In this document: one piece after another, positions 1-64,000 of the stretch
Layout: each line of letters starts with the position of its first letter
How positions within the stretch are numbered: position 1 is the stretch's first letter
NCBI GenBank assembly: GCA_963965975.1
Contig: OZ014412.1
Location: 2,172,501 to 2,236,500, forward strand
DNA length: 64,000 nucleotides
Reading direction: 5' to 3'
DNA from: Xestospongia bergquistia
Taxonomy: Eukaryota > Porifera > Demospongiae > Haplosclerida > Petrosiidae
Notes under the pieces: generated by a model
Told to the model about the DNA's origin: nothing
Databases searched by the model: none
The model's input: only the letters and a program-made list of their open reading frames with translations
Program-made: the position numbers and the translations under genes

Positions 1-298
1 GCCAGTGGACATATACTGTGATAGTACCAATATACCCAATATACAAATGGTGGACATATATACATTTCCGCCTAATATAATAAATATATGAATTGCATTA
101 AATTGGATTAAGACATTGATGAGGTTGTCTCTATTGTTAATGTACTATTAATAATACCTGTTAATTTATCGAGTTGTGTATAAACAATATTAGATTCATT
201 GAGTTGATGTTATGTTGCTTTGTTAGTACTGATAATCAACTATATTTATTAACAAACAAACAAATAAAATTATGTAATAAAATGATATGTACTTAAAA

Positions 299-2536
299 TC
301 ATTGTGATGCTATTACATTTTCATAGTCATCAGTACATGTCCTACTAGGCTGCACTGTTATATATGATGGATTACTCTCTAATTCCACTCTTCTACTTCT
401 CATTTCAAGTATATGTACTATATGTATATATAATAGTAATAATGATGAAGTTAAACAATATAGTTTACCTTCCTCATATGCAGGATTGTTAATAATATCT
501 TGCTGATTAACTGTATAGAATTATTATGAATATATTACTTTGTAACTACTCCACTTTTTACCTCCAACTTCATGTTGCTGTCTCTTCTTCATCCTCCAGT
601 ATACAGTAATACTAGTAACTAACACTATTATAGCAATAACAATTATTACTACAATACTGACTGTACTACTAGTAATAGTAATGAGGATGAACACAGAAGC
701 TATACTTAACACAGATCTGATAAAATATTTTTTATTAAGGATATATTTACTTGAAAAAGTAGTAGGTTCTGAGTGTACTGATGTCATCGTTAAAGTTATT
801 CCAGCTGTACTAGTGACATCACTGATCAACACAGAGACTGTGGTCTCATCATTTAATAATATACCTAGTAGTATATATTATATAGAACAATACACAATAG
901 TCAGCATATACTATTTACTGGTAGGAACTATAGTCTTAGTAGGAGATGGTAGTGGTATGATATACTCCAGTACTTGAGGATACGCAACAGATGGGTTAGT
1001 TATAATAGTACCATCATCTATATCATGAGCTGTCACAGTATAGTTACCACTATCTTGTAAAGTTATATACTGGGATACTATACTCTCCTCTATACTGGAT
1101 TTACTAATATTAATAGACTTCACAGTTCCTTTATGAGAAGACTCTTTAAATATCACATGACATCCATCAGCAGTAGATCTCTCAGCAAATCTACACTCTA
1201 TAACTACTGATCCATTATTAGAGTAGTACTGTAGAGTGAGTCCTTGAACATGATAGGTTGCTATGAGAAATTTTGTATAACAATTTTAAATTTTTAACTC
1301 ACTAAAAATAATATGATCTTGGTCTTTGGTGTTGTTAAAAGAGTCTGTGATATATACAGTAAAAGTGTAGCTATTAAATGGATCCAGACCAGTAATATTA
1401 TAACAGATAATGACATCATCATTATTAGTAGTGTTTCCAATATGTTGAAGATGATAAGTTGTCACAATATTGTTATATTCAGTTGTACCAAATAACAAAC
1501 TATTACAAAGTCTAGGTGTACCATTGACCTTGAAGTAATAAAACTTTTTAATCTAAATTTGCTATTAATAAGATATTGTACCTTTAACTTGAATTGTATA
1601 GTGATGTTGGTGTTAGTATCAGTAAGTATTACAATATAATTTTGTATTTCAACTGTATAATCTGTAATAGAGTACAATCACTATATTTGGTAATATGTTA
1701 TGTCAACTTACTTCCTGAGTACTCTCTTGTTGAACTAACATCAATTGATATGTATTGTTCAGTAAAAGCTGTTACAATAACAGTATAAATATCACAGATT
1801 GTGAAGTTATTAGAAAACCCATTATTATAAAATGTATCAGTTGTATTAATATTCACTATTACAAAACCATCTTTGTTCTTAACAATAACATGATATGTTG
1901 CAACAATTCCTTGTGGAATATCAATAGAGTAAAATGATGGAGGAGACCAGGTTACTGAAAGATTATCATCTGACATTAAAATTGTTAAGTTTCCAACTGA
2001 TGATATACCTAATAAAATATGTGCAGTTATTATTAGCCTATGTTAGTGTCATATACCTTTAACAGTCAAAGTAACACCTTTTTGTTGAAGATTTAATGGA
2101 TTAAAACTTATCACACTACATTGAACAGCTATCCCATCATTAATAGGTAGTGCTTTTATAGTTAGTACTGATGACCACACATCAACTGATATATTGTTAG
2201 TAGTTACTGATATCTCTCTGTCTTGATTACTGGGATCAGTGAGTAAATTACCTCCTACAGTCCATGATAGTATATCTCCTATACCCTCACAGGTAAAGTT
2301 AGCCAGTGTGTAAAGTGAAGCAGACACTGATGAGGGAGCTATTGTGATATCTATAATATGCACATAATAATAATTATTATTATTATAAGTACATTACAGA
2401 CTTTATCTTTAACAAACCATGGCTCTACAAAGCAACAAATCATTCAAATATATTATCATTTTAACTTACTAGCTCCATTTACTGACCAAATTATCAAGAG
2501 TAAGATAAGACTGGGCTTCAAGACTACCTCATCCAT
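299..2536 (-). CDS. Ig/FN3 single-pass receptor, class A tail (copy 1)
   Basis: Ten exons splice in frame to a 572-aa protein: 2470-2536, 2057-2350, 1712-2008, 1582-1661, 1303-1528, 919-1260, 751-864, 562-699, 469-510, 299-417. All introns are GT-AG. Order: signal peptide (1-22), Ig-like domain (23-120, with B-strand FTC, a core Trp and a D-x-G/Cys F-strand), FN3 (121-219), second FN3-like unit (220-321), Cys-containing membrane-proximal domain (322-435), Ser/Thr stalk, TM (about 480-508), and a basic KKRQQ stop-transfer followed by a 50-residue tail. The tail carries NPAYEEV, NPSY and DYENV, which are NPxY and YxxV/YxN motifs of the kind read by PTB and SH2 domains. It lies head to head with the gene at 3578. 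Exon 8 uses an acceptor inside the usual position, so TM entry differs slightly from its paralogues. Family identity is seen directly; a signalling or recognition role is inferred. Confidence 0.85.
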
Positions 2537-3577
2537 TATCAGTTCAAGTATAACAAGTTTTAATACAACTTTCCTTATTTGGTATGCACATGAACCAATG
2601 CCCTGTTGCACAATTAAACTTAATATTTGAAATAAACAATAGCTGTGTTGACAACACTAACATATATGATTTTGATTTCAACTGACATTGTAGAATAGTT
2701 GTTACAGAGGTTAAATATTTCTATCTTTTATTGAATGAACTGCTTGTCAAAAAACATCTCAAATACAGATGTGGTAGTCTATTGGAAAATTAATATAAGA
2801 GTCTCAAGCTTATTTGTGCTTTTATTATCAAGTTTATAGTCATCCCTATATCGCATTCATATAATATATTTAAGACAATTATGTACTAACACATATTGCA
2901 GTAGTAGTTAACATGGAGTGCTACTTCAACTTAAAAGTCATAGTTTTAGGGTTCATCAAGGTAGCTACTGCCAAGAAATTTTATATAGTCAGTCATAACC
3001 AAAGCCTTTGTACTTGTGGTAGGGATAAAATATTTGCTGCTATGTGTACTTTAATCAGTGTGAGCAGTTTTACCTGTATAATATATTACTATAATAACCT
3101 AAATATACAGCAATAAAACAAAGCTAATGATAAAATATTATAGTAACCCTTTTCAGAATAATTATATTATTATGAAGGTCTAGCAGGTCATTCATTGCTT
3201 CACTGTAGTTGGTTTATACCTAGCCCTCAAAACAATTGGAGACAGCTTGACAGTCAAGCTACATTTCAGTTTGTTCAACCACAACAAATGGACAATCCAG
3301 AGATTCGTATCTCCCTTTACAATACACTTGGCAATTCATTCTTATTTCTTTTTTGTTGATTTTTGTCTTCTGCTGATCATTCACTTTCTTCTTCTATGTA
3401 AATTTCACCACCTTAATATTTTTAGTTAAGGGTGGTTCCTCTTAAGTTGCATAGCAACTACTTGTGATCATGATTATCATTTTAATGTCATAAATATATT
3501 TGTGACTTTCCATTTTGAGACAAGATATTTATAAAGACAACTGAGCAAAACTACAATATTCTTCTGCTTCAAGAAGC
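2537..3577. promoter_or_regulatory. Intergenic region between divergent receptor starts
   Basis: These 1.04 kb separate the start codons of two receptors transcribed away from each other, so both promoters must lie here. No convincing coding exon is present. The right-hand 150 bp (about 3430-3570) is recognisably similar to the region upstream of the + strand receptors at 24882, 43564, 47878, 54557 and 60318. It includes the GTTGCATAGCAAC site and a shared TGACTTTCCATTTTGAGA block close to the start. Confidence 0.5.
3446..3458 (+). promoter_or_regulatory. GTTGCATAGCAAC palindromic promoter site
   Basis: A perfect inverted repeat GTTGC-n3-GCAAC lies 132 bp upstream of the ATG at 3578. Related sites sit 99-118 bp upstream of five other + strand paralogues. 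The pattern resembles the X-box bound by RFX factors, but the identity of the binder is inference. Confidence 0.45.
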
Positions 3578-5556
3578 ATGAGTAACCAAATAAAAATCAT
3601 ATTGGTTTGTTTGGGAAGTCTTCTACTCACTTTTAGAAAGGTTGATACAGGTGGTAAATCAATTAAAATTTGTATATATATTACACATGAATTCCTCCTT
3701 TTATCACAGATATCACACAGTTCCTCTTCTGTTACCACTTCACTCTATACACTGGTCAACTTTACCTGTAAGGGCACAGGAGATATACTGAATTGGCAAG
3801 TAGGGGGTAATTCACCCAATGATCCCAGTAATAAAGATAGAGAGATATCAGTAACCACTACTAACAATATATCAGTTGATGTGTGGTCATCAGTACTAAC
3901 TATAAGAGCACTACCTATTAATGATGGGATAACTGTTCAATGTACAGTGATCAGTCAAAATCCCTTTGATTTTAAAACAAAGGGAAGTATCTTAACAATT
4001 ACAGGTCAATATTATGTATTATATTATAAAACTTCATTCAACAACATACAGGTATCACATCAGTGGAAAACTTTACTTTTAGTCTCAACACTTCTTCAGC
4101 CTGGTTAACCTGGTCTTGTCCATCATTTTACTCTCGTGATATTCCACAAGGGAGTTTTACAACATATCATGTCTATGTTAAGAGTAAAAATGGTTCTATA
4201 ATAGTAGATGATAATACAACTAATACATTCTATCAGTTACCTAGGAACTTCACTGTCTGTGATATTTATAATATTGATGCTAGTGTCACTGCTTTTATTG
4301 AACAATACAGTTCACTAGTTAAAAATGCTACTAAAGAAAATACTGGAAGTAAGATAATTTTAATTTTCTCTTTAATAAATTACTACAGTATCAAATAATA
4401 CTATTGACATACTTAACTATGATGTGAAGTTTAGTAACTCTATAATACAAGTACAATTTCTTATCAATGTAAGGACTAATTATATAAATATATGTTGATA
4501 AAGTTATATATTCTAGATCAATGGTTTCCCTCACCTATGTAATGATATTATATATGGTATAACAAAGGATAATGTGAATGAGACAACTAAGTCTTATGAT
4601 CCTGCTTACATAATTGCCACGAAAATTAATGCAACAACAATACCTTATAATATAACTGGACTACATCCTTTTCTTAATTTTACATTTACTGCATACATTA
4701 TGGATATATATAACAACACAAAGAATAAAGATAGTATTATATTTTGTAAGTTAATTGTTATGCACAATGAATCATTATCACTGTAATATATATATATATA
4801 GCAACCTATCATGTTCAAGGACTCACTCTACAGTACTACTCTGATAATGGATCAGTTTTTGTAGAGTGTAGGTTTGCTGAGAGATCTACTGCTGATGGAT
4901 GTCATGTGATATTTAGAGAGTTGTCTAAAGGAACTGTGAAGTCTATTAATATGAGTAAATCCAGTATAGAGGAAAATACAGTATACCAGTATATAACTCT
5001 ACCAGTTAGTGGTAACTATACTGTGACAGCTCATGATTTAATAGATGATACTATTATAACTAACCCATCTGTTGTGTACCCTCAAATACTGGAGTATATC
5101 TTACTATTACCATCTCCTACTGAGACTGTTGTTCCTAGCAGTAAGCAGCATATTGTGCTGTTATATAATATAGTATATCATTATAGGCACAACATCAAAT
5201 GATATGGTAGCTATGGTAATTTCTGGAACTACTGATATTACTACCACTGGTATAACATCTAGTGTAGAACCCACTAGTGAAATATCTGATTGTAAGTTTA
5301 ATATAATTTATATATCATATTGAGTGTCTGTACTATAGCTTTTTGGAATCTCTACTATTTTATTCTTACTGGTATACTAGCTGGTGTAGCTGTTGAGAAT
5401 TTATTAATAATAACAGGAATCATGATTTGTGTTTGTTATTGTTGGAGAAGAAGGATGAAATCTATAAAACTCAATAAAGATGTAGAGCAATCACCTCAAA
5501 ATACATATCCAACTTCTTTAACTAGTGGAAACACACATCTTGACAATAATAGATAG
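3578..5556 (+). CDS. Ig/FN3 receptor, class D short tail, altered splicing (copy 2)
   Basis: Exons by homology: 3578-3653, 3710-4004, 4052-4348, 4389-4468, 4517-4745, 4802-5140, 5187-5291, 5339-5556. The domain plan is as in the family: signal peptide, Ig, FN3, FN3-like, membrane-proximal domain, stalk, TM (VAVENLLIITGIMICVCYC region), short tail. Two oddities stand out. The Ig exon has lost 2 nt near 3716, breaking the normal exon 1/2 phase, but intron 1 (3654-3709) has no stop and is the right length, so an unspliced 3578-4004 exon restores one 564-aa frame. The usual exon 4 acceptor is AA instead of AG, and an AG at 4387-4388 restores the frame. The stop TAG at 5554 replaces a CAG that is read through in the paralogue at 24882, shortening the tail. 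It could be functional with rewired splicing or an early pseudogene. Confidence 0.6.
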
Positions 5557-6582
5557 GATGAGGTGTGTCACTTCAATAGAAGTATTAACAATATATCATA
5601 GCTTTTCATGCATTAAAATAACGTTTTTTGTGCTCATTTGTCATAAGTGTATTTATGGTTATTGTTTTGGGACCTGACAGTGCATTATGAATATGATACC
5701 TTCTTTCATATAACAGATGGGCAGATCATCATAACATGCCTGCATCATCATGTCAAGAAATATCAAAAGCTCTAGATAAACCTGAAACTCACAAATCAAT
5801 GACAAATACCTGAGTCTGCCAATGGTCCATGAAATTCTACATATAGCATCTTACTTTATAATAAAGCAACATTAATTCAATCACTTATAACACATATCCA
5901 AAAAAATAAGTTAGATATTCATTTTATATATAGGAGTAGAAGTTACTCATAGTAACCAGTATGTGTTTTATTTGTAATTTTATAAAAAAGTACTGGATGT
6001 CTTGATTCAATTTCAATTTATTTTATGTTTTCTAAGCGTTAATTTTCTTCATAGAATATATAGTCAGTCATGTGACTAATATAAAATAAACATGACCAAA
6101 ATACATAATTATGATAAAAGGTATTTAGGTAATAATAGTTAAATAATGTAAACAATTGTCATTGTTGGTGAGGAAATAACAGAATAATGATAATAACAAT
6201 TGATGGAACAAAATAAAAATAAGTACATAATAACATACAATGGTCTAGTATTTCAGTACTAGCACTAAAATTAATTTAAGAAAATCAATTTTATTTTAGT
6301 TCAAGTAAAACACTAGAACTTATACTATACTAAGATTATTGTGGTACAATAAATTATTATAGCACAATGCATTAAACTAATACTATACTAACGTTCATAT
6401 ACGGTACTAGAATATATTATGTATTGTATATATATATATATGTTTTTAATGCCATTACATGTAAATTATCAATCTATTTTTTTCTGATGGCAAGATATAG
6501 TTAATTGAAGTTAAATCACTTGTTAATAGACTGGTGATTGATTATAATTGATATCATTTAATAAGATCAACTGCTATTGTAC
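5557..6582. other. 3' flank of copy 2, no gene seen
   Basis: AT-rich sequence without a supported exon. Parts (about 5560-6080) are similar to the flank downstream of the paralogue at 24882-27071, so this is decayed UTR and intergenic DNA carried along with the duplicated gene. A tatata run lies near 6430. Confidence 0.5.
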
Positions 6583-6756
6583 TGTAGTATATTATGTCGT
6601 GTTATGTATGCATTGTAATTATTTACAATAATTATGACGTCATTGATACATTTCTGTATATATATATATTTTGTATTCTGCCATTGTTGTTCAGAGATTA
6701 AAGATATTCAATTCAGTGAAATACCTAAGGTAGTCGTGCTAGACGGAGTTACTACA
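6583..6756 (+). repeat. Left LTR
   Basis: 174 bp, TG...CA, near-identical to the right LTR. It lacks about 12 bp near its start and has a shorter TA run. It contains the perfect palindrome TGACGTCA at 6635-6642, a CRE/ATF-type site, followed by a TATA-rich run, which looks like an LTR promoter. Confidence 0.9.
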
Positions 6757-6783
6757 ACTGGCGAAAGAGGCTGGGATACTAAG

Positions 6784-7608
6784 ATGGCTCAACCTCAGCA
6801 TGGCTATAAACCTGTAGTGTTCGGGCAGTTGGATGCATTTGACCTAGAGTCAGATAACGTTGTGGCTTACCTTAAGAGGGTGGATCTTTTCTTCACCGCA
6901 ACCGATATAGGACCTGACAAGCAAGTCTCAGTGTTTTTAACTGTTGTAGGGAGCAGGACCAACACTCTGATTAAGAGTCTCACAGCACCTACCTTGCCAC
7001 AGGAAAAGTCTTATGAGGATGTCAAGGCTGTGTTGCTGGCTCACTTCCAACCTAAACCTCTATTAATCGCGGAGCGATTCCGTTTCTGTCAGCACAACCA
7101 AGCAGGTGGTGAGTCAGTACATAATTTTCTAGCAGACTTAAGACGTCTAGCTATCACTTGTGAATTTGAAGATTTTCTCGATCAAGCCCTTCTCGACCGC
7201 TTTGTGTGTGGGTTGCAGAAGAGATTGTTAACCGAACCTGACCTCAATATCGCTTGCACTCTGGAGCTTGCTCGGAGTATTGAAGCTGCTGCATCAGAGA
7301 CAAAGGGATTCAAAGATCCAAGCAGCATTGCAGGCACCTCAGGCAAAGTCCTCAATGTTGGAGGAGCCACCGCCGCTGCCGTCGTCTTGTTGGGCCAAAA
7401 ATCGGGCCTATCGGGCGAAGCAGATGGTGTTTTGGAAAAGGTTACTCACAGTGATTGGGCAGCATGGATTGTGACTGTTCCTAAAAGAGATGGTAGTATC
7501 AGAGTGTGTGGAGACTATAAAGTCACTGTTAATCCAGTGCTAGATGTGTATAAGTACCCACTACCTCGACCAGAGGATATTTTTGCTACTCTCACTGGTA
7601 GTATTTAG
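6784..7608 (+). pseudogene. Gag-like protein fused to an RT remnant
   Basis: The ATG at 6784 (MAQPQHG) is preferred to the one at 6634, which lies in the LTR. Residues 1-170 look like a retrotransposon Gag capsid: VVAYLKRVDLFF, then FLADLRRLAITCEF and a FVCGLQKR segment. The frame then passes through low-complexity Ala/Gly sequence straight into an RT fragment (HSDWAAWIVTVPKRDGS, then RVCGDYK) and stops at 7606. No CCHC zinc knuckle and no aspartic protease are visible between them. This is an internal deletion that fused Gag to the front of RT. Confidence 0.8.
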
Positions 7609-7616
7609 GTCACTGA

Positions 7617-8102
7617 GTGGATTTAAAAAGACTTCATACAACAGATAGCAAGTTGAAAGCTATTGTTGATGCACCTCCACCTAGGAATGCACAGGAACTT
7701 CGAGCATTTCTAGGACTCTTTAACTACTATGGTCGATTTATCCCAAATCGAGCTAGTTTGACTCAGCCAATGAACAGTTTACTGTGTAAAGATGCTTGTT
7801 GGAAATGGACTAAAGACTGTACAAAAGCCTTCCAACACATCAAGGATGTTCTGGTATCTTCCACTTTTGTTATCCATTATGATCCTAGTTTACCCCTTAG
7901 GTTAGCAGCTGATGCTTCTCCTTACGGCCTCGGAGCTGTAATCTCTCATTTGATGGAGGATGGACAGGAACAACCTATTGCCTTTGCATCACATATGTTG
8001 TCTAAGAGTGAGCAGAACTACTCTCAAATAGAGAAAGAAGCTCTGGCACTCGTTTTTGGTGTAAAGAAGTTCCATATGTATCTGTGTGGGCGGACATTTA
8101 CT
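7617..8102 (+). pseudogene. RT thumb/RNase H fragment of pol
   Basis: This resumes just after the stop, in another frame. ELRAFLGLFNYYGRFIPN is the typical segment after the RT palm, followed by LRLAADASPYGLGAVISH and the RNase H-like core (QNYSQIEKEALALVFGVKKF, then the start of FTLH). The RT active-site region that should precede it is missing. The frame ends where the inverted duplication begins at 8109, in the place where the usual T-D-H-K-P motif would be expected. Confidence 0.8.
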
Positions 8103-8108
8103 TTACAT

Positions 8109-8608
8109 AACATAACTTACAACCTTACTTAAAACAGGATCTGTTCTAGTAGCTGTTCTAAGTTGTTGTGAAGTGACAGGGAGGCTCTCTAGTTTTGATA
8201 CATTGAAGATGGCTGGTTCATCAGACATGATGGGGGCTTCCTGTGATTTCAAAGATAATCTGGACAAACTGTCTGCGTTAGCATGAGCTTCTATTGGGCG
8301 ATACTCTATGTTGTAGCTGTATGCTGACAAGATCAATGACCAATGCTTCCTTAGCTGCTGGTCGTCTACAGCATTGGTCATTGATCTTGTCAGCATACAG
8401 CTACAACATAGAGTATCGCCCAATAGAAGCTCATGCTAACGCAGACAGTTTGTCCAGATTATCTTTGAAATCACAGGAAGCCCCCATCATGTCTGATGAA
8501 CCAGCCATCTTCAATGTATCACAACTAGAGAGCCTCCCTGTCACTTCACAACATCTTAAAACAGCTACTAGAACAGATCCTGTTTTAAGTAAAGTTGTAA
8601 GTTATGTT
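8109..8608. repeat. Internal inverted duplication in pol (238-bp arms)
   Basis: The left arm 8109-8346 is the near-perfect reverse complement of the right arm 8371-8608, with a 24-bp spacer. The right arm is the genuine coding copy (RNase H end and connection: SLILSAYSYNIEYRP). The left arm replaces the expected upstream coding sequence, so it is an inverted copy that arose inside this element or during assembly. Confidence 0.9.
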
Positions 8609-8689
8609 CGATCAGGATGGCCACAAAATTGTACCACTACCTTACGTCCTTATTGGTCCCGTAGGTTTGAATTAACAGTAGAGGGATAA
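8371..8689 (+). pseudogene. Pol connection region
   Basis: In-frame coding between RNase H and integrase: HWSLILSAYSYNIEYRP, then HANADSLSRLSL, which is the conserved end of gypsy RNase H, followed by a poorly conserved linker. It ends at an in-frame TAA at 8687, with coding resemblance continuing directly behind it in the same frame, so the stop is a mutation within pol rather than a natural terminus. Confidence 0.75.
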
Positions 8690-9826
8690 TGTCTATTATG
8701 GGGCATACAAATCATTGTTCCAAAGAAACTCCAAAAGAAATTGTTGGAAGAGCTACATAAAGACCACCCAGGCATTAGTCGTATGAAATCTGTTGCAAGA
8801 AGTTACATCTGGTGGCCTGGTCTTAATAAATCAATAGAGGAAGTGGTCAAAAGCTGTACTTCCTGTCAAGCTGTGAAACATTCTCCAGCTGTTGCTCCAG
8901 TATAGCCATGGACATGGCCAAATCAGCCCTGGAAGAGAATACATTTGGACTTTGCGGGTCCCTTCCAAGGTTCAATGTTCCTTATTGCAGTTGATGCTCA
9001 TTCTAAGTGGCCAGAAGTGTTTGTTATGAAGGAAACTACGGCTACCAAAACCATTGAAATTTTGCTTGTCATTTTTGGTAGATTCGGACTACCGGAGCAA
9101 GTTGTTACAGACAATGGTCCACAATTTGTATCAGAAGATTTCTCCCACTTTCTGAAATCCAATGGGATTAAACATATTCGATGTGCTCCCTACCACCCAG
9201 CTTCAAATGGCTTGGCAGAACGATTTGTTCAGTCTCTCAAGATGGCACTTAAATCAACTGTTAACAGTGAACTATCTCTTCAACATCGTCTCTCAAATTT
9301 TCTGTTAAACTACCGTAGTACTCCACATGCTACTACTGGTCTATCTCCTTCATCATTGTTTTTGCATTGTCACATTCGAACTAGACTGGATTTAATCCGT
9401 CCAGACTATCCCTCTCGAGTCTTAGCAAAACAAGCTCAGCAGAAGGTTCAGCATGATCGAAGAGCTCAGGAACGAGAATTCTTTGTAGGACAATCAGTCA
9501 TGGCTCGTAATATGCGTCCTGGTCCTGATTGGGTACCTGCTGTTGTCATTGAAAGACTAGGACCTCTAACATATCTAGTAGAAACAGCTGAACATTTATT
9601 ATGGAAAAGACACATTGATCTCTTGAGTGAGCTGAAGATGGACAGTCAAACAGAGACTCCACAGTCTACAGAATCAGACCCTTCAGATTTGGATATTCCT
9701 TTAGGTGATACCACTCCCATGGGTACACCTCCTGAAGAAATTATTACTCCACCTGAGCCCCCTGGTCAGAACAGGAACCAAGATATTGTCCTCGAGACTC
9801 CCAGATATCCAAGACGTGATCGTTGA
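8690..9826 (+). pseudogene. Ty3/gypsy integrase with one internal stop
   Basis: N-terminal HHCC zinc finger (HKDHPGISRMKSV, then SYIWWPG and SCTSCQ), an in-frame TAG at 8903-8905, then the catalytic core. The DDE residues are seen in HLDFAG, VTDNGPQF and NGLAERF. A chromodomain-free C-terminal part follows (VIERLGPLTYLVET, then KRHIDLLSEL) with a Pro/Thr-rich end. Apart from the TAG the 8906-9826 frame is open for about 300 codons, which points to a fairly recent insertion. Confidence 0.88.
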
Positions 9827-9890
9827 TCTCCAGATTGGTATGGTCCATATGTTAGAGTTGTCGAGTATGTTTGAACTTAGTCGGAAGGAG

Positions 9891-10080
9891 TGTAGTATAT
9901 TGAGACTTATTATGTTATGTTATGTATGCATTGTAATTATTTGCAATAATTATGACGTCATTGATACATTTCTGTGTATATATATATATATATATTGTAT
10001 TCTGCCGTTGTTGTTCAGAGATTAAAGATATTCAATTCAGTGAAATACCTAAGGTAGTCGTGCTAGACGAAGTTACTACA
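9891..10080 (+). repeat. Right LTR
   Basis: 190 bp, matching the left LTR apart from small indels and a few substitutions. TGACGTCA lies at 9953-9960. The 5-bp duplication tgtac follows immediately. Confidence 0.9.
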
Positions 10081-10846
10081 TGTACAATATATATTACTAT
10101 TACAATATATATAACAGAACATGTACTAATACTATTATAGTAGAATTAATTAGTAGGTATGCTTTATTCAACTATAATTGATGTTAAACTATCAATGATT
10201 ACTTCTAATAGCTACAATATTATATATGTACCTCAACTATCCCACTCAAAAGTAGACAATGTTAAGAATAATTGTTAAATTGTATAACTGTTTACTAAGG
10301 TCTGTTCGTGCTCACCTTGCCGGTAAAAAAATTATCATAACTTTTATCAAAGTCAAAATTTCAAAGTCAAGTGGTCTCCTGACGATCATCCGGTTCTTTT
10401 GATGTCATTTTTATATGATACAGCCAACAAGAGCAAGATTTGTTGTACTTTTCATAAGCACGATGCCATTGACCATGAGGAATGTGATCTCGTGAATTTC
10501 GATAAATGGCTGCTGTTTAAAGAGAGAAACCAGAAATTCATTCTAACTGTAAAAATTTAATCATATAGATATAGGTAAAAGTACTATACTACTATCATTA
10601 ATAAATTGTTCTTACAAGAAATGAAAATCAACTCTATACACACGGACATGTGATTATGGGCAATGACTCTATACTGAATAGTAAGGATATCATAAATTTT
10701 ATTTTTGTCATTTCAAAAAAATTAATATTTATCATAACAAAAGAAAATAACAATAAACATTGTATTGAATTACACTTTGAATATTATAGAATTATATAAG
10801 AGAACTTTAGAGAGATCAATATTCATTTTATACTGATGACATATTT
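10081..10846. other. Decayed intergenic DNA with an insert of unknown origin
   Basis: 10086-10270 resembles the 3' flank of other class A receptors (compare 36170-36300 and 45160-45290). About 10300-10560 is different in composition and unlike the flanks elsewhere. I see no coding exon in it. Confidence 0.4.
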
Positions 10847-10945
10847 AGTTATCAGTACATGTCCTACTAGGTTGTACTGTTATATATGATGGATTACTCT
10901 CTAACTCCACCCTTCTACTTCTCATTTCAACTACATGGACTATGT
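10847..10945 (-). pseudogene. Orphan class A tail exon
   Basis: The reverse strand matches exon 10 of the class A receptors: EMRSRRVELESNPSY, then QPSRTCTD. A stop follows directly after TD-N, where the intact copies read DYENV. No other exon of this gene is found before the hAT fragment and foldback to its right, so the remainder has been deleted or displaced. Confidence 0.75.
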
Positions 10946-11109
10946 TTATGTATAATGATGAAGATATATGATGAAGTTAACATTATCAGTAAAATTAATT
11001 GTCAGATAAATAATAATTACTTTAAATAAATATTTATTATAAAGTAACACTTAATTAAAGTAAAAATTCCTAAATACTACATGCTTAAGAAACAGGACCA
11101 CTGTAAGGC

Positions 11110-11385
11110 CCAGAGGGGTAGGAATGAAGTTTAAGTTGGGGGGACTGACCTTACATTTAGTTGCGTTATATTATTAAAAATCAAAAATGACCAAAAATTA
11201 ATTTATCTGTGGTTAAAAGAAACAAACTCTTTAGCTATTTCTAATAAGTTTATGTTATCAGTATGGTCCTTATGTGTATGTAACAGCATGACATGGTTTA
11301 GTTGTTCTTGGGTCATAGTACTTCGTAGGTAATTTTTTAGTCGGTGTAAAGTTGAAAAAGTGTGTTTCGCTGTAGCAGAAGTCAT
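11110..11385 (-). mobile_element. hAT transposon 3' fragment (dimerisation domain)
   Basis: The frame 11203-11385 on the minus strand encodes SATAKHTFSTLHRLKNYLRS, then TQEQLNHVMLLHTHK and NLLEIAKEFV. This is the C-terminal hAT dimerisation domain typical of ZMYM/TTF-like transposases, ending at a natural stop. About 90 bp further on, a cagaggggtagg terminus at 11110 looks like a hAT terminal inverted repeat (CAG-RG start). The upstream transposase is not present, so this is a 3' fragment only. GC-richer DNA (11460-11560) follows with no supported gene. Confidence 0.8.
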
Positions 11386-11985
11386 TGGTATGGTTAGATA
11401 CAGTCTAATCAGGTTAACACAATAACCACTTCAGTTAAGAGGTTATTGTGTACATAGTCTTGAGTGCAAATCAAGGGGGGCTCAGGCCCCCCTGATTTGA
11501 AGTTGGGGGCTTCAGCGCCCCTGCCCCCTATGTACCGGAAGTACGTGGGCGTTTCCAATCCCGGTTACTTGGTCTATCTCTATACAAACCAAGAATCACC
11601 CCTTGAGAAGGTTGAAAGAGGCGATAAAGCGTTGTTCCTATTTCTTAAAATTTGTCTTGGAATCAAGTCATTAAAAGGTACTTACAATACACCTTTCATT
11701 AATTAACTGAAAGCAACCTGTTTCGTCTAATCCAGATTTGTCTACTAGAACACTCGCTATTCTCAATTCGTCTTTGATATTATTAATAGTTATTGTAGTT
11801 AATTAACTTCGAGCGGTTAATAGTTGAGAAGTATCAACTTAACAGTTTAATACTGAAAAGGCTATTAGGTTTCTCACTAGCTGAAGAGTATATAAGTGAG
11901 GTATAGAGAATATAGGATATGGTTTTGCAAAATACATTACTGAGAGAACTTGGTGGGTTGGAATTTAATAACTTTAATTTATCAC

Positions 11986-13237
11986 TTAAGGTAATAATAT
12001 CTGAAAATTTTTTCAGCTTTTTTTTGATGCAATCATGTGAAGATACTTGTTCTAATAGTTGATTATGCTTTAAAAATTTTTAAACCCTAGTACTTTGCAG
12101 AAATGTAGTTTGATTCCTTAATATCTGCAATATTTGGAGACATCAAATAATAATATTAAAGAACCTAGAGGGCTGAAACTTTTGAAAATTAAAGATGAAG
12201 TCAATTACTACAATTATACGGTTGGATTTATTTCTACAAAAATATTTGACATTTTTACAAAGCTATAAACCTTGCTTACTTTAATCACTATTATTATTAT
12301 ATGTTATACAAATTGTACAAAGAAATGCATCTGTAAAAGTACTATATCTATTGATCGTTTTCGTTCTTGAACTTGTCAGCAGGTTGTTACATTATCCATA
12401 GAATCAAAAATCACAACAACAGTATCTAACAGTGCAAAAGTCACCATCTTGATAACGAATAATCGATTTTCATTAATTAAAGGCAATGAATACACTTAGT
12501 GTCAGGTTATTGATAAGTGACTTTCGCGGGGTTAAAATAGTTAAATAAAATGTATTAATTATTATTGGTATTATTATTATTATTATTATTGTTCGTAGTC
12601 TTATGTGCCTTCATCTCAAAGCAGACCATGCTTTAATAACAATAATAAAAACAATAATAAAAATAGTAATAATATATTTGACTATTTTAACCCCGCGAAA
12701 GTCACTTATCAATAACCTGACACTAAGTGTATTCATTGCCTTTAATTAATGAAAATCGATTATTCGTTATCAAGATGGCGACTTTTGCACTGTTAGATAC
12801 TGTTGTTGTGATTTTTGATTCTATGGATAATGTAACAACCTGCTGACAAGTTCAAGAACGAAAAAGATCAATAGTTAGTACTTTTACAGATGCATTTCTT
12901 TGTACGATTTGTATAACATCTAATAATAATAGTGATTAAAGTAAGCAAAGTTTATAGCTTTGTAAAAATGTCAAATATTTTTGTAGAAATAAATTCATCC
13001 GTATAATTGTAGTAATTGACTTCATCTTTAATTTTCAAAAGTTTCAGCCCTCTAGGTTCTTTAATATTATTATTATTTGATGTCTCCAAATATTGCAGAT
13101 ATTAAGGAATCAAACTACATTTCTGCAAAGTACTAGGGTTTAAAAATTTTTTAAAGCATGATCAATTATAAGAACAAGTATCTTCACATGATTGCATCAA
13201 AAAAAGCTGAAAAAATTTTCAGATATTATTACCTTAA
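11986..13237. repeat. Long foldback element (about 560-bp inverted arms)
   Basis: Arms 11986-12546 and 12675-13237 are near-perfect reverse complements around a spacer of about 130 bp. The outer ends read TTAAGGTAATAATATCTG and its complement, so a TTAA target duplication (Kolobok/piggyBac type) is possible, although TTAA is itself palindromic. No ORF of note is inside. It is a non-autonomous MITE-like foldback. Confidence 0.88.
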
Positions 13238-14483
13238 CTAGTAATAATAATTAATTAACTTTAGTAATAATTGTTCCTAATTAATGAACTATGAATACTT
13301 ATTATAGACGAATTGTGAATAACAAGTGTTCTAGTAGAATCTGGATTAGATGAAATAGGAGTAAATGAACCAGGTATAAATTAATTAATTAGGATTTGTG
13401 TTACTACAATAAATTATAGATCTTATATACAAAGCACATTGAATTTTTTTATAACTTTTGAATTTACTTACTTCCTTTACATGTTATAAAAGCTAAAAAA
13501 AGCTACAGTTTATCTATAGCACAGATATTTCTCATATGAAAGTCAATGCAAATCAGTTAAACATCATATTATAAAATTGTGACTGTACAAATAAAAATAA
13601 AATAAAAATGTGAGGTTTGTGCTCCTCTTCTACTCTTTCTGTAATTATTGGCTCCTGTTAGTGGACTATTCAAAAATTGTCCATTATCAGAAGTAAAATA
13701 AGTATTTTGATAGTACTACTTATAAGTAATGGTGTTTTAAGAAGGGCTTTTTTCCAATCATTTAACACACAGTTTTCAATAATATAGTAGACCTATAGTT
13801 ATCAGATATCCTTTCTTGAAAAAGGAAGTACTGCTTCATGTGTTTTTAAGATAATAGATTGGCATTGTTCTAAACACAACATCTCAATTTTTAGCACTAG
13901 TATTTTAAAAATAAGGTTGCCACAAGTTAAATTCTTTCATATGTCTTGAAAGTCATGTAACAAGATTATAATTAATTGTAAAAGTCATCCAAAGAATAGT
14001 TTAAAAGCACTGTTGTTGCTGTACAGGACTTGATTATTACTTAGTTTTAAGAATGGAAAGATATATATTATGAAATTTCACAAATATGTTTCTTGCGTAA
14101 GAAGTTTTAATTACTACTAATTCATTGCAAAAGTAATAAGATTCATTAGTTGCTATGTGCATTGGCAGTTACTTTATATGTGTAATTTCATCTGTGCATG
14201 GCATGCCAGCTAGAGAATACAATTCAAAATGTTTCATCAATTACTATAATTCTTTTGAAAGTTCATCTGTGGTAAACATTTGATGAGGCAAGTTTTAAAA
14301 AAAATTCAGATGCAATTTTAGGTTGGGTAAAATTGATGACATAGAGACTACATTAACAAATCCTACAGAACCATCTAGCTTCAGCCATGACTCCAAACAC
14401 TAACTGTGTTTTTTAAATATGGCTTATTACATGCATTTCCTTAGTCTTTCTGTTGATCATCAACTCACGGATGCTTTGCCAAT
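13238..14483. other. Intergenic, no gene seen
   Basis: AT-rich sequence between the foldback and the class B receptor. Short frames only. I see neither domain resemblance nor receptor exons. The promoter of the gene at 14484 presumably lies at the right end, but the palindromic site found upstream of other + copies is not evident here. Confidence 0.4.
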
Positions 14484-17400
14484 ATGTTACAACATGAGAT
14501 CATCTTAAGAAACTTTTTTATCACCGTCTTTATTATATGGTCTGTAAAAGGAGCTAGTGAGTTTAAATAATTGAGTATTCATATTTAATATTATGTTAAT
14601 ACAGATATCACAATACCTCCTTCATCAGTATCTACTTCACTTTATACACTGGCTAACTTTACCTGTGTGGGTATAGGAAATACACTATCATGGACAGTAG
14701 GGGGTAAATTACTCACAGATCCATTTAATCAAGACATGGAGATATCAGTAACTACTAATAATATGTCAATTGATGTGTGGTCATCAGTACTAACTATAAG
14801 AGCAATACCTGTTAATAATGGGATGAATATTCAATGTGTTATAATAAGTTCTAATCCATATCGTTTTATTCAGAAAGGAGCTACTTTAAAAATCAAAGGT
14901 ATTTAACTGCTTTGATTACCTTGACCTCATGTTTAACAGGTGTTTCATCTGTTCAAAAATTAGCATTCTTTTTACTTGGATCCTTTTTTTCTTTGATCTG
15001 GTCTCCTCCATCATTTTACTCCAATGATATTCCCCAAGGAAGTATTACATCATATCATGTTCGTGTTATGAGTAAAAATAACTTTGTAATAGTAGATGAT
15101 AATACAACAGGCACATTCTATCAGTTACCTAGTAACCTCACAGTCTGTGATATTTATACTGCTAGTGTCAAAGCTTTCATTGAACAATACCGTTCACTTG
15201 TTACAACTATTACTAAACAATATACTGGAAGTAAGATTCAATTAATTACTATTTTAATGTATTGTTAAGCATGGTAGTGCCTGCTATGTAGAGATGACCT
15301 CTCCCCATTTAAGTTAATTTTGTTGTTATTTAAGCACCTACCTGCCATTATCAAGTCTTCATAGATAATAAGACTTGACATTATTAACTAAAAAACCTCT
15401 TGCAAAAGTGGAGAACTAGAAATTAACTAATTTTAGACCCCTCTTCCGTTTCTATCTCACTATATAGCACAATATTACATGAAGTTTTTGTAATAATGTT
15501 ATGATAACAAAAACCTTTTTAAAAGTGATTGAGAATAGGCTACACAGTGTTTCCTTAACTCAAAATTGTTCATGGATTACGTGCAATAATTTCTTGTAAT
15601 CTAGGTATCAATAATTAACAGCTATATTTCTAAATTATAACTAAACATGATACTACCATGTTGTGAATATTATTAGATGTGTAAATGCTGTTTAGTTGCT
15701 TGTAGTTAATTTGTAGTGCAGAAACCCTATGTTTCCATAAATTATACTTATTATAATTAAGCAAGATCATAATTACAAAAGTCATTCTAAAATTATTTTG
15801 TATGTGCTATAGTTGCATCAGTCATGTCTAATTTAAAGTGCTTTCATTGGTTGCAATGATGCAATGGCAGTTATTTTGTGTGAGTTTGTCAGTTTCAAAA
15901 GTTATATACAGCAATATGTAAATGGAGGGAGTAAACATGTATGAAAATATATATAAATGTATACTGTATGGGCCAAAACAACCATCAAACTAAAAGTTTA
16001 ACATAGATTATTTTTCTTTTTCACAATCTAATATTTCTTGCTCATTTTACTACCAATATAAACAATATCCACAATAACCAAAATATCACGTTTCAAGAAT
16101 TCAGCCATTATAATTACACACTTACTCCACACTAAAATATTCAAAACATATCTTGTAATATACATTGATAAAAAATATTTTTATATACTACACAATCATA
16201 TACTTATAAACAACATTTCATGAATCTTAATATTATTCTCATCATCAAATTTTAATAAACAAATATTGTCAATAAATGGCAAACAAGTAATAAAAAAATA
16301 GATAATGAAAGTGAATGAGGGATAGTCATCCTAAAAAGTAATGAAATAACTTTTAAGGTAAGAATAACATTATACAAATTCACACTAGTAGCTTTGTAAC
16401 TATGTGGATAAGAAGAAATACAATAAGCTACTTACATAGAGTTATATATGAATTTGTGTGTACAATGCATTGTGGATACCTTGTTTCAATGCTCTTGTAT
16501 TGTCACTCCAACATCTACTTTCATTTCTAAATGTTTTTTATTACTTCTTATTTTTATATATCAGATTATTCTACTGATATACTTAATCATACTGTAAAAT
16601 TTAAAAACTCTGGAAACAATTCTATAATACAAGTACAATTTACTATCAATGTAAGGACTATAATTATTATATAAATAATTAACAATAATTTCAATTGATA
16701 TATATTTTCTAGATCAAAGGTTTCCCTCACCTATGTAATAGTACCATATATGGTATAACAAAGGATAATGTTAACAATGAGACAACAACCTATCATCATG
16801 TTTATATTAAGAATGTTACTGATGTTAATGAAACAACAATATATTATAATATAACTGGACTACATCCTTCTCTCAATTATACATTTACTACATATATTAT
16901 GGATTTATTTAACAACATAAAGAATGAATATCATATGACATTTTGTGAGTTATTAAAATTTATATATCTTCCATATTTGTCCTATCACTATAGCAACCTA
17001 TCATGTTCAAGGACTCACTCTACATTACTACTATGATAATGGATCAGTTCTTGTAGAGTGTAGGTTTGCTGAGAGATCTACTGCTGATGGATGTCATGTG
17101 ATATTTAGAGAGTCTTCCAAAGGAGCTGTGAAGTCTATTAATATGAGTAAATCCAGTATAGAGGAGAATACAGTATACCAGTATATAACTCTACCAGTTA
17201 GTGGTAACTATACTGTAACTGCTCATGATATAGTAGATGGTACTATTATAACTAACCCATCTGTTGTGTATCCTCAAGTACTGGAATATATCTTACTACT
17301 ACTATCTCCTACTAAGACTGCTATTGTTACCAGTAAATATTGCACATCACTGCTTTGTGATTATTTCTTGCTAGGTACTGAATTGAGTGATAAAATTACT

Positions 17401-18343
17401 ATTTTATTTTTCTCTATTGAGACATCTTCTCTGACAAGTGATATTACTAGTATTACTGGTATAGTGACATCAGTAGTACCTACAAGTGGTACATCAAGTA
17501 AATATATTGTTAACAAATATATTAATTAATTTGTCAATTAGCTACCAAACAGCCTGTGCTCATTATTACTACTTGTAGTGTAGTAATAATAATTGTTATT
17601 GCTATAATAGTGATAGTCACTGTTTATTTGAAGAAGAGATGTAAGGTTAAAGGTTAGAACAAAAACATTTCGGACTTCATTATATCTTATATATACATGT
17701 GTTCTGTTGATAATAAACAAGATAATGAGAAAGGTACTGCTAACTTTTATGCATTGATTTTAATATATACAGGTCTACCTGCATTAACTAACATCATTCC
17801 AATATCAAATGACATTGAAGAGAGTAGACCATCTATTGACACTTTAGCAGGTATATTTGTTTATATTCTGATCTTGTCATAGTATGAATAATTAAACTCA
17901 CAGAAAGAGATGATCTTATTTCCATACCAGAGCAAAAACAAACATCTTTTATGACCACAAAGTCTCGTGATAAGTCCTTTATGACCACTTCCAATATCTT
18001 TCTGGAATCCCAGTATGATGTCAAGAGACAGAAACATTTGATTAGAAAAGTCTTTAATAAATATAAAATTCATGGACAAATACATGACTCACGTCTATGG
18101 CAACTAGCTGAAGAGATGGCCAAATCTGATCTTGTTCCTCCGGAACTTGCATTCAAGTCACCTTCATTTGAAGATATCTGTGATAACTTTATAGAGAAAA
18201 TGGAATCATGTTCTGATGTAGAATATCATTGCAGGATGTTCCTAAAAATATGTTCTGAATTTAGTGGCAGTCGTATTGCATTTGTTGGTAGAGATATTCA
18301 ACGTGATTTGAGGAGTGAGGGTGTGATCATAAACATAAACTAG
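14484..18343 (+). CDS. Ig/FN3 receptor with class B C-terminal domain (copy 3)
   Basis: Exons 14484-14556, 14605-14898, 14940-15230, 16565-16650, 16713-16944, 16994-17332, 17375-17497, 17542-17652, 17773-17850 and 17904-18343 join in frame to 688 aa. Start ATG at 14484 gives MLQHEIILRNFFITVFIIW, a signal peptide. Ig 25-122, FN3 123-219, FN3-like 220-325, membrane-proximal domain 326-438, stalk to 479, TM within 480-516 (TCSVVIIIVIAIIVIVTVYL-like), cytoplasmic linker, then a domain of about 108 residues (581-688) shared with the copies at 54557 and 60318. Intron 3 is unusually long (1.3 kb). A 24-nt micro-exon present in the other two class B copies has lost its acceptor here (TTG instead of TAG near 17711). 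Skipping it keeps the frame. The donor of exon 8 is GTTAG, weaker than its paralogues. Confidence 0.85.
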
Positions 18344-19184
18344 AACTAAAACTAGTCAAAATTAGAGTACAGTTGATTTAGGATTTGTAATAAAAGTTGT
18401 ATTGTAAATGTATTCTCACCTCCTGTGAATTAGGATTAGATATTTTGTTGCTATGAAATTATTAAAATTTTTGTTACTTGTATTTTGCTCATAGTACCAA
18501 TATTGTCGAATTAATTAACTATTATCTAATTAATTATTAATTTACGAATGAAATTTCATGGAAAACACCATATTACTCGGTCCGTTACAGAGCTGAACAG
18601 TTAAACACACAAGATTCATTTATTATAATATTTCCCATTATTAGTTACAGTAATATTATAATCACTGTAATTAGAGTAATGTTCACATGTTATATTAACA
18701 GATAAATGAGTAGGATATAATGGAGTACAATTAACATCAATAACTTGTATATGGAAGTACTGATGTTAATAAAGTTAAATTCTAGACTTGGAGAAGGTAA
18801 CCATATTACTTGAACACATGTACAGTGTCTCTGTATTAAACTATTCTATTGAATTGTTCTCATCGTATATCAAAGTTAATAAAACATTACTATGTGATAA
18901 ATATTGGTGTTGTTCTGTACAATATAATTATACATTGTATATGGAACAAGCTAGGGCATATTATATAATTTTCATATTAATTTAATATCAATGTAATTTC
19001 ATTTATGTAATAGTGATAGTAACTATGACAAAATGAAAGTAATGAAATCAAAAGGAGTAACTTAACATTTCCATAATTAAACCAAGTTATTTTCTATTTA
19101 AAAAAGAAAACATTTACATTCATCATTCTATATTGAATTCTGTTAACATTTTTTATTATATCACTCAACTTTAGAATGCACAAA
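18344..19184. other. Intergenic between convergent receptor genes, no gene seen
   Basis: The 3' ends of a + and a - receptor face each other here. Only short AT-rich frames are present (for example 18788-18985), with no domain resemblance and no match to family exons. Confidence 0.45.
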
Positions 19185-22100
19185 CTATAGTTGAGGTGTA
19201 GAGTTATCTTCCTCAGGTGTACTAATATTGTCTGGCACATCTTGAATGTATGTGATATGAGAAAGATAAGGATCAGATGAAATAATTTCTGATAGGCTAT
19301 AAGAATTATGTTGAGGGTTCACTGGTTCTTGATATGAAGTGCTATTACTTGTTTGATGACTTTGATCATTCTCTTTTCTAGTAGCTGCTATGTTCGTCAA
19401 GTTTTTGTTGTTAGCTAAAATAATAATAATAAGCTATATAATAAATTACAAACTTTACCAAAACAAGGAGTTTCATTATTGTCATTGAGATGATATTTAG
19501 TTTCAACTGTAATTAATGAGAAAGTGATTTCTATAAATGTCATTGCTATGACAAATTCAGTATTTACCAATAGTTTTATTAACATGGTCTAGTCTTTGAT
19601 GCCTTTGTGGATTAACATTCATCATAACACAAAATCTACTTTCACTATCTTGTACTGCATTAGTTTCTGAAACTGTATGTCTACTGTTATCAAAGGCACC
19701 CAATTTTTCATATGTTCCTAAACTATAACAATTATTATTTGTCAAATAAACAATGTACCTTTATGTTCTTGTTCTTCTCTTGAAACATCTGGTACTTTAG
19801 TACTCTCTTCAATTGTCTGTGATAATATCAAAAATGAAGGATGTCTTAGGATAAGGCACTTCTAGGAATAAAGATAGCTAAGGTTGTATATAAACTTGTG
19901 AATTCAGTAACTAGTATTTAAAAAAACATGAGTCATTTTTCAGTATGTTTAGTTTAAGATGAAAGCTCCATTGCATATAAATATATTAGGAGACAAAAGT
20001 ATATATTGTTACAAACACTTGTAAATATGTTATGTGATAGCTATGTCCATACAACTACCTTTGGAGCCCGAGGCTATAATAATTCAAAAACAACATTGTA
20101 CTTCTGTGTGAGGTAATGTATGATAATACGTACTTCTAATTAAGTATATTACCATTATGTTAAGGTGACCATCAATAACACTATACTGCACTGGAGCACC
20201 ACTAGTGGGTGGAACTATGGGACGAGGTGAAGGAAATCCCACTTCAGCATAATGATTTGTACTTGTTTCTCCCTCTGAAGTATTATTCATTACTAGATCA
20301 TTACGCTCTGAGATAACTGATGTTGTACTCTCCTCTGACGAATTATTACAACTTGGGGTTGTAGGATCACTTGATATGGCATTGCCATTATCTTTAGGTA
20401 TCATTGGCTCTTTCAAAGATTTTGCATCAGTTATGTCATTAGTGGATTGGTTATTGTAGGATTGGATATTATCATATAATGGATTATCTCTAGGTCTGTC
20501 CTATAGTAATAGATAAAGTGATCATGATTGTGATACACACTCAGACTCCAATAAGAGCAATAGTAAATATTATTATCTTCAATTTACATTCAATGTAGTT
20601 TTACAAAGACAAAACAATATGAATATACCAATCAAAATATAGACAATGTTTGCGAGATATTTATATTTTTGATGTAATTTATACCATAGTTACAGTTCCC
20701 TTGACAATAACAACACCATACATAATGTGACATATAGTGATACCATTTATGATGATATAAATAACTCAGCTGTCTATGTCTGACTATCTACATTATTGTA
20801 TAATACTAAGAAATTGGCAACTTGCTACAATTACAGCAAAAAAATTGATAGTAGTACTAATAATTATATAATTAATATAATATAATTAATATAATTTCTA
20901 TAGTAATAATTATATATTAAACATAAATCACAATGATCACTTACATTATTTAGTAGTGTTGATTTCATCATTAACTCTTCAAACTTAGTATCACAAGGAG
21001 TACTAAGATATGTATTGTTTAGTAATAGCAGATCATGTTCACTAAAGCCAGTCATAGTGATGGTATGAGAAGACTCTGATAAGGTGGGTGGAGGTTGATA
21101 CAATATAACATCAGGTGATATAGGCTGTGATGGTGAAGATTGTACTTGAGGAAGTATGGTTGTTTGTTGAAGTTCTCTTCTTAAGCCAAGTAACTATACA
21201 AAAATAGTGACATTTTCAATATTTAAAGTTTGTCATTCTTTATTAACACTAGTAGTAACACAAGACAAAACATCTTTCATTGATCATATATAAGGGATAA
21301 TAAACAGACATATATAACTTAAGAGAAAGTGAATACAATGTATTTACTGTTTATAAAATTGGAAACAGTGTGAGGAAATCATCCATAGCACCTACTACAT
21401 AAACTGTACTTTCAGTGTTCAGTGTATGTATTAACTGTACATACCTCATCATGACTAATATGATAAGGGTCAGGTATTACTGTAGTAAGATTGTCAGTTG
21501 TTGTAGTTAACTGAAGCAGTTCTACATAACTGATATTAAGTGTATAAAATAGTACATCAAAATTAATATCTTAAACATACTTGTTGCTATTAGCTTGTTG
21601 ACAACGTACTATTGTTCTCTCTATTAGTAATAAAAAAAGGATAATTAATAATAGTTAGTTGCTCATACCTTGATTTTGAGTCAAAGATTGTTTGTTCCTC
21701 TTTCGAACAATAAGACAAATAATAAGTAATATTATTATAAACATTATTATCAGCACCATTCCCACGCAAGGTAGAATATATAAATTTTTTGGACCTAGTA
21801 CAATTGGAATATCATAAATATAATGTAACCAATACATCAACATACCATTACGTATTTGACTAGTAGGTTCTACAGATGGTGTTATACCAGTAGTACTAGT
21901 TTTGTAACTGAACAAAAGAAGTATCTCATCACTTGATATAACATCTAACAAAAGATCATGAAGCAGTATGCAATAGTCTCTACATCACTAACTAGTAGAA
22001 GCAACAGTCTCAGTAATAGGTGGCCATGGCAGTATAATATATTCCAGTACTTGAGGATACACAACAGATGGGTTAGTTATAATAGTACCATCTACTATAT

Positions 22101-23665
22101 CATGAGCTGTCACAGTATAGTTACCACTAACTGGTAGACATATATATTGGTATACTGTACTCTCCTCTATACTGGATTTACTCATATTAATAGACTTCAT
22201 AGTTCCTTTAGAATACTCTCTAAATATCACATGGCATCCATCAGCAGTAGATCTCTCAGCAAACCTACACTCTACAACAGCTGATCCATTATCAGAGTAA
22301 TACTGTAGAGTGAGTCTTTGAACATGGTAGGTTGCTATAAGAAATATTGTTCATGATAAAATAATAAATGTGTTAACTTACTAAATATGATATGATCTTG
22401 ATCTTTAGTTTTGTTTAAAGAGTCTGTGATATATACAGTAAACATATAGTTATTAAATGGATTCAGACTAGTAATATTATAACAGATAATGACATCATCA
22501 GTATTAGTAGAAGTGTTTCCAATATATTGAAGATGATAAGTTGTTACAATATTGTTGTATTCAGTTGTACCAAATAACAGACTATTACACAGTCTAGGTG
22601 TACCATAGACCTTGAAATAGTAACAGTTTTATCTAAATTTGGTATAAATTTGATAATGTACCTTTAACTTAAACTGTGATTTGAAACTGTTTTCAGTATC
22701 AGTAAATATTACTGTATAGCTTTGTATTTCAATTGTATAATCTGTAATAGAGTACAATCACTATATTTGGTAATATGTTATGTCAACTTACTTCCTGGGT
22801 ATTCTCTTGTTGAGCTAACATCAATTGATACATATTGATCAGTAAAAGCTGTTACAATAACAGTATAAATATCGCAGATTGTGAAGTTATTAGAAAATCC
22901 ATTATTATAAAATGTATTAGTTGTATTAATATTCACTATTACAAAACCATCTTTGTTCTTAATAATAACACGATATTTTGCAACAATTCCTTGTGGAATA
23001 TCAATAGAGTAAAATGATGGAGGAGACCAGATTACTGAAATATTATTATTTGGCATTAAAATTGTTAAGTTTTCAACTGATGATATACCTAATAAAATAT
23101 GTATAGTTATTATTAGTTTAAATATATTTAAATGTTATTATGTATTGACACAAATGTTTACTATGACACTGTCTATGCTAAAACCTATATACCTTTAACA
23201 GTCAAAGTAACACCTTCTTGTTGAAGATTTAATGAATCAAAACTTATCACACTACATTGAATGCCTATCCCATCATTAATAGCTACTGCTTTTATAGTTA
23301 GTATTGATGACCACACATCAACTGATATATTGTTAGTAGTCACTGATATCTCTCTGTCTTGATTACTGAGATCAGTAAGTAAATTACCACCTACAGTCCA
23401 TGACAATACATCTCCTATACCCTCACAGGTAAAGTTAGCCAGTGTGTAAAGTAGAGCAGACACTGATAAGGGAGCTACTGTGATATCTATAATATACACA
23501 TATAATAACTGAATTATATGTTAAGAATTTATCTTTTATAAACTAATCAATTTCTATAAAGCAACAAATTATTCAAATATATAATCATTTAAACTTACTA
23601 GCTCCATTGACTGCCAAAATTCTCAAAGTTAAGATAAAACTGACCTTCAAAACTACCTCATCCAT
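19185..23665 (-). CDS. Ig/FN3 receptor with long ITIM-bearing tail, class C (copy 4)
   Basis: Sixteen exons join in frame to 913 aa: 23599-23665, 23193-23486, 22792-23088, 22662-22741, 22382-22610, 21993-22334, 21846-21944, 21669-21794, 21581-21620, 21445-21529, 20945-21193, 20153-20500, 19759-19816, 19568-19717, 19459-19506, 19185-19414. The ectodomain is family-standard. The TM (LPCVGMVLIIMFIIILLIIC) is unrelated to that of class A or B. The tail, about 400 residues, is rich in Ser/Thr/Asn/Pro and carries PYHISHDE, NPLYDNI, NHYAEV, VQYSVI (a canonical I/V-x-Y-x-x-I ITIM, encoded at 20174-20191), TYEKLG, NSYSLSEI and HITYIQDV. Such motifs, once phosphorylated, recruit SH2 proteins in animal receptors; that they do so here is inference. 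It lies head to head with the gene at 24882. Confidence 0.85.
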
Positions 23666-24881
23666 TATCTCCTGAAATAACACAATTTTTATTGCAACCT
23701 TCCATGTTTCCTTATTAGGAATGCACATCAATATCAGTGTTGACAATACTAACACAATTTTAACTGACATTATAATTGTAGAAATTTAAGTTAGCACTAT
23801 CTTTTATTTAATAGATTGCTTATCATAAAACCTTTATATACAAAAGTGTTATATACTCTCTTGAACATGTGCGTTTATGACATCTCTACATATGTTGATG
23901 CAACTTCATTCACAGTACTAACTGATATAATATTAAAAAGCTTATATTACATAACTTTTAAAAATAATGAACGTGACATAGGATGCATGGCTAGCATTGT
24001 TCTGATTAAAAAAACTTGCAAGGAGGTAGCCATATAGTGCATGTGATGGCAATAGAATATTTGTACATACAACACAATAAATTTGTAGTTATTTTGAACA
24101 CAAAATATCGAAAACTTTGTTCAAAAGTAGATGTGATGTAGAGATGGTTCTAATTTAACTAAGAAAGGGAGTTTAAACAAGATAATAGCAATGGGCTGAC
24201 TTCATTTCTATTATCCTTTTTACTTTGCATTGTGCTATTTCATGGAAATATTTAACAAATTGTTTACAGTCATTTCATAACATAAACTTTTAAGTAAAGA
24301 AATTTTGTGTACTTATGTGGAGTCATTAAAGTTAAGACTAAAAATGCAAATTCAATATTGCTAATTATAACTTATGTATCCATTTTTAATGTGAAAAAGA
24401 ACTGGACACGTCTTAGTCACGAGGCAAATAGATAAACTTAGAGAGATATGAAGTCTCTGGAATTGACCATTTGTTGTAAACAAACTGAAGTGTATTTAGA
24501 CTGGATTCCTATCAAGTTGTCTCCTGTTGCTTTGAGGATTAGATCTAGTTCAAATAAAATAATAGAATAATGATTTTTGTGTATTCATCTAAATGCTTCT
24601 TATCATAATTCTGGTCATGCTTCATAATACATTTGCCATGCTTTCTCAACATCCAATTTACTCTGACATTTGCTTTCTTGATTTTGTCTTCTATTGATCC
24701 TCCTGTTTGTTCATATGTCAATGTAACTACTTTAATATTTTAGTGAAGGGTGGTTCCTCTTAAGTTTCATAGCGACTAGTTGTAATCGTGATTATTATTT
24801 TAATATTATAAATATATTCATAACTTTCCATTTTAAGTAAGGTATTTGCAAATAATATAATATTTTTCTGCCACAAGAAGT
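23666..24881. promoter_or_regulatory. Divergent promoter region, class C/class D pair
   Basis: 1.2 kb between divergent start codons, without receptor exons. The left part (about 23800-24060) is similar to the DNA upstream of the class A gene at 38850 (39000-39260). The right 150 bp resembles the upstream of the other + strand copies. Confidence 0.5.
24764..24776 (+). promoter_or_regulatory. Variant palindromic promoter site
   Basis: GTTTCATAGCGAC, a two-base variant of GTTGCATAGCAAC, lies 118 bp upstream of the ATG at 24882, in the same place as in the paralogues. Confidence 0.35.
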
Positions 24882-27071
24882 ATGAGTAACCAAATGAAAA
24901 TAATACTGATTTGTTTGGGAAGTCTTCTCCTCACTTTTAGAAAGGTTGATGCAGCTGGTAAATTATTTATAATTTGTATTATTACATAAATTCCTCATTT
25001 AATCATAGCTATCACAAACAGTTCCTCTTCTGTTACTACTCCACTGTATACATTGGCTAATTTTACCTGTCAGGGTATAGGAGATATATTGTTATGGAGA
25101 GTACATGGTAAATCACCCTTTGATCCCAGTAATCAAGACAGAAATATATCAGTAACTACTAACAATATATCAGTTGATGTGTGGTCATCAGTACTAACTA
25201 TAAAAGCACTACCTATTAATGATGGAGTAACTGTTCAATGTACTGTGATCAGTCAGAACCCTTATGATTTTAAAGCAAAGGGAAATATCTTAACAATTAC
25301 AGGTCAGTTCTTATTATAAGACTTCTTTATATTCAATAACATATAGGTATTACACCAGTAGAAAACTTTCAGTTTATGTTTAGTCTCAACACTTCTTCAG
25401 ACTGGCTAATCTGGTCTCCTCCATCATTTTATTCTCGTGACATTTCACAAGGGAGTGTTACAATTTATCAAGTTTATGTTCAAAGTCAAGGAGGCTCTAT
25501 AATCACAGATGTTAATACAACTGATACATTCTATCAGTTACCTAGTAACTTCACTCTCTGTGATATTTACAATGTAGATGCAAGTGTTATAGCTTTTATT
25601 GAACAATACAGTTCATTTGTTACAAATGCTACTAAAGAAAATGCTGGAAGTAAGATTATATTACTTCTCCTTTATGAATAATCATATTATCAGATTATAC
25701 TATCAACATACTTAGCCATATTGTAAAGTTTAATAACTCTGTAATACAAGTACAATTTCTCATCAATGTAAGGGCTACCTATATAAATAAATGTTGATAT
25801 AATTTGTATATCTAGATGAAAGGTTTCCCATTCCTGTGCGATAGCATCATATGTGGTAAAACAAAGGATAATGTTAACAATGAGACTATGTTTTATGTTC
25901 CTGTTTACATCAGTGCTACTAAAGTTAATGAAACAACAATATATTATACTATAACTGGTTTACATCCTTCTCTAAACTACACTTTTTTTGTATACATTAT
26001 GGATTTATTTAACAACACAAAGGATCAGGACTATATCACATTTTGTAAGTTAATTGTTATGTACACTGATTCATTATCACTATAATACATATATATAACA
26101 ACCTATCATGTTCAAGAACTCACTCTACAGTACTACTCTGATAATGGATCAGTTGTTGTAGAGTGTAGGTTTGCTGAGAGATCTACTGCTGATGGATGTC
26201 ATGTAATATTTAGAGAGTCTTCTAGAAGTATTATGACATCAATTAATATGAGTAAATCCAGTATAGAGGAGAGTACAGTATACCAGTATATAACTCTACC
26301 AGTTAGTGGTAACTATACTGTGATAGTTCATGATATAGTAGATGGTATTATTATAACTAACCCATCTGTTGTGTACCCTCAAGTACTGGAATATATCTTA
26401 CTACTACCATCTCCTACTGAGACTGTTATTATTATCAGTAAATAGTAATTGTACTGTCCTGTATTATAATATATTATTATAGGAACAACATCAAATGATA
26501 TGGTAGTTAAGGTCACTACTGGAACTGGAACTACTGATATTGCTACTACTAGTATAATAACATCTGTAGAACCTACTAGTAAAATATCTAATTGTAAGTT
26601 TAATATAATTTATGTATCATATTGACAATTTTTGTTATAGCTTTAAAGAATCTTTATTCAACAGTTACTGGTATATTAGTTGGTGTATTAGCTGTTGGGG
26701 AAACATTATTGATAACAGGAATAATTCTTTGTGTTTGTTATTGTTGGAGGATCCAGAGGAGGTGGATGAAATCTGTTAAAATCAACATAGAGCAATCACC
26801 TCAAGATACATATTTAGCTCCTTTATCTTGTGGTAAAATGCCACATGACAAAATTAGACAGGATGGGGTATGTTATTTCAATAGTATTACTAACAATATA
26901 TCATAGATTTTTTATGCACTAATATTAACGTCTGTTGTATATTGATTTCAATTGTTACTGTTCTGGGTCCTAACAGTACACTATTAATATCATTGCTTCT
27001 TTTTTTACTACAAGGCGGGGCTGGTCATCAAAAGGAAGAAAACACTTATTGAGGAAAGTACCATTGTGTAA
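24882..27071 (+). CDS. Ig/FN3 receptor, class D short tail (copy 5)
   Basis: Exons 24882-24957, 25009-25302, 25347-25649, 25694-25767, 25816-26044, 26099-26437, 26483-26593, 26641-26867, 27015-27071 are in frame for 569 aa. Signal peptide MSNQMKIILICLGSLLL, Ig, FN3, FN3-like, membrane-proximal domain, stalk, TM (VLAVGETLLITGIILCVCYC), basic RIQRRW segment, short tail ending EESTIV. The last residues fit a class I PDZ-ligand pattern. One serious oddity is that the acceptor before exon 6 reads AA where every paralogue has AG (26097-26098), and the next AGs break the frame. The gene may therefore be splicing-defective or use a non-canonical site. The donor at 26867 is also in phase with the downstream exons at 28006 and 28500. 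Confidence 0.6.
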
Positions 27072-28005
27072 TCTAAATTTACCTTTTTCGAGTCTAACAT
27101 CCAATTCTGTTCAAGTTTCAATGATGTCAATGCTAATGTCTCGTACTTGATAGTTAGATACATATATATTTTTATATAATCAACATGTTTTGTATTAAGT
27201 CATCACTGTATATTTCTGATATTACATCATTTTTTGTACAAATAACTGGTAGTTTGTTGGAATTATGTTCGTTTTAAAACTCTATTTCAAATTCTATCTC
27301 ATTTGCACTTTGCATGCTAACTAATAATATAATCTTTGAACCTTTATACTTGGCTCATCACAGCAATATTCAAGAAACATCAAATGTTCTAGATCAACCT
27401 AAAAACTCACAGTTCAACGTCAGATATATGTCTGCCAATGGTCAAAAGAATGTTGTATGCATAAAATTTCATAACAAGGCAAAACTACAGTTAAATACTT
27501 ATTTCATTTATAAGATAGAACAGTGCTCATAGCTTATTTACTTTTGAAAAGTAGCTACTACTGATACTGGATGTCTGGATCTAACTTTATTATATTTCTC
27601 TAGACATTAATTTTTATTGTGAAATGTATAGTCACATGCTCAAATTACATATTTATGATAAAGAATATTATGATATTATAAGATGATATACTTAAATAAT
27701 GAAAACACACATTGTTGTTGCCATCTAATAACAGATACAATAAATGAATAATGTTAATAATTGATAAACAATTGATATGTACATGATAGTCTTGTTTTTA
27801 TGGTTTGATCTAACTGGAATTTTAATATTTGTATTTATGATAGTAATGATTCTTTCAATTGAAGAAGAAAGAATCAAGGGCTCTTAGTGAAAATATGTTA
27901 AATAATAATAATCTGTACTCATTTAGAGAGTGCTTTTGTTAAATGAAAAGATAGATAATAACGATGAATATGTTAGTGGAATGTACTAAAACAATACTAT
28001 TATAG

Positions 28006-28586
28006 GCATATACCAGTTATGACAATCCTGGTCAGTTAGTTCAAGTTACTACAATAACTGACTCTTATCATATTACTCATGATGAGGTAAACCAACAACT
28101 ACATTTCACATGCAATATTATACATAGTCAATATAATGTAACATAATTTATATAGGTCAATGAAGATATAGACCTTCTGTAGTATGTGAAATGAGATGTG
28201 TTAGTGAACAAAAACACAAATAGATAAAAGGAGTTATTGAAACTTCTAAGTTAACATATCAGGAAGAAAATATTAGACATCATTTTCATCGATGTTGAGT
28301 GTTAAGCTTTTTGTAGCTCTAGAAAGTACTTTTAAATACAATTTGGTATATTATAAGTTTTTAAATAAAGAATCCTGTGCTTTAATGATGATCTGTCACT
28401 GCGTACTAAATGTCCATTAAACATAATAATATTTATTGTAACTGTCTTGGGAACAGAGTGTGAATTGCAACGGTCATGATTATGATTAATTTTTTACAGG
28501 GTGGGGATGAAACAAGCCGAAAACATTTATTTCATGAGGACGATGATGTAGATGATATAATGTCGAAGTTGCTGATGTTATGGTGA
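28006..28586 (+). other. Two possible alternative 3' exons of copy 5
   Basis: Exon 28006-28086 (81 nt, phase 0/0) has good splice sites and encodes SYDNPGQLVQ, then TDSYHITHDE, which matches the PYHISHDE exon of the class C tail. Exon 28500-28586 follows an acag acceptor, encodes GGDETSRKHLFHEDDDVDD and ends in TGA. Both join in frame to the donor at 26867, so copy 5 may have an alternative longer tail. They could instead be remnants of a lost neighbour. About 27072-28005 in between holds decayed flank sequence only. Confidence 0.45.
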
Positions 28587-28990
28587 AATATAGACTGGAG
28601 GGAAAATTGCTAGCAATGTCTGTAGAGTGACTATAGTAGAGATTTAAGTTTAAAGGCAGAGAAACAAACTAGCAAATGTTGAAAGCATTATCAGTCAGTT
28701 AATTTAATTCGATGGTTGCCATATGTGTTTGAGTCTACTGTTGATTTGACAAATTCTGACCTTGAAGGTTGCCATAGCTCTTTATATTTCTATGTAATTT
28801 AAGAACGAGCTTTACTTTTATCTAATTATTGTCACTTCATTGCCATCACTATATCTCTGGGACTTTGTGAAGTTGTCCAAAACATGTCTGATTTTGACGA
28901 CAATTCAGATGTCTCTGATCAAACATCTGTTACCTATATCAATGATAATCTACCATACATCTCAGAAAAAGAAAAGAACTAGACATCTAG

Positions 28991-29160
28991 TTGTTTGTAA
29001 TTGTATTGTATCCACCCACTACTTTTGATATTGGTGGTCTAATGAAGGGTACATATTACAATGTGACTATATGTGTTAATAATAGTGTTGGAAGGAGTCC
29101 TGTCAGTAATGACCTAACAGCAAGAATCAATATTGATTTGAAAGATAAGAATATGATGAA
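28991..29160 (+). pseudogene. Orphan FN3 domain fragment
   Basis: The frame encodes PPTTFDIGGLMKGTYYNVTI, then VNNSVGRSPVSND, the second half of an FN3 domain (E-F-G strand pattern). It is not close to the FN3 exons of the local receptor family. There is no matching first half, signal or TM nearby, so it is probably a relic of another gene. Confidence 0.45.
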
Positions 29161-29349
29161 TTTACAAAAGTCATTTATTAACATCGTTATGGATAATACA
29201 ACATATCATAACTGCCAGCAAGTATGAAACTTCTATCATGTGGAACTGAATAGTTCATCAGCCTCAGAACATTATATCATTAATCTGATTTAAATTATCC
29301 TACGTCTCAACTTTCTTCATTTCTAACATTTCAATTTATCATTCCTAAC

Positions 29350-29420
29350 TGGTATTGTAGTACAACAGGAAGGAGAATGAAATACAATCTCATTCTCCTT
29401 CCTGTTATACTACAATACCA
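29350..29420. repeat. 71-bp hairpin (31-bp stem, 9-nt loop)
   Basis: 29350-29380 is the reverse complement of 29390-29420 with one G:T-type mismatch and the loop aatacaatc. It has the shape of a short MITE or a small-RNA precursor. No function can be assigned. Confidence 0.8.
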
Positions 29421-30267
29421 TTATTTTCATCATCTTCACCTTTGCCCACTGCTTCTCCCCCAGATAATGACGCAAGTCAGGCACTCAACCAAAATAGTGT
29501 ACCTGTGATATCTAGCATCATTCTTTTTGTTTAATATTATTTTGTCATGATGTTATCTGTTAAAAAACTAAAAAAACCATGAATTTTTCCTCTGGACTTA
29601 ACTATAGAAATGGAGGAAGCTTGTAGCCATGGGTCAATGAGCACCATTTCTTACTTTGTTGCAATTGTAGATCAACAATAAGTCACCAAAGATGAAGAAG
29701 ATGCAAGAAGTATCCAACTCATTCTAAGTGTACCTCTCTCAACTGTATTCTTCAACCAAACTATATTAGATTCTCTTCCTGTTTCAATAAATTAAGAGAG
29801 TTCTAATGACAGTGGTTCCATGGAGCATCGGTGACAGTGTCCTCAAATCTCATAATTAATCCATTTTTGGATCCCATGAAACCCATTAAAGTGTACCTTT
29901 ACCCCACCTTCAAAATATGAGTCATTTTCATCAGGAATATATTAATCCTTAGATACTAAAAATAGTTTGCTATTAAACAAAACTCCTTTGTATATACCCA
30001 ATCATCACAAAATATATCCAGTGGCCTCTGATACTGAGTTAATTTTATCTGAGAAAAAATCCAGTCCTTCTCCATTTTTTCTGCCATAATCATCTCCTGA
30101 TCATACAACATACCTTTCTGTGGTTTCTACCTCTTTTTCACACAAATCCACAACAAGAAAATAGTTTGGACCTCTTCTTCACACAAACCCACAAGAAGCA
30201 GACCAAGTGACTGTCATGACAATTATTATCCTACCTAAAATTTGTCCGACCAGGTATAATACTGCAG
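29421..30267. other. Intergenic, no gene seen
   Basis: Short frames only. No domain resemblance or family exon recognised. Confidence 0.35.
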
Positions 30268-30405
30268 AATTATTTTATCCTAGGATAAAATATTGCTGTA
30301 CAATTTTGTCCTACCTGCACAAAATTTATCCTAGGGCAAAAAATTTTGACTTGCAATATTTTATCCTAGGATAATAAATTGCTTGCAATATTTTATCCTA
30401 AGATC
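30268..30405. repeat. Cluster of TTTTATCCTAGGATAAAA-like palindromes
   Basis: Three or four degenerate copies of a palindromic unit centred on TCCTAGGA, with TGCAATATTTTATCC repeated twice. It looks like a small MITE with sub-terminal repeats. Its boundaries are unclear. Confidence 0.5.
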
Positions 30406-30469
30406 TATAAAAATATAACTTGTTATATTTCATTCTATATTAATAATGTTTAAGGTTAACATTAATTTT

Positions 30470-31426
30470 CATTTTACTGTAATAACATTATATAGAAATT
30501 TTATCACAGTTGTCACATAACCAAATGGAAGATCTTTTTTTAAAGACCTCTCCTGAGACTTGCACACAAGCATCAATATGGTACCTTTCAGAACAAGTGC
30601 TGCATTGAATCATCTTTAAATCTTTGATCTCTGGCATCCAACATTTGCAATATACTGGTATCTTTACAATATTGGTGATTTTATGGACGTTTCGACCAAC
30701 ACGTCTTGTAGGAAACGTGGAAAAAGTTCCATTATTTCAGCAGCTGTGTAAGTGGTCTCTCATCTTTCGTTGCTCAAATGTATATCTACTTAGATCACCT
30801 CCCATAGCAATCACTGATGCAAAAGTCAGAGCAAAGAGACCACAATCTGATGAGCCAACTTGTGACTGGCAATACCTATACCTTTAAAGATAAAATGAAA
30901 CTTAGTGAGCAAAAACAGATAAGACTGACATACCTGATGTTGATTTCTCTATGAGTGGGTAGCAAACAAACAATTGTAGCAATTTGTCTTTGAAGTGATT
31001 GCAGGTGGTAAGCTGTCATAAATATCAACAAATCCAACAAATCCAAGGTCACATTCATATAGTCACCCAATGATCATATCCTGTATGTAACACTTGAACA
31101 AATGGAGACCTTTGAATATCAAATGCTAGAGTTTGTCCAAGATTGGTATCTTGTAACCCATTGCAGAGAGGAAAAGATGTTGCGATAAGTCATTGTGATG
31201 AATTTACAATTGTATCATTCAACCACTCCCCAGATAATAGAATATGTTCATCAGCCTTTGATAGCTTCTGCACCCACATACACTCTACTTTCATTGTGTC
31301 TTGTAGATCATCAAAATTAACCCTATCGATCTGTTCATTGTTATTTACTACCTCTTTTAGATTTGCTAGCTTAAAAATAATGATAATTAATGAAAGACTG
31401 ATATAACAGTAATTAATTATACTCAT
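30470..31426 (-). mobile_element. Decayed Ulp1-like protease plus PHD finger of a transposon
   Basis: Read on the minus strand, in order: LLSGEWLNDTIVNSSQ (31190-31250), LGQTL then FDIQRSPFVQVLHTGYDHW and VDIYDSL (about 31140-31000), an intron-like GT-AG gap, SDCGLFALTFA and RKMRDHL (about 30850-30740). This is a C48/Ulp1-like cysteine protease, with the His (DHW), Asp (IYDS) and Cys (DCG) triad positions visible. YCKCWMPEI, MIQCSTCSERYHIDAC and WLCDNC (about 30650-30490) then form a PHD-type Cys4-His-Cys3 finger. Frameshifts and stops (for example the TGA inside HSC-NNG) show it is dead. The protease/PHD pair after an integrase piece indicates a mobile-element origin. Confidence 0.65.
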
Positions 31427-31478
31427 TATACACTTTTATTGTCTTTCTTCCTTTTTAGTAAAATCAGTGAGTAAAACA

Positions 31479-31700
31479 CTAACTTACAGATATGTTTGTT
31501 AGATATTCATATAGGAGTTCATTCCCTTCATTTTTTTCTGTTTCAACATCAATTGGTATGAGAGCTCTTCTACCAAACATAAGTTCAAATGGTATATGCA
31601 GAGAGGATTCGTGCTTGGATGTATTATATGCAAATACACATGTCTGTAAAATAAATCCCATTCATCTTTCCTGTCATGAGTAAACTTCACCAACATAATT
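31479..31700 (-). mobile_element. Integrase C-terminal fragment
   Basis: Minus-strand FAYNTSKHESSLHIPFELMF, then GRRALIPIDV, is the post-catalytic part of a Ty3/gypsy-type integrase. KFTHDRKDEWD precedes it in another frame (31640-31696), so there is a 1-nt frameshift. It lies directly upstream of, and on the same strand as, the Ulp1-like/PHD remnant and probably belongs to the same element. The catalytic core is missing. Confidence 0.75.
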
Positions 31701-32195
31701 GATACTTTTACAGTCTTATGCTCATACTTCCTCCAAGTATTCTATTGTATATAGAATATATGTAATAGTAATAGTGGTCTTAATTTATTGGATAAATATA
31801 ACAACATTTTAATATATACCGACAATATTAATAGAACACATTAGTTTCTTTGGCTCCTTTCTATTAGGATAGAAATGAACAAATAGATAGCTAAGGCTGT
31901 ATAATAGATAGTAAATATTAAAGTTATCAATGATCATGTCTTGTAGTATTATTTAAGTTTGCAGTACAAGTAATTCATTCAAAAAGTGGATAGTGGTAGG
32001 AATGAAAGTTAAGTAGAGTGCTTCAATATGGATAGAATTGAATAGTAGGAATGCCTAATGTCAATTCAAAAAACAGTTAATACTGATCATAACAGTAGCA
32101 TTATTACAAGAAAAAAATTGTACAGAGAATAACAATAAATAATATATTCAACTTATGTAACAGAATTATGTAACAAAATGTTTATAGAGTTAAAA
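31701..32195. other. 3' flank of copy 6, no gene seen
   Basis: AT-rich, similar in places to the 3' flanks of other class A receptors. No exon recognised. Confidence 0.4.
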
Positions 32196-34293
32196 TCATT
32201 GTGATGTTGATGCTATTACATTTTCATAGTCATCAGTACATGTCCTACTAGGTTGTACTGTTATATATGATGGATTACTCTCTAACTCCACTCTTCTACT
32301 TCTCATTTCAAATACATGTACTATATTTATGTATAATGATGATAATTATGAACTTAAATGATATAGTTTACCTTCCTCATATGCAGAATTATGAGCAATA
32401 GCTTTATAATCAACTATATAGATTTATATGAAATATTAGTTTATTACACTCATTCTTACCTCCAACTTCATATTGCTGTCTCTTCTTCTTCCTCCAATAT
32501 ACAGTAATACTAGTAGCTATCACTATTATAACAATAACAGTTATTACTACAATACTGACTGTTCTACTAATAATAGTAATGAGAATGAACACAGACTGAT
32601 TGGTAGCTACATATAACACAGATCTGATAATATATTAATATTTTATAAAGTATATATTTACTTGAAAAAATAGTAGGTTCTATTGTGTTTAGTGATGTCA
32701 ATATCAAAGACACACCAGGTGCACTAGTGATGTCATGGATCGACCCAGAGACTGTGGTCTCATCATCATTAAATGTTACACCTAGTAATATAGAGCTGTA
32801 CAAATTAGTCAATATATAATACTTACTGATAGTAGCAATAGTCTCAGTAGAAAATGGTAGTAGTAAGATATATTCCAGTATTTGAGGGTACACAAAAGAT
32901 GGGTTAGTTATGATGGTACCATCTACTATATCATGAGCTGTCACAGTATAGTTACCATTAACTTGTAGACTTATATACTGGTATACTGTACTCTCTCTCC
33001 TCTATACTGGATTTACTAACATTAATAGACTTCACAGTTCCTTTTGAAGATTCTGTAAATATCACATGGCATCCATCAGCAATACATTTCTCAGCAAACC
33101 TACACTCTACAAGAACTGATCCATTATCAGAGTAGTACTGTAGAGTGAGTTCTTGAACATGATAGGTTGCTATGTGAAACATGCATTGGTTTATAATAAA
33201 GTGATAAATTTGTTAACTTACTAAACATTATACAATCTTGGTTTTTATTGTTGTTTAAAGAGTCTGTAATATATACAGTAAAAGTTTAGTTATTAAATGG
33301 ATCCAGTCCAGTAATATTATAACAGATAATGACATCATCGTTAGTAGTAGTGTTTCCAATATATTGAAGATGTAGTGTTTCCAATATATGTCAACTTACT
33401 TCCTGAATATTCTCTTGTTGAGCTAACATCAATTGATGTGTACTGTTCAGTAAAAGCTGTTACAATAACACAGTATAAGTATCACAGAGTGTGAAGTTAT
33501 TAGAAAATCAATTATTATAGAATGTATCAGTTGTATTAGTGTTTACTAGTTGAGAACCATCTTTTCTCTTAATAATAACATAATATGTTGTAATACTTCC
33601 TTGTGGAATATCAATAGAGTAAAATGATGGAGGAGACCAGGTTACTGAAATATTATTATTTGGCATTAAAATTGTTAAGTTTTCAACAGATGATATACCT
33701 AATAAAATATGTATTATCAGTTTATATATATAAATATATTATTATGTATTGACACAAATATTCACTATAACAATTTGATTAATACTGTAAAGCTCATATA
33801 CATTTAACAGTCAAAGTAACACCTTCTTGTTGAAGATTTAATGGATCAAAACTTATTACACTACATTGAATGCCTATCCCATCATTAATAGGTAGTCCTC
33901 TTATACTTAGTACTGATGACCACACATCAACTGATATATTGTTAGTAGTTACTGATATCTCTCTGTCTTGATTACTGGGATCATTGAGTAAATTACCCCC
34001 TACAGTCCATGACAGCACATCTCCTGTATCTTCACAGGTAAAGCTAGCCATGCAGTGTATAAAGTGGAGCAGACACTGATGAGGGAGCTACTGTGATATT
34101 TATGTATATATACACATATAATAACTGAATTATTATAAGTACATGACAAATTTTATCTTTAACAAACTGTGGCAAACAGTTCTACAAAGCAACAAATCAT
34201 TCAAATATAATATCATTTTAACTTACTAGCTCCATTTACTGACCAATTTATTAAGAATAATATAAAAGTTGCCTTCAAGACTAACTCATCCAT
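32196..34293 (-). pseudogene. Class A Ig/FN3 receptor pseudogene (copy 6)
   Basis: Tail, TM, stalk, membrane-proximal, FN3, Ig and signal-peptide exons are all recognisable on the minus strand, in the same order as copy 1, from the stop at 32196 to the ATG at 34293. Lesions: extra bases in the Ig exon near 34050, a 2-nt insertion in the FN3 exon near 33468, a deletion at about 33375-33390 that removes exon 4 and half of exon 5 and joins them to intron 3, a stop in the remaining exon 5, and a CT insertion in exon 6 near 32995. The tail exons keep NPSY and DYENV. It is a dead class A copy, with the damage concentrated in the ectodomain. Confidence 0.85.
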
Positions 34294-34607
34294 TATTTGT
34301 TCAAGTAACACAATTTTAATTACAACTTTCTTTATTTGGTACGTACATGAATTCTAGCCCTTTTATACAATTAAATTCAGTCTGTAAAATAAACAATAAC
34401 TACTAACATTGTATTTGAGACAATTATGTACTTATACATGTTGCAGTTGACATGAAGTGCCACTTCAACTTAAAAGGTCATACTTTTAGGGTTCATTAAG
34501 GTTACCTATAGATGGCAGCTACTGCCAAGAAATGTTATAAAGCCAGTCATACCTAAAGCCAAAAATGTTATATTTTCATAATTATGATTATCATTGTAAT
34601 ACATGTA

Positions 34608-35345
34608 GCAACCTATCATGTTCAAGAACTCACTCTACAGTACTACTCTGATCATTGCTATAGAGTGTAAGTTTTGCTGATATCTCTAATGCTAATGGAG
34701 GTCATGGAATATTTAGAGAGTCTCTAAAGGAACTGTGAGGTCTATTAATATGAGTAAATCCAGAGAGTACAATATTCCAGTGTATAACTCTACCAGTTAG
34801 TGGTAACTATATTGTCTTAGCTCATGTTATATTAGATGGTAATATTATGACTAACTTATCTGTTGTGTACCCTCAAATGCTGGAATATATCTTACTACTA
34901 CCATCTTTTACTGAGACTGTTATTACTACCAGTAAGTAATGACTATTGTGTACTGTTCTATATAACATATTACTAACTACTAAATCAAATGATGTAACAG
35001 TCTCTTTGATCAGTGATATCACTAGCAATATCATTAGTACAGCTGGCCATGGTATAACTTTGATAATAATGTCAGCACAATCAGTATCAAGTAAATAAAA
35101 ATTAAAAACTATATATTGTGTAGTGTTTTACATAATATATAACTATAAATAATATTAAATGATGAGACCATGGTCTTTTGGTTGATCAATGATGTCAACC
35201 AAAAGTATAACTTTATCTCTAGAGCAATCATCTCAAGATACACATCAACCTCAGTTGACTAATACTGTTATACCAATAATAAAAATAATAATATTAAAAT
35301 AATGACAATATTAAAATAATGAGGTCTATCACTTCACTACTAATA
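34608..35345 (+). pseudogene. Plus-strand receptor relic
   Basis: Exon 6 (34608-34933) is recognisable from the ACCTATCATGTTCAAG start to the SPTE-type stalk, but it has several indels. A stalk-like exon 7 (about 34980-35093) follows, then a piece of class D tail (EQSSQDTH at about 35220). The TM and all upstream exons are missing. It lies divergently next to copy 6, so it probably was the + partner of a decayed head-to-head pair. Confidence 0.7.
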
Positions 35346-35526
35346 TAATAAGGTATGGCAGACCATCAGTAGGTAAACATAACCAGTATTTATTTTATTT
35401 GTACTTTAATCTTTTGATGTAGGATGTATGGATCTAACTTCAATTACATTAGTTTTTATTGTTATTTTTTTTCTTAAATACATAGTGATGTGACTAATAA
35501 AAAATAAAAATGACCAAGTCGTATAA

Positions 35527-37500
35527 TTTTCATTCTTATTATCAGATAGACAATAAAAATCATACCTATATATATTACATCCATATTAAGAAAATTATCA
35601 TATAATAATATAAGTTATGTTATAGCTGTGATCACAATAGCTCCTTCATCAGTTTCTGTTTTAACATATATATTTGCTCAAATTTCCTGATGGGGTGCTG
35701 GAGATGGATGTCATGGACAGTACAAGGTAATTTACTTACTGAACCCAATAATAAGATATATAACTTACCAGCTTCATTTATAAAGTAGATATGTACTATA
35801 CTAATATATATATATATATATATATATATTGTATGTACTATATATCATAGATACTCTATTATCAATGACTATTATTTGTTATTTGACTTATAATCTTTTG
35901 ATTTAAGATGTATGTATCTAACTTCAATTAGATTAGTTTTTACTATAGATTAATTTTTTCTTGAATACATGTGACTAATAAAAAATAAAAATGACTAAAA
36001 AATAAAAATGACTAAGTTATTAATTATCATAAAAGGCATTTATACAATAATAGTTATATAATGAAAATAATAATTTATTGTCATTGCCATCTAATGACAC
36101 AGGAAATAAATGAATAATGATTGATAAGTATATAATAATGTTGTATTAGTACTAGTACATATTATTATTACTATTATATTAATGAACATATACTAGTACT
36201 ATATTAGAATTACATCCAACTATAGTTGATGGTAAACTTGTAATGATCATGTCTTATAGCTGTAATATATTCTAGGTAGTATAAGTACTCCGTTAACAGT
36301 TAACAGTGGTAGTAATGAAAGTTAATGTATTTACTTGAGACATTGTGGTCAATGATTTTATACTGAATAGTATAGAGTAATAATTTCTATTGTCAGATCA
36401 AAGCAGTTATTATAACACTGACATTATTAATGGAAAAGAAGATTTAATATAGAGAGAATATCAATAAATAATGTTTTGAACTATATTTTGAAATAAAATT
36501 ATGTAACAAAAAGTTTACTGAAGTCAATATTATTGCGATGATGATGCTGCTACATTTTCATAGTCAGCACTACATGTCCTGGTAGGTTGTACTATTGTAT
36601 ATGATGGATTAGTCTCTAACTCTACTCTTCTACTTCTCATCTCAACTACATGTACTATATATATGTATAATGATGTAATACATAATGAAATTACACAATA
36701 TAGTTTACCTTCCTCATATGCAGGATTATCAGTAATAGCTTTCTGATCAACTATATATAGAATTACATGAAATATTACTTTATAACAACTCCCCTTCTTA
36801 CCTCCAACTTCATATTGCTGTCTCTTCTTCTTTCTCCAATATACAGTAATACTAGTAGCTATCACTATTATAACGATAACAATTATTACTACAATACTGA
36901 CTGTACTACTAGTAATAGTAATGAGGATGAACAAAGACTGATTGGTAGCTATAGTTAACACAGATCTGATAAAATATTAATATTTATTAGGATATATTTA
37001 CTTGATAAAATAGCATGTTCTACTGATGTCACCATCAAGGTTATACAAGCTGTACTAGTGACATCACTGATTAACACAGAGACTGTGGCATCATTAAATG
37101 TTATACCTAGTAATATTCAACTGTACATATTAGTCTGTACATAATACTTACTGATAGTACTAACAGTTTCAGTAGTAGATGGCCATAATAATAAGATATA
37201 CTCCAGTATATGAGGGTACACAACAGATGGATTAGTTATAATAGTACCATCTATTATATCATGAGCTGTCACAGTATAGTTACCACTAACTGGTAGAGTT
37301 ATATACTGGTATACTGTACTCTCCTCTATACTGGATTTAGTTATATTAATAGACTTCACAGTTCCTTTAGAAGACTCTCTAAATATCACATGACATCCAT
37401 CAGCAGTAGATCTCTCAGCAAACCTACACTCTACAAGAACTGATCCATTATTAGAGTAGTACTGTAGAGTGAGTCCTTGAACATGGTAGGTTGCTATAGG
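35527..37500. repeat. Segmental duplication, copy 1
   Basis: The DNA from 35527 matches that from 39871 closely, including non-coding parts and an internal Ig-exon remnant, at an offset of about 4.33 kb. It includes the 3' half of the class A gene ending at 36530. The two class A genes at 36530 and 40856 are therefore products of a recent tandem duplication. Confidence 0.85.
35632..35760 (+). pseudogene. Ig-exon fragment
   Basis: A plus-strand remnant of the Ig exon: ITIAPSSVSV, then GDGCHGQYK-like out-of-frame sequence where intact copies read the core Trp. It ends abruptly. The same fragment, with one substitution, recurs at 39972-40100 in the duplicated block. Confidence 0.6.
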
Positions 37501-38264
37501 AAGTATTGTTCAAAGTAAAATGATATATTTATTAACTCACTAAATATTATATTATCTTGGTCTTTAGTGTTGTTAAAAGTATCTGTGATATATACAGTGA
37601 AAGTATAGTTATTAAATGGATCCAGACCAGTAATATTATAACAGATAATGACATCATCATTATTAGTAGTGTTTCCAATATATTGAAGATGATATTTTGT
37701 CACAATATTGTTATATTCAGTTGTAGCAAATAACAAACTATTACACAGTCTAGGTGTACCATTGACCTTGAAATAATAAATGTTTTTATCTAAATTTGTT
37801 ATTAATAAGATACTGTACCTTTAATTTGAACTGTGCAGTGAAACTTTTTTCAGTATCAGTATATAATGAAGTATAATTATGTATTTCAATTGTATAATCT
37901 GTAATAGAATATCAATCACTATATTTGATAATATGTTGTGTCAACTTACTTCCAGAGTATTCTCTTGTTGAACTAACATCAATCGATGTGTATAGTTGGG
38001 TAAAAGCTGTTACAATAACAGTGTAAATATCACAGATTGTGAAGTCATTAGAAAATCCATCATTGTAAAAGGTATCAGTTGTATTAGTATTTACTATTAC
38101 AAAACCATTTTTATTCTTAACAATAATAACATGATATGTTGTAATAATTCCTTGTGGAATATCAATAGAATAAAATGATGGAGGAGACCAGGTTATGAAA
38201 ATATTATAATCTTGCATTAAAATTTTTAATTCTTCAACAGGTGATATACCTAATAAAATTTATG

Positions 38265-38307
<43 letters not shown>

Positions 38308-38850
38308 GTATTGACACAAATGTTCACTATGACAATATAGGACATTGCTTATGTTAAAGTTCATATACCTTTAACAGTCAAAGTACCACCTTTTTCTTGA
38401 ATATTTAATGGATCAAAACTTATCACATTACACTGAACAGCTTTTCCATCATTAATAGGTAGTGCTCTTATAGTTAGTACTGATGACCACACATCAACTG
38501 ATATATTGTTAGTAGTTACTGATATCTCTCTGTTTTGATTACTGGGATCAATAAGTAAATTACCTCCAACAGTCCATGACAGAATATCACCTATACCCTC
38601 ACAGGTAAAGTTAGTCAGTGTGTATAGTGGAGCAGACACTGATAAAGGAGCTACTGTGATATCTATGTTATACACATACAATATAGAACTGAATTATATT
38701 ATTATTCACTTTATCTTTTTTTAAACAAACCAAGCATTTTATACAATGTGACAAACATCAAATATATTATCATTTAAACTTACTAGCTCCATTGACTGCT
38801 AAAATCCTCAAAATTAAGATAACACTTGACTTCAAGACTACTTCATCCAT
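36530..38850 (-). CDS. Ig/FN3 receptor, class A tail (copy 8)
   Basis: Ten exons, 38784-38850, 38369-38662, 37950-38249, 37819-37898, 37541-37766, 37152-37493, 37002-37106, 36802-36948, 36709-36750, 36530-36654, give 575 aa with no break. Signal peptide MDEVVLKSSVILILRILAVN, Ig domain (23-120), FN3, FN3-like, membrane-proximal domain, stalk, TM (ILITITSSTVSIVVIIVIVI region) and KKKRQQ. The tail of about 50 residues carries NPAYEEV, NPSYTIV and ADYENV. YTIV and YENV are separated by nine residues, close to but outside the ITAM spacing of 6-8. Intron 2 contains a long (TA)n tract (38268-38303). It is sister to the gene at 40856. Confidence 0.87.
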
Positions 38851-39870
38851 TATTTGTTGTAATAACACGAGTTTTAATTACAACTTTCCATCTTCCTTAC
38901 TAGGAATGCACATCAATAGCAGTGTTGACAATACTAACATAGTTTCAACTTACATAATTCAGGTTAGCACTATCTTATATTTAATAGATTGCTTGTTGAA
39001 AACCTTTCAAATATAGAAGTGCCAGTCTATTCTCTTGAACATGTGAGTTCATGACACCTCTACTTATGTTGATACAACTTGACAGTACAAACTGATATAA
39101 TATTATAATATATATATAATATAGCTATTGTATTAATAACTAACTTTGAAAGTAATAAATGTGATATGGGATAGCTAGCATAGTTCTGATTAAAACCAAA
39201 CAAACTCTGTAAGGTGGCGGCCATAGTAATGACAATAACATAATTTCTACATACAACATAACTAATTTGTAGATATATTTGACACAAAATATAGAAAACC
39301 TTTTTACAAACATATATTTGATGTAGAGATTGTCCTAATATAACTAAGAAAGAGAATCTAATCAAGATAATATCAATGGGCTGATGCTATTTATATTATT
39401 ATCCTTTTACTTTGCATTGTACTATTACAAATATAGGGATATTTAGCAAATTTATACTATAAACAAACATTGCTTAAACTTGTAACTCAATGATTCATTA
39501 CTTCAAAATTATTATACATGTAGAAAGAAACACTACATAGTAATATCATCTTTGAGTGAGGTATTAATTATTTTTGCTCTAGGCTATCCCCATACTATAT
39601 AGACAGTGCTACCACATGCTTCATTATTATTGTAAATATAATAAAGTATTTTATTTTTTTGCATTTGCTATTATGTACAGATGATGCTATTGTCATTACT
39701 GTCTATTGTTTTGGATGGATACACATCAACATTCTCCTTATATGCTGGAAGTAGACATCATTCAGATATGGAATCCTAAAATCTTTCGAGAAGTGTTCCT
39801 TTCAGATAACTCCAGTAAGGTATAACAGCTAAATAATAGATTATTAAATCTACAAGAATGTCAAGCTTGT
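38851..39870. promoter_or_regulatory. Upstream region of copy 8, no gene seen
   Basis: This resembles the upstream of the class C gene (23666-24060), including the tctcttgaacatgtg region, so it is shared promoter DNA. No coding exon is recognised in 39400-39870. Confidence 0.4.
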
Positions 39871-41830
39871 TTTCATTCTTATTATCAGATAGACAATAAA
39901 AATCATACCTATATATATTACATCCATATTAAGAAAATTATCATATAATAATATATAAGTTGTGTTATAGCTGTGATCACAATAGCTCCTTCATCAGTTT
40001 CTGTTTTAACATATATATTTGCTCAAATTTCCTGATGGGGTGCTGGAGATGGATGTCATGGGCAGTACAAGGTAATTTACTTACTGAACCCAATAATAAG
40101 ATATATAACTTACCAGCTTCATTTATAAAGTAGATATGTACTATACTAATATATATATATATATATTGTATGTACTATATATCATAGATACTATATTATC
40201 AATGACTATTATTTGTTATTTGACTTATAATCTTTTGATTTAAGATGTATGTATCTAACTTCAATTAGATTAGTTTTTACTATAGATTAATTTTTTCTTG
40301 AATACATGTGACTAATAAAAAATAAAAATGACTAAGTTATTAATTATCATAAGAGGCATTTATACAATAATAGTTATATAATGAAAATAATAATTTATTG
40401 TCATTGCCATCTAATGACACAGGAAATAAATGAATAATGATTGATAAGTATATAATAATGTTGTATTAGTACTAGTACATATTATTATTACTATTATATT
40501 AATGAACATATACTAGTACTAGTACTATATTAGAATTACATCCAACTATAGTTGATGGTAAACTTGTAATGATCATGTCTTATAGCTGTAATATATTCTA
40601 GGTAGTATAAGTACTCCGTTAACAGTTAACAGTGGTAGTAATGAAAGTTAATGTATTTACCTGAGACATTGTGGTCAATGATTTTATACTGAATAGTATA
40701 GAGTAATAATTTCTATTGTCAGATCAAAGCAGTTATTATAACACTGACATTATTGATGGAAAAGAAGATTTAATATAGAGAGAATATCAATAAATAATTT
40801 TTTGAACTATATTTTGGAATAAAATTATGTAACAAAAAGTTTACTGAAGTCAATATTATTGCGATGATGATGCTGCTACATTTTCATAGTCAGCACTACA
40901 TGTCCTGGTAGGTTGTACTATTGTATATGATGGATTAGTCTCTAACTCTACTCTTCTACTTCTCATCTCAACTACATGTACTATATGTATGTATAATGAT
41001 GATAATACATAATGAAGTTGCACAATATAGTTTACCTTCCTCATATGCAGGATTATCAGTAATAGCTTTCTGATCAACTAAATAGCATTACATGAAACAT
41101 TACTTTATAACAACTCCCTTTCTTACCTCCAATTTCATATTGCTGTCTCTTCTTCTTTCTCCAATATACAGTAATACTAGTAGCTATCACTATTATAGTA
41201 ATAACAATTATTACTACAATACTGACTGTACTACTAGTAATAGTAATGAGGATGAACACAGACTGATTGGTAGCTATACTTAACACAGATCTGATAAAAT
41301 ATTAATATTTATTAGGATATATTTACTTGATAAAATAGTATGTTCTACTGATGTCACCATCAAGGTTATACGAGCTGTACTAGTGACATCACTGATCAAC
41401 ACAGAGACTGTGGCATCATTAAATGTTATACCTAGTAATATTCAACTGTACATATTAGTCTGTACATAATACTTACTGATAGTACTAACAGTCTTAGTGG
41501 TAGATGGCCATAATAATAAGATATACTCCAGTACTTGAGGGTACACAACAGATGGATTAGTTATAATAGTACCATCTATTATATCATGAGCTGTCACAGT
41601 ACAGTTACCACTAACTTGTAGAGTTATATACTGGTATATTGTACTCTCCTCTATACTAGATTTAGTTACATTAATAGACTTCACAGTTCCTTTAGAAGAC
41701 TCTCTAAATATCACATGACATCCATCAGCAGTAGATCTCTCAGCAAACCTACACTCTACAAGAACTGATCCATTATCAGAGTAGTAATGTAGAGTGAGTT
41801 CTTGGACATGGTAGGTTGCTATATAGGAAG
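39871..41830. repeat. Segmental duplication, copy 2
   Basis: Counterpart of 35527-37500. Small indels distinguish the two, for example shorter TA runs near 40155 and an extra tagtac unit near 40515. Confidence 0.85.
39972..40100 (+). pseudogene. Ig-exon fragment (duplicate)
   Basis: Second copy of the remnant at 35632, carried by the segmental duplication. Confidence 0.6.
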
Positions 41831-43075
41831 TATTGTTCAAAATAAAATGATATATTTATTAACTCACTAAATATTATATTATCTCGGTCTTTAGTGTTGT
41901 TAAAAGTGTCTGTGATATATACAGTGAAAGTGTAGTTATTAAATGGATCCAGACCAGTAATATTATAACAGATAATGACATCATTATTATTAGTAGTGTT
42001 TCCAATATATTGAAGATGATAAGTTGTTACAATATTGTTATATTCAGTTGTACCAAATAACAGACTATTACACAGTCTAGGTGTACCATTGACCTTGTAT
42101 TAAAAACATTTATATCTAGTTTACTATAAATATAATATTATACCTTTAATTTAAATTGTACAGTGAAATTGTTTTTCAGGTCATCAAAATTTACAGTATA
42201 GTTTTTTATTTCAACTGTATAATCTGTAATAGAATATCAATCATCTTATTTAATAATGCTTTATCAACTTACTTCCAGAGTATTCTCTTGTTGAGCTAAC
42301 ACCAATTGATGTGTATTGTTCAGTAAAAGCTGTTACAATAACAGTATAAATATCACAGATTGTGAAGTTATTAGAAAATCCATTATTATAGAATGTATCA
42401 GTTGTATTAATATTTACTATTACAGAACCATCTTTACTCTTAACAATAACATGATATGTTGTAATACTCCCTTGTGGAATATCATCAGAATAAAATGATG
42501 GAGAAGACCAGGTCACGGAAAGACTATTCGCTATCAAAATTACTAGAGTTTCAACAGATGAAATACCTAAAGAAGTATATATTAAATAATAATAATATAA
42601 ATTTGCTTTTTAATAGTACTAGTGTAATCAAAGAAACAATTAAAATGACAACACTGTTCATACCTTTAATAGTCAATGTAGCTCCTTTTTGCTTTAAACC
42701 ATAGGGATTGAAACTAATCAAATTACACTCAATACTTATCCCATCATTAATAGGTAGTGCTCTTATAGTTAGTACTGATGACCACACATCAACTGATATA
42801 TTGTTAGTAGTTACTGATATCTCTCTGTCTTGATTACTGGGATCAGTGAGTAAATTACTACCTACAGTCCATGAGAATATATCTCCAGTGCCCATACATG
42901 TAAAATTAGCAAGTGTATAAAGTGGAACAGACACTGATGAGGGAGCTACTGTGATATCTATAATAAATAGGTATAAACTCATGAAATTTGGTTATTTATA
43001 CTTACTAGTTCCATTAACAGACAAAATAATTAGAAGGAAGATAAATGAAATTTGCTTAAAGATAACTTCATCCAT
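40856..43075 (-). CDS. Ig/FN3 receptor, class A tail (copy 9)
   Basis: Ten exons, 43006-43075, 42664-42957, 42273-42566, 42144-42223, 41868-42093, 41477-41818, 41327-41431, 41127-41273, 41036-41077, 40856-40980, give 574 aa in one frame. Signal peptide MDEVIFKQISFIFLLIILSV, then the family ectodomain, TM and a tail identical in motif content to copy 8 (NPAYEEV, NPSYTIV, ADYENV, ending ASSSQ). The 3' half is almost the same as copy 8, while exons 1-4 and intron lengths differ more. That suggests duplication followed by exchange, or selection acting on the ectodomain. It stands head to head, 0.49 kb, with the decayed + copy at 43564. Confidence 0.87.
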
Positions 43076-43462
43076 GTCTACTTGGCAACGAGCAGGCTAT
43101 CACTCATGAATACTATTATAATAAAGCCACAGGAAGTATATGGTGCAATTTGATTTAATTACAGTAGATATTGACTTAATAACTTTATTATTTAGGAATG
43201 CAGACACAAGGGCAAAGTCTAAATTGACTTATAGATACTTGGGTATATTTATATATAGCTGTTACTGTAAACAGATTTTTTTTTACTTGTAAAAGGTATG
43301 CAGCGATAGAGTAACTTTATATAGAGAAAATAGAAGGTACTGATATATATGCAAAATGCTAAAAGAACTAAACAAATTAACAACATTGCTAATTCTATGT
43401 TCATCTAAAAGTAGGTCTTCATTTTTATCATTTGTTGATTGAAGCAAAGGGTGTATCTCTTG

Positions 43463-43475
43463 GTTGCATAGCAAT
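43463..43475 (+). promoter_or_regulatory. Palindromic promoter site (GTTGCATAGCAAT)
   Basis: 101 bp upstream of the ATG at 43564, within the 0.49-kb divergent region 43076-43563. Confidence 0.4.
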
Positions 43476-43563
43476 TTCATATGACACTAAATATCATTAT
43501 AATGTTGTAAATATAATTATTACTTTCCATTTTGAGAATAGATTTTTGCAAGAACTGCAAACT

Positions 43564-43983
43564 ATGGCAACAAATGAAAAGACAATCTTTCTGATTGCTG
43601 TGGGCCTTTTATTAATTTTTAGAGAAACTGATGGTAAATGGTAAATTAATGCTTCTGCATAGGTTTTCTTCTTTCTTTAATACAGCTAGCATCACAATAA
43701 CACCTTTATCAGTCTCTGTTATAATTTACACAGTGACTAACTTTACCTGTAAGGGTGTAGGAGATGTGTTGGAGTGGTCAGTACAGGGTAATTAGTCACT
43801 GATCCCAGTAATCAAGACAGAGAGATATCAGTAATTACTAACAATATATCAGTTGATGTGTTGTCATCAGTACTAACTATAAGAGCACTACCTATTAATG
43901 AAGAGATTTATGTTGGATGTATTGTGATTAGTTTAAATCTATAATATTTCCAGAAGAAAGGTGCTACTTTAACAGTGAAAGGT
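43564..43983 (+). pseudogene. Truncated + receptor: signal and Ig exons only (copy 10)
   Basis: The signal-peptide exon 43564-43636 (MATNEKTIFLIAVGLLLIF) has a good gtaaat donor, and the Ig exon 43686-43981 follows a tacag acceptor. A 1-nt loss in the Ig exon near 43790 creates TAG directly after the core GN, and the conserved VWSS reads VLSS. No FN3 or later exon follows. Instead the minus-strand relic at 44254 begins. Non-functional unless it encodes a secreted stub. Confidence 0.75.
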
Positions 43984-44253
43984 TAGTTTTTATTATTAAA
44001 CTTAAATAATTATGATTGCATTATTCTGAATATGCGAATTTTAAATCAGATTTTATTTATTAGTGAAATCTATAGATACTTGGACTGTATTTTCAAAATA
44101 TAGCTACTTTCCCTTGATAATAACAGTAACAACAAATCACAAACTCTATGATTATGTGATATTCCTGTATAATACTACGAAAACTACAATTTGTGACTTA
44201 CTGGTAACCACCATAATTATATAAATAATTACATATCAAAGGCAAATCTCACA

Positions 44254-45010
44254 TCATAAACTTGCATTATCAAGAAATGTTGATTTCGTCATTGACTCTT
44301 CAAATTCAGTATCACAAGGTGTAGTGGGAAATGTACTGTTTAATGATATTAACAGATCATGTTCACAACTATCACTTATTTCAGATGTCACAGAAGGTTT
44401 CAGTGTTGTAGTAGCAATGCTACCACTACTACTATTAAGAGAGAACTGTGGCAAAGTGAGTAGAACTTGAGGTAGTGACATAGATTGTGAGGGTGGAGAT
44501 CGTACTTGTGGAGATATATTTAGCTGTTGATGTTGTCTTCTTATGTCAAGTAACTAAATAGTGATATTTTTATCATTGTTTATCATCTTTTGTTAACATT
44601 AATAATATCATAAGACAAACATCCATTCACTAGCTATACAACATATTAACATCAGTTAATTAGTGACAGTTAACACTATTATAATGTAATGAATATAATG
44701 TGTTTACTGTTTACATAACAATCTATATGAGAAAATCATAACATATATAAGAATACATACTTCATTATGACTTATATGGTAAGGATCAATAGTAGATGTA
44801 GTTAACTGAACTGGATCTTCATAACTAATATAAAGTGTAACAGAGTAATAGTAATAATTTATACAAGTACCATACTTGTTATGATAGTGTACTCCTGCTC
44901 TCACTATTAGTAGAATTATAAAGTGAATGTATTATTTTGTAATTCCATATACCTTCACTTAGTGTTATTGATTGTTTCCTCCTCCTCCTCTGAACAATAA
45001 CACAAATATA
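44254..45010 (-). pseudogene. Class C tail relic
   Basis: On the minus strand: the end of a TM exon (QRRRRKQSITLSEG, about 44953-44999), a small exon (about 44870-44905), an exon with EDPVQLTTS then DPYHISHNE (about 44763-44830), and a large exon (44254-44555) ending CEHDLLISLNSTFPTTPCDT then FEESMTKS. All match the tail exons of the class C gene (20945-21794) in order and spacing. The ectodomain is absent and homology ends at 45010, where the duplicated 3' flank of copy 12 starts. Confidence 0.75.
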
Positions 45011-45531
45011 ATTAAATAATGAAAATAATATTGTCATTACCATCTAATGACAGAAGGAGTAAATGAATAATGATAATAACAATTGATGGAACAATTGATA
45101 TAAGTACATAATAATGTTGTATTAGTATATGTTCACTAATATAATATATTACTATTACTATTATATTAATGAACATATACTAGTACTAGTACTATACTAG
45201 AATTATATCCAAATATAGTTGATATTAAACTTGTAATGATCATGTCTTATAGCTGTAATATTTCTATTTAGTATAAGTACTCCACTAAAAAGTTGACAGT
45301 TGTAGTAATGAAAGTGGAACTATTTACTTGAGTGATTCTGGTCAATGACTTTATACTGAATAAAGTTGTAGTTTCTATTGTTGCATCAAAAGCAGTTATC
45401 ATAACACTGACATTATTAATAGAAAGGAACGTTTAATATAAAAAGAATAACAATAAATAATGTTTTAATCTATATACTTTGAATAATAGAATTATATAAC
45501 AGAACTTTAGTGAAGTCAATATTAATGTGAT

Positions 45532-47391
45532 GTTGATGATGTACTGACTACATTTTCATAGTCATCAGTACATGTCCTACTAGGTTGTACTGTTATATAT
45601 GATAGATTACTCTCTAACTCCACTCTTCTACTTCTCATCTCAACTACATGTACTATATGTATGTATAATGATGATAATACATAATGAAATTACACAATAT
45701 AGTTTACCTTCCTCATATGCAGGATTATCAGTAATAGCTTTATGATCAACTATATAGAATTACATGAAATATTACTTTATAACAACTCCCCTTCTTACCT
45801 CCAACTTCATATTGCTGTCTCTTCTTCTTCCTCCAATATACAGTAATAGTAGTAGTTATCACTATTATAACAATAACAATTATTATTACAATACTGAATG
45901 TACTACTAGTAATAGTAATTAAGATGAACACAGACTGATTGGTAGCTATACTTAACACAGATCTGATAAAATATTTATTAATGATATATAGGAGGTTTTA
46001 CTGAGTGTACTGATGTCATAATCAAAGTTGTACCAGCTGTACTAGTGACATCACTGATCAACACAGAGACTGTGGGGTCTCATCATTTAATATTGTACCT
46101 AGTAATATATTATATAGAACAATACACAATAGTCAGTATATATTATTTACTGGTAGTAATAACAGTCTCAGTAGGAGATGGTAATAGTAATATATATTCC
46201 AGTACTTGAGGGTACACAACAGATGGGTTAGTTATAATAGAACCATCAATTATATCAAGAGCTGTCACAGTATAGCTACCACTAACTGGTGGAGTTATAT
46301 ACTGGTATACTGTACTCTCATCTATACTGGATTTACTCATATTGATAGACTTTACAATTCCTTTAGAAAACTCTCTAAATTTCACATGACATCCATCAGC
46401 AGTAGATCTCTCAGCAAACCTACACTCTACAACAACTGATCCATTATCAGAGTAATACTGTAGAGTGAGTCCTTGAACATGATAGGTTGCTATAAGAAAT
46501 ATTGTTCATAGTAAAATAATAAATTTGTTAACTTACTAAATATGATATAATCTTGGTCTATTGTGCTATTAAAAGTGTCTGTGATATATATTGTAGAAGA
46601 GTAGTTACTTAGTGAATCCAGACCAGTAATATTATAGCAGATAATGACATCATCATTATTAGTAGTGTTTCCAATATATTGAAGATGATAAGTTGTCACA
46701 ATATTGTTACATTTAGTTGTACCAAATAACAGACTATTACACAGTCTAGGTGTACCATTGACCTTGTAATAATAACAGTTTGTTCCAAATTACTGTATAT
46801 AAGATACTGTACCTTCAACGTTAACTGTGTAGTGACATTGGTGTCAGTGTCAATAAATATTACAGTATAATTTTGTATTTCAACTGTATAATCTTTGATG
46901 GAGCATAATTAGTTTGTTTGATAATATATTATGTCAACTTACTTCCAGAGTATTCTATTGTTGAGCTAACACCAATTGAAGTATATTGCTCAATAAATGC
47001 AGTTACAATAACAGTATAAATATTGCAGACTGTGAAGTTATTGGAATATCCATTATTATAGAATGTATAAGTTGTATTAGTATTTACTAACATGGATCCA
47101 TCTTTATTCTGAACAATAACATGATATGTTGTAATACTCCATTGTGGAATATCATCAGAGTAAAATGATGGAGGAGACCAAGTTATGGAAAGATTACTCA
47201 CTATCAACATACGAGAGCCTCAACAGATGAAATACCTTAAGAAGTGTATATTTAAGAAGTGTATATTTAATACTGCAATATCATAGAAATAAACCCATGG
47301 AAATTAATCATTTAAACTTACTAGTTCCATTTACAGACATAACAAAGAGAAGGAAGATAAGTAAAATTTCCTTTAAGATAACTTCATCCAT
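45532..47391 (-). pseudogene. Class A receptor lacking the Ig exon (copy 12)
   Basis: The tail (SADYENV equivalent DDYENV, ending TSSTSH), TM, stalk, membrane-proximal, FN3-like and FN3 exons and the signal-peptide exon (47322-47391) are present. The Ig exon is absent between 47235 and 47322. Because signal-peptide and FN3 exons are both phase 1, skipping it would preserve the frame. However, a 1-nt loss near 47212 in the FN3 exon makes an early stop, the stalk exon has two extra C (near 46078), and the stalk donor is deleted. The stalk insertion is shared with the copy at 58702. Confidence 0.8.
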
Positions 47392-47777
47392 ATTTACTTT
47401 GACAGTGAACAGGCTATCACTCATGAATACTATTATAATAGAACCACAGGAAGTGTGTAATACATTTTGATTTAATTACAGTAAATAATGACTTGACAAA
47501 TTTATCATTTAGGAATACAGAAACAAGGACAAAGTATAAATTGAAATATCACTTATTGATACTAGGATATATTTATAGCTGTCAGTGTAAACAGATTTTT
47601 TTCTACTTATAAAAGATATGCAGCCATAGATTAACTTTATACAAAGAAAGAAGGTACTGTTATATATTATGGAACATGCTTAAAGAACTAAACAAATTAA
47701 ATTATTCATAACTCCATGTTCATATAAAGGTATGTTTTCATTATTGTTGACTGAAGCAATGGGCGGATTTATTTTTG

Positions 47778-47790
47778 GTTGCATAGCAAT
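47778..47790 (+). promoter_or_regulatory. Palindromic promoter site (GTTGCATAGCAAT)
   Basis: 100 bp upstream of the ATG at 47878, in the 0.49-kb region between divergent starts. Confidence 0.4.
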
Positions 47791-47877
47791 TTCTTGTGAC
47801 AATGACTATCATTATAATGTTGTAAATATAATTATGACTTTCCATTTTGAGAATAGATTTTTGCAAGAACGACATCT

Positions 47878-50275
47878 ATGGCAAAAAATAAAAAGACAAT
47901 CTTTCTGATTACTGTGGGACTTTTATTTATTTTAGAGAGACTGAATGTAAATGGTAAATTAATGATTCTGTATTGGTTTCTTATTTCTTTAATACAGCTA
48001 ATATCACTGTACCACCTGTATCAGTATCTGCTATTATTTATACATTGGCTAACTTTACATGTGAGGGTACAGGAGATGTGTTAGAGTGGACAGTAGAGGG
48101 TAATTCACTGACTGATCCCAGTAATCAAGACAGAGAAATGTCAGTAACTACTAACAATATATCAGTTGATGTGTGGTCATCAGTACTAACTATAAGAGCA
48201 CTACCTATTAATGATGGGGTGTATGTTGGATGTACTGTGATTATTATTAATCCACAAGATTTTCTGAAGAAAGGGGCTACTTTAACTGTAAAGGGTTAGT
48301 TTCTTTTCTAAGAATTTCTTATTTTTTATTTATTGACATAAATAACATCATATCAAAATTATATTAACAAATCATAATAATAAAAAATCATCCCAAGATT
48401 GGCATCATTGAAATCATAGATAGAATATAATTTAGTTATATTATTAGTTTCAACTTCAACAGCAATTTTAATCTAAACAATTCATTTTGAATCATTAAAT
48501 GTTGAAATAGTTTATGGGGACCTTTAATCTTGTATAGTCAACAAGATTAAGTTACAAGAAACAAACACAATAGTAATCTAATGAGTTATTTTGAAAGAGA
48601 CTAATATAAACATTGTTCTTTATTCTTTTGATGGAAATAAGGTTTTATTTTATTATATTGGAAATGTTTTGATATTGTGAAGTAAGCTGATAATTACATA
48701 TCAAATTAACTTTATTCTTCAATTTATATTAATGCATACATCTTGTAGGTATTTCGTCTGTCAACAACCTTGATTTGGATTTTACTAACATCCCCTCCTT
48801 AACCTGGTCTCCTCCATCATTTTACTCTGATGATATTACACAAGGAAGTATCACAACATATCATGTTTATATTAAGAGACATGATGGCTTTATAATAGCA
48901 GATACTAATACAACTGATGCATTCTATCAGTTACCTAGTAACCTACCTCACTGTTGACTGCATTTCTTATACTGCCAGTGTCACAGCTTTTATTGAACAA
49001 TACAGTTCACATGATAAAACTATTACTAAAGAAAATACTGGAAGTAAGATTATATTAATTATCTATTCAAGTTATTAATATTTTCATATCAGATTATACT
49101 ATTGATGTACATGAACCTACAATGAAAATCAACAGTTCTATTATACAAATACAATTTCCCATCAAAGTAAGGATTAAGCTGTATAAACTAATTTTGATAA
49201 TTATGAACTTTTCTAGATCAATAGATACCATCATTACCTATGTGATATTATGATATATGGTACAACAAATTATAATAATAAGACAGTATCTTATGATCCT
49301 GTTTATGTTAATGGTACTAAGCAAAGTAAAACAGCTGCAGTACATTATAATATATTTGGTCTACATCCATATCTCAATTATACATTTACTACATATATTA
49401 TGGATTTATTTAATAACACAAAGGATGAAGATCATGTGATATTTTGTGAGTTATTACTTTATATTCTCTAATAATTCTTTCATTATCATCATAGCAACTT
49501 ATCATGTCTAAGGACTCACTTTACAGTACTACTCTGATAATGGATCAGTTTTTGTAGAGTGTAGGTTTGCTGAGAGATCTACTGCTGATGGATATCATGT
49601 GATATTTAGAGAGTCTTCTAAAGGAACTTCAAAGTCTATTAATATATCGAAATCCAGATTAGAGGAGAGTACAGTATACCAGTATATAACTCTACCAGTT
49701 AGTGGTAACTATATTGTGACAGCTTATGATATAGTAGATGGTACTATTATAACTAACCCATCTGTTGTGTATCCTCAAGTACTGGAGTATATCTTACAAC
49801 TACCATCTCCTACTAAGACTGTTATTATTATTAGTAGTAAGTAGTAATGGTACTGTTCTGTATTATAATATATCATTATAGGCACATCAAATGATATGAT
49901 AGTTAGGGTCACTATTGAAACTACTGATATTGCTACTACTGGTATGACATTTCTAGAACCTACTAGTGAAATATCTAATTGTAAGTTTAATATAATTTAT
50001 ATATCATATTGACTGTATGTATTAAGACTATCTCTATTGGATGTTTATTGGTGTATTAACTGTTGAGAATACATTACTGATAACAGTAATAAGTATTTGT
50101 GTTTATTATTGTTGGAGGAGGAGGAACAAATCTATAAATCTCACTAAAGGTATATGATATTATTTATAACAGTAGTACTTTATCTCTCTAATAATCATCT
50201 CAAGATACATATCAAGCTCAGTTGACTGGTGTTACTATACCACTTGACAACATTATACACGATAAGGTGTGTCAC
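47878..50275 (+). pseudogene. Class D receptor pseudogene (copy 13)
   Basis: Signal peptide 47878-47953 and Ig exon 47998-48294 are intact (core Trp, D-x-V-YVGC F-strand). The FN3 exon (from 48749) carries a 4-nt ACCT duplication at 48941-48948. The membrane-proximal exon (from 49497) has an in-frame TAA at 49509-49511. The TM exon has lost its usual acceptor near 50027. The TM and short tail (ENTLLITVISICVYYC, then RRRNKS) are still recognisable. Its tail continuation is cut by two transposons at 50299-53219, after which flank sequence resumes (53220-53300). The first two lesions are shared with the copy at 60318. Confidence 0.8.
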
Positions 50276-50298
50276 TGAATATTTTGGGACCCAAGAGT

Positions 50299-50953
50299 CA
50301 GACATGGGTTCAAGTACATTTCAAAGTACTTAAGTACAATTTAAGTACATAAGAGTTAGTCATATGTACAAGTACAAGTACTCCTACTAGTGATACTATG
50401 GTACTTAAGTACTTCTTAAGTACGTGTAATGGTACTTAAGTAGAAGTACTCCTATAAATAACACTTACAAGTATACGAATACCAAATTTCATGGACCAAT
50501 TAAAAATTAATCTTTATTTATCACGAGGTTCAGTCAGCAAGACAAATGTATACTAAAAAAACTAATTTTCTAGAATCAGAGCACAAGCAAAAGTTATGAA
50601 ATTCATGACTGATGATGATGTATTACAGTACTACACATGTAAATTTGCTATGCATGACCTCTACACTTCAGGTAGCATTTATACATGAGTAACATGACCT
50701 CGTGGAGGTGTTGATTATACAAATGAGCACACAATAAGGATTATGTACTTATAGATACTCAAAATGTACTTAAATGTACTTCTAAGTACTTTAAGTACAA
50801 CAAGTACTTTGAAGTACTAAGGTAAGGACTCAGTATAAGTACAAGTACTACATGTTCAAGACAAATGGACTTAGATACAAGTACAAGTACTCTGATAGGG
50901 TGTACTTATTGTACTTAAGTACAAGTACCATGGTGTACTTGAATCCATGTTTG
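50299..50953. mobile_element. hAT-type MITE made of AAGTACTT-like repeats
   Basis: Terminal inverted repeats start CAGACATGGGTTCAAGTAC (left) with the imperfect complement at the right end. An 8-bp target duplication ccaagagt lies at 50291-50298 and 50954-50961. The interior is a dense array of AGTACTT/AAGTAC units in both orientations, with no ORF. The 8-bp duplication and CAG terminus fit the hAT superfamily. Confidence 0.85.
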
Positions 50954-50970
50954 CCAAGAGTACATTTAAA

Positions 50971-51189
50971 GGGTAACTGAAATGCGTATTTTGAAATTTT
51001 TGAAACTTGGTTATTTGTTAAATAATAATATGATAACATGTAAACCTTACTCCTTTTCTTGAAATGGAACTTTCTTTTGAAATAAAACGAAGTCAAACCT
51101 TGCTGAATCATAAGTCAGCCATCTTCTTCCTGTTTAAGCAGCAAAATCGGCGAAACGCATTATGACATCACAAGATGAACGATGAACAC
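50971..51189 (+). repeat. Left terminal inverted repeat
   Basis: 219 bp, near-identical in reverse complement to 52995-53213. It includes the ATG at 51175. Confidence 0.88.
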
Positions 51190-51925
51190 AATAGTTTCGC
51201 ACTTGTTATAGAGATGGATGTACTTGCTAATGAAGAAACTAGTGGATCTGAACAATATTCAAGTCCAACAATGCAGGATGATTATAGTGAAGATGAAGAT
51301 TCTTTTGCTGGTATTGTTTACCTTATTTATATGAACCAAGTGATAGCCAAGCATCCAGTAATAGTAGTAGTAGTGAAGACTCGGAACTGTCCTCAGAAAG
51401 ACTTTTAAACTTTAATTGGCATAAACATAAATGAAGAATAACGTTTGTAATATATATTATATGTTGATTATAGGTGTGCATGTAGCCACTGTGTAATCAT
51501 GGGTACTTCAAAGGAGTGCATTTGCTGCTAAGAGATTATGAAAATGAATGAGAAAATGGAAGCTGAGATACCTAAACTCCTATGTATTACTGACCATCCA
51601 AGATTTCATGCTGTTTGCTTGAATGTGTGGACATTACAAACTGCGTATTACCAATACTGACAAGAATATGGGTCTGCAACTTTACAATCAACTATTAATG
51701 AGTGAGTGTTATTTGTCTACAAAGATCATGCTATTATATATACTGGACATTCTTTTTGCTTCGTCTAGACATTACAGGTACATAGCATATTGCCAGTTGA
51801 CCAGATGGGTTATGGGATGGCTAGGCAGACATGTTAGAGTGGTATTACTTGCTTGTGCAGATAACAAAATAGGAGAAACACTCCCCTCTGCAAACTATGT
51901 TGGATTTAAATATCTTAATCTTTAA
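51175..51925 (+). pseudogene. P2X7 C-terminal (ballast)-domain-like gene, decayed
   Basis: An acidic/Ser-rich start (DVLANEETSGSEQ, then SEDEDS) is followed, in a shifted frame, by PYLYEPSDSQASS and SSSSEDSELSSERLL. After an intron the Cys-rich core appears: CACSHC, KECICC, CITDHPRFHAVCLN (51475-51657). A second intron follows, then YRYIAYCQLTRWVMGWLGR and VGFKY (51764-51925). This Cys pattern plus the Y-R-x-x-A-Y/W-x-x-G-x-L-G block is that of the intracellular domain of P2X7 receptors and its many invertebrate stand-alone relatives. A frameshift near 51315, TAA at 51529 and TGA at 51658 show decay. No P2X channel part is present. It belongs to the transposon, not to the receptor array. Confidence 0.7.
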
Positions 51926-52351
51926 ACTTAATCAATAATACTAAAACATAGTGTAGTATGCTATGTGATTGTTATATTATTGAATTATATTGTAGAGCAT
52001 TGTACAATTTAATACTAACATTAAACAATAAATTTATTTGCCAAATCTGCTTTCATGCTGACTAATAGCTTCACTTTTGTCAGGATAGTCGTAACTAGAG
52101 CACAAAGGTGGTGGGAGTCTGAAAGTGCTAACACATCTTTCAGATGGCTCTTCCAAGTTTTTCAATATCATTGAGAAAAGATTTTTTACATATTGTATAG
52201 TTGTCTGACAGCCTAACATTAACATGTCATAACAGCTTTAACACAACTGAAATCACGTACCTTTTGATTTCATTTTTTGCTTTTCCTTACTGCTTGATAG
52301 TACTATTGCAATGGAAGTACAATATGAACAAAATCAGTAGAAGTATACACT

Positions 52352-53002
52352 TCAAAACATGCCTGGTAGAGGATCTGATACAAATGAACATGATTCATAT
52401 CCAGGCTCTTCAGATAAATTCGAATGTCCTACTCTTAGCTGAGCTAATTCTTCATCTGTAGCCATACTGGACTCACTCTCATCATCAACCAAATTGGACT
52501 CTTCATCTGATACATCTACTAGCATTTTCACAACCTAAATCAATTCAAACAGTTATAATCCAGTAGTGATAGCTCTTATATATACTTTCAAATTCTCTCT
52601 TCTTTTGTAACGTTCATGTCTACTTGTTGATTTTGACTTCTTTAAATGTGATGCCTCCTTAGTTTGATATTCGCTAACTGGTCTCTTGAAGACTGTTGGG
52701 ATAGCATCAGATTTCAGTTTCATTCTTTTAGATAATCCTAGACTAGCAGCTACAACTACATCAGGCTGGAAACAGTCTTCAATAAAGTGGCAACTACACA
52801 AAAATGAGTACTTGGTTGGTCCTAACCACTCGTCCATGGTTCTCTTTCCTTGCTCAGTCCATTTTATACTGAGTACTGGATCTTTAGGGAATGAAAATAG
52901 ACTCACTCCATCCTTGGCAGTATTACCACAACCAAAAGCAACACATCTCTTAGGTATTTTCCAATAGTTCACACTTCTTACCAGGTGTTGAATAGTGTTC
53001 AT
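52352..53002 (-). CDS. THAP-domain DNA-binding protein of the transposon
   Basis: Two exons (52586-53002 and 52352-52534, 51-bp GT-AG intron) encode 199 aa with no break. Residues about 19-105 form a THAP C2CH zinc finger: RCVAFGCGN (two Cys), a conserved Trp in IKWTEQ, LCSCHF (Cys-x2-His), and the closing DAIPTVF, equivalent to the family's AVPTIF motif. A basic KKSKSTSRHERYKRRE segment follows, probably a nuclear signal, then an acidic end (SDEESNLVDDESESS). THAP domains bind the ends of P- and Kolobok-type transposons in known systems; binding to the TIRs here is inferred. The start lies within the right TIR. 52034-52225 on the same strand has another small frame I do not recognise. Confidence 0.82.
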
Positions 53003-53213
53003 CGTTCATCTTGTGATGTCATATTGCGTTTCGCCGATTTTGCTGCTTAAACAGGAAGAAGATGGCTGACTTGTGATTGAACAAGTTTTGACTTCGTTTT
53101 ATTTCAAAAGAAAGTTCCATTTCAAGAAAAGAAGTAAGGTTTACATGTTATCATATTATTTTTTAACAAATAACCAAGTTTCAAAAATTTCAAAATACGC
53201 ATTTCAGTTACCC
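52995..53213 (-). repeat. Right terminal inverted repeat
   Basis: Counterpart of 50971-51189. It contains the ATG of the THAP gene at 53002. Confidence 0.88.
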
Positions 53214-53441
53214 TTTAAAGTTATGAATATGATTACCTTCTTTTTACTACAGGGTGACTGATCAGGAGCTGACTCTAGAAAAGAGATTATAACACAACAT
53301 TATATAAATAAATGCTATTAATTAGTACATAAAAAACAATATAGTTAAAAAATAGTCAAATTATATTATTTGCTGTTGTGCCTATATATAATGAAATAAT
53401 ATAATTATGATGAATGTAATAGTTACTAATATACTACTTAC

Positions 53442-54121
53442 TGGTAGGAACAATAGTCTCTATAGTAGAAGGTACTAAGATATATTCCAGTACTTGAGGG
53501 TACACAACAGATGGGTTAGTTATAATAGTACAATCTACTATATCATGAGCTGTCACAATATAGTTACCACTAACTGGTAGAGTTACATACTGGTATACTG
53601 TACTCTCCTCTATACTGGATTTAGTCATATTAATAGACTTGACAGTTTCTCTCTAAATATCACATGATATCCATCATCAGTAGATTTCTTAGCAAATTTA
53701 CACTCTACACCAACTGAACCATTATCAGAGTAGTACTGTAGAGTGAGTCCTTGAACATTAATTTAAATTACACTCAATACTTATTTTATTATTAATATTT
53801 AGTGCTCTTATAGTTGGTACTGATGACCACACATCAACTGATATATTGTTAGTAGTTACTGATATCTCTCTGTCTTGATTACTGGGATCAGTGAGTAAAT
53901 TACTACCTACTGTCCATGACAATATATCTCCTGTACCCTCACAGGTAAATTTAGGTAGTGTATAAAGTTAAGCAGACACTGATAAAGGAGCTACTGTGAT
54001 ATCTATAATATAATAAAAATAAACTCATAGAAATTGACCTTTTAAACTTACTAGTTCCATTTACAGAAATGGTAATGAGAAGGAAGATAAATAAAAGTTC
54101 CTTAAAGATAACTTCATCCAT
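53442..54121 (-). pseudogene. Collapsed class A receptor relic
   Basis: A membrane-proximal exon (53442-53757, with a small deletion near 53648) is joined directly to the 5' part of an Ig exon (about 53760-54003). A signal-peptide exon follows (54052-54121). FN3 exons 3-5 are deleted and no tail exons remain, because the transposons lie to the left. It sits divergently 0.43 kb from the intact class B gene at 54557, so it is the dead partner of a pair. Confidence 0.8.
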
Positions 54122-54457
54122 ATCTATTTGGCAATGAACAGGCTATCATTCATGAATATTATTAAAATAAAAATGACAAAAATAAAAAATAGGAATACAA
54201 AAACAAGGACAAAGTATTAATTAAAAAGTCACAAATAGATACTTGGGTATATTTATAGCTGTTAGGGTAAACAGATTTTATTCTACTTGCAAAAGATATG
54301 CAGCCCTAGACGATACTTTATATGGAGAAAGTAGAGGGTACTGGTATATATGGAACATGTTTAATGAACTAAACAAATTAAATTATTTATAACTCCATGT
54401 TTATATAAAGGTATCTTTTCATTATTTTTTGATTGAAACAAAGGGTGGATCTATTTG

Positions 54458-54470
54458 GTTGCATAGCAAT
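54458..54470 (+). promoter_or_regulatory. Palindromic promoter site (GTTGCATAGCAAT)
   Basis: 99 bp upstream of the ATG at 54557. Confidence 0.4.
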
Positions 54471-54556
54471 TTTGTGACAATGACTATCATTATAATATTG
54501 TAAATATAATTATAAATTTCCATTTTGAGAATAGATTTTTGCAAGGACTGCAAACT

Positions 54557-57491
54557 ATGGCAACAAATGAAAAGGCAATCTTCCTGACTGTTGTGGGACT
54601 TTTATTTACTCTTGGAGAGACTGATAGTAAATGATAAATTAATACTCCTGTAATATCTTTCTTTAATACAGCTAGCATCACATCACCACCTGCATCAGTG
54701 TCTGCTATAATTTATACATTAGCTAACTTTACATGTGAAGGCACAGGAGATGTGTTGGAGTGGACAGTACAGGGTAATTCACTCACTGATCCCAGTAATC
54801 AAGACAGAGAGATATCAGTAACTACTAACAATATATCAGTTGATGTGTGGTCATCAGTACTAACTATAAGAGCACTACCTATTAATAATGGGATCAATGT
54901 TGGATGTATTGTAATTGGTTTTAATTCACAAGCTTTTCAGAAAAAAGGTGCCACTTTAACAGTGAAAGGTTAGTTTCTACTATAAGACTTTATTACTTTT
55001 TATATTAATTGATTATATATATAATCACACAATAATTAACAAAATTATAATTGTAAATAATCATCCTAAGATTGGCATTATTAAAATCATACACAGAGTA
55101 TAATTTAGTGATATTATTAGCTTCAACTTCAACAGTAATTGAACTCTAAACAAATCTTTTCAAATCATTATATGCTGAAATAGTCTATTCTGTTATGTAT
55201 TCTGCGTCTACCAACTGATAGAGTTATTTGAAAGAAGCTATCTAATGAACATTATTGTTATTTTAATAATTTTGGTAGAAATTAAACTTATTATTTTGTA
55301 GATAATGTTTTGATATAGTGAAGTAAGCTGATAAATTAAATATCAACTCAACATGAACAATTTATACCAATGCATACATTTTGTAGGTATTTCATCTGTT
55401 GAACACCTTGATTTGAATTTTGCTAACATTGCCTTCTTAATCTGGTCTCCTCCGTCATTTTATTCTGATGATATTCCACAAGGAAGTATCACAACATATC
55501 ATGTTTATATTAAGAGTAAAGATGGCTTTATAATAGCAGATACTAATACAACTGATACATTCTATCAGTTACCTAGTAACCTCACAGTTGACTGTAATTC
55601 TTATAATGTCAGTATCAGAGCTTTTATTGAACAATACAGTTCACATGATAAAACTATTATTAAAGAAAATACTGGAAGTAAGACTGTATTAATTATTAAT
55701 ATATTCTATTAAAGTTATTGATATTTTTATATCAGATTATACTATTGATGTACAGGAACCTATAGTGAAAATCAACAGTTCTATTATACAAGTACAATTT
55801 CCCATCAAAGTAAGGACTAAACTGTATAAACTAATGTTGATAATTATGAACTTTTCTAGATCAATAGATACTATCATGACCTATGTGATAGTAAAATATA
55901 TGGTATAACAAATTATAATAATAATACAGTATCTTATGATCCTGTTTATATTAATGGCACTAAAGAAAATGAAACAACTAGTGTATATTATAATATAACT
56001 GGTCTACATCCTTATCTCAACTATACATTTACTGTATATATTATGGATTTATATAACAACACAAAAAATGAAGATAGTTTTATATTTTGTAAGTTATTAG
56101 TTTGTATTTCCCAACAATTCCTTTATTATCACCATAGCAACATATCATGTCCAAGGACTCACTCTACAGTACTACTCTGATAATGGATCGGTTGTTGTAG
56201 AGTGTAGATTTGCTGAGAGATCTACTGCTGATGGATGTCATGTAACATTTAGAGAGTCTTCTAAAGGAACTTCAAAGTCTATTAATATATCTAAATCCAG
56301 TATAGAGGAGAGTACAGTATACCAGTATATAACTCTACCAGTTAGTGGTAACTATATTGTGACAGCTTATGATATAGTAGATGGTACTATTATAACTAAC
56401 CCATCTGTTGTGTACCCTCAAGTACTGGAGTATATCTTACAACTACCATCTCCTACTGAGACTGTTAATACTACCAGTAAATAGTGTATATTACTCTGTT
56501 TTATGATGACTCCTTAATAGGTACTGAATCAAGTGATATGATGACCATCCTATTATTCTCTATTGACACAATCTCTCTGACAAGTGACATTACTAGTACT
56601 GCTGTTATAGTGACTTCAGTAGAACCTACTAGTGGTACATCAAGTAAATCAAATACATTAATTATTTTTGTCAATTAGCGACCAAACAGTCTGTGCTCAT
56701 AATTGCTACTAGTAGTGTAGTTGGTGGTATATTCATAATTATTATTGTTACTATAATAGTGATAGTCATATTATATTTGAAGAAGAGAAGACATGAAGCT
56801 GAAGGTAAGGATAAATTCTGGACTACATTAATATCTTATATATACATGTGTTCTATAGGTAAAGAACAAGATAATAGAAAAGGTAGTCTGTTGTAAGTTA
56901 ACTTTTTTTCATTGATTTTAGTAGATACAGGTTTATATCCATTAACAAATATTGCTCTAAAACCAAAGGACATTGAAAAGAACACAGCCGGTACATATAT
57001 ATTTATTTACATATTTTAATCATTTTATAACACAACCTTTCAAACCTACAGATAGAGATGGTCCTATTTCCAGACCAGAGCAAAACCAAACATCATTTAA
57101 GACCTGCATATGGCCTCGTGTTAAGTCTTTTTTGACCTTTTCCAATGTCTTTTCAGAATCCCAGACTGATGTTAATAGACAGAAACATTTGATTAGTAAA
57201 GTCTTTAATAACTATAAAAGTCATGAACAAGTACATGACTCACGTCTATGGCAACTAGCTGAAGAGATGGCTAAATTTGATCTCATTCCTCCAGAACTTG
57301 CATTCAAATCACCTTCATTTGAAGATATCTGTGATAACTTTATTGAGAAAATGGAATTATCTCCTGATGTAAACTATCAATGCAAGATGTTCCTAAAAAT
57401 ATGTTCTGAATTTAATGGCAGTCATATTGCAATTGCTGGTAGAGATATTAGACGTGATTTAAGGAGTGAAGGTGTGATCATAAATATGTGA
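54557..57491 (+). CDS. Ig/FN3 receptor with class B C-terminal domain (copy 14)
   Basis: Eleven exons, 54557-54626, 54672-54968, 55387-55677, 55736-55809, 55860-56088, 56138-56476, 56521-56643, 56679-56804, 56859-56882, 56931-56990, 57052-57491, splice in frame to 690 aa. Signal peptide MATNEKAIFLTVVGLLFTL, Ig (core Trp LEW, NNGINVGC F-strand), FN3 with SPPSFYSDDIPQGS, FN3-like, membrane-proximal domain, stalk, TM (VVGGIFIIIIVTIIVIVILY), KKRRHE. The cytoplasmic linker includes a 24-nt micro-exon, followed by the class B domain of about 107 residues (encoded at 57168-57488). It is the cleanest class B copy and a good reference for the family. It is divergent from a dead class A relic. Confidence 0.88.
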
Positions 57492-58299
57492 ACTGTAATT
57501 AAAACTATTCAACATTAGAATACAGTTTGGTGTGTTTTAGCATCTCTTACCTCCTATGAATTTTTACTTAAGATTAGACGTTTTAAAAACAAGACATTTT
57601 GTTTCTATGCAATTTATTTGAAAATAATAAATTTAAATCGTTCATAAGTTAAGAGTCTATATAATATACATATTCACATTGTGTTACACTAGAACAGTCC
57701 ACATCCATTATTGGAAGAAAAGATACAAAAGGAATTGGTTTAGAGATGATTCTGGCTCTTCCGAGCAGCTGAAATAAATCATGATGAGGTATGTTACTTC
57801 ACGACTAGTTAAACAAAATATGCATCATAACTTTTCGATGCCCTAACTGAACATAATTATATTTATAGTTCCTGTTTTGAAAGCTGACAGTGTATATTAT
57901 TAATAGTTATGAATATGATTACCTTCTTTTTACTTTACTACAGGGTGGGGCAGATGACTCTTTTTAAAAAAGATTATAAGTTAACATTATATTATATTAA
58001 AAAATGTTAATAATCGTTTATACAAACATTAAAAAATTATCAGCTGTGAAAAATATATAATACACTAGTGAGTAGCTATAATATATATAATGTATGTACT
58101 ATATTCTATAAATATGTATAATATAATGACATAAGAACATACCAAACAGATCAGTCTGATGAAGAAGACATTCCACCTAGTAACATATAAATCTACTGAC
58201 CAACATACATTACTGGACAGAGACTTAAGACCACCATATAGAATATAACATATCCTGTAGATCTACATAATTATCATAAAAAGTGTTTATATAATAATA
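57492..58299. other. 3' flank of copy 14 with tail-exon remnants
   Basis: No complete gene. A GATGAG/gtatg donor-like site near 57788 and a ctacag/GGTGGGG acceptor-like site near 57951 match the class D 3' exon junctions of copy 5, so a class D tail end was once here. The rest is AT-rich. Confidence 0.4.
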
Positions 58300-58701
58300 A
58301 TTAAATAATGAAAATAATATTGTCATTACCATCTAATGACAGAAGGAGTAAATGAATAATGATAATAACAATTGATGGAACAATTGATATAAGTACATAA
58401 TAATGTTGTATTAGTATATGTTCACTAATATAATATATTACTATTATTATTATTAAGTACTCCACTAAAAAGTTGACAGTTGTAGTAATGAAAGTGGAAC
58501 TATTTACTTGAGTGATTCTGGTCAATGACTTTATACTGAATAAAGTCGTAATTTCTATTGTTGCATCAAAAACAGTTATCATAACACTGACATTATTAAT
58601 AAAAAGGAGCGTTTAATATAAAAAGAATAACAATAAATAATGTTTTAATCTATATACTTTGAATAATAGAATTATATAACAGAACTTTAGTGAAGTCAAT
58701 G

Positions 58702-59834
58702 TTAATGTGATGTTGATGATGTACTGACTATTACATTTTCATAGTCAGCAGTACATGTCCTACTAGGTTGTACTGTTATATATGATGGATTACTCTCTAA
58801 CTCCACTCTTCTACTTCTCATCTCAAGTATATGTACTATATATGTGTATAACAATGATAATACATGATGAAGTTAAACAATATAGTTTACCTTCATCGTA
58901 TGCAGGATTATGAGTAATAGCTCTCTGATCAACTATATAAAATTATATGAAAATATTAGTTTATAACATTTTTCGTACCTCCAACTTCATATTGCTGTCT
59001 CTTCTTCTTCCTCCAATATACAGTAATACTAGTAGTTATCACTATTATAACAATAACAATTATTATTACAATACTGACTGTACTACTAGTAATAGTAATT
59101 AAGATGAACACAGACTGATTGGTAGCTATATTTAACACAGATCTGATAAAATATTTATTAATGATATATTTACTTAAAAAATAGGAGGTTTTACTGAGTG
59201 TACTGATGTCATCATCAAAGCTGTACTAGTGACATCACTGATCAACACAGAGACTGTGGGGTCTCATCATTTAATATTGTACCTGGTAATATATTATATA
59301 GAACAGTACACAATAGTCAGTATATATTATTTACTTGTAGTAATAACAGTCTCAGTAGGAGATGGTAATAGTAATATATATTCCAGTACTTGAGGGTACA
59401 CAACAGATGGGTTAGTTATAATAGTACCATCAATTATATCAAGAGCTGTCACAGTATATCTACCACTAACTGGTAGAGTTATATACTGGTATACTGTACT
59501 CTCATCTATACTGGATTTACTCATATCGATAGACTTTACAATTCCTTTAGAAAACTCTCTAAATTTCACATGACATCCATCAGCAGTAGATCTCTCAGCA
59601 AACCTACACTCTACAACAACTGATCCATTATCAGAGTAATACTGTAGAGTGAGTCCTTGAACATGATAGGTTGCTATAAGAAATATTGCTCATAATAAGA
59701 TGATAAACTTGCTAACTCACTAAACATAGAAATAAACCCATGGAAATTAATCATTTAAACTTACTAGTTCCATTTACAGACATAACAAAGAGAAGGAAGA
59801 TAAGTAAAATTTCCTTTAAGATAACTTCATCCAT
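58702..59834 (-). pseudogene. Class A receptor with ectodomain deletion (copy 15)
   Basis: Tail exon (ADYENV, end TSSTSH), TM, stalk and membrane-proximal exons are followed directly by the signal-peptide exon (about 59765-59834). Ig, FN3 and FN3-like exons are deleted, with a junction near 59720 inside old intron sequence. Signal peptide to membrane-proximal domain is phase-compatible, but the stalk exon has the same two extra C (near 59260) as copy 12 and goes out of frame. Confidence 0.8.
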
Positions 59835-60217
59835 ATCTATTTGACAGTGAACAGGCTATCACTCATGAATACTATTGTAATAGAACCACAGGAAGTGTGT
59901 AATACATTTTGATTTAATTACAGTAAATAATGACTTGACAAATTTATCGTTTAGGAATACAGCAACAAGACAAAGTATAAATTGAAATATCACTTATTGA
60001 TACTAGGATATATTTATAGCGGTCAGTGTAAACAGATTTTTTCTACTTATAAAAGATATGCAGCTATAGATTAACTTTATACAAAGAAAGAAGGTACTGT
60101 TATATATTATGGAACATGCTTAAAGAACTAAACAAATTAAATTATTTATAACTCCATGTTCATATAAAGGTATGTTTTCATTATTGTTGACTGAAGCAAT
60201 GGGCGGATTTATTTTTG

Positions 60218-60230
60218 GTTGCATAGCAAT
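60218..60230 (+). promoter_or_regulatory. Palindromic promoter site (GTTGCATAGCAAT)
   Basis: 100 bp upstream of the ATG at 60318. Identical in context to 47778. Confidence 0.4.
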
Positions 60231-60317
60231 TTCTTGTGACAATGACTATCATTATAATGTTGTAAATATAATTATGACTTTCCATTTTGAGAATAGATTT
60301 TTGCAAGAACGACATCT

Positions 60318-63133
60318 ATGGCAAAAAATAAAAAGACAATCTTTCTGATTACTGTGGGACTTTTATTTATTTTAGAGAGACTGAATGTAAATGGTAAATT
60401 AATGATTCTGTATTGGTTTCTTATTTCTTTAATACAGCTAATATCACTGTACCACCTGTATCAGTATCTGCTATTATTTATACATTGGCTAACTTTACAT
60501 GTGAGGGTACAGGAAATGTGTTAGAGTGGACAGTAGAGGGTAATTCACTGACTGATCCCAGTAATCAAGACAGAGAAATGTCAGTAACTACTAACAATAT
60601 ATCAGTTGATGTGTGGTCATCAGTACTAACTATAAGAGCACTACCTATTAATGATGGGGTGTATGTTGGATGTACTGTGATTATTATTAATCCACAAGAT
60701 TTTCTGAAGAAAGGGGCTACTTTAACTGTAAAGGGTTAGTTTCTTTTCTAAGAATTTCTTATTTTTTATTTATTGACATAAATAACATCATATCAAAATT
60801 ATATTAACAAATCATAATAATAAAAAATCATCCCAAGATTGGCATCATTGAAATCATAGATAGAATATAATTTAGTTATATTATTAGTTTCAACTTCAAC
60901 AGCAATTTTAATCTAAACAATTCATTTTGAATCATTAAATGTTGAAATAGTTTATGGGGACCTTTAATCTTGTATAGTCAACAAGATTAAGTTACAAGAA
61001 ACAAACACAGTAGTAATCTAATGAGTTATTTTGAAAGAGACTAATATAAACATTGTTCTTTATTCTTTTGATGGAAATAAGGTTTTATTTTATTATATTG
61101 GAAATGTTTTGATATTGTGAAGTAAGCTGATAATTACATATCATGTTTATATTAAGAGACATGATGGCTTTATAATAGCAGATACTAATACAACTGATAC
61201 ATTCTATCAGTTACCTAGTAACCTACCTCACTGTTGACTGCATTTCTTATACTGCCAGTGTCACAGCTTTTATTGAACAATACAGTTCACATGATAAAAC
61301 TATTACTAAAGAAAATACTGGAAGTAAGATTATATTAATTATCTATTCAAGTTATTAATATTTTCATATCAGATTATACTATTGATGTACATGAACCTAT
61401 AGTGAAAATCAACAGTTCTATTATACAAGCACAATTTCCCATCAAAGTAAGGACTAAACTGTATAAACTAATGTTGATAATTATGAACTTTTCTAGATCA
61501 ATAGATACCATCATTACCTATGTGATATTATGATATATGGTACAACAAATTATAATAATAAGACAGTATCTTATGATCCTGTTTATGTTAATGGTACTAA
61601 GCAAAGTAAAACAACTGCAGTACATTATAATATATTTGGACTACATCCATATCTCAATTATACATTTACTGTATATATTATGGATTTATATAACAACACA
61701 AAGGATGAAGATCATGTGATATTTTGTGAGTTATTACTTTATATTCTCTAATAATTCTTTCATTATCATCATAGCAACTTATCATGTCTAAGGATTCACT
61801 TTACAGTACTACTCTGATAATGGATCAGTTTTTGTAGAGTGTAGATTTGCTGAGAGATCTACTGCTGATGGATGTCATGTGTATTTACAGAATTTTCTAA
61901 TGGAACTAACAAGACTATTGATATAACTAAATCCAGTATAGAGGAGAGTACAGTATACCAGTATATAACTCTACCAGTTAGTGGTAACTATATTGTGACA
62001 GCTTATGATATAGTAGATGGTAATATTATAACTAACCCATCTATTATGTACTCTTATGTACTGGAATATATCTTGCTATACCTATCTCCTAGTGAGACTA
62101 ATATTACTACCAGTAAGTAGTGTATGTTACTCTGTTTTGTGAATACTACTTAATAGGTACTGAATCAAGTGATATAATGATCATCCCATCATCCTCTACT
62201 GTGACATCCTCTCTGACAAGTGATATTACTAGTACTATTGATATAGTGACATCTGTAGAACCTACTAGTGGTAGATCAAGTAAAATATATTGTTAGCAAG
62301 CATATTAATTAATTTGTCAATTAGCTTCCAAACAGCTTGTACTAACGATTGCTACTAATAGTACTGTTGGTATAGTAATAATAATAATTGTTATTGCTAT
62401 AGTAGTGATAGTCGCTAGTATCAGTGTGTATTTGAAAAAGAGACATGAGGTTGAAGGTAATAATACATAAATTCTGGACTATCTTATATTCATGTGTTCT
62501 GTAGGTAAACCACAAGATATTGAGAAAGGTAACACTAACTTTCATAAATTGATGTCAATATATATACAGGTCTACCTCCATTAACAAACATTATTCCAAT
62601 TGAAGAGAGCAGATCATCCACAGGCATTCTGGCAGGTACATATATATTTGTTTATATATTTTGATCTTGTCATAACATAAATAGTCAAACTCACAGAAAG
62701 AGATGGTCCTATTTCCATACCAGAGCAAAAACAAAAAAAATCTAAAACCATAAAGCCTCATGATAAGTCCTTTGTGTCCACTTCCAATATCTCTTCAGAG
62801 TCCCAGTCTAATGTTAATAGACAAAAACATTTGATTAGAAGAGTCTTTAATAAATATAAATACGGTGGACGAGTACATGACTCGCGTCTATGGCAGCTAG
62901 CTAAAGAGTTGGCCCAATTTGATCTCATTCCTCCAGAACTTGCATTCAAATCACCTTCATCTGAAGATATCTGTGATAACTTTATAGAGAAAATGGAATC
63001 ATGTTCTGATGTAGAATATCATTGCACGATGTTCCTAAAAATATGTTCTGAATTTGGTGGCAGTCGTATTGCAATTGTTGGTAGAGATATTCAACGTGAT
63101 TTAAGGAGTGAGGGTGTGATCATAAATATATAA
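60318..63133 (+). pseudogene. Mosaic receptor: class D front, class B tail (copy 16)
   Basis: Signal (60318-60393) and Ig (60438-60734) exons are almost identical to copy 13. The FN3 exon has lost its acceptor and first half at a deletion junction (61136-61143) and carries the same ACCT duplication (61221-61228). The membrane-proximal exon has the same TAA (61789-61791) plus a 1-nt loss near 61881. From there the gene turns into class B type: stalk 62157-62280, TM 62328-62456, micro-exon 62506-62529, linker 62571-62636, and an intact last exon 62697-63133 with the class B domain (62810-63130). The tail is well preserved although the front is dead. An internal start could still give a TM/tail product, but I have no evidence for one. 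Confidence 0.82.
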
Positions 63134-63710
63134 ACTAGAACTAAAACTATTCAAAATTATAGTACAGTTTGATGTATATTAACATCTTTATCAATAAAAA
63201 AATTGTATACTGTAGTCTTACCTTCCTGTGAATTATTACTTAGAATTAGACATTATGACTGTTAGACATTTTGTTACTATGCAATTAATTTAAAGAAGAT
63301 AATTGTATATATATATATATATAAGATATCATTGTGTCACACACGAACAAGTCACATTCATTATTAACAGACATTTCATAAGATAGTATCATTATTAAAC
63401 AAATGTATAATAATAAGTAACTACAAGACAAACCAGCACTATATATATAAATTGTTCATAAGATACTAAACAAACTATAATTATATTGTATATACCATAA
63501 GATATTTTTTCTTCTGCTCTATTATCTTTGGCATTTCATTCATCTTGATAATATTGGACTGTAGACAAAATATATAAATATGGCAATCAAAGGGAGTAAC
63601 TTTAAAAGATTGAAATTGCAATAAATGATTCAGTTTCATTATTAAAGTGACATTAAAACAAAATGGAAAATAACCATATTTGTCACGCTCAATCATAGCA
63701 TTAATGAATA
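63134..63710. other. Intergenic, no gene seen
   Basis: AT-rich with a (TA)n run near 63310. No exon recognised. Confidence 0.4.
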
Positions 63711-64000
63711 TTGTTAAAATTGTAGCATAGTTGAGATGTATACCAATATTATGTGGTTCATCTTTGATGATGTTGTATGTGATCTGAGAAAGATAAATAA
63801 GATAAAGAACCCTTTGATTAATCCATTAAATTATGTTTTTAATCAATTGGTAAAATGTTGTATTACTTATTATTTGATTTGTTTAATCCTTCTCATTTGT
63901 AGCAGCTGAGTTTGAAAAGGTACTGTTGTTAACTAATATGAGATAATAATAACAGAGTATGACATAAATAATAAAACTTACCAAAATTAAAAGAAGTTTC
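63711..64000 (-). pseudogene. Class C tail relic at the window edge
   Basis: 63711-63935 on the minus strand matches the last exon of the class C gene (19185-19414), from a ttag acceptor through SNSAATNEK to the end SDHIQHHQR-like sequence, but with stops. A small exon ending ETSFNF with a gtaagt donor near 63980 corresponds to the 48-nt exon at 19459-19506. The rest of this gene lies outside the window, so whether it is wholly dead cannot be told. Confidence 0.55.

Follow-up and report, generated by a model that had tools for sequence, protein, structure and literature searches.

A bidirectional array of Ig/FN3 receptor genes

The window, a stretch of 64,000 nucleotides (C2:2172501-2236500) from a genome of 146.5 Mb in 21 contigs, was analysed together with 200 kb around it (264 kb in total). 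Examination of its stop-to-stop open reading frames (ORFs) reveals that exons of one family recur on both strands. With single window exons as seeds, the 264 kb, window included, yielded 46 stretches matching the immunoglobulin exon (IG), 42 matching the first FN3 (FN3-A; FNA), 37 matching the second FN3 (FN3-B; FNB) and 55 matching the membrane-proximal exon (MPD) at E<=1e-3. Profiles of these modules and of the stalk, transmembrane (TM) and tail modules, which were derived from the seed matches and whose E-values are not independent of the window, match along almost its entire length. A hand count of the profile matches, in which neighbours merged by the script were split by hand, gives 17 receptor units on the two strands (Table 1). 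An earlier note on this DNA had described a bidirectional array of about 16 receptors; one family on both strands stands, with the count revised to 17. It had also assigned nearly all coding DNA to this family, which agrees with the extent of the profile matches but has to exempt a retroelement and a THAP ORF.

Table 1. Receptor units and other features of the window (positions within the window)
Feature	Position	Strand	Description	Basis
Unit 1	305..2348	-	IG-FNA-FNB-MPD-TM-tyrosine tail, modules full length	Module profiles
Unit 2	3710..5287	+	Full-length IG-FNA-FNB-MPD-stalk; no known TM/tail class detected; retroelement pieces from 1.3 kb downstream	
Retroelement	6619-9826		gag, RNase H, integrase	
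Unit 3	10848..10922	-	Tyrosine-tail exon relic	Module profiles
Unit 4	14607..18337	+	IG-FNA-FNB-MPD-stalk-TM-tail A (six-helix domain)	
Unit 5	20087..23484	-	IG-FNA-FNB-MPD-stalk-TM-long tail of Y2 class (NPLYDNI, HYAEV, ITIM-like VQYSVI)	
Unit 6	25011..26906	+	Full-length IG-FNA-FNB-MPD; TM and tail of different type	
Unit 7	32205..34066	-	Copy with frameshift, tyrosine tail	
Unit 8	34611..35755	+	Relic; MPD, stalk and (weak) IG pieces	
Unit 9	36530..38850	-	Complete gene, 10 exons, 575 aa, tyrosine tail	Hand splicing
Unit 10	40865..42955	-	Modules full length; inside 3.16 kb, 91% tandem duplicate of unit 9 region	
Unit 11	43564..43938	+	Signal-peptide and IG exon relics	Module profiles
Orphan exon	44260-44553		Long-tail exon near unit 12	
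Unit 12	45540..47210	-	Clipped FNA-FNB-MPD-TM-tyrosine tail, without IG	
Unit 13	48003..49835	+	IG-FNA-FNB-MPD; FNA frame break, MPD clipped	
THAP ORF	52553-53005		Outside receptor family	
Unit 14	53440..53967	-	IG and MPD relics	Module profiles
Unit 15	54557..57491	+	Complete gene, 11 exons, 690 aa, tail A	Hand splicing
Unit 15, exons 1-6	54557-54626, 54672-54968, 55387-55677, 55736-55809, 55860-56088, 56138-56476	+		
Unit 15, exons 7-11	56521-56643, 56679-56804, 56859-56882, 56931-56990, 57052-57491	+		
Unit 15, MPD exon	56138..56476	+	FN3-like fold, apparently homogenised across family	
Unit 15, tail A exon	57052..57491	+	Low-confidence linker, then six-helix death-fold-like domain	
Unit 16	58720..59671	-	Only MPD-TM-tyrosine tail; 93.6% duplicate of unit 12 3' part	
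Unit 17	60443..63130	+	Tail A copy whose FNA and MPD have frame breaks; duplicates unit 13 region (99.2% over 1.4 kb)	

IG, FNA, FNB and MPD are all full length and uninterrupted in eight of the 17 units (1, 2, 4, 5, 6, 9, 10 and 15), and the other nine are frameshifted, truncated or relic copies, in agreement with the range from intact to relic claimed earlier. The array has undergone birth and death of copies, and some recent duplications can be seen in it: the stretches at 35.5-38.7 kb and 39.9-43.0 kb are 91.4% identical over 3.16 kb, and those at 47.28-48.70 kb and 59.73-61.14 kb are 99.2% identical, with adjoining stretches at 93%.

Units 9 and 15 could be spliced by hand with GT-AG sites throughout and no stop, and the introns of both genes are all phase 1 save one within the second FN3 (phase 0). 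The resulting proteins are modular receptors with a signal peptide, Ig, FN3, split FN3, third FN3 (MPD), stalk, TM and tail. These two open proteins and the module profiles bear out the claimed architecture (signal peptide, Ig, FN3, FN3-like, membrane-proximal domain, TM and tail); the profiles, spliced genes and duplications together likewise support an arrayed single-pass Ig/FN3 family with variable tails. FN3 domains are present, and the model of the MPD, a third FN3-like fold, is nearest to the FN3s of fibronectin and integrin beta4. A 16-member IG profile gave 1308 matches to PDB sequences at E<=10 (best 7e-4), which are weak and lie mostly in its first 30 positions; the 60 matches displayed are antibody chains or constructs. 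Pfam Ig_3 matches one of the 16 IG members, at 0.06. The profile thus points, weakly, to an Ig domain of the Ig superfamily. A receptor tyrosine kinase identity was rejected, as no kinase is present in either spliced gene; at C2 0.5-2.5 Mb, no Pkinase was found among the matches listed (127 of 1263 candidates scored).

Genome-wide, at least 131 rows match the MPD query, for which 150 of 257 candidates were scored, and at least 125 match the IG query (150 of 193), these rows not being equivalent to genes since broken copies can yield two of them and the last are far relatives. By our own count from the MPD rows about 96 MPD exons are near full length, 87 of which lie at C2 0.90-2.43 Mb in two clusters of one chromosome, with the other nine at C2 5.67 and 6.55-6.58 Mb and on C7 and C4. 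A strand tally of the 87 (the remaining 44 of the 131 rows being excluded) finds 51 of 53 on the minus strand at 0.90-1.41 Mb, all 13 on the plus strand at 2.24-2.43 Mb and a mixture around the window (13 minus, 8 plus). A divergent gene on C12 retains the IG-FNA-FNB-MPD order, and an unspliced ORF 3' of its TM carries NPAYEMT and YEQI, suggesting an old origin for the tyrosine tail.

Divergence and apparent homogenisation of exons

The two middle FN3s are the most diverged modules: median dS (Nei-Gojobori) is 0.44 for FNA (27 copies) and 0.76 for FNB (29), as against 0.31 for IG (36), 0.126 for MPD (26), 0.17 for TM (22) and 0.105 for the tyrosine tail (22). Of 27 genes that have a near-full MPD, 23 allowed every upstream module to be paired and were used to compare distances. 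The distances of FNA agree with those of FNB (Mantel r 0.88), and those of the MPD follow neither FNA nor FNB (r -0.12 each) nor physical distance (-0.08); the corresponding values for strand and IG are 0.07 (p 0.027) and 0.16 (p 0.15). Two FNB lineages of 11 and 12 genes were further compared by the identity between them (shuffled and within-lineage values in brackets). This is 0.68 for FNB (0.64, 0.87), 0.76 for FNA (0.64, 0.82), 0.82 for IG (0.63, 0.84) and 0.91 for MPD (0.64, 0.91), with introns at 0.76 (0.77, 0.78) and 0.73 (0.66, 0.79). Thus the MPD is common to both lineages, IG less markedly so, and FNB is not.

The MPD is therefore a shared stem exon, and its preservation by constraint alone was rejected, as its dS is low too and its distances ignore the FNA/FNB lineage. 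The same two properties suggest that it has been homogenised between genes, and the data point to homogenisation of the third FN3 and tail exons at exon scale rather than to constraint. The "conserved membrane-proximal domain" of the earlier note accordingly exists as an exon, but it is a third FN3-like fold and is not simply conserved. The last tail exon repeats this pattern over a wider range of genes. In a receptor at C2:0.79 Mb (L042) it shares 101 of its 102 positions (101/102) with that of a copy near the window; the flanks (40 bases, ungapped) match at 12 and 11 of 40, and the TM-tail stretch can be aligned at 70-77%. Its ectodomain has zero nucleotide matches in the 264 kb, and the locus gives weak protein matches to IG (6e-6; 23% identity) and FNA (1.5e-5). 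In the simplest reading, gene conversion would be confined to exons, stopping at their limits because the introns have diverged too far.

Selection was assessed by our own FUBAR-like grid analysis with 12 null simulations per exon. Summed beta/alpha is 0.49 for IG, 0.40 for FNA, 0.36 for FNB and 0.57 for MPD, and the numbers of sites with P(beta>alpha)>0.9 are 1, 7, 0 and 3 respectively, compared with null means of 0.17, 0.25, 0.08 and 0 and maxima of 1, 3, 1 and 0. These values suggest diversifying selection mainly in the first FN3 and not in the Ig domain, a signal that unmodelled conversion could inflate. Diversifying sites are few and selection is otherwise purifying, with 23 to 48 purifying sites (P>0.9) per ectodomain exon and pairwise dN/dS of 0.47-0.74.

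Signalling tails and their distribution

Swapped tails are found on one ectodomain plan, namely the common tyrosine tail, the ITIM-like long tail (Y2) and the six-helix tail A. YxN is kept in 22 of 23 tyrosine tails, and a strict ITIM occurs in eight of the 23 and in the Y2 tail (VQYSVI), against 0.16 in shuffles. Besides the window copy and a second one in the 264 kb, Y2 has five matches in the genome, each at most 49% identical to the window copy. Tail A is present on four family copies in the genome, all within the 264 kb. Its model, compared structurally with VIA-align, contains a six-helix domain resembling the death fold, preceded by a low-confidence linker; Pfam Death, CARD, DED and PYRIN gave no match to tail A among the seven families listed (16 members, E<=1). 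Tail A-like relatives sit directly upstream of Death domains.

Other partners of the tail A-like domain were considered and set aside. As an NLR partner, none of 150 lies within 4 kb, on the same strand, of 87 NACHT hits (of 97). Pairing with ZU5 is suggestive at best, whether within 2.5 kb (3/150 against 1.1 expected) or within 4 kb in both directions (8/150 against a mean of 1.9 and maximum of 6). An exon of L036 found no support as ZU5-like from Pfam or PDB sequences; ZU5 hits occur 2.4 kb upstream of two of its sister copies. The genome also carries many NACHT and Death hits. Two A. queenslandica qPCR primers given in PMC5118744 find no exact counterpart in it, an outcome that SNPs or primers placed across exon junctions could account for.

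The tails were also followed in a second assembly, through 137 ENA proteins from protein searches that were compared with the ORFs of the 264 kb. Twelve equal one of these ORFs in all but their initial, start-codon residue, and a thirteenth departs from its ORF at a single position, so the ENA proteins probably come from the same species. For tail A, three of 14 ENA matches are exact, and the remaining 11, of which three are partial or odd ORFs, coincide with none of the genome's four copies; two of the non-exact ones, P0123 and P0130, lie on a contig of 540,179 bases, and two exact matches are on a contig of equal size. One of three Y2 matches is the window's own copy, and the remaining two, P0136 and P0137, are 77% and 81% identical to it and 54% and 57% identical to the second copy in the 264 kb. 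Together these comparisons suggest that the second assembly carries tail genes without an equal here, that is, haplotype-dependent gene content; alternatively, the extra tail genes could reflect an assembly error or a second species.

Possible functions and related systems

In light of the above features, we propose, with a probability of a little under 0.6, that the array, expanded in tandem, encodes recognition proteins that work much like paired receptors, in either an immune or an allogeneic role, and bear ligand-triggered tails with differing outputs. The recognition role is predicted from sequence, which cannot separate a microbial from an allogeneic ligand, and the proposal is slightly weakened by the partial homogenisation of IG, the outermost domain. 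The heads would bind variable ligands on another cell or a microbe. In most members the tail N(P/L)xY...YENI, once phosphorylated, might recruit SH2/PTB adaptors; in a few the Y2 long tail may inhibit, and in a few others tail A could start or join a death-domain assembly, coupling it to binding. One recognition plan would thereby lead to different outputs, as in paired immune receptors.

An adhesion or tissue-organising family specific to the lineage (contactin- or Robo-like Ig/FN3), produced by tandem expansion and birth-and-death drift with no non-self recognition, would fit the combination of Ig and FN3, the usual plan of adhesion receptors, as well as the fibronectin and integrin beta4 neighbours of the MPD model, the mainly purifying selection and the nine broken or relic units. 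We consider it unlikely, given that about 96 near-full MPD exons with swapped tails are unusual for structural adhesion genes, as are a death-fold-like tail and tail genes missing from one of two assemblies. The same nine units, along with a dN/dS that is high for conserved receptors, could instead denote a mostly decaying array with few functional receptors amid pseudogenes whose similarity is maintained by non-selective gene conversion. This appears improbable in view of the eight units with four whole ectodomain modules, two of them with complete ORFs, the retention of YxN in the tyrosine tails and the purifying sites in every ectodomain exon. Sensing of microbial patterns or symbionts, rather than allorecognition, is a possible function: the NACHT and Death hits amount to a large innate-immune toolkit and, according to the available part of PMC6208332, sponge Ig-domain genes respond to microbial challenge. 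It differs from the paired-receptor proposal in the ligand alone.

More tentatively, and with some doubt, the paired-receptor proposal can be extended to a new recognition-receptor complex, in an early-branching animal, of about 100 genes and remnants, in which diverging heads sit on a shared stem, exon-limited conversion preserves the interchangeability of stem FN3 and tail between genes, strands and highly diverged ectodomains, and the swap between phosphotyrosine and death-fold tails sets the output, making it a candidate basis of sponge self/non-self recognition. If this is true, paired-receptor-like arrays arose independently in an early animal, conversion at exon scale is what maintains a common stem and tail as the remaining exons diverge, and a defined gene set becomes available for direct tests of sponge allorecognition.

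The ectodomains of KIR/LILR, the receptors of the mammalian leukocyte receptor complex, contain C2-type Ig domains only, and their cytoplasmic regions bear ITIMs. The sponge family resembles them as a tandem array with broken copies, encoding single-pass Ig receptors in which one ectodomain plan is joined to differing signalling tails. However, it has one Ig followed by three FN3s, a six-helix tail, and TM and tail exons that also occur with a highly diverged ectodomain; as this departs from an ectodomain of C2-type Ig domains only, we liken the family to KIR/LILR and do not assign it to them. In Hydractinia Alr, which has a tandem V-set-like pair, extreme allelic polymorphism decides fusion. 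Here too an early-branching animal has clustered Ig-fold transmembrane genes with tyrosine-bearing tails, but the sponge receptors are without the tandem V-set-like pair. Death-fold receptors such as UNC5 and TNFR/Fas share the order of ectodomain, TM and C-terminal death-fold-like domain seen with tail A, which differs in being without a Pfam death-superfamily match and in occurring on only four family copies. A literature search over titles and the openings of abstracts, with most subscription papers beyond its reach, found no description of the receptor family, nor is it described in the available parts of PMC8662651, PMC2828406 and PMC3447736. The sponge Ig-TIR receptors, as presented in the available part of PMC6208332, likewise combine an Ig ectodomain with an intracellular immune signalling domain; there, however, the domain is a TIR in place of tail A or the tyrosine tail, and the two species studied have one and two genes, compared with about a hundred copies in the present family.

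Tail A-like domains in the genome

A genome-wide search recovered at least 150 domains resembling tail A, the six-helix death-fold-like tail domain found on four copies of the receptor family. Death matches are likewise many in this genome, NACHT matches number 97, and a Death match lies at most 2.5 kb downstream of the tail A-like domain in 16 of 150 cases. These domains look like a large unnamed death-fold-like family for which Pfam has no model. The receptor cluster is bordered on its right by a row of ORFs bearing such a domain (L043 and neighbours), whose open frames range from roughly 200 to 600 residues in length.

Divergent receptors

The divergent Ig/FN3-like receptor L042 has the same TM-tyrosine tail as the family. 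Given the spread of weak IG matches on C2, the receptor region extends beyond this family. L031, a solitary divergent relative of the family, combines IG-FNA-FNB-MPD with an ORF containing NPAYEMT/YEQI, and is possibly a founder-type gene. Adjoining it is a 475-residue ORF that, judged by eye only, resembles a WD-repeat gene.

Other elements within the array

Retroelement pieces are accompanied by a 100-base direct repeat, whose two copies share 97% identity. The near-palindrome is perhaps a foldback element.

Positions of features in the window and elsewhere (C2, contig carrying the array)
Feature	Position	Strand	Detail
Retroelement pieces	window 6619-9826	+	gag, RNase H, integrase domains
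Direct repeat copies	window 6657, 9981
Near-palindrome, 1.25 kb	window 11986-13237		93% inverted repeat
THAP-domain ORF	window 52553-53005	-	Pfam 1.2e-14
Weak IG matches	C2:0.50-0.95 Mb
L042	C2:793301-797800	-
L043	C2:2476001-2478300		neighbours at C2:2.466-2.499 Mb
L031	C12:6504501-6514500
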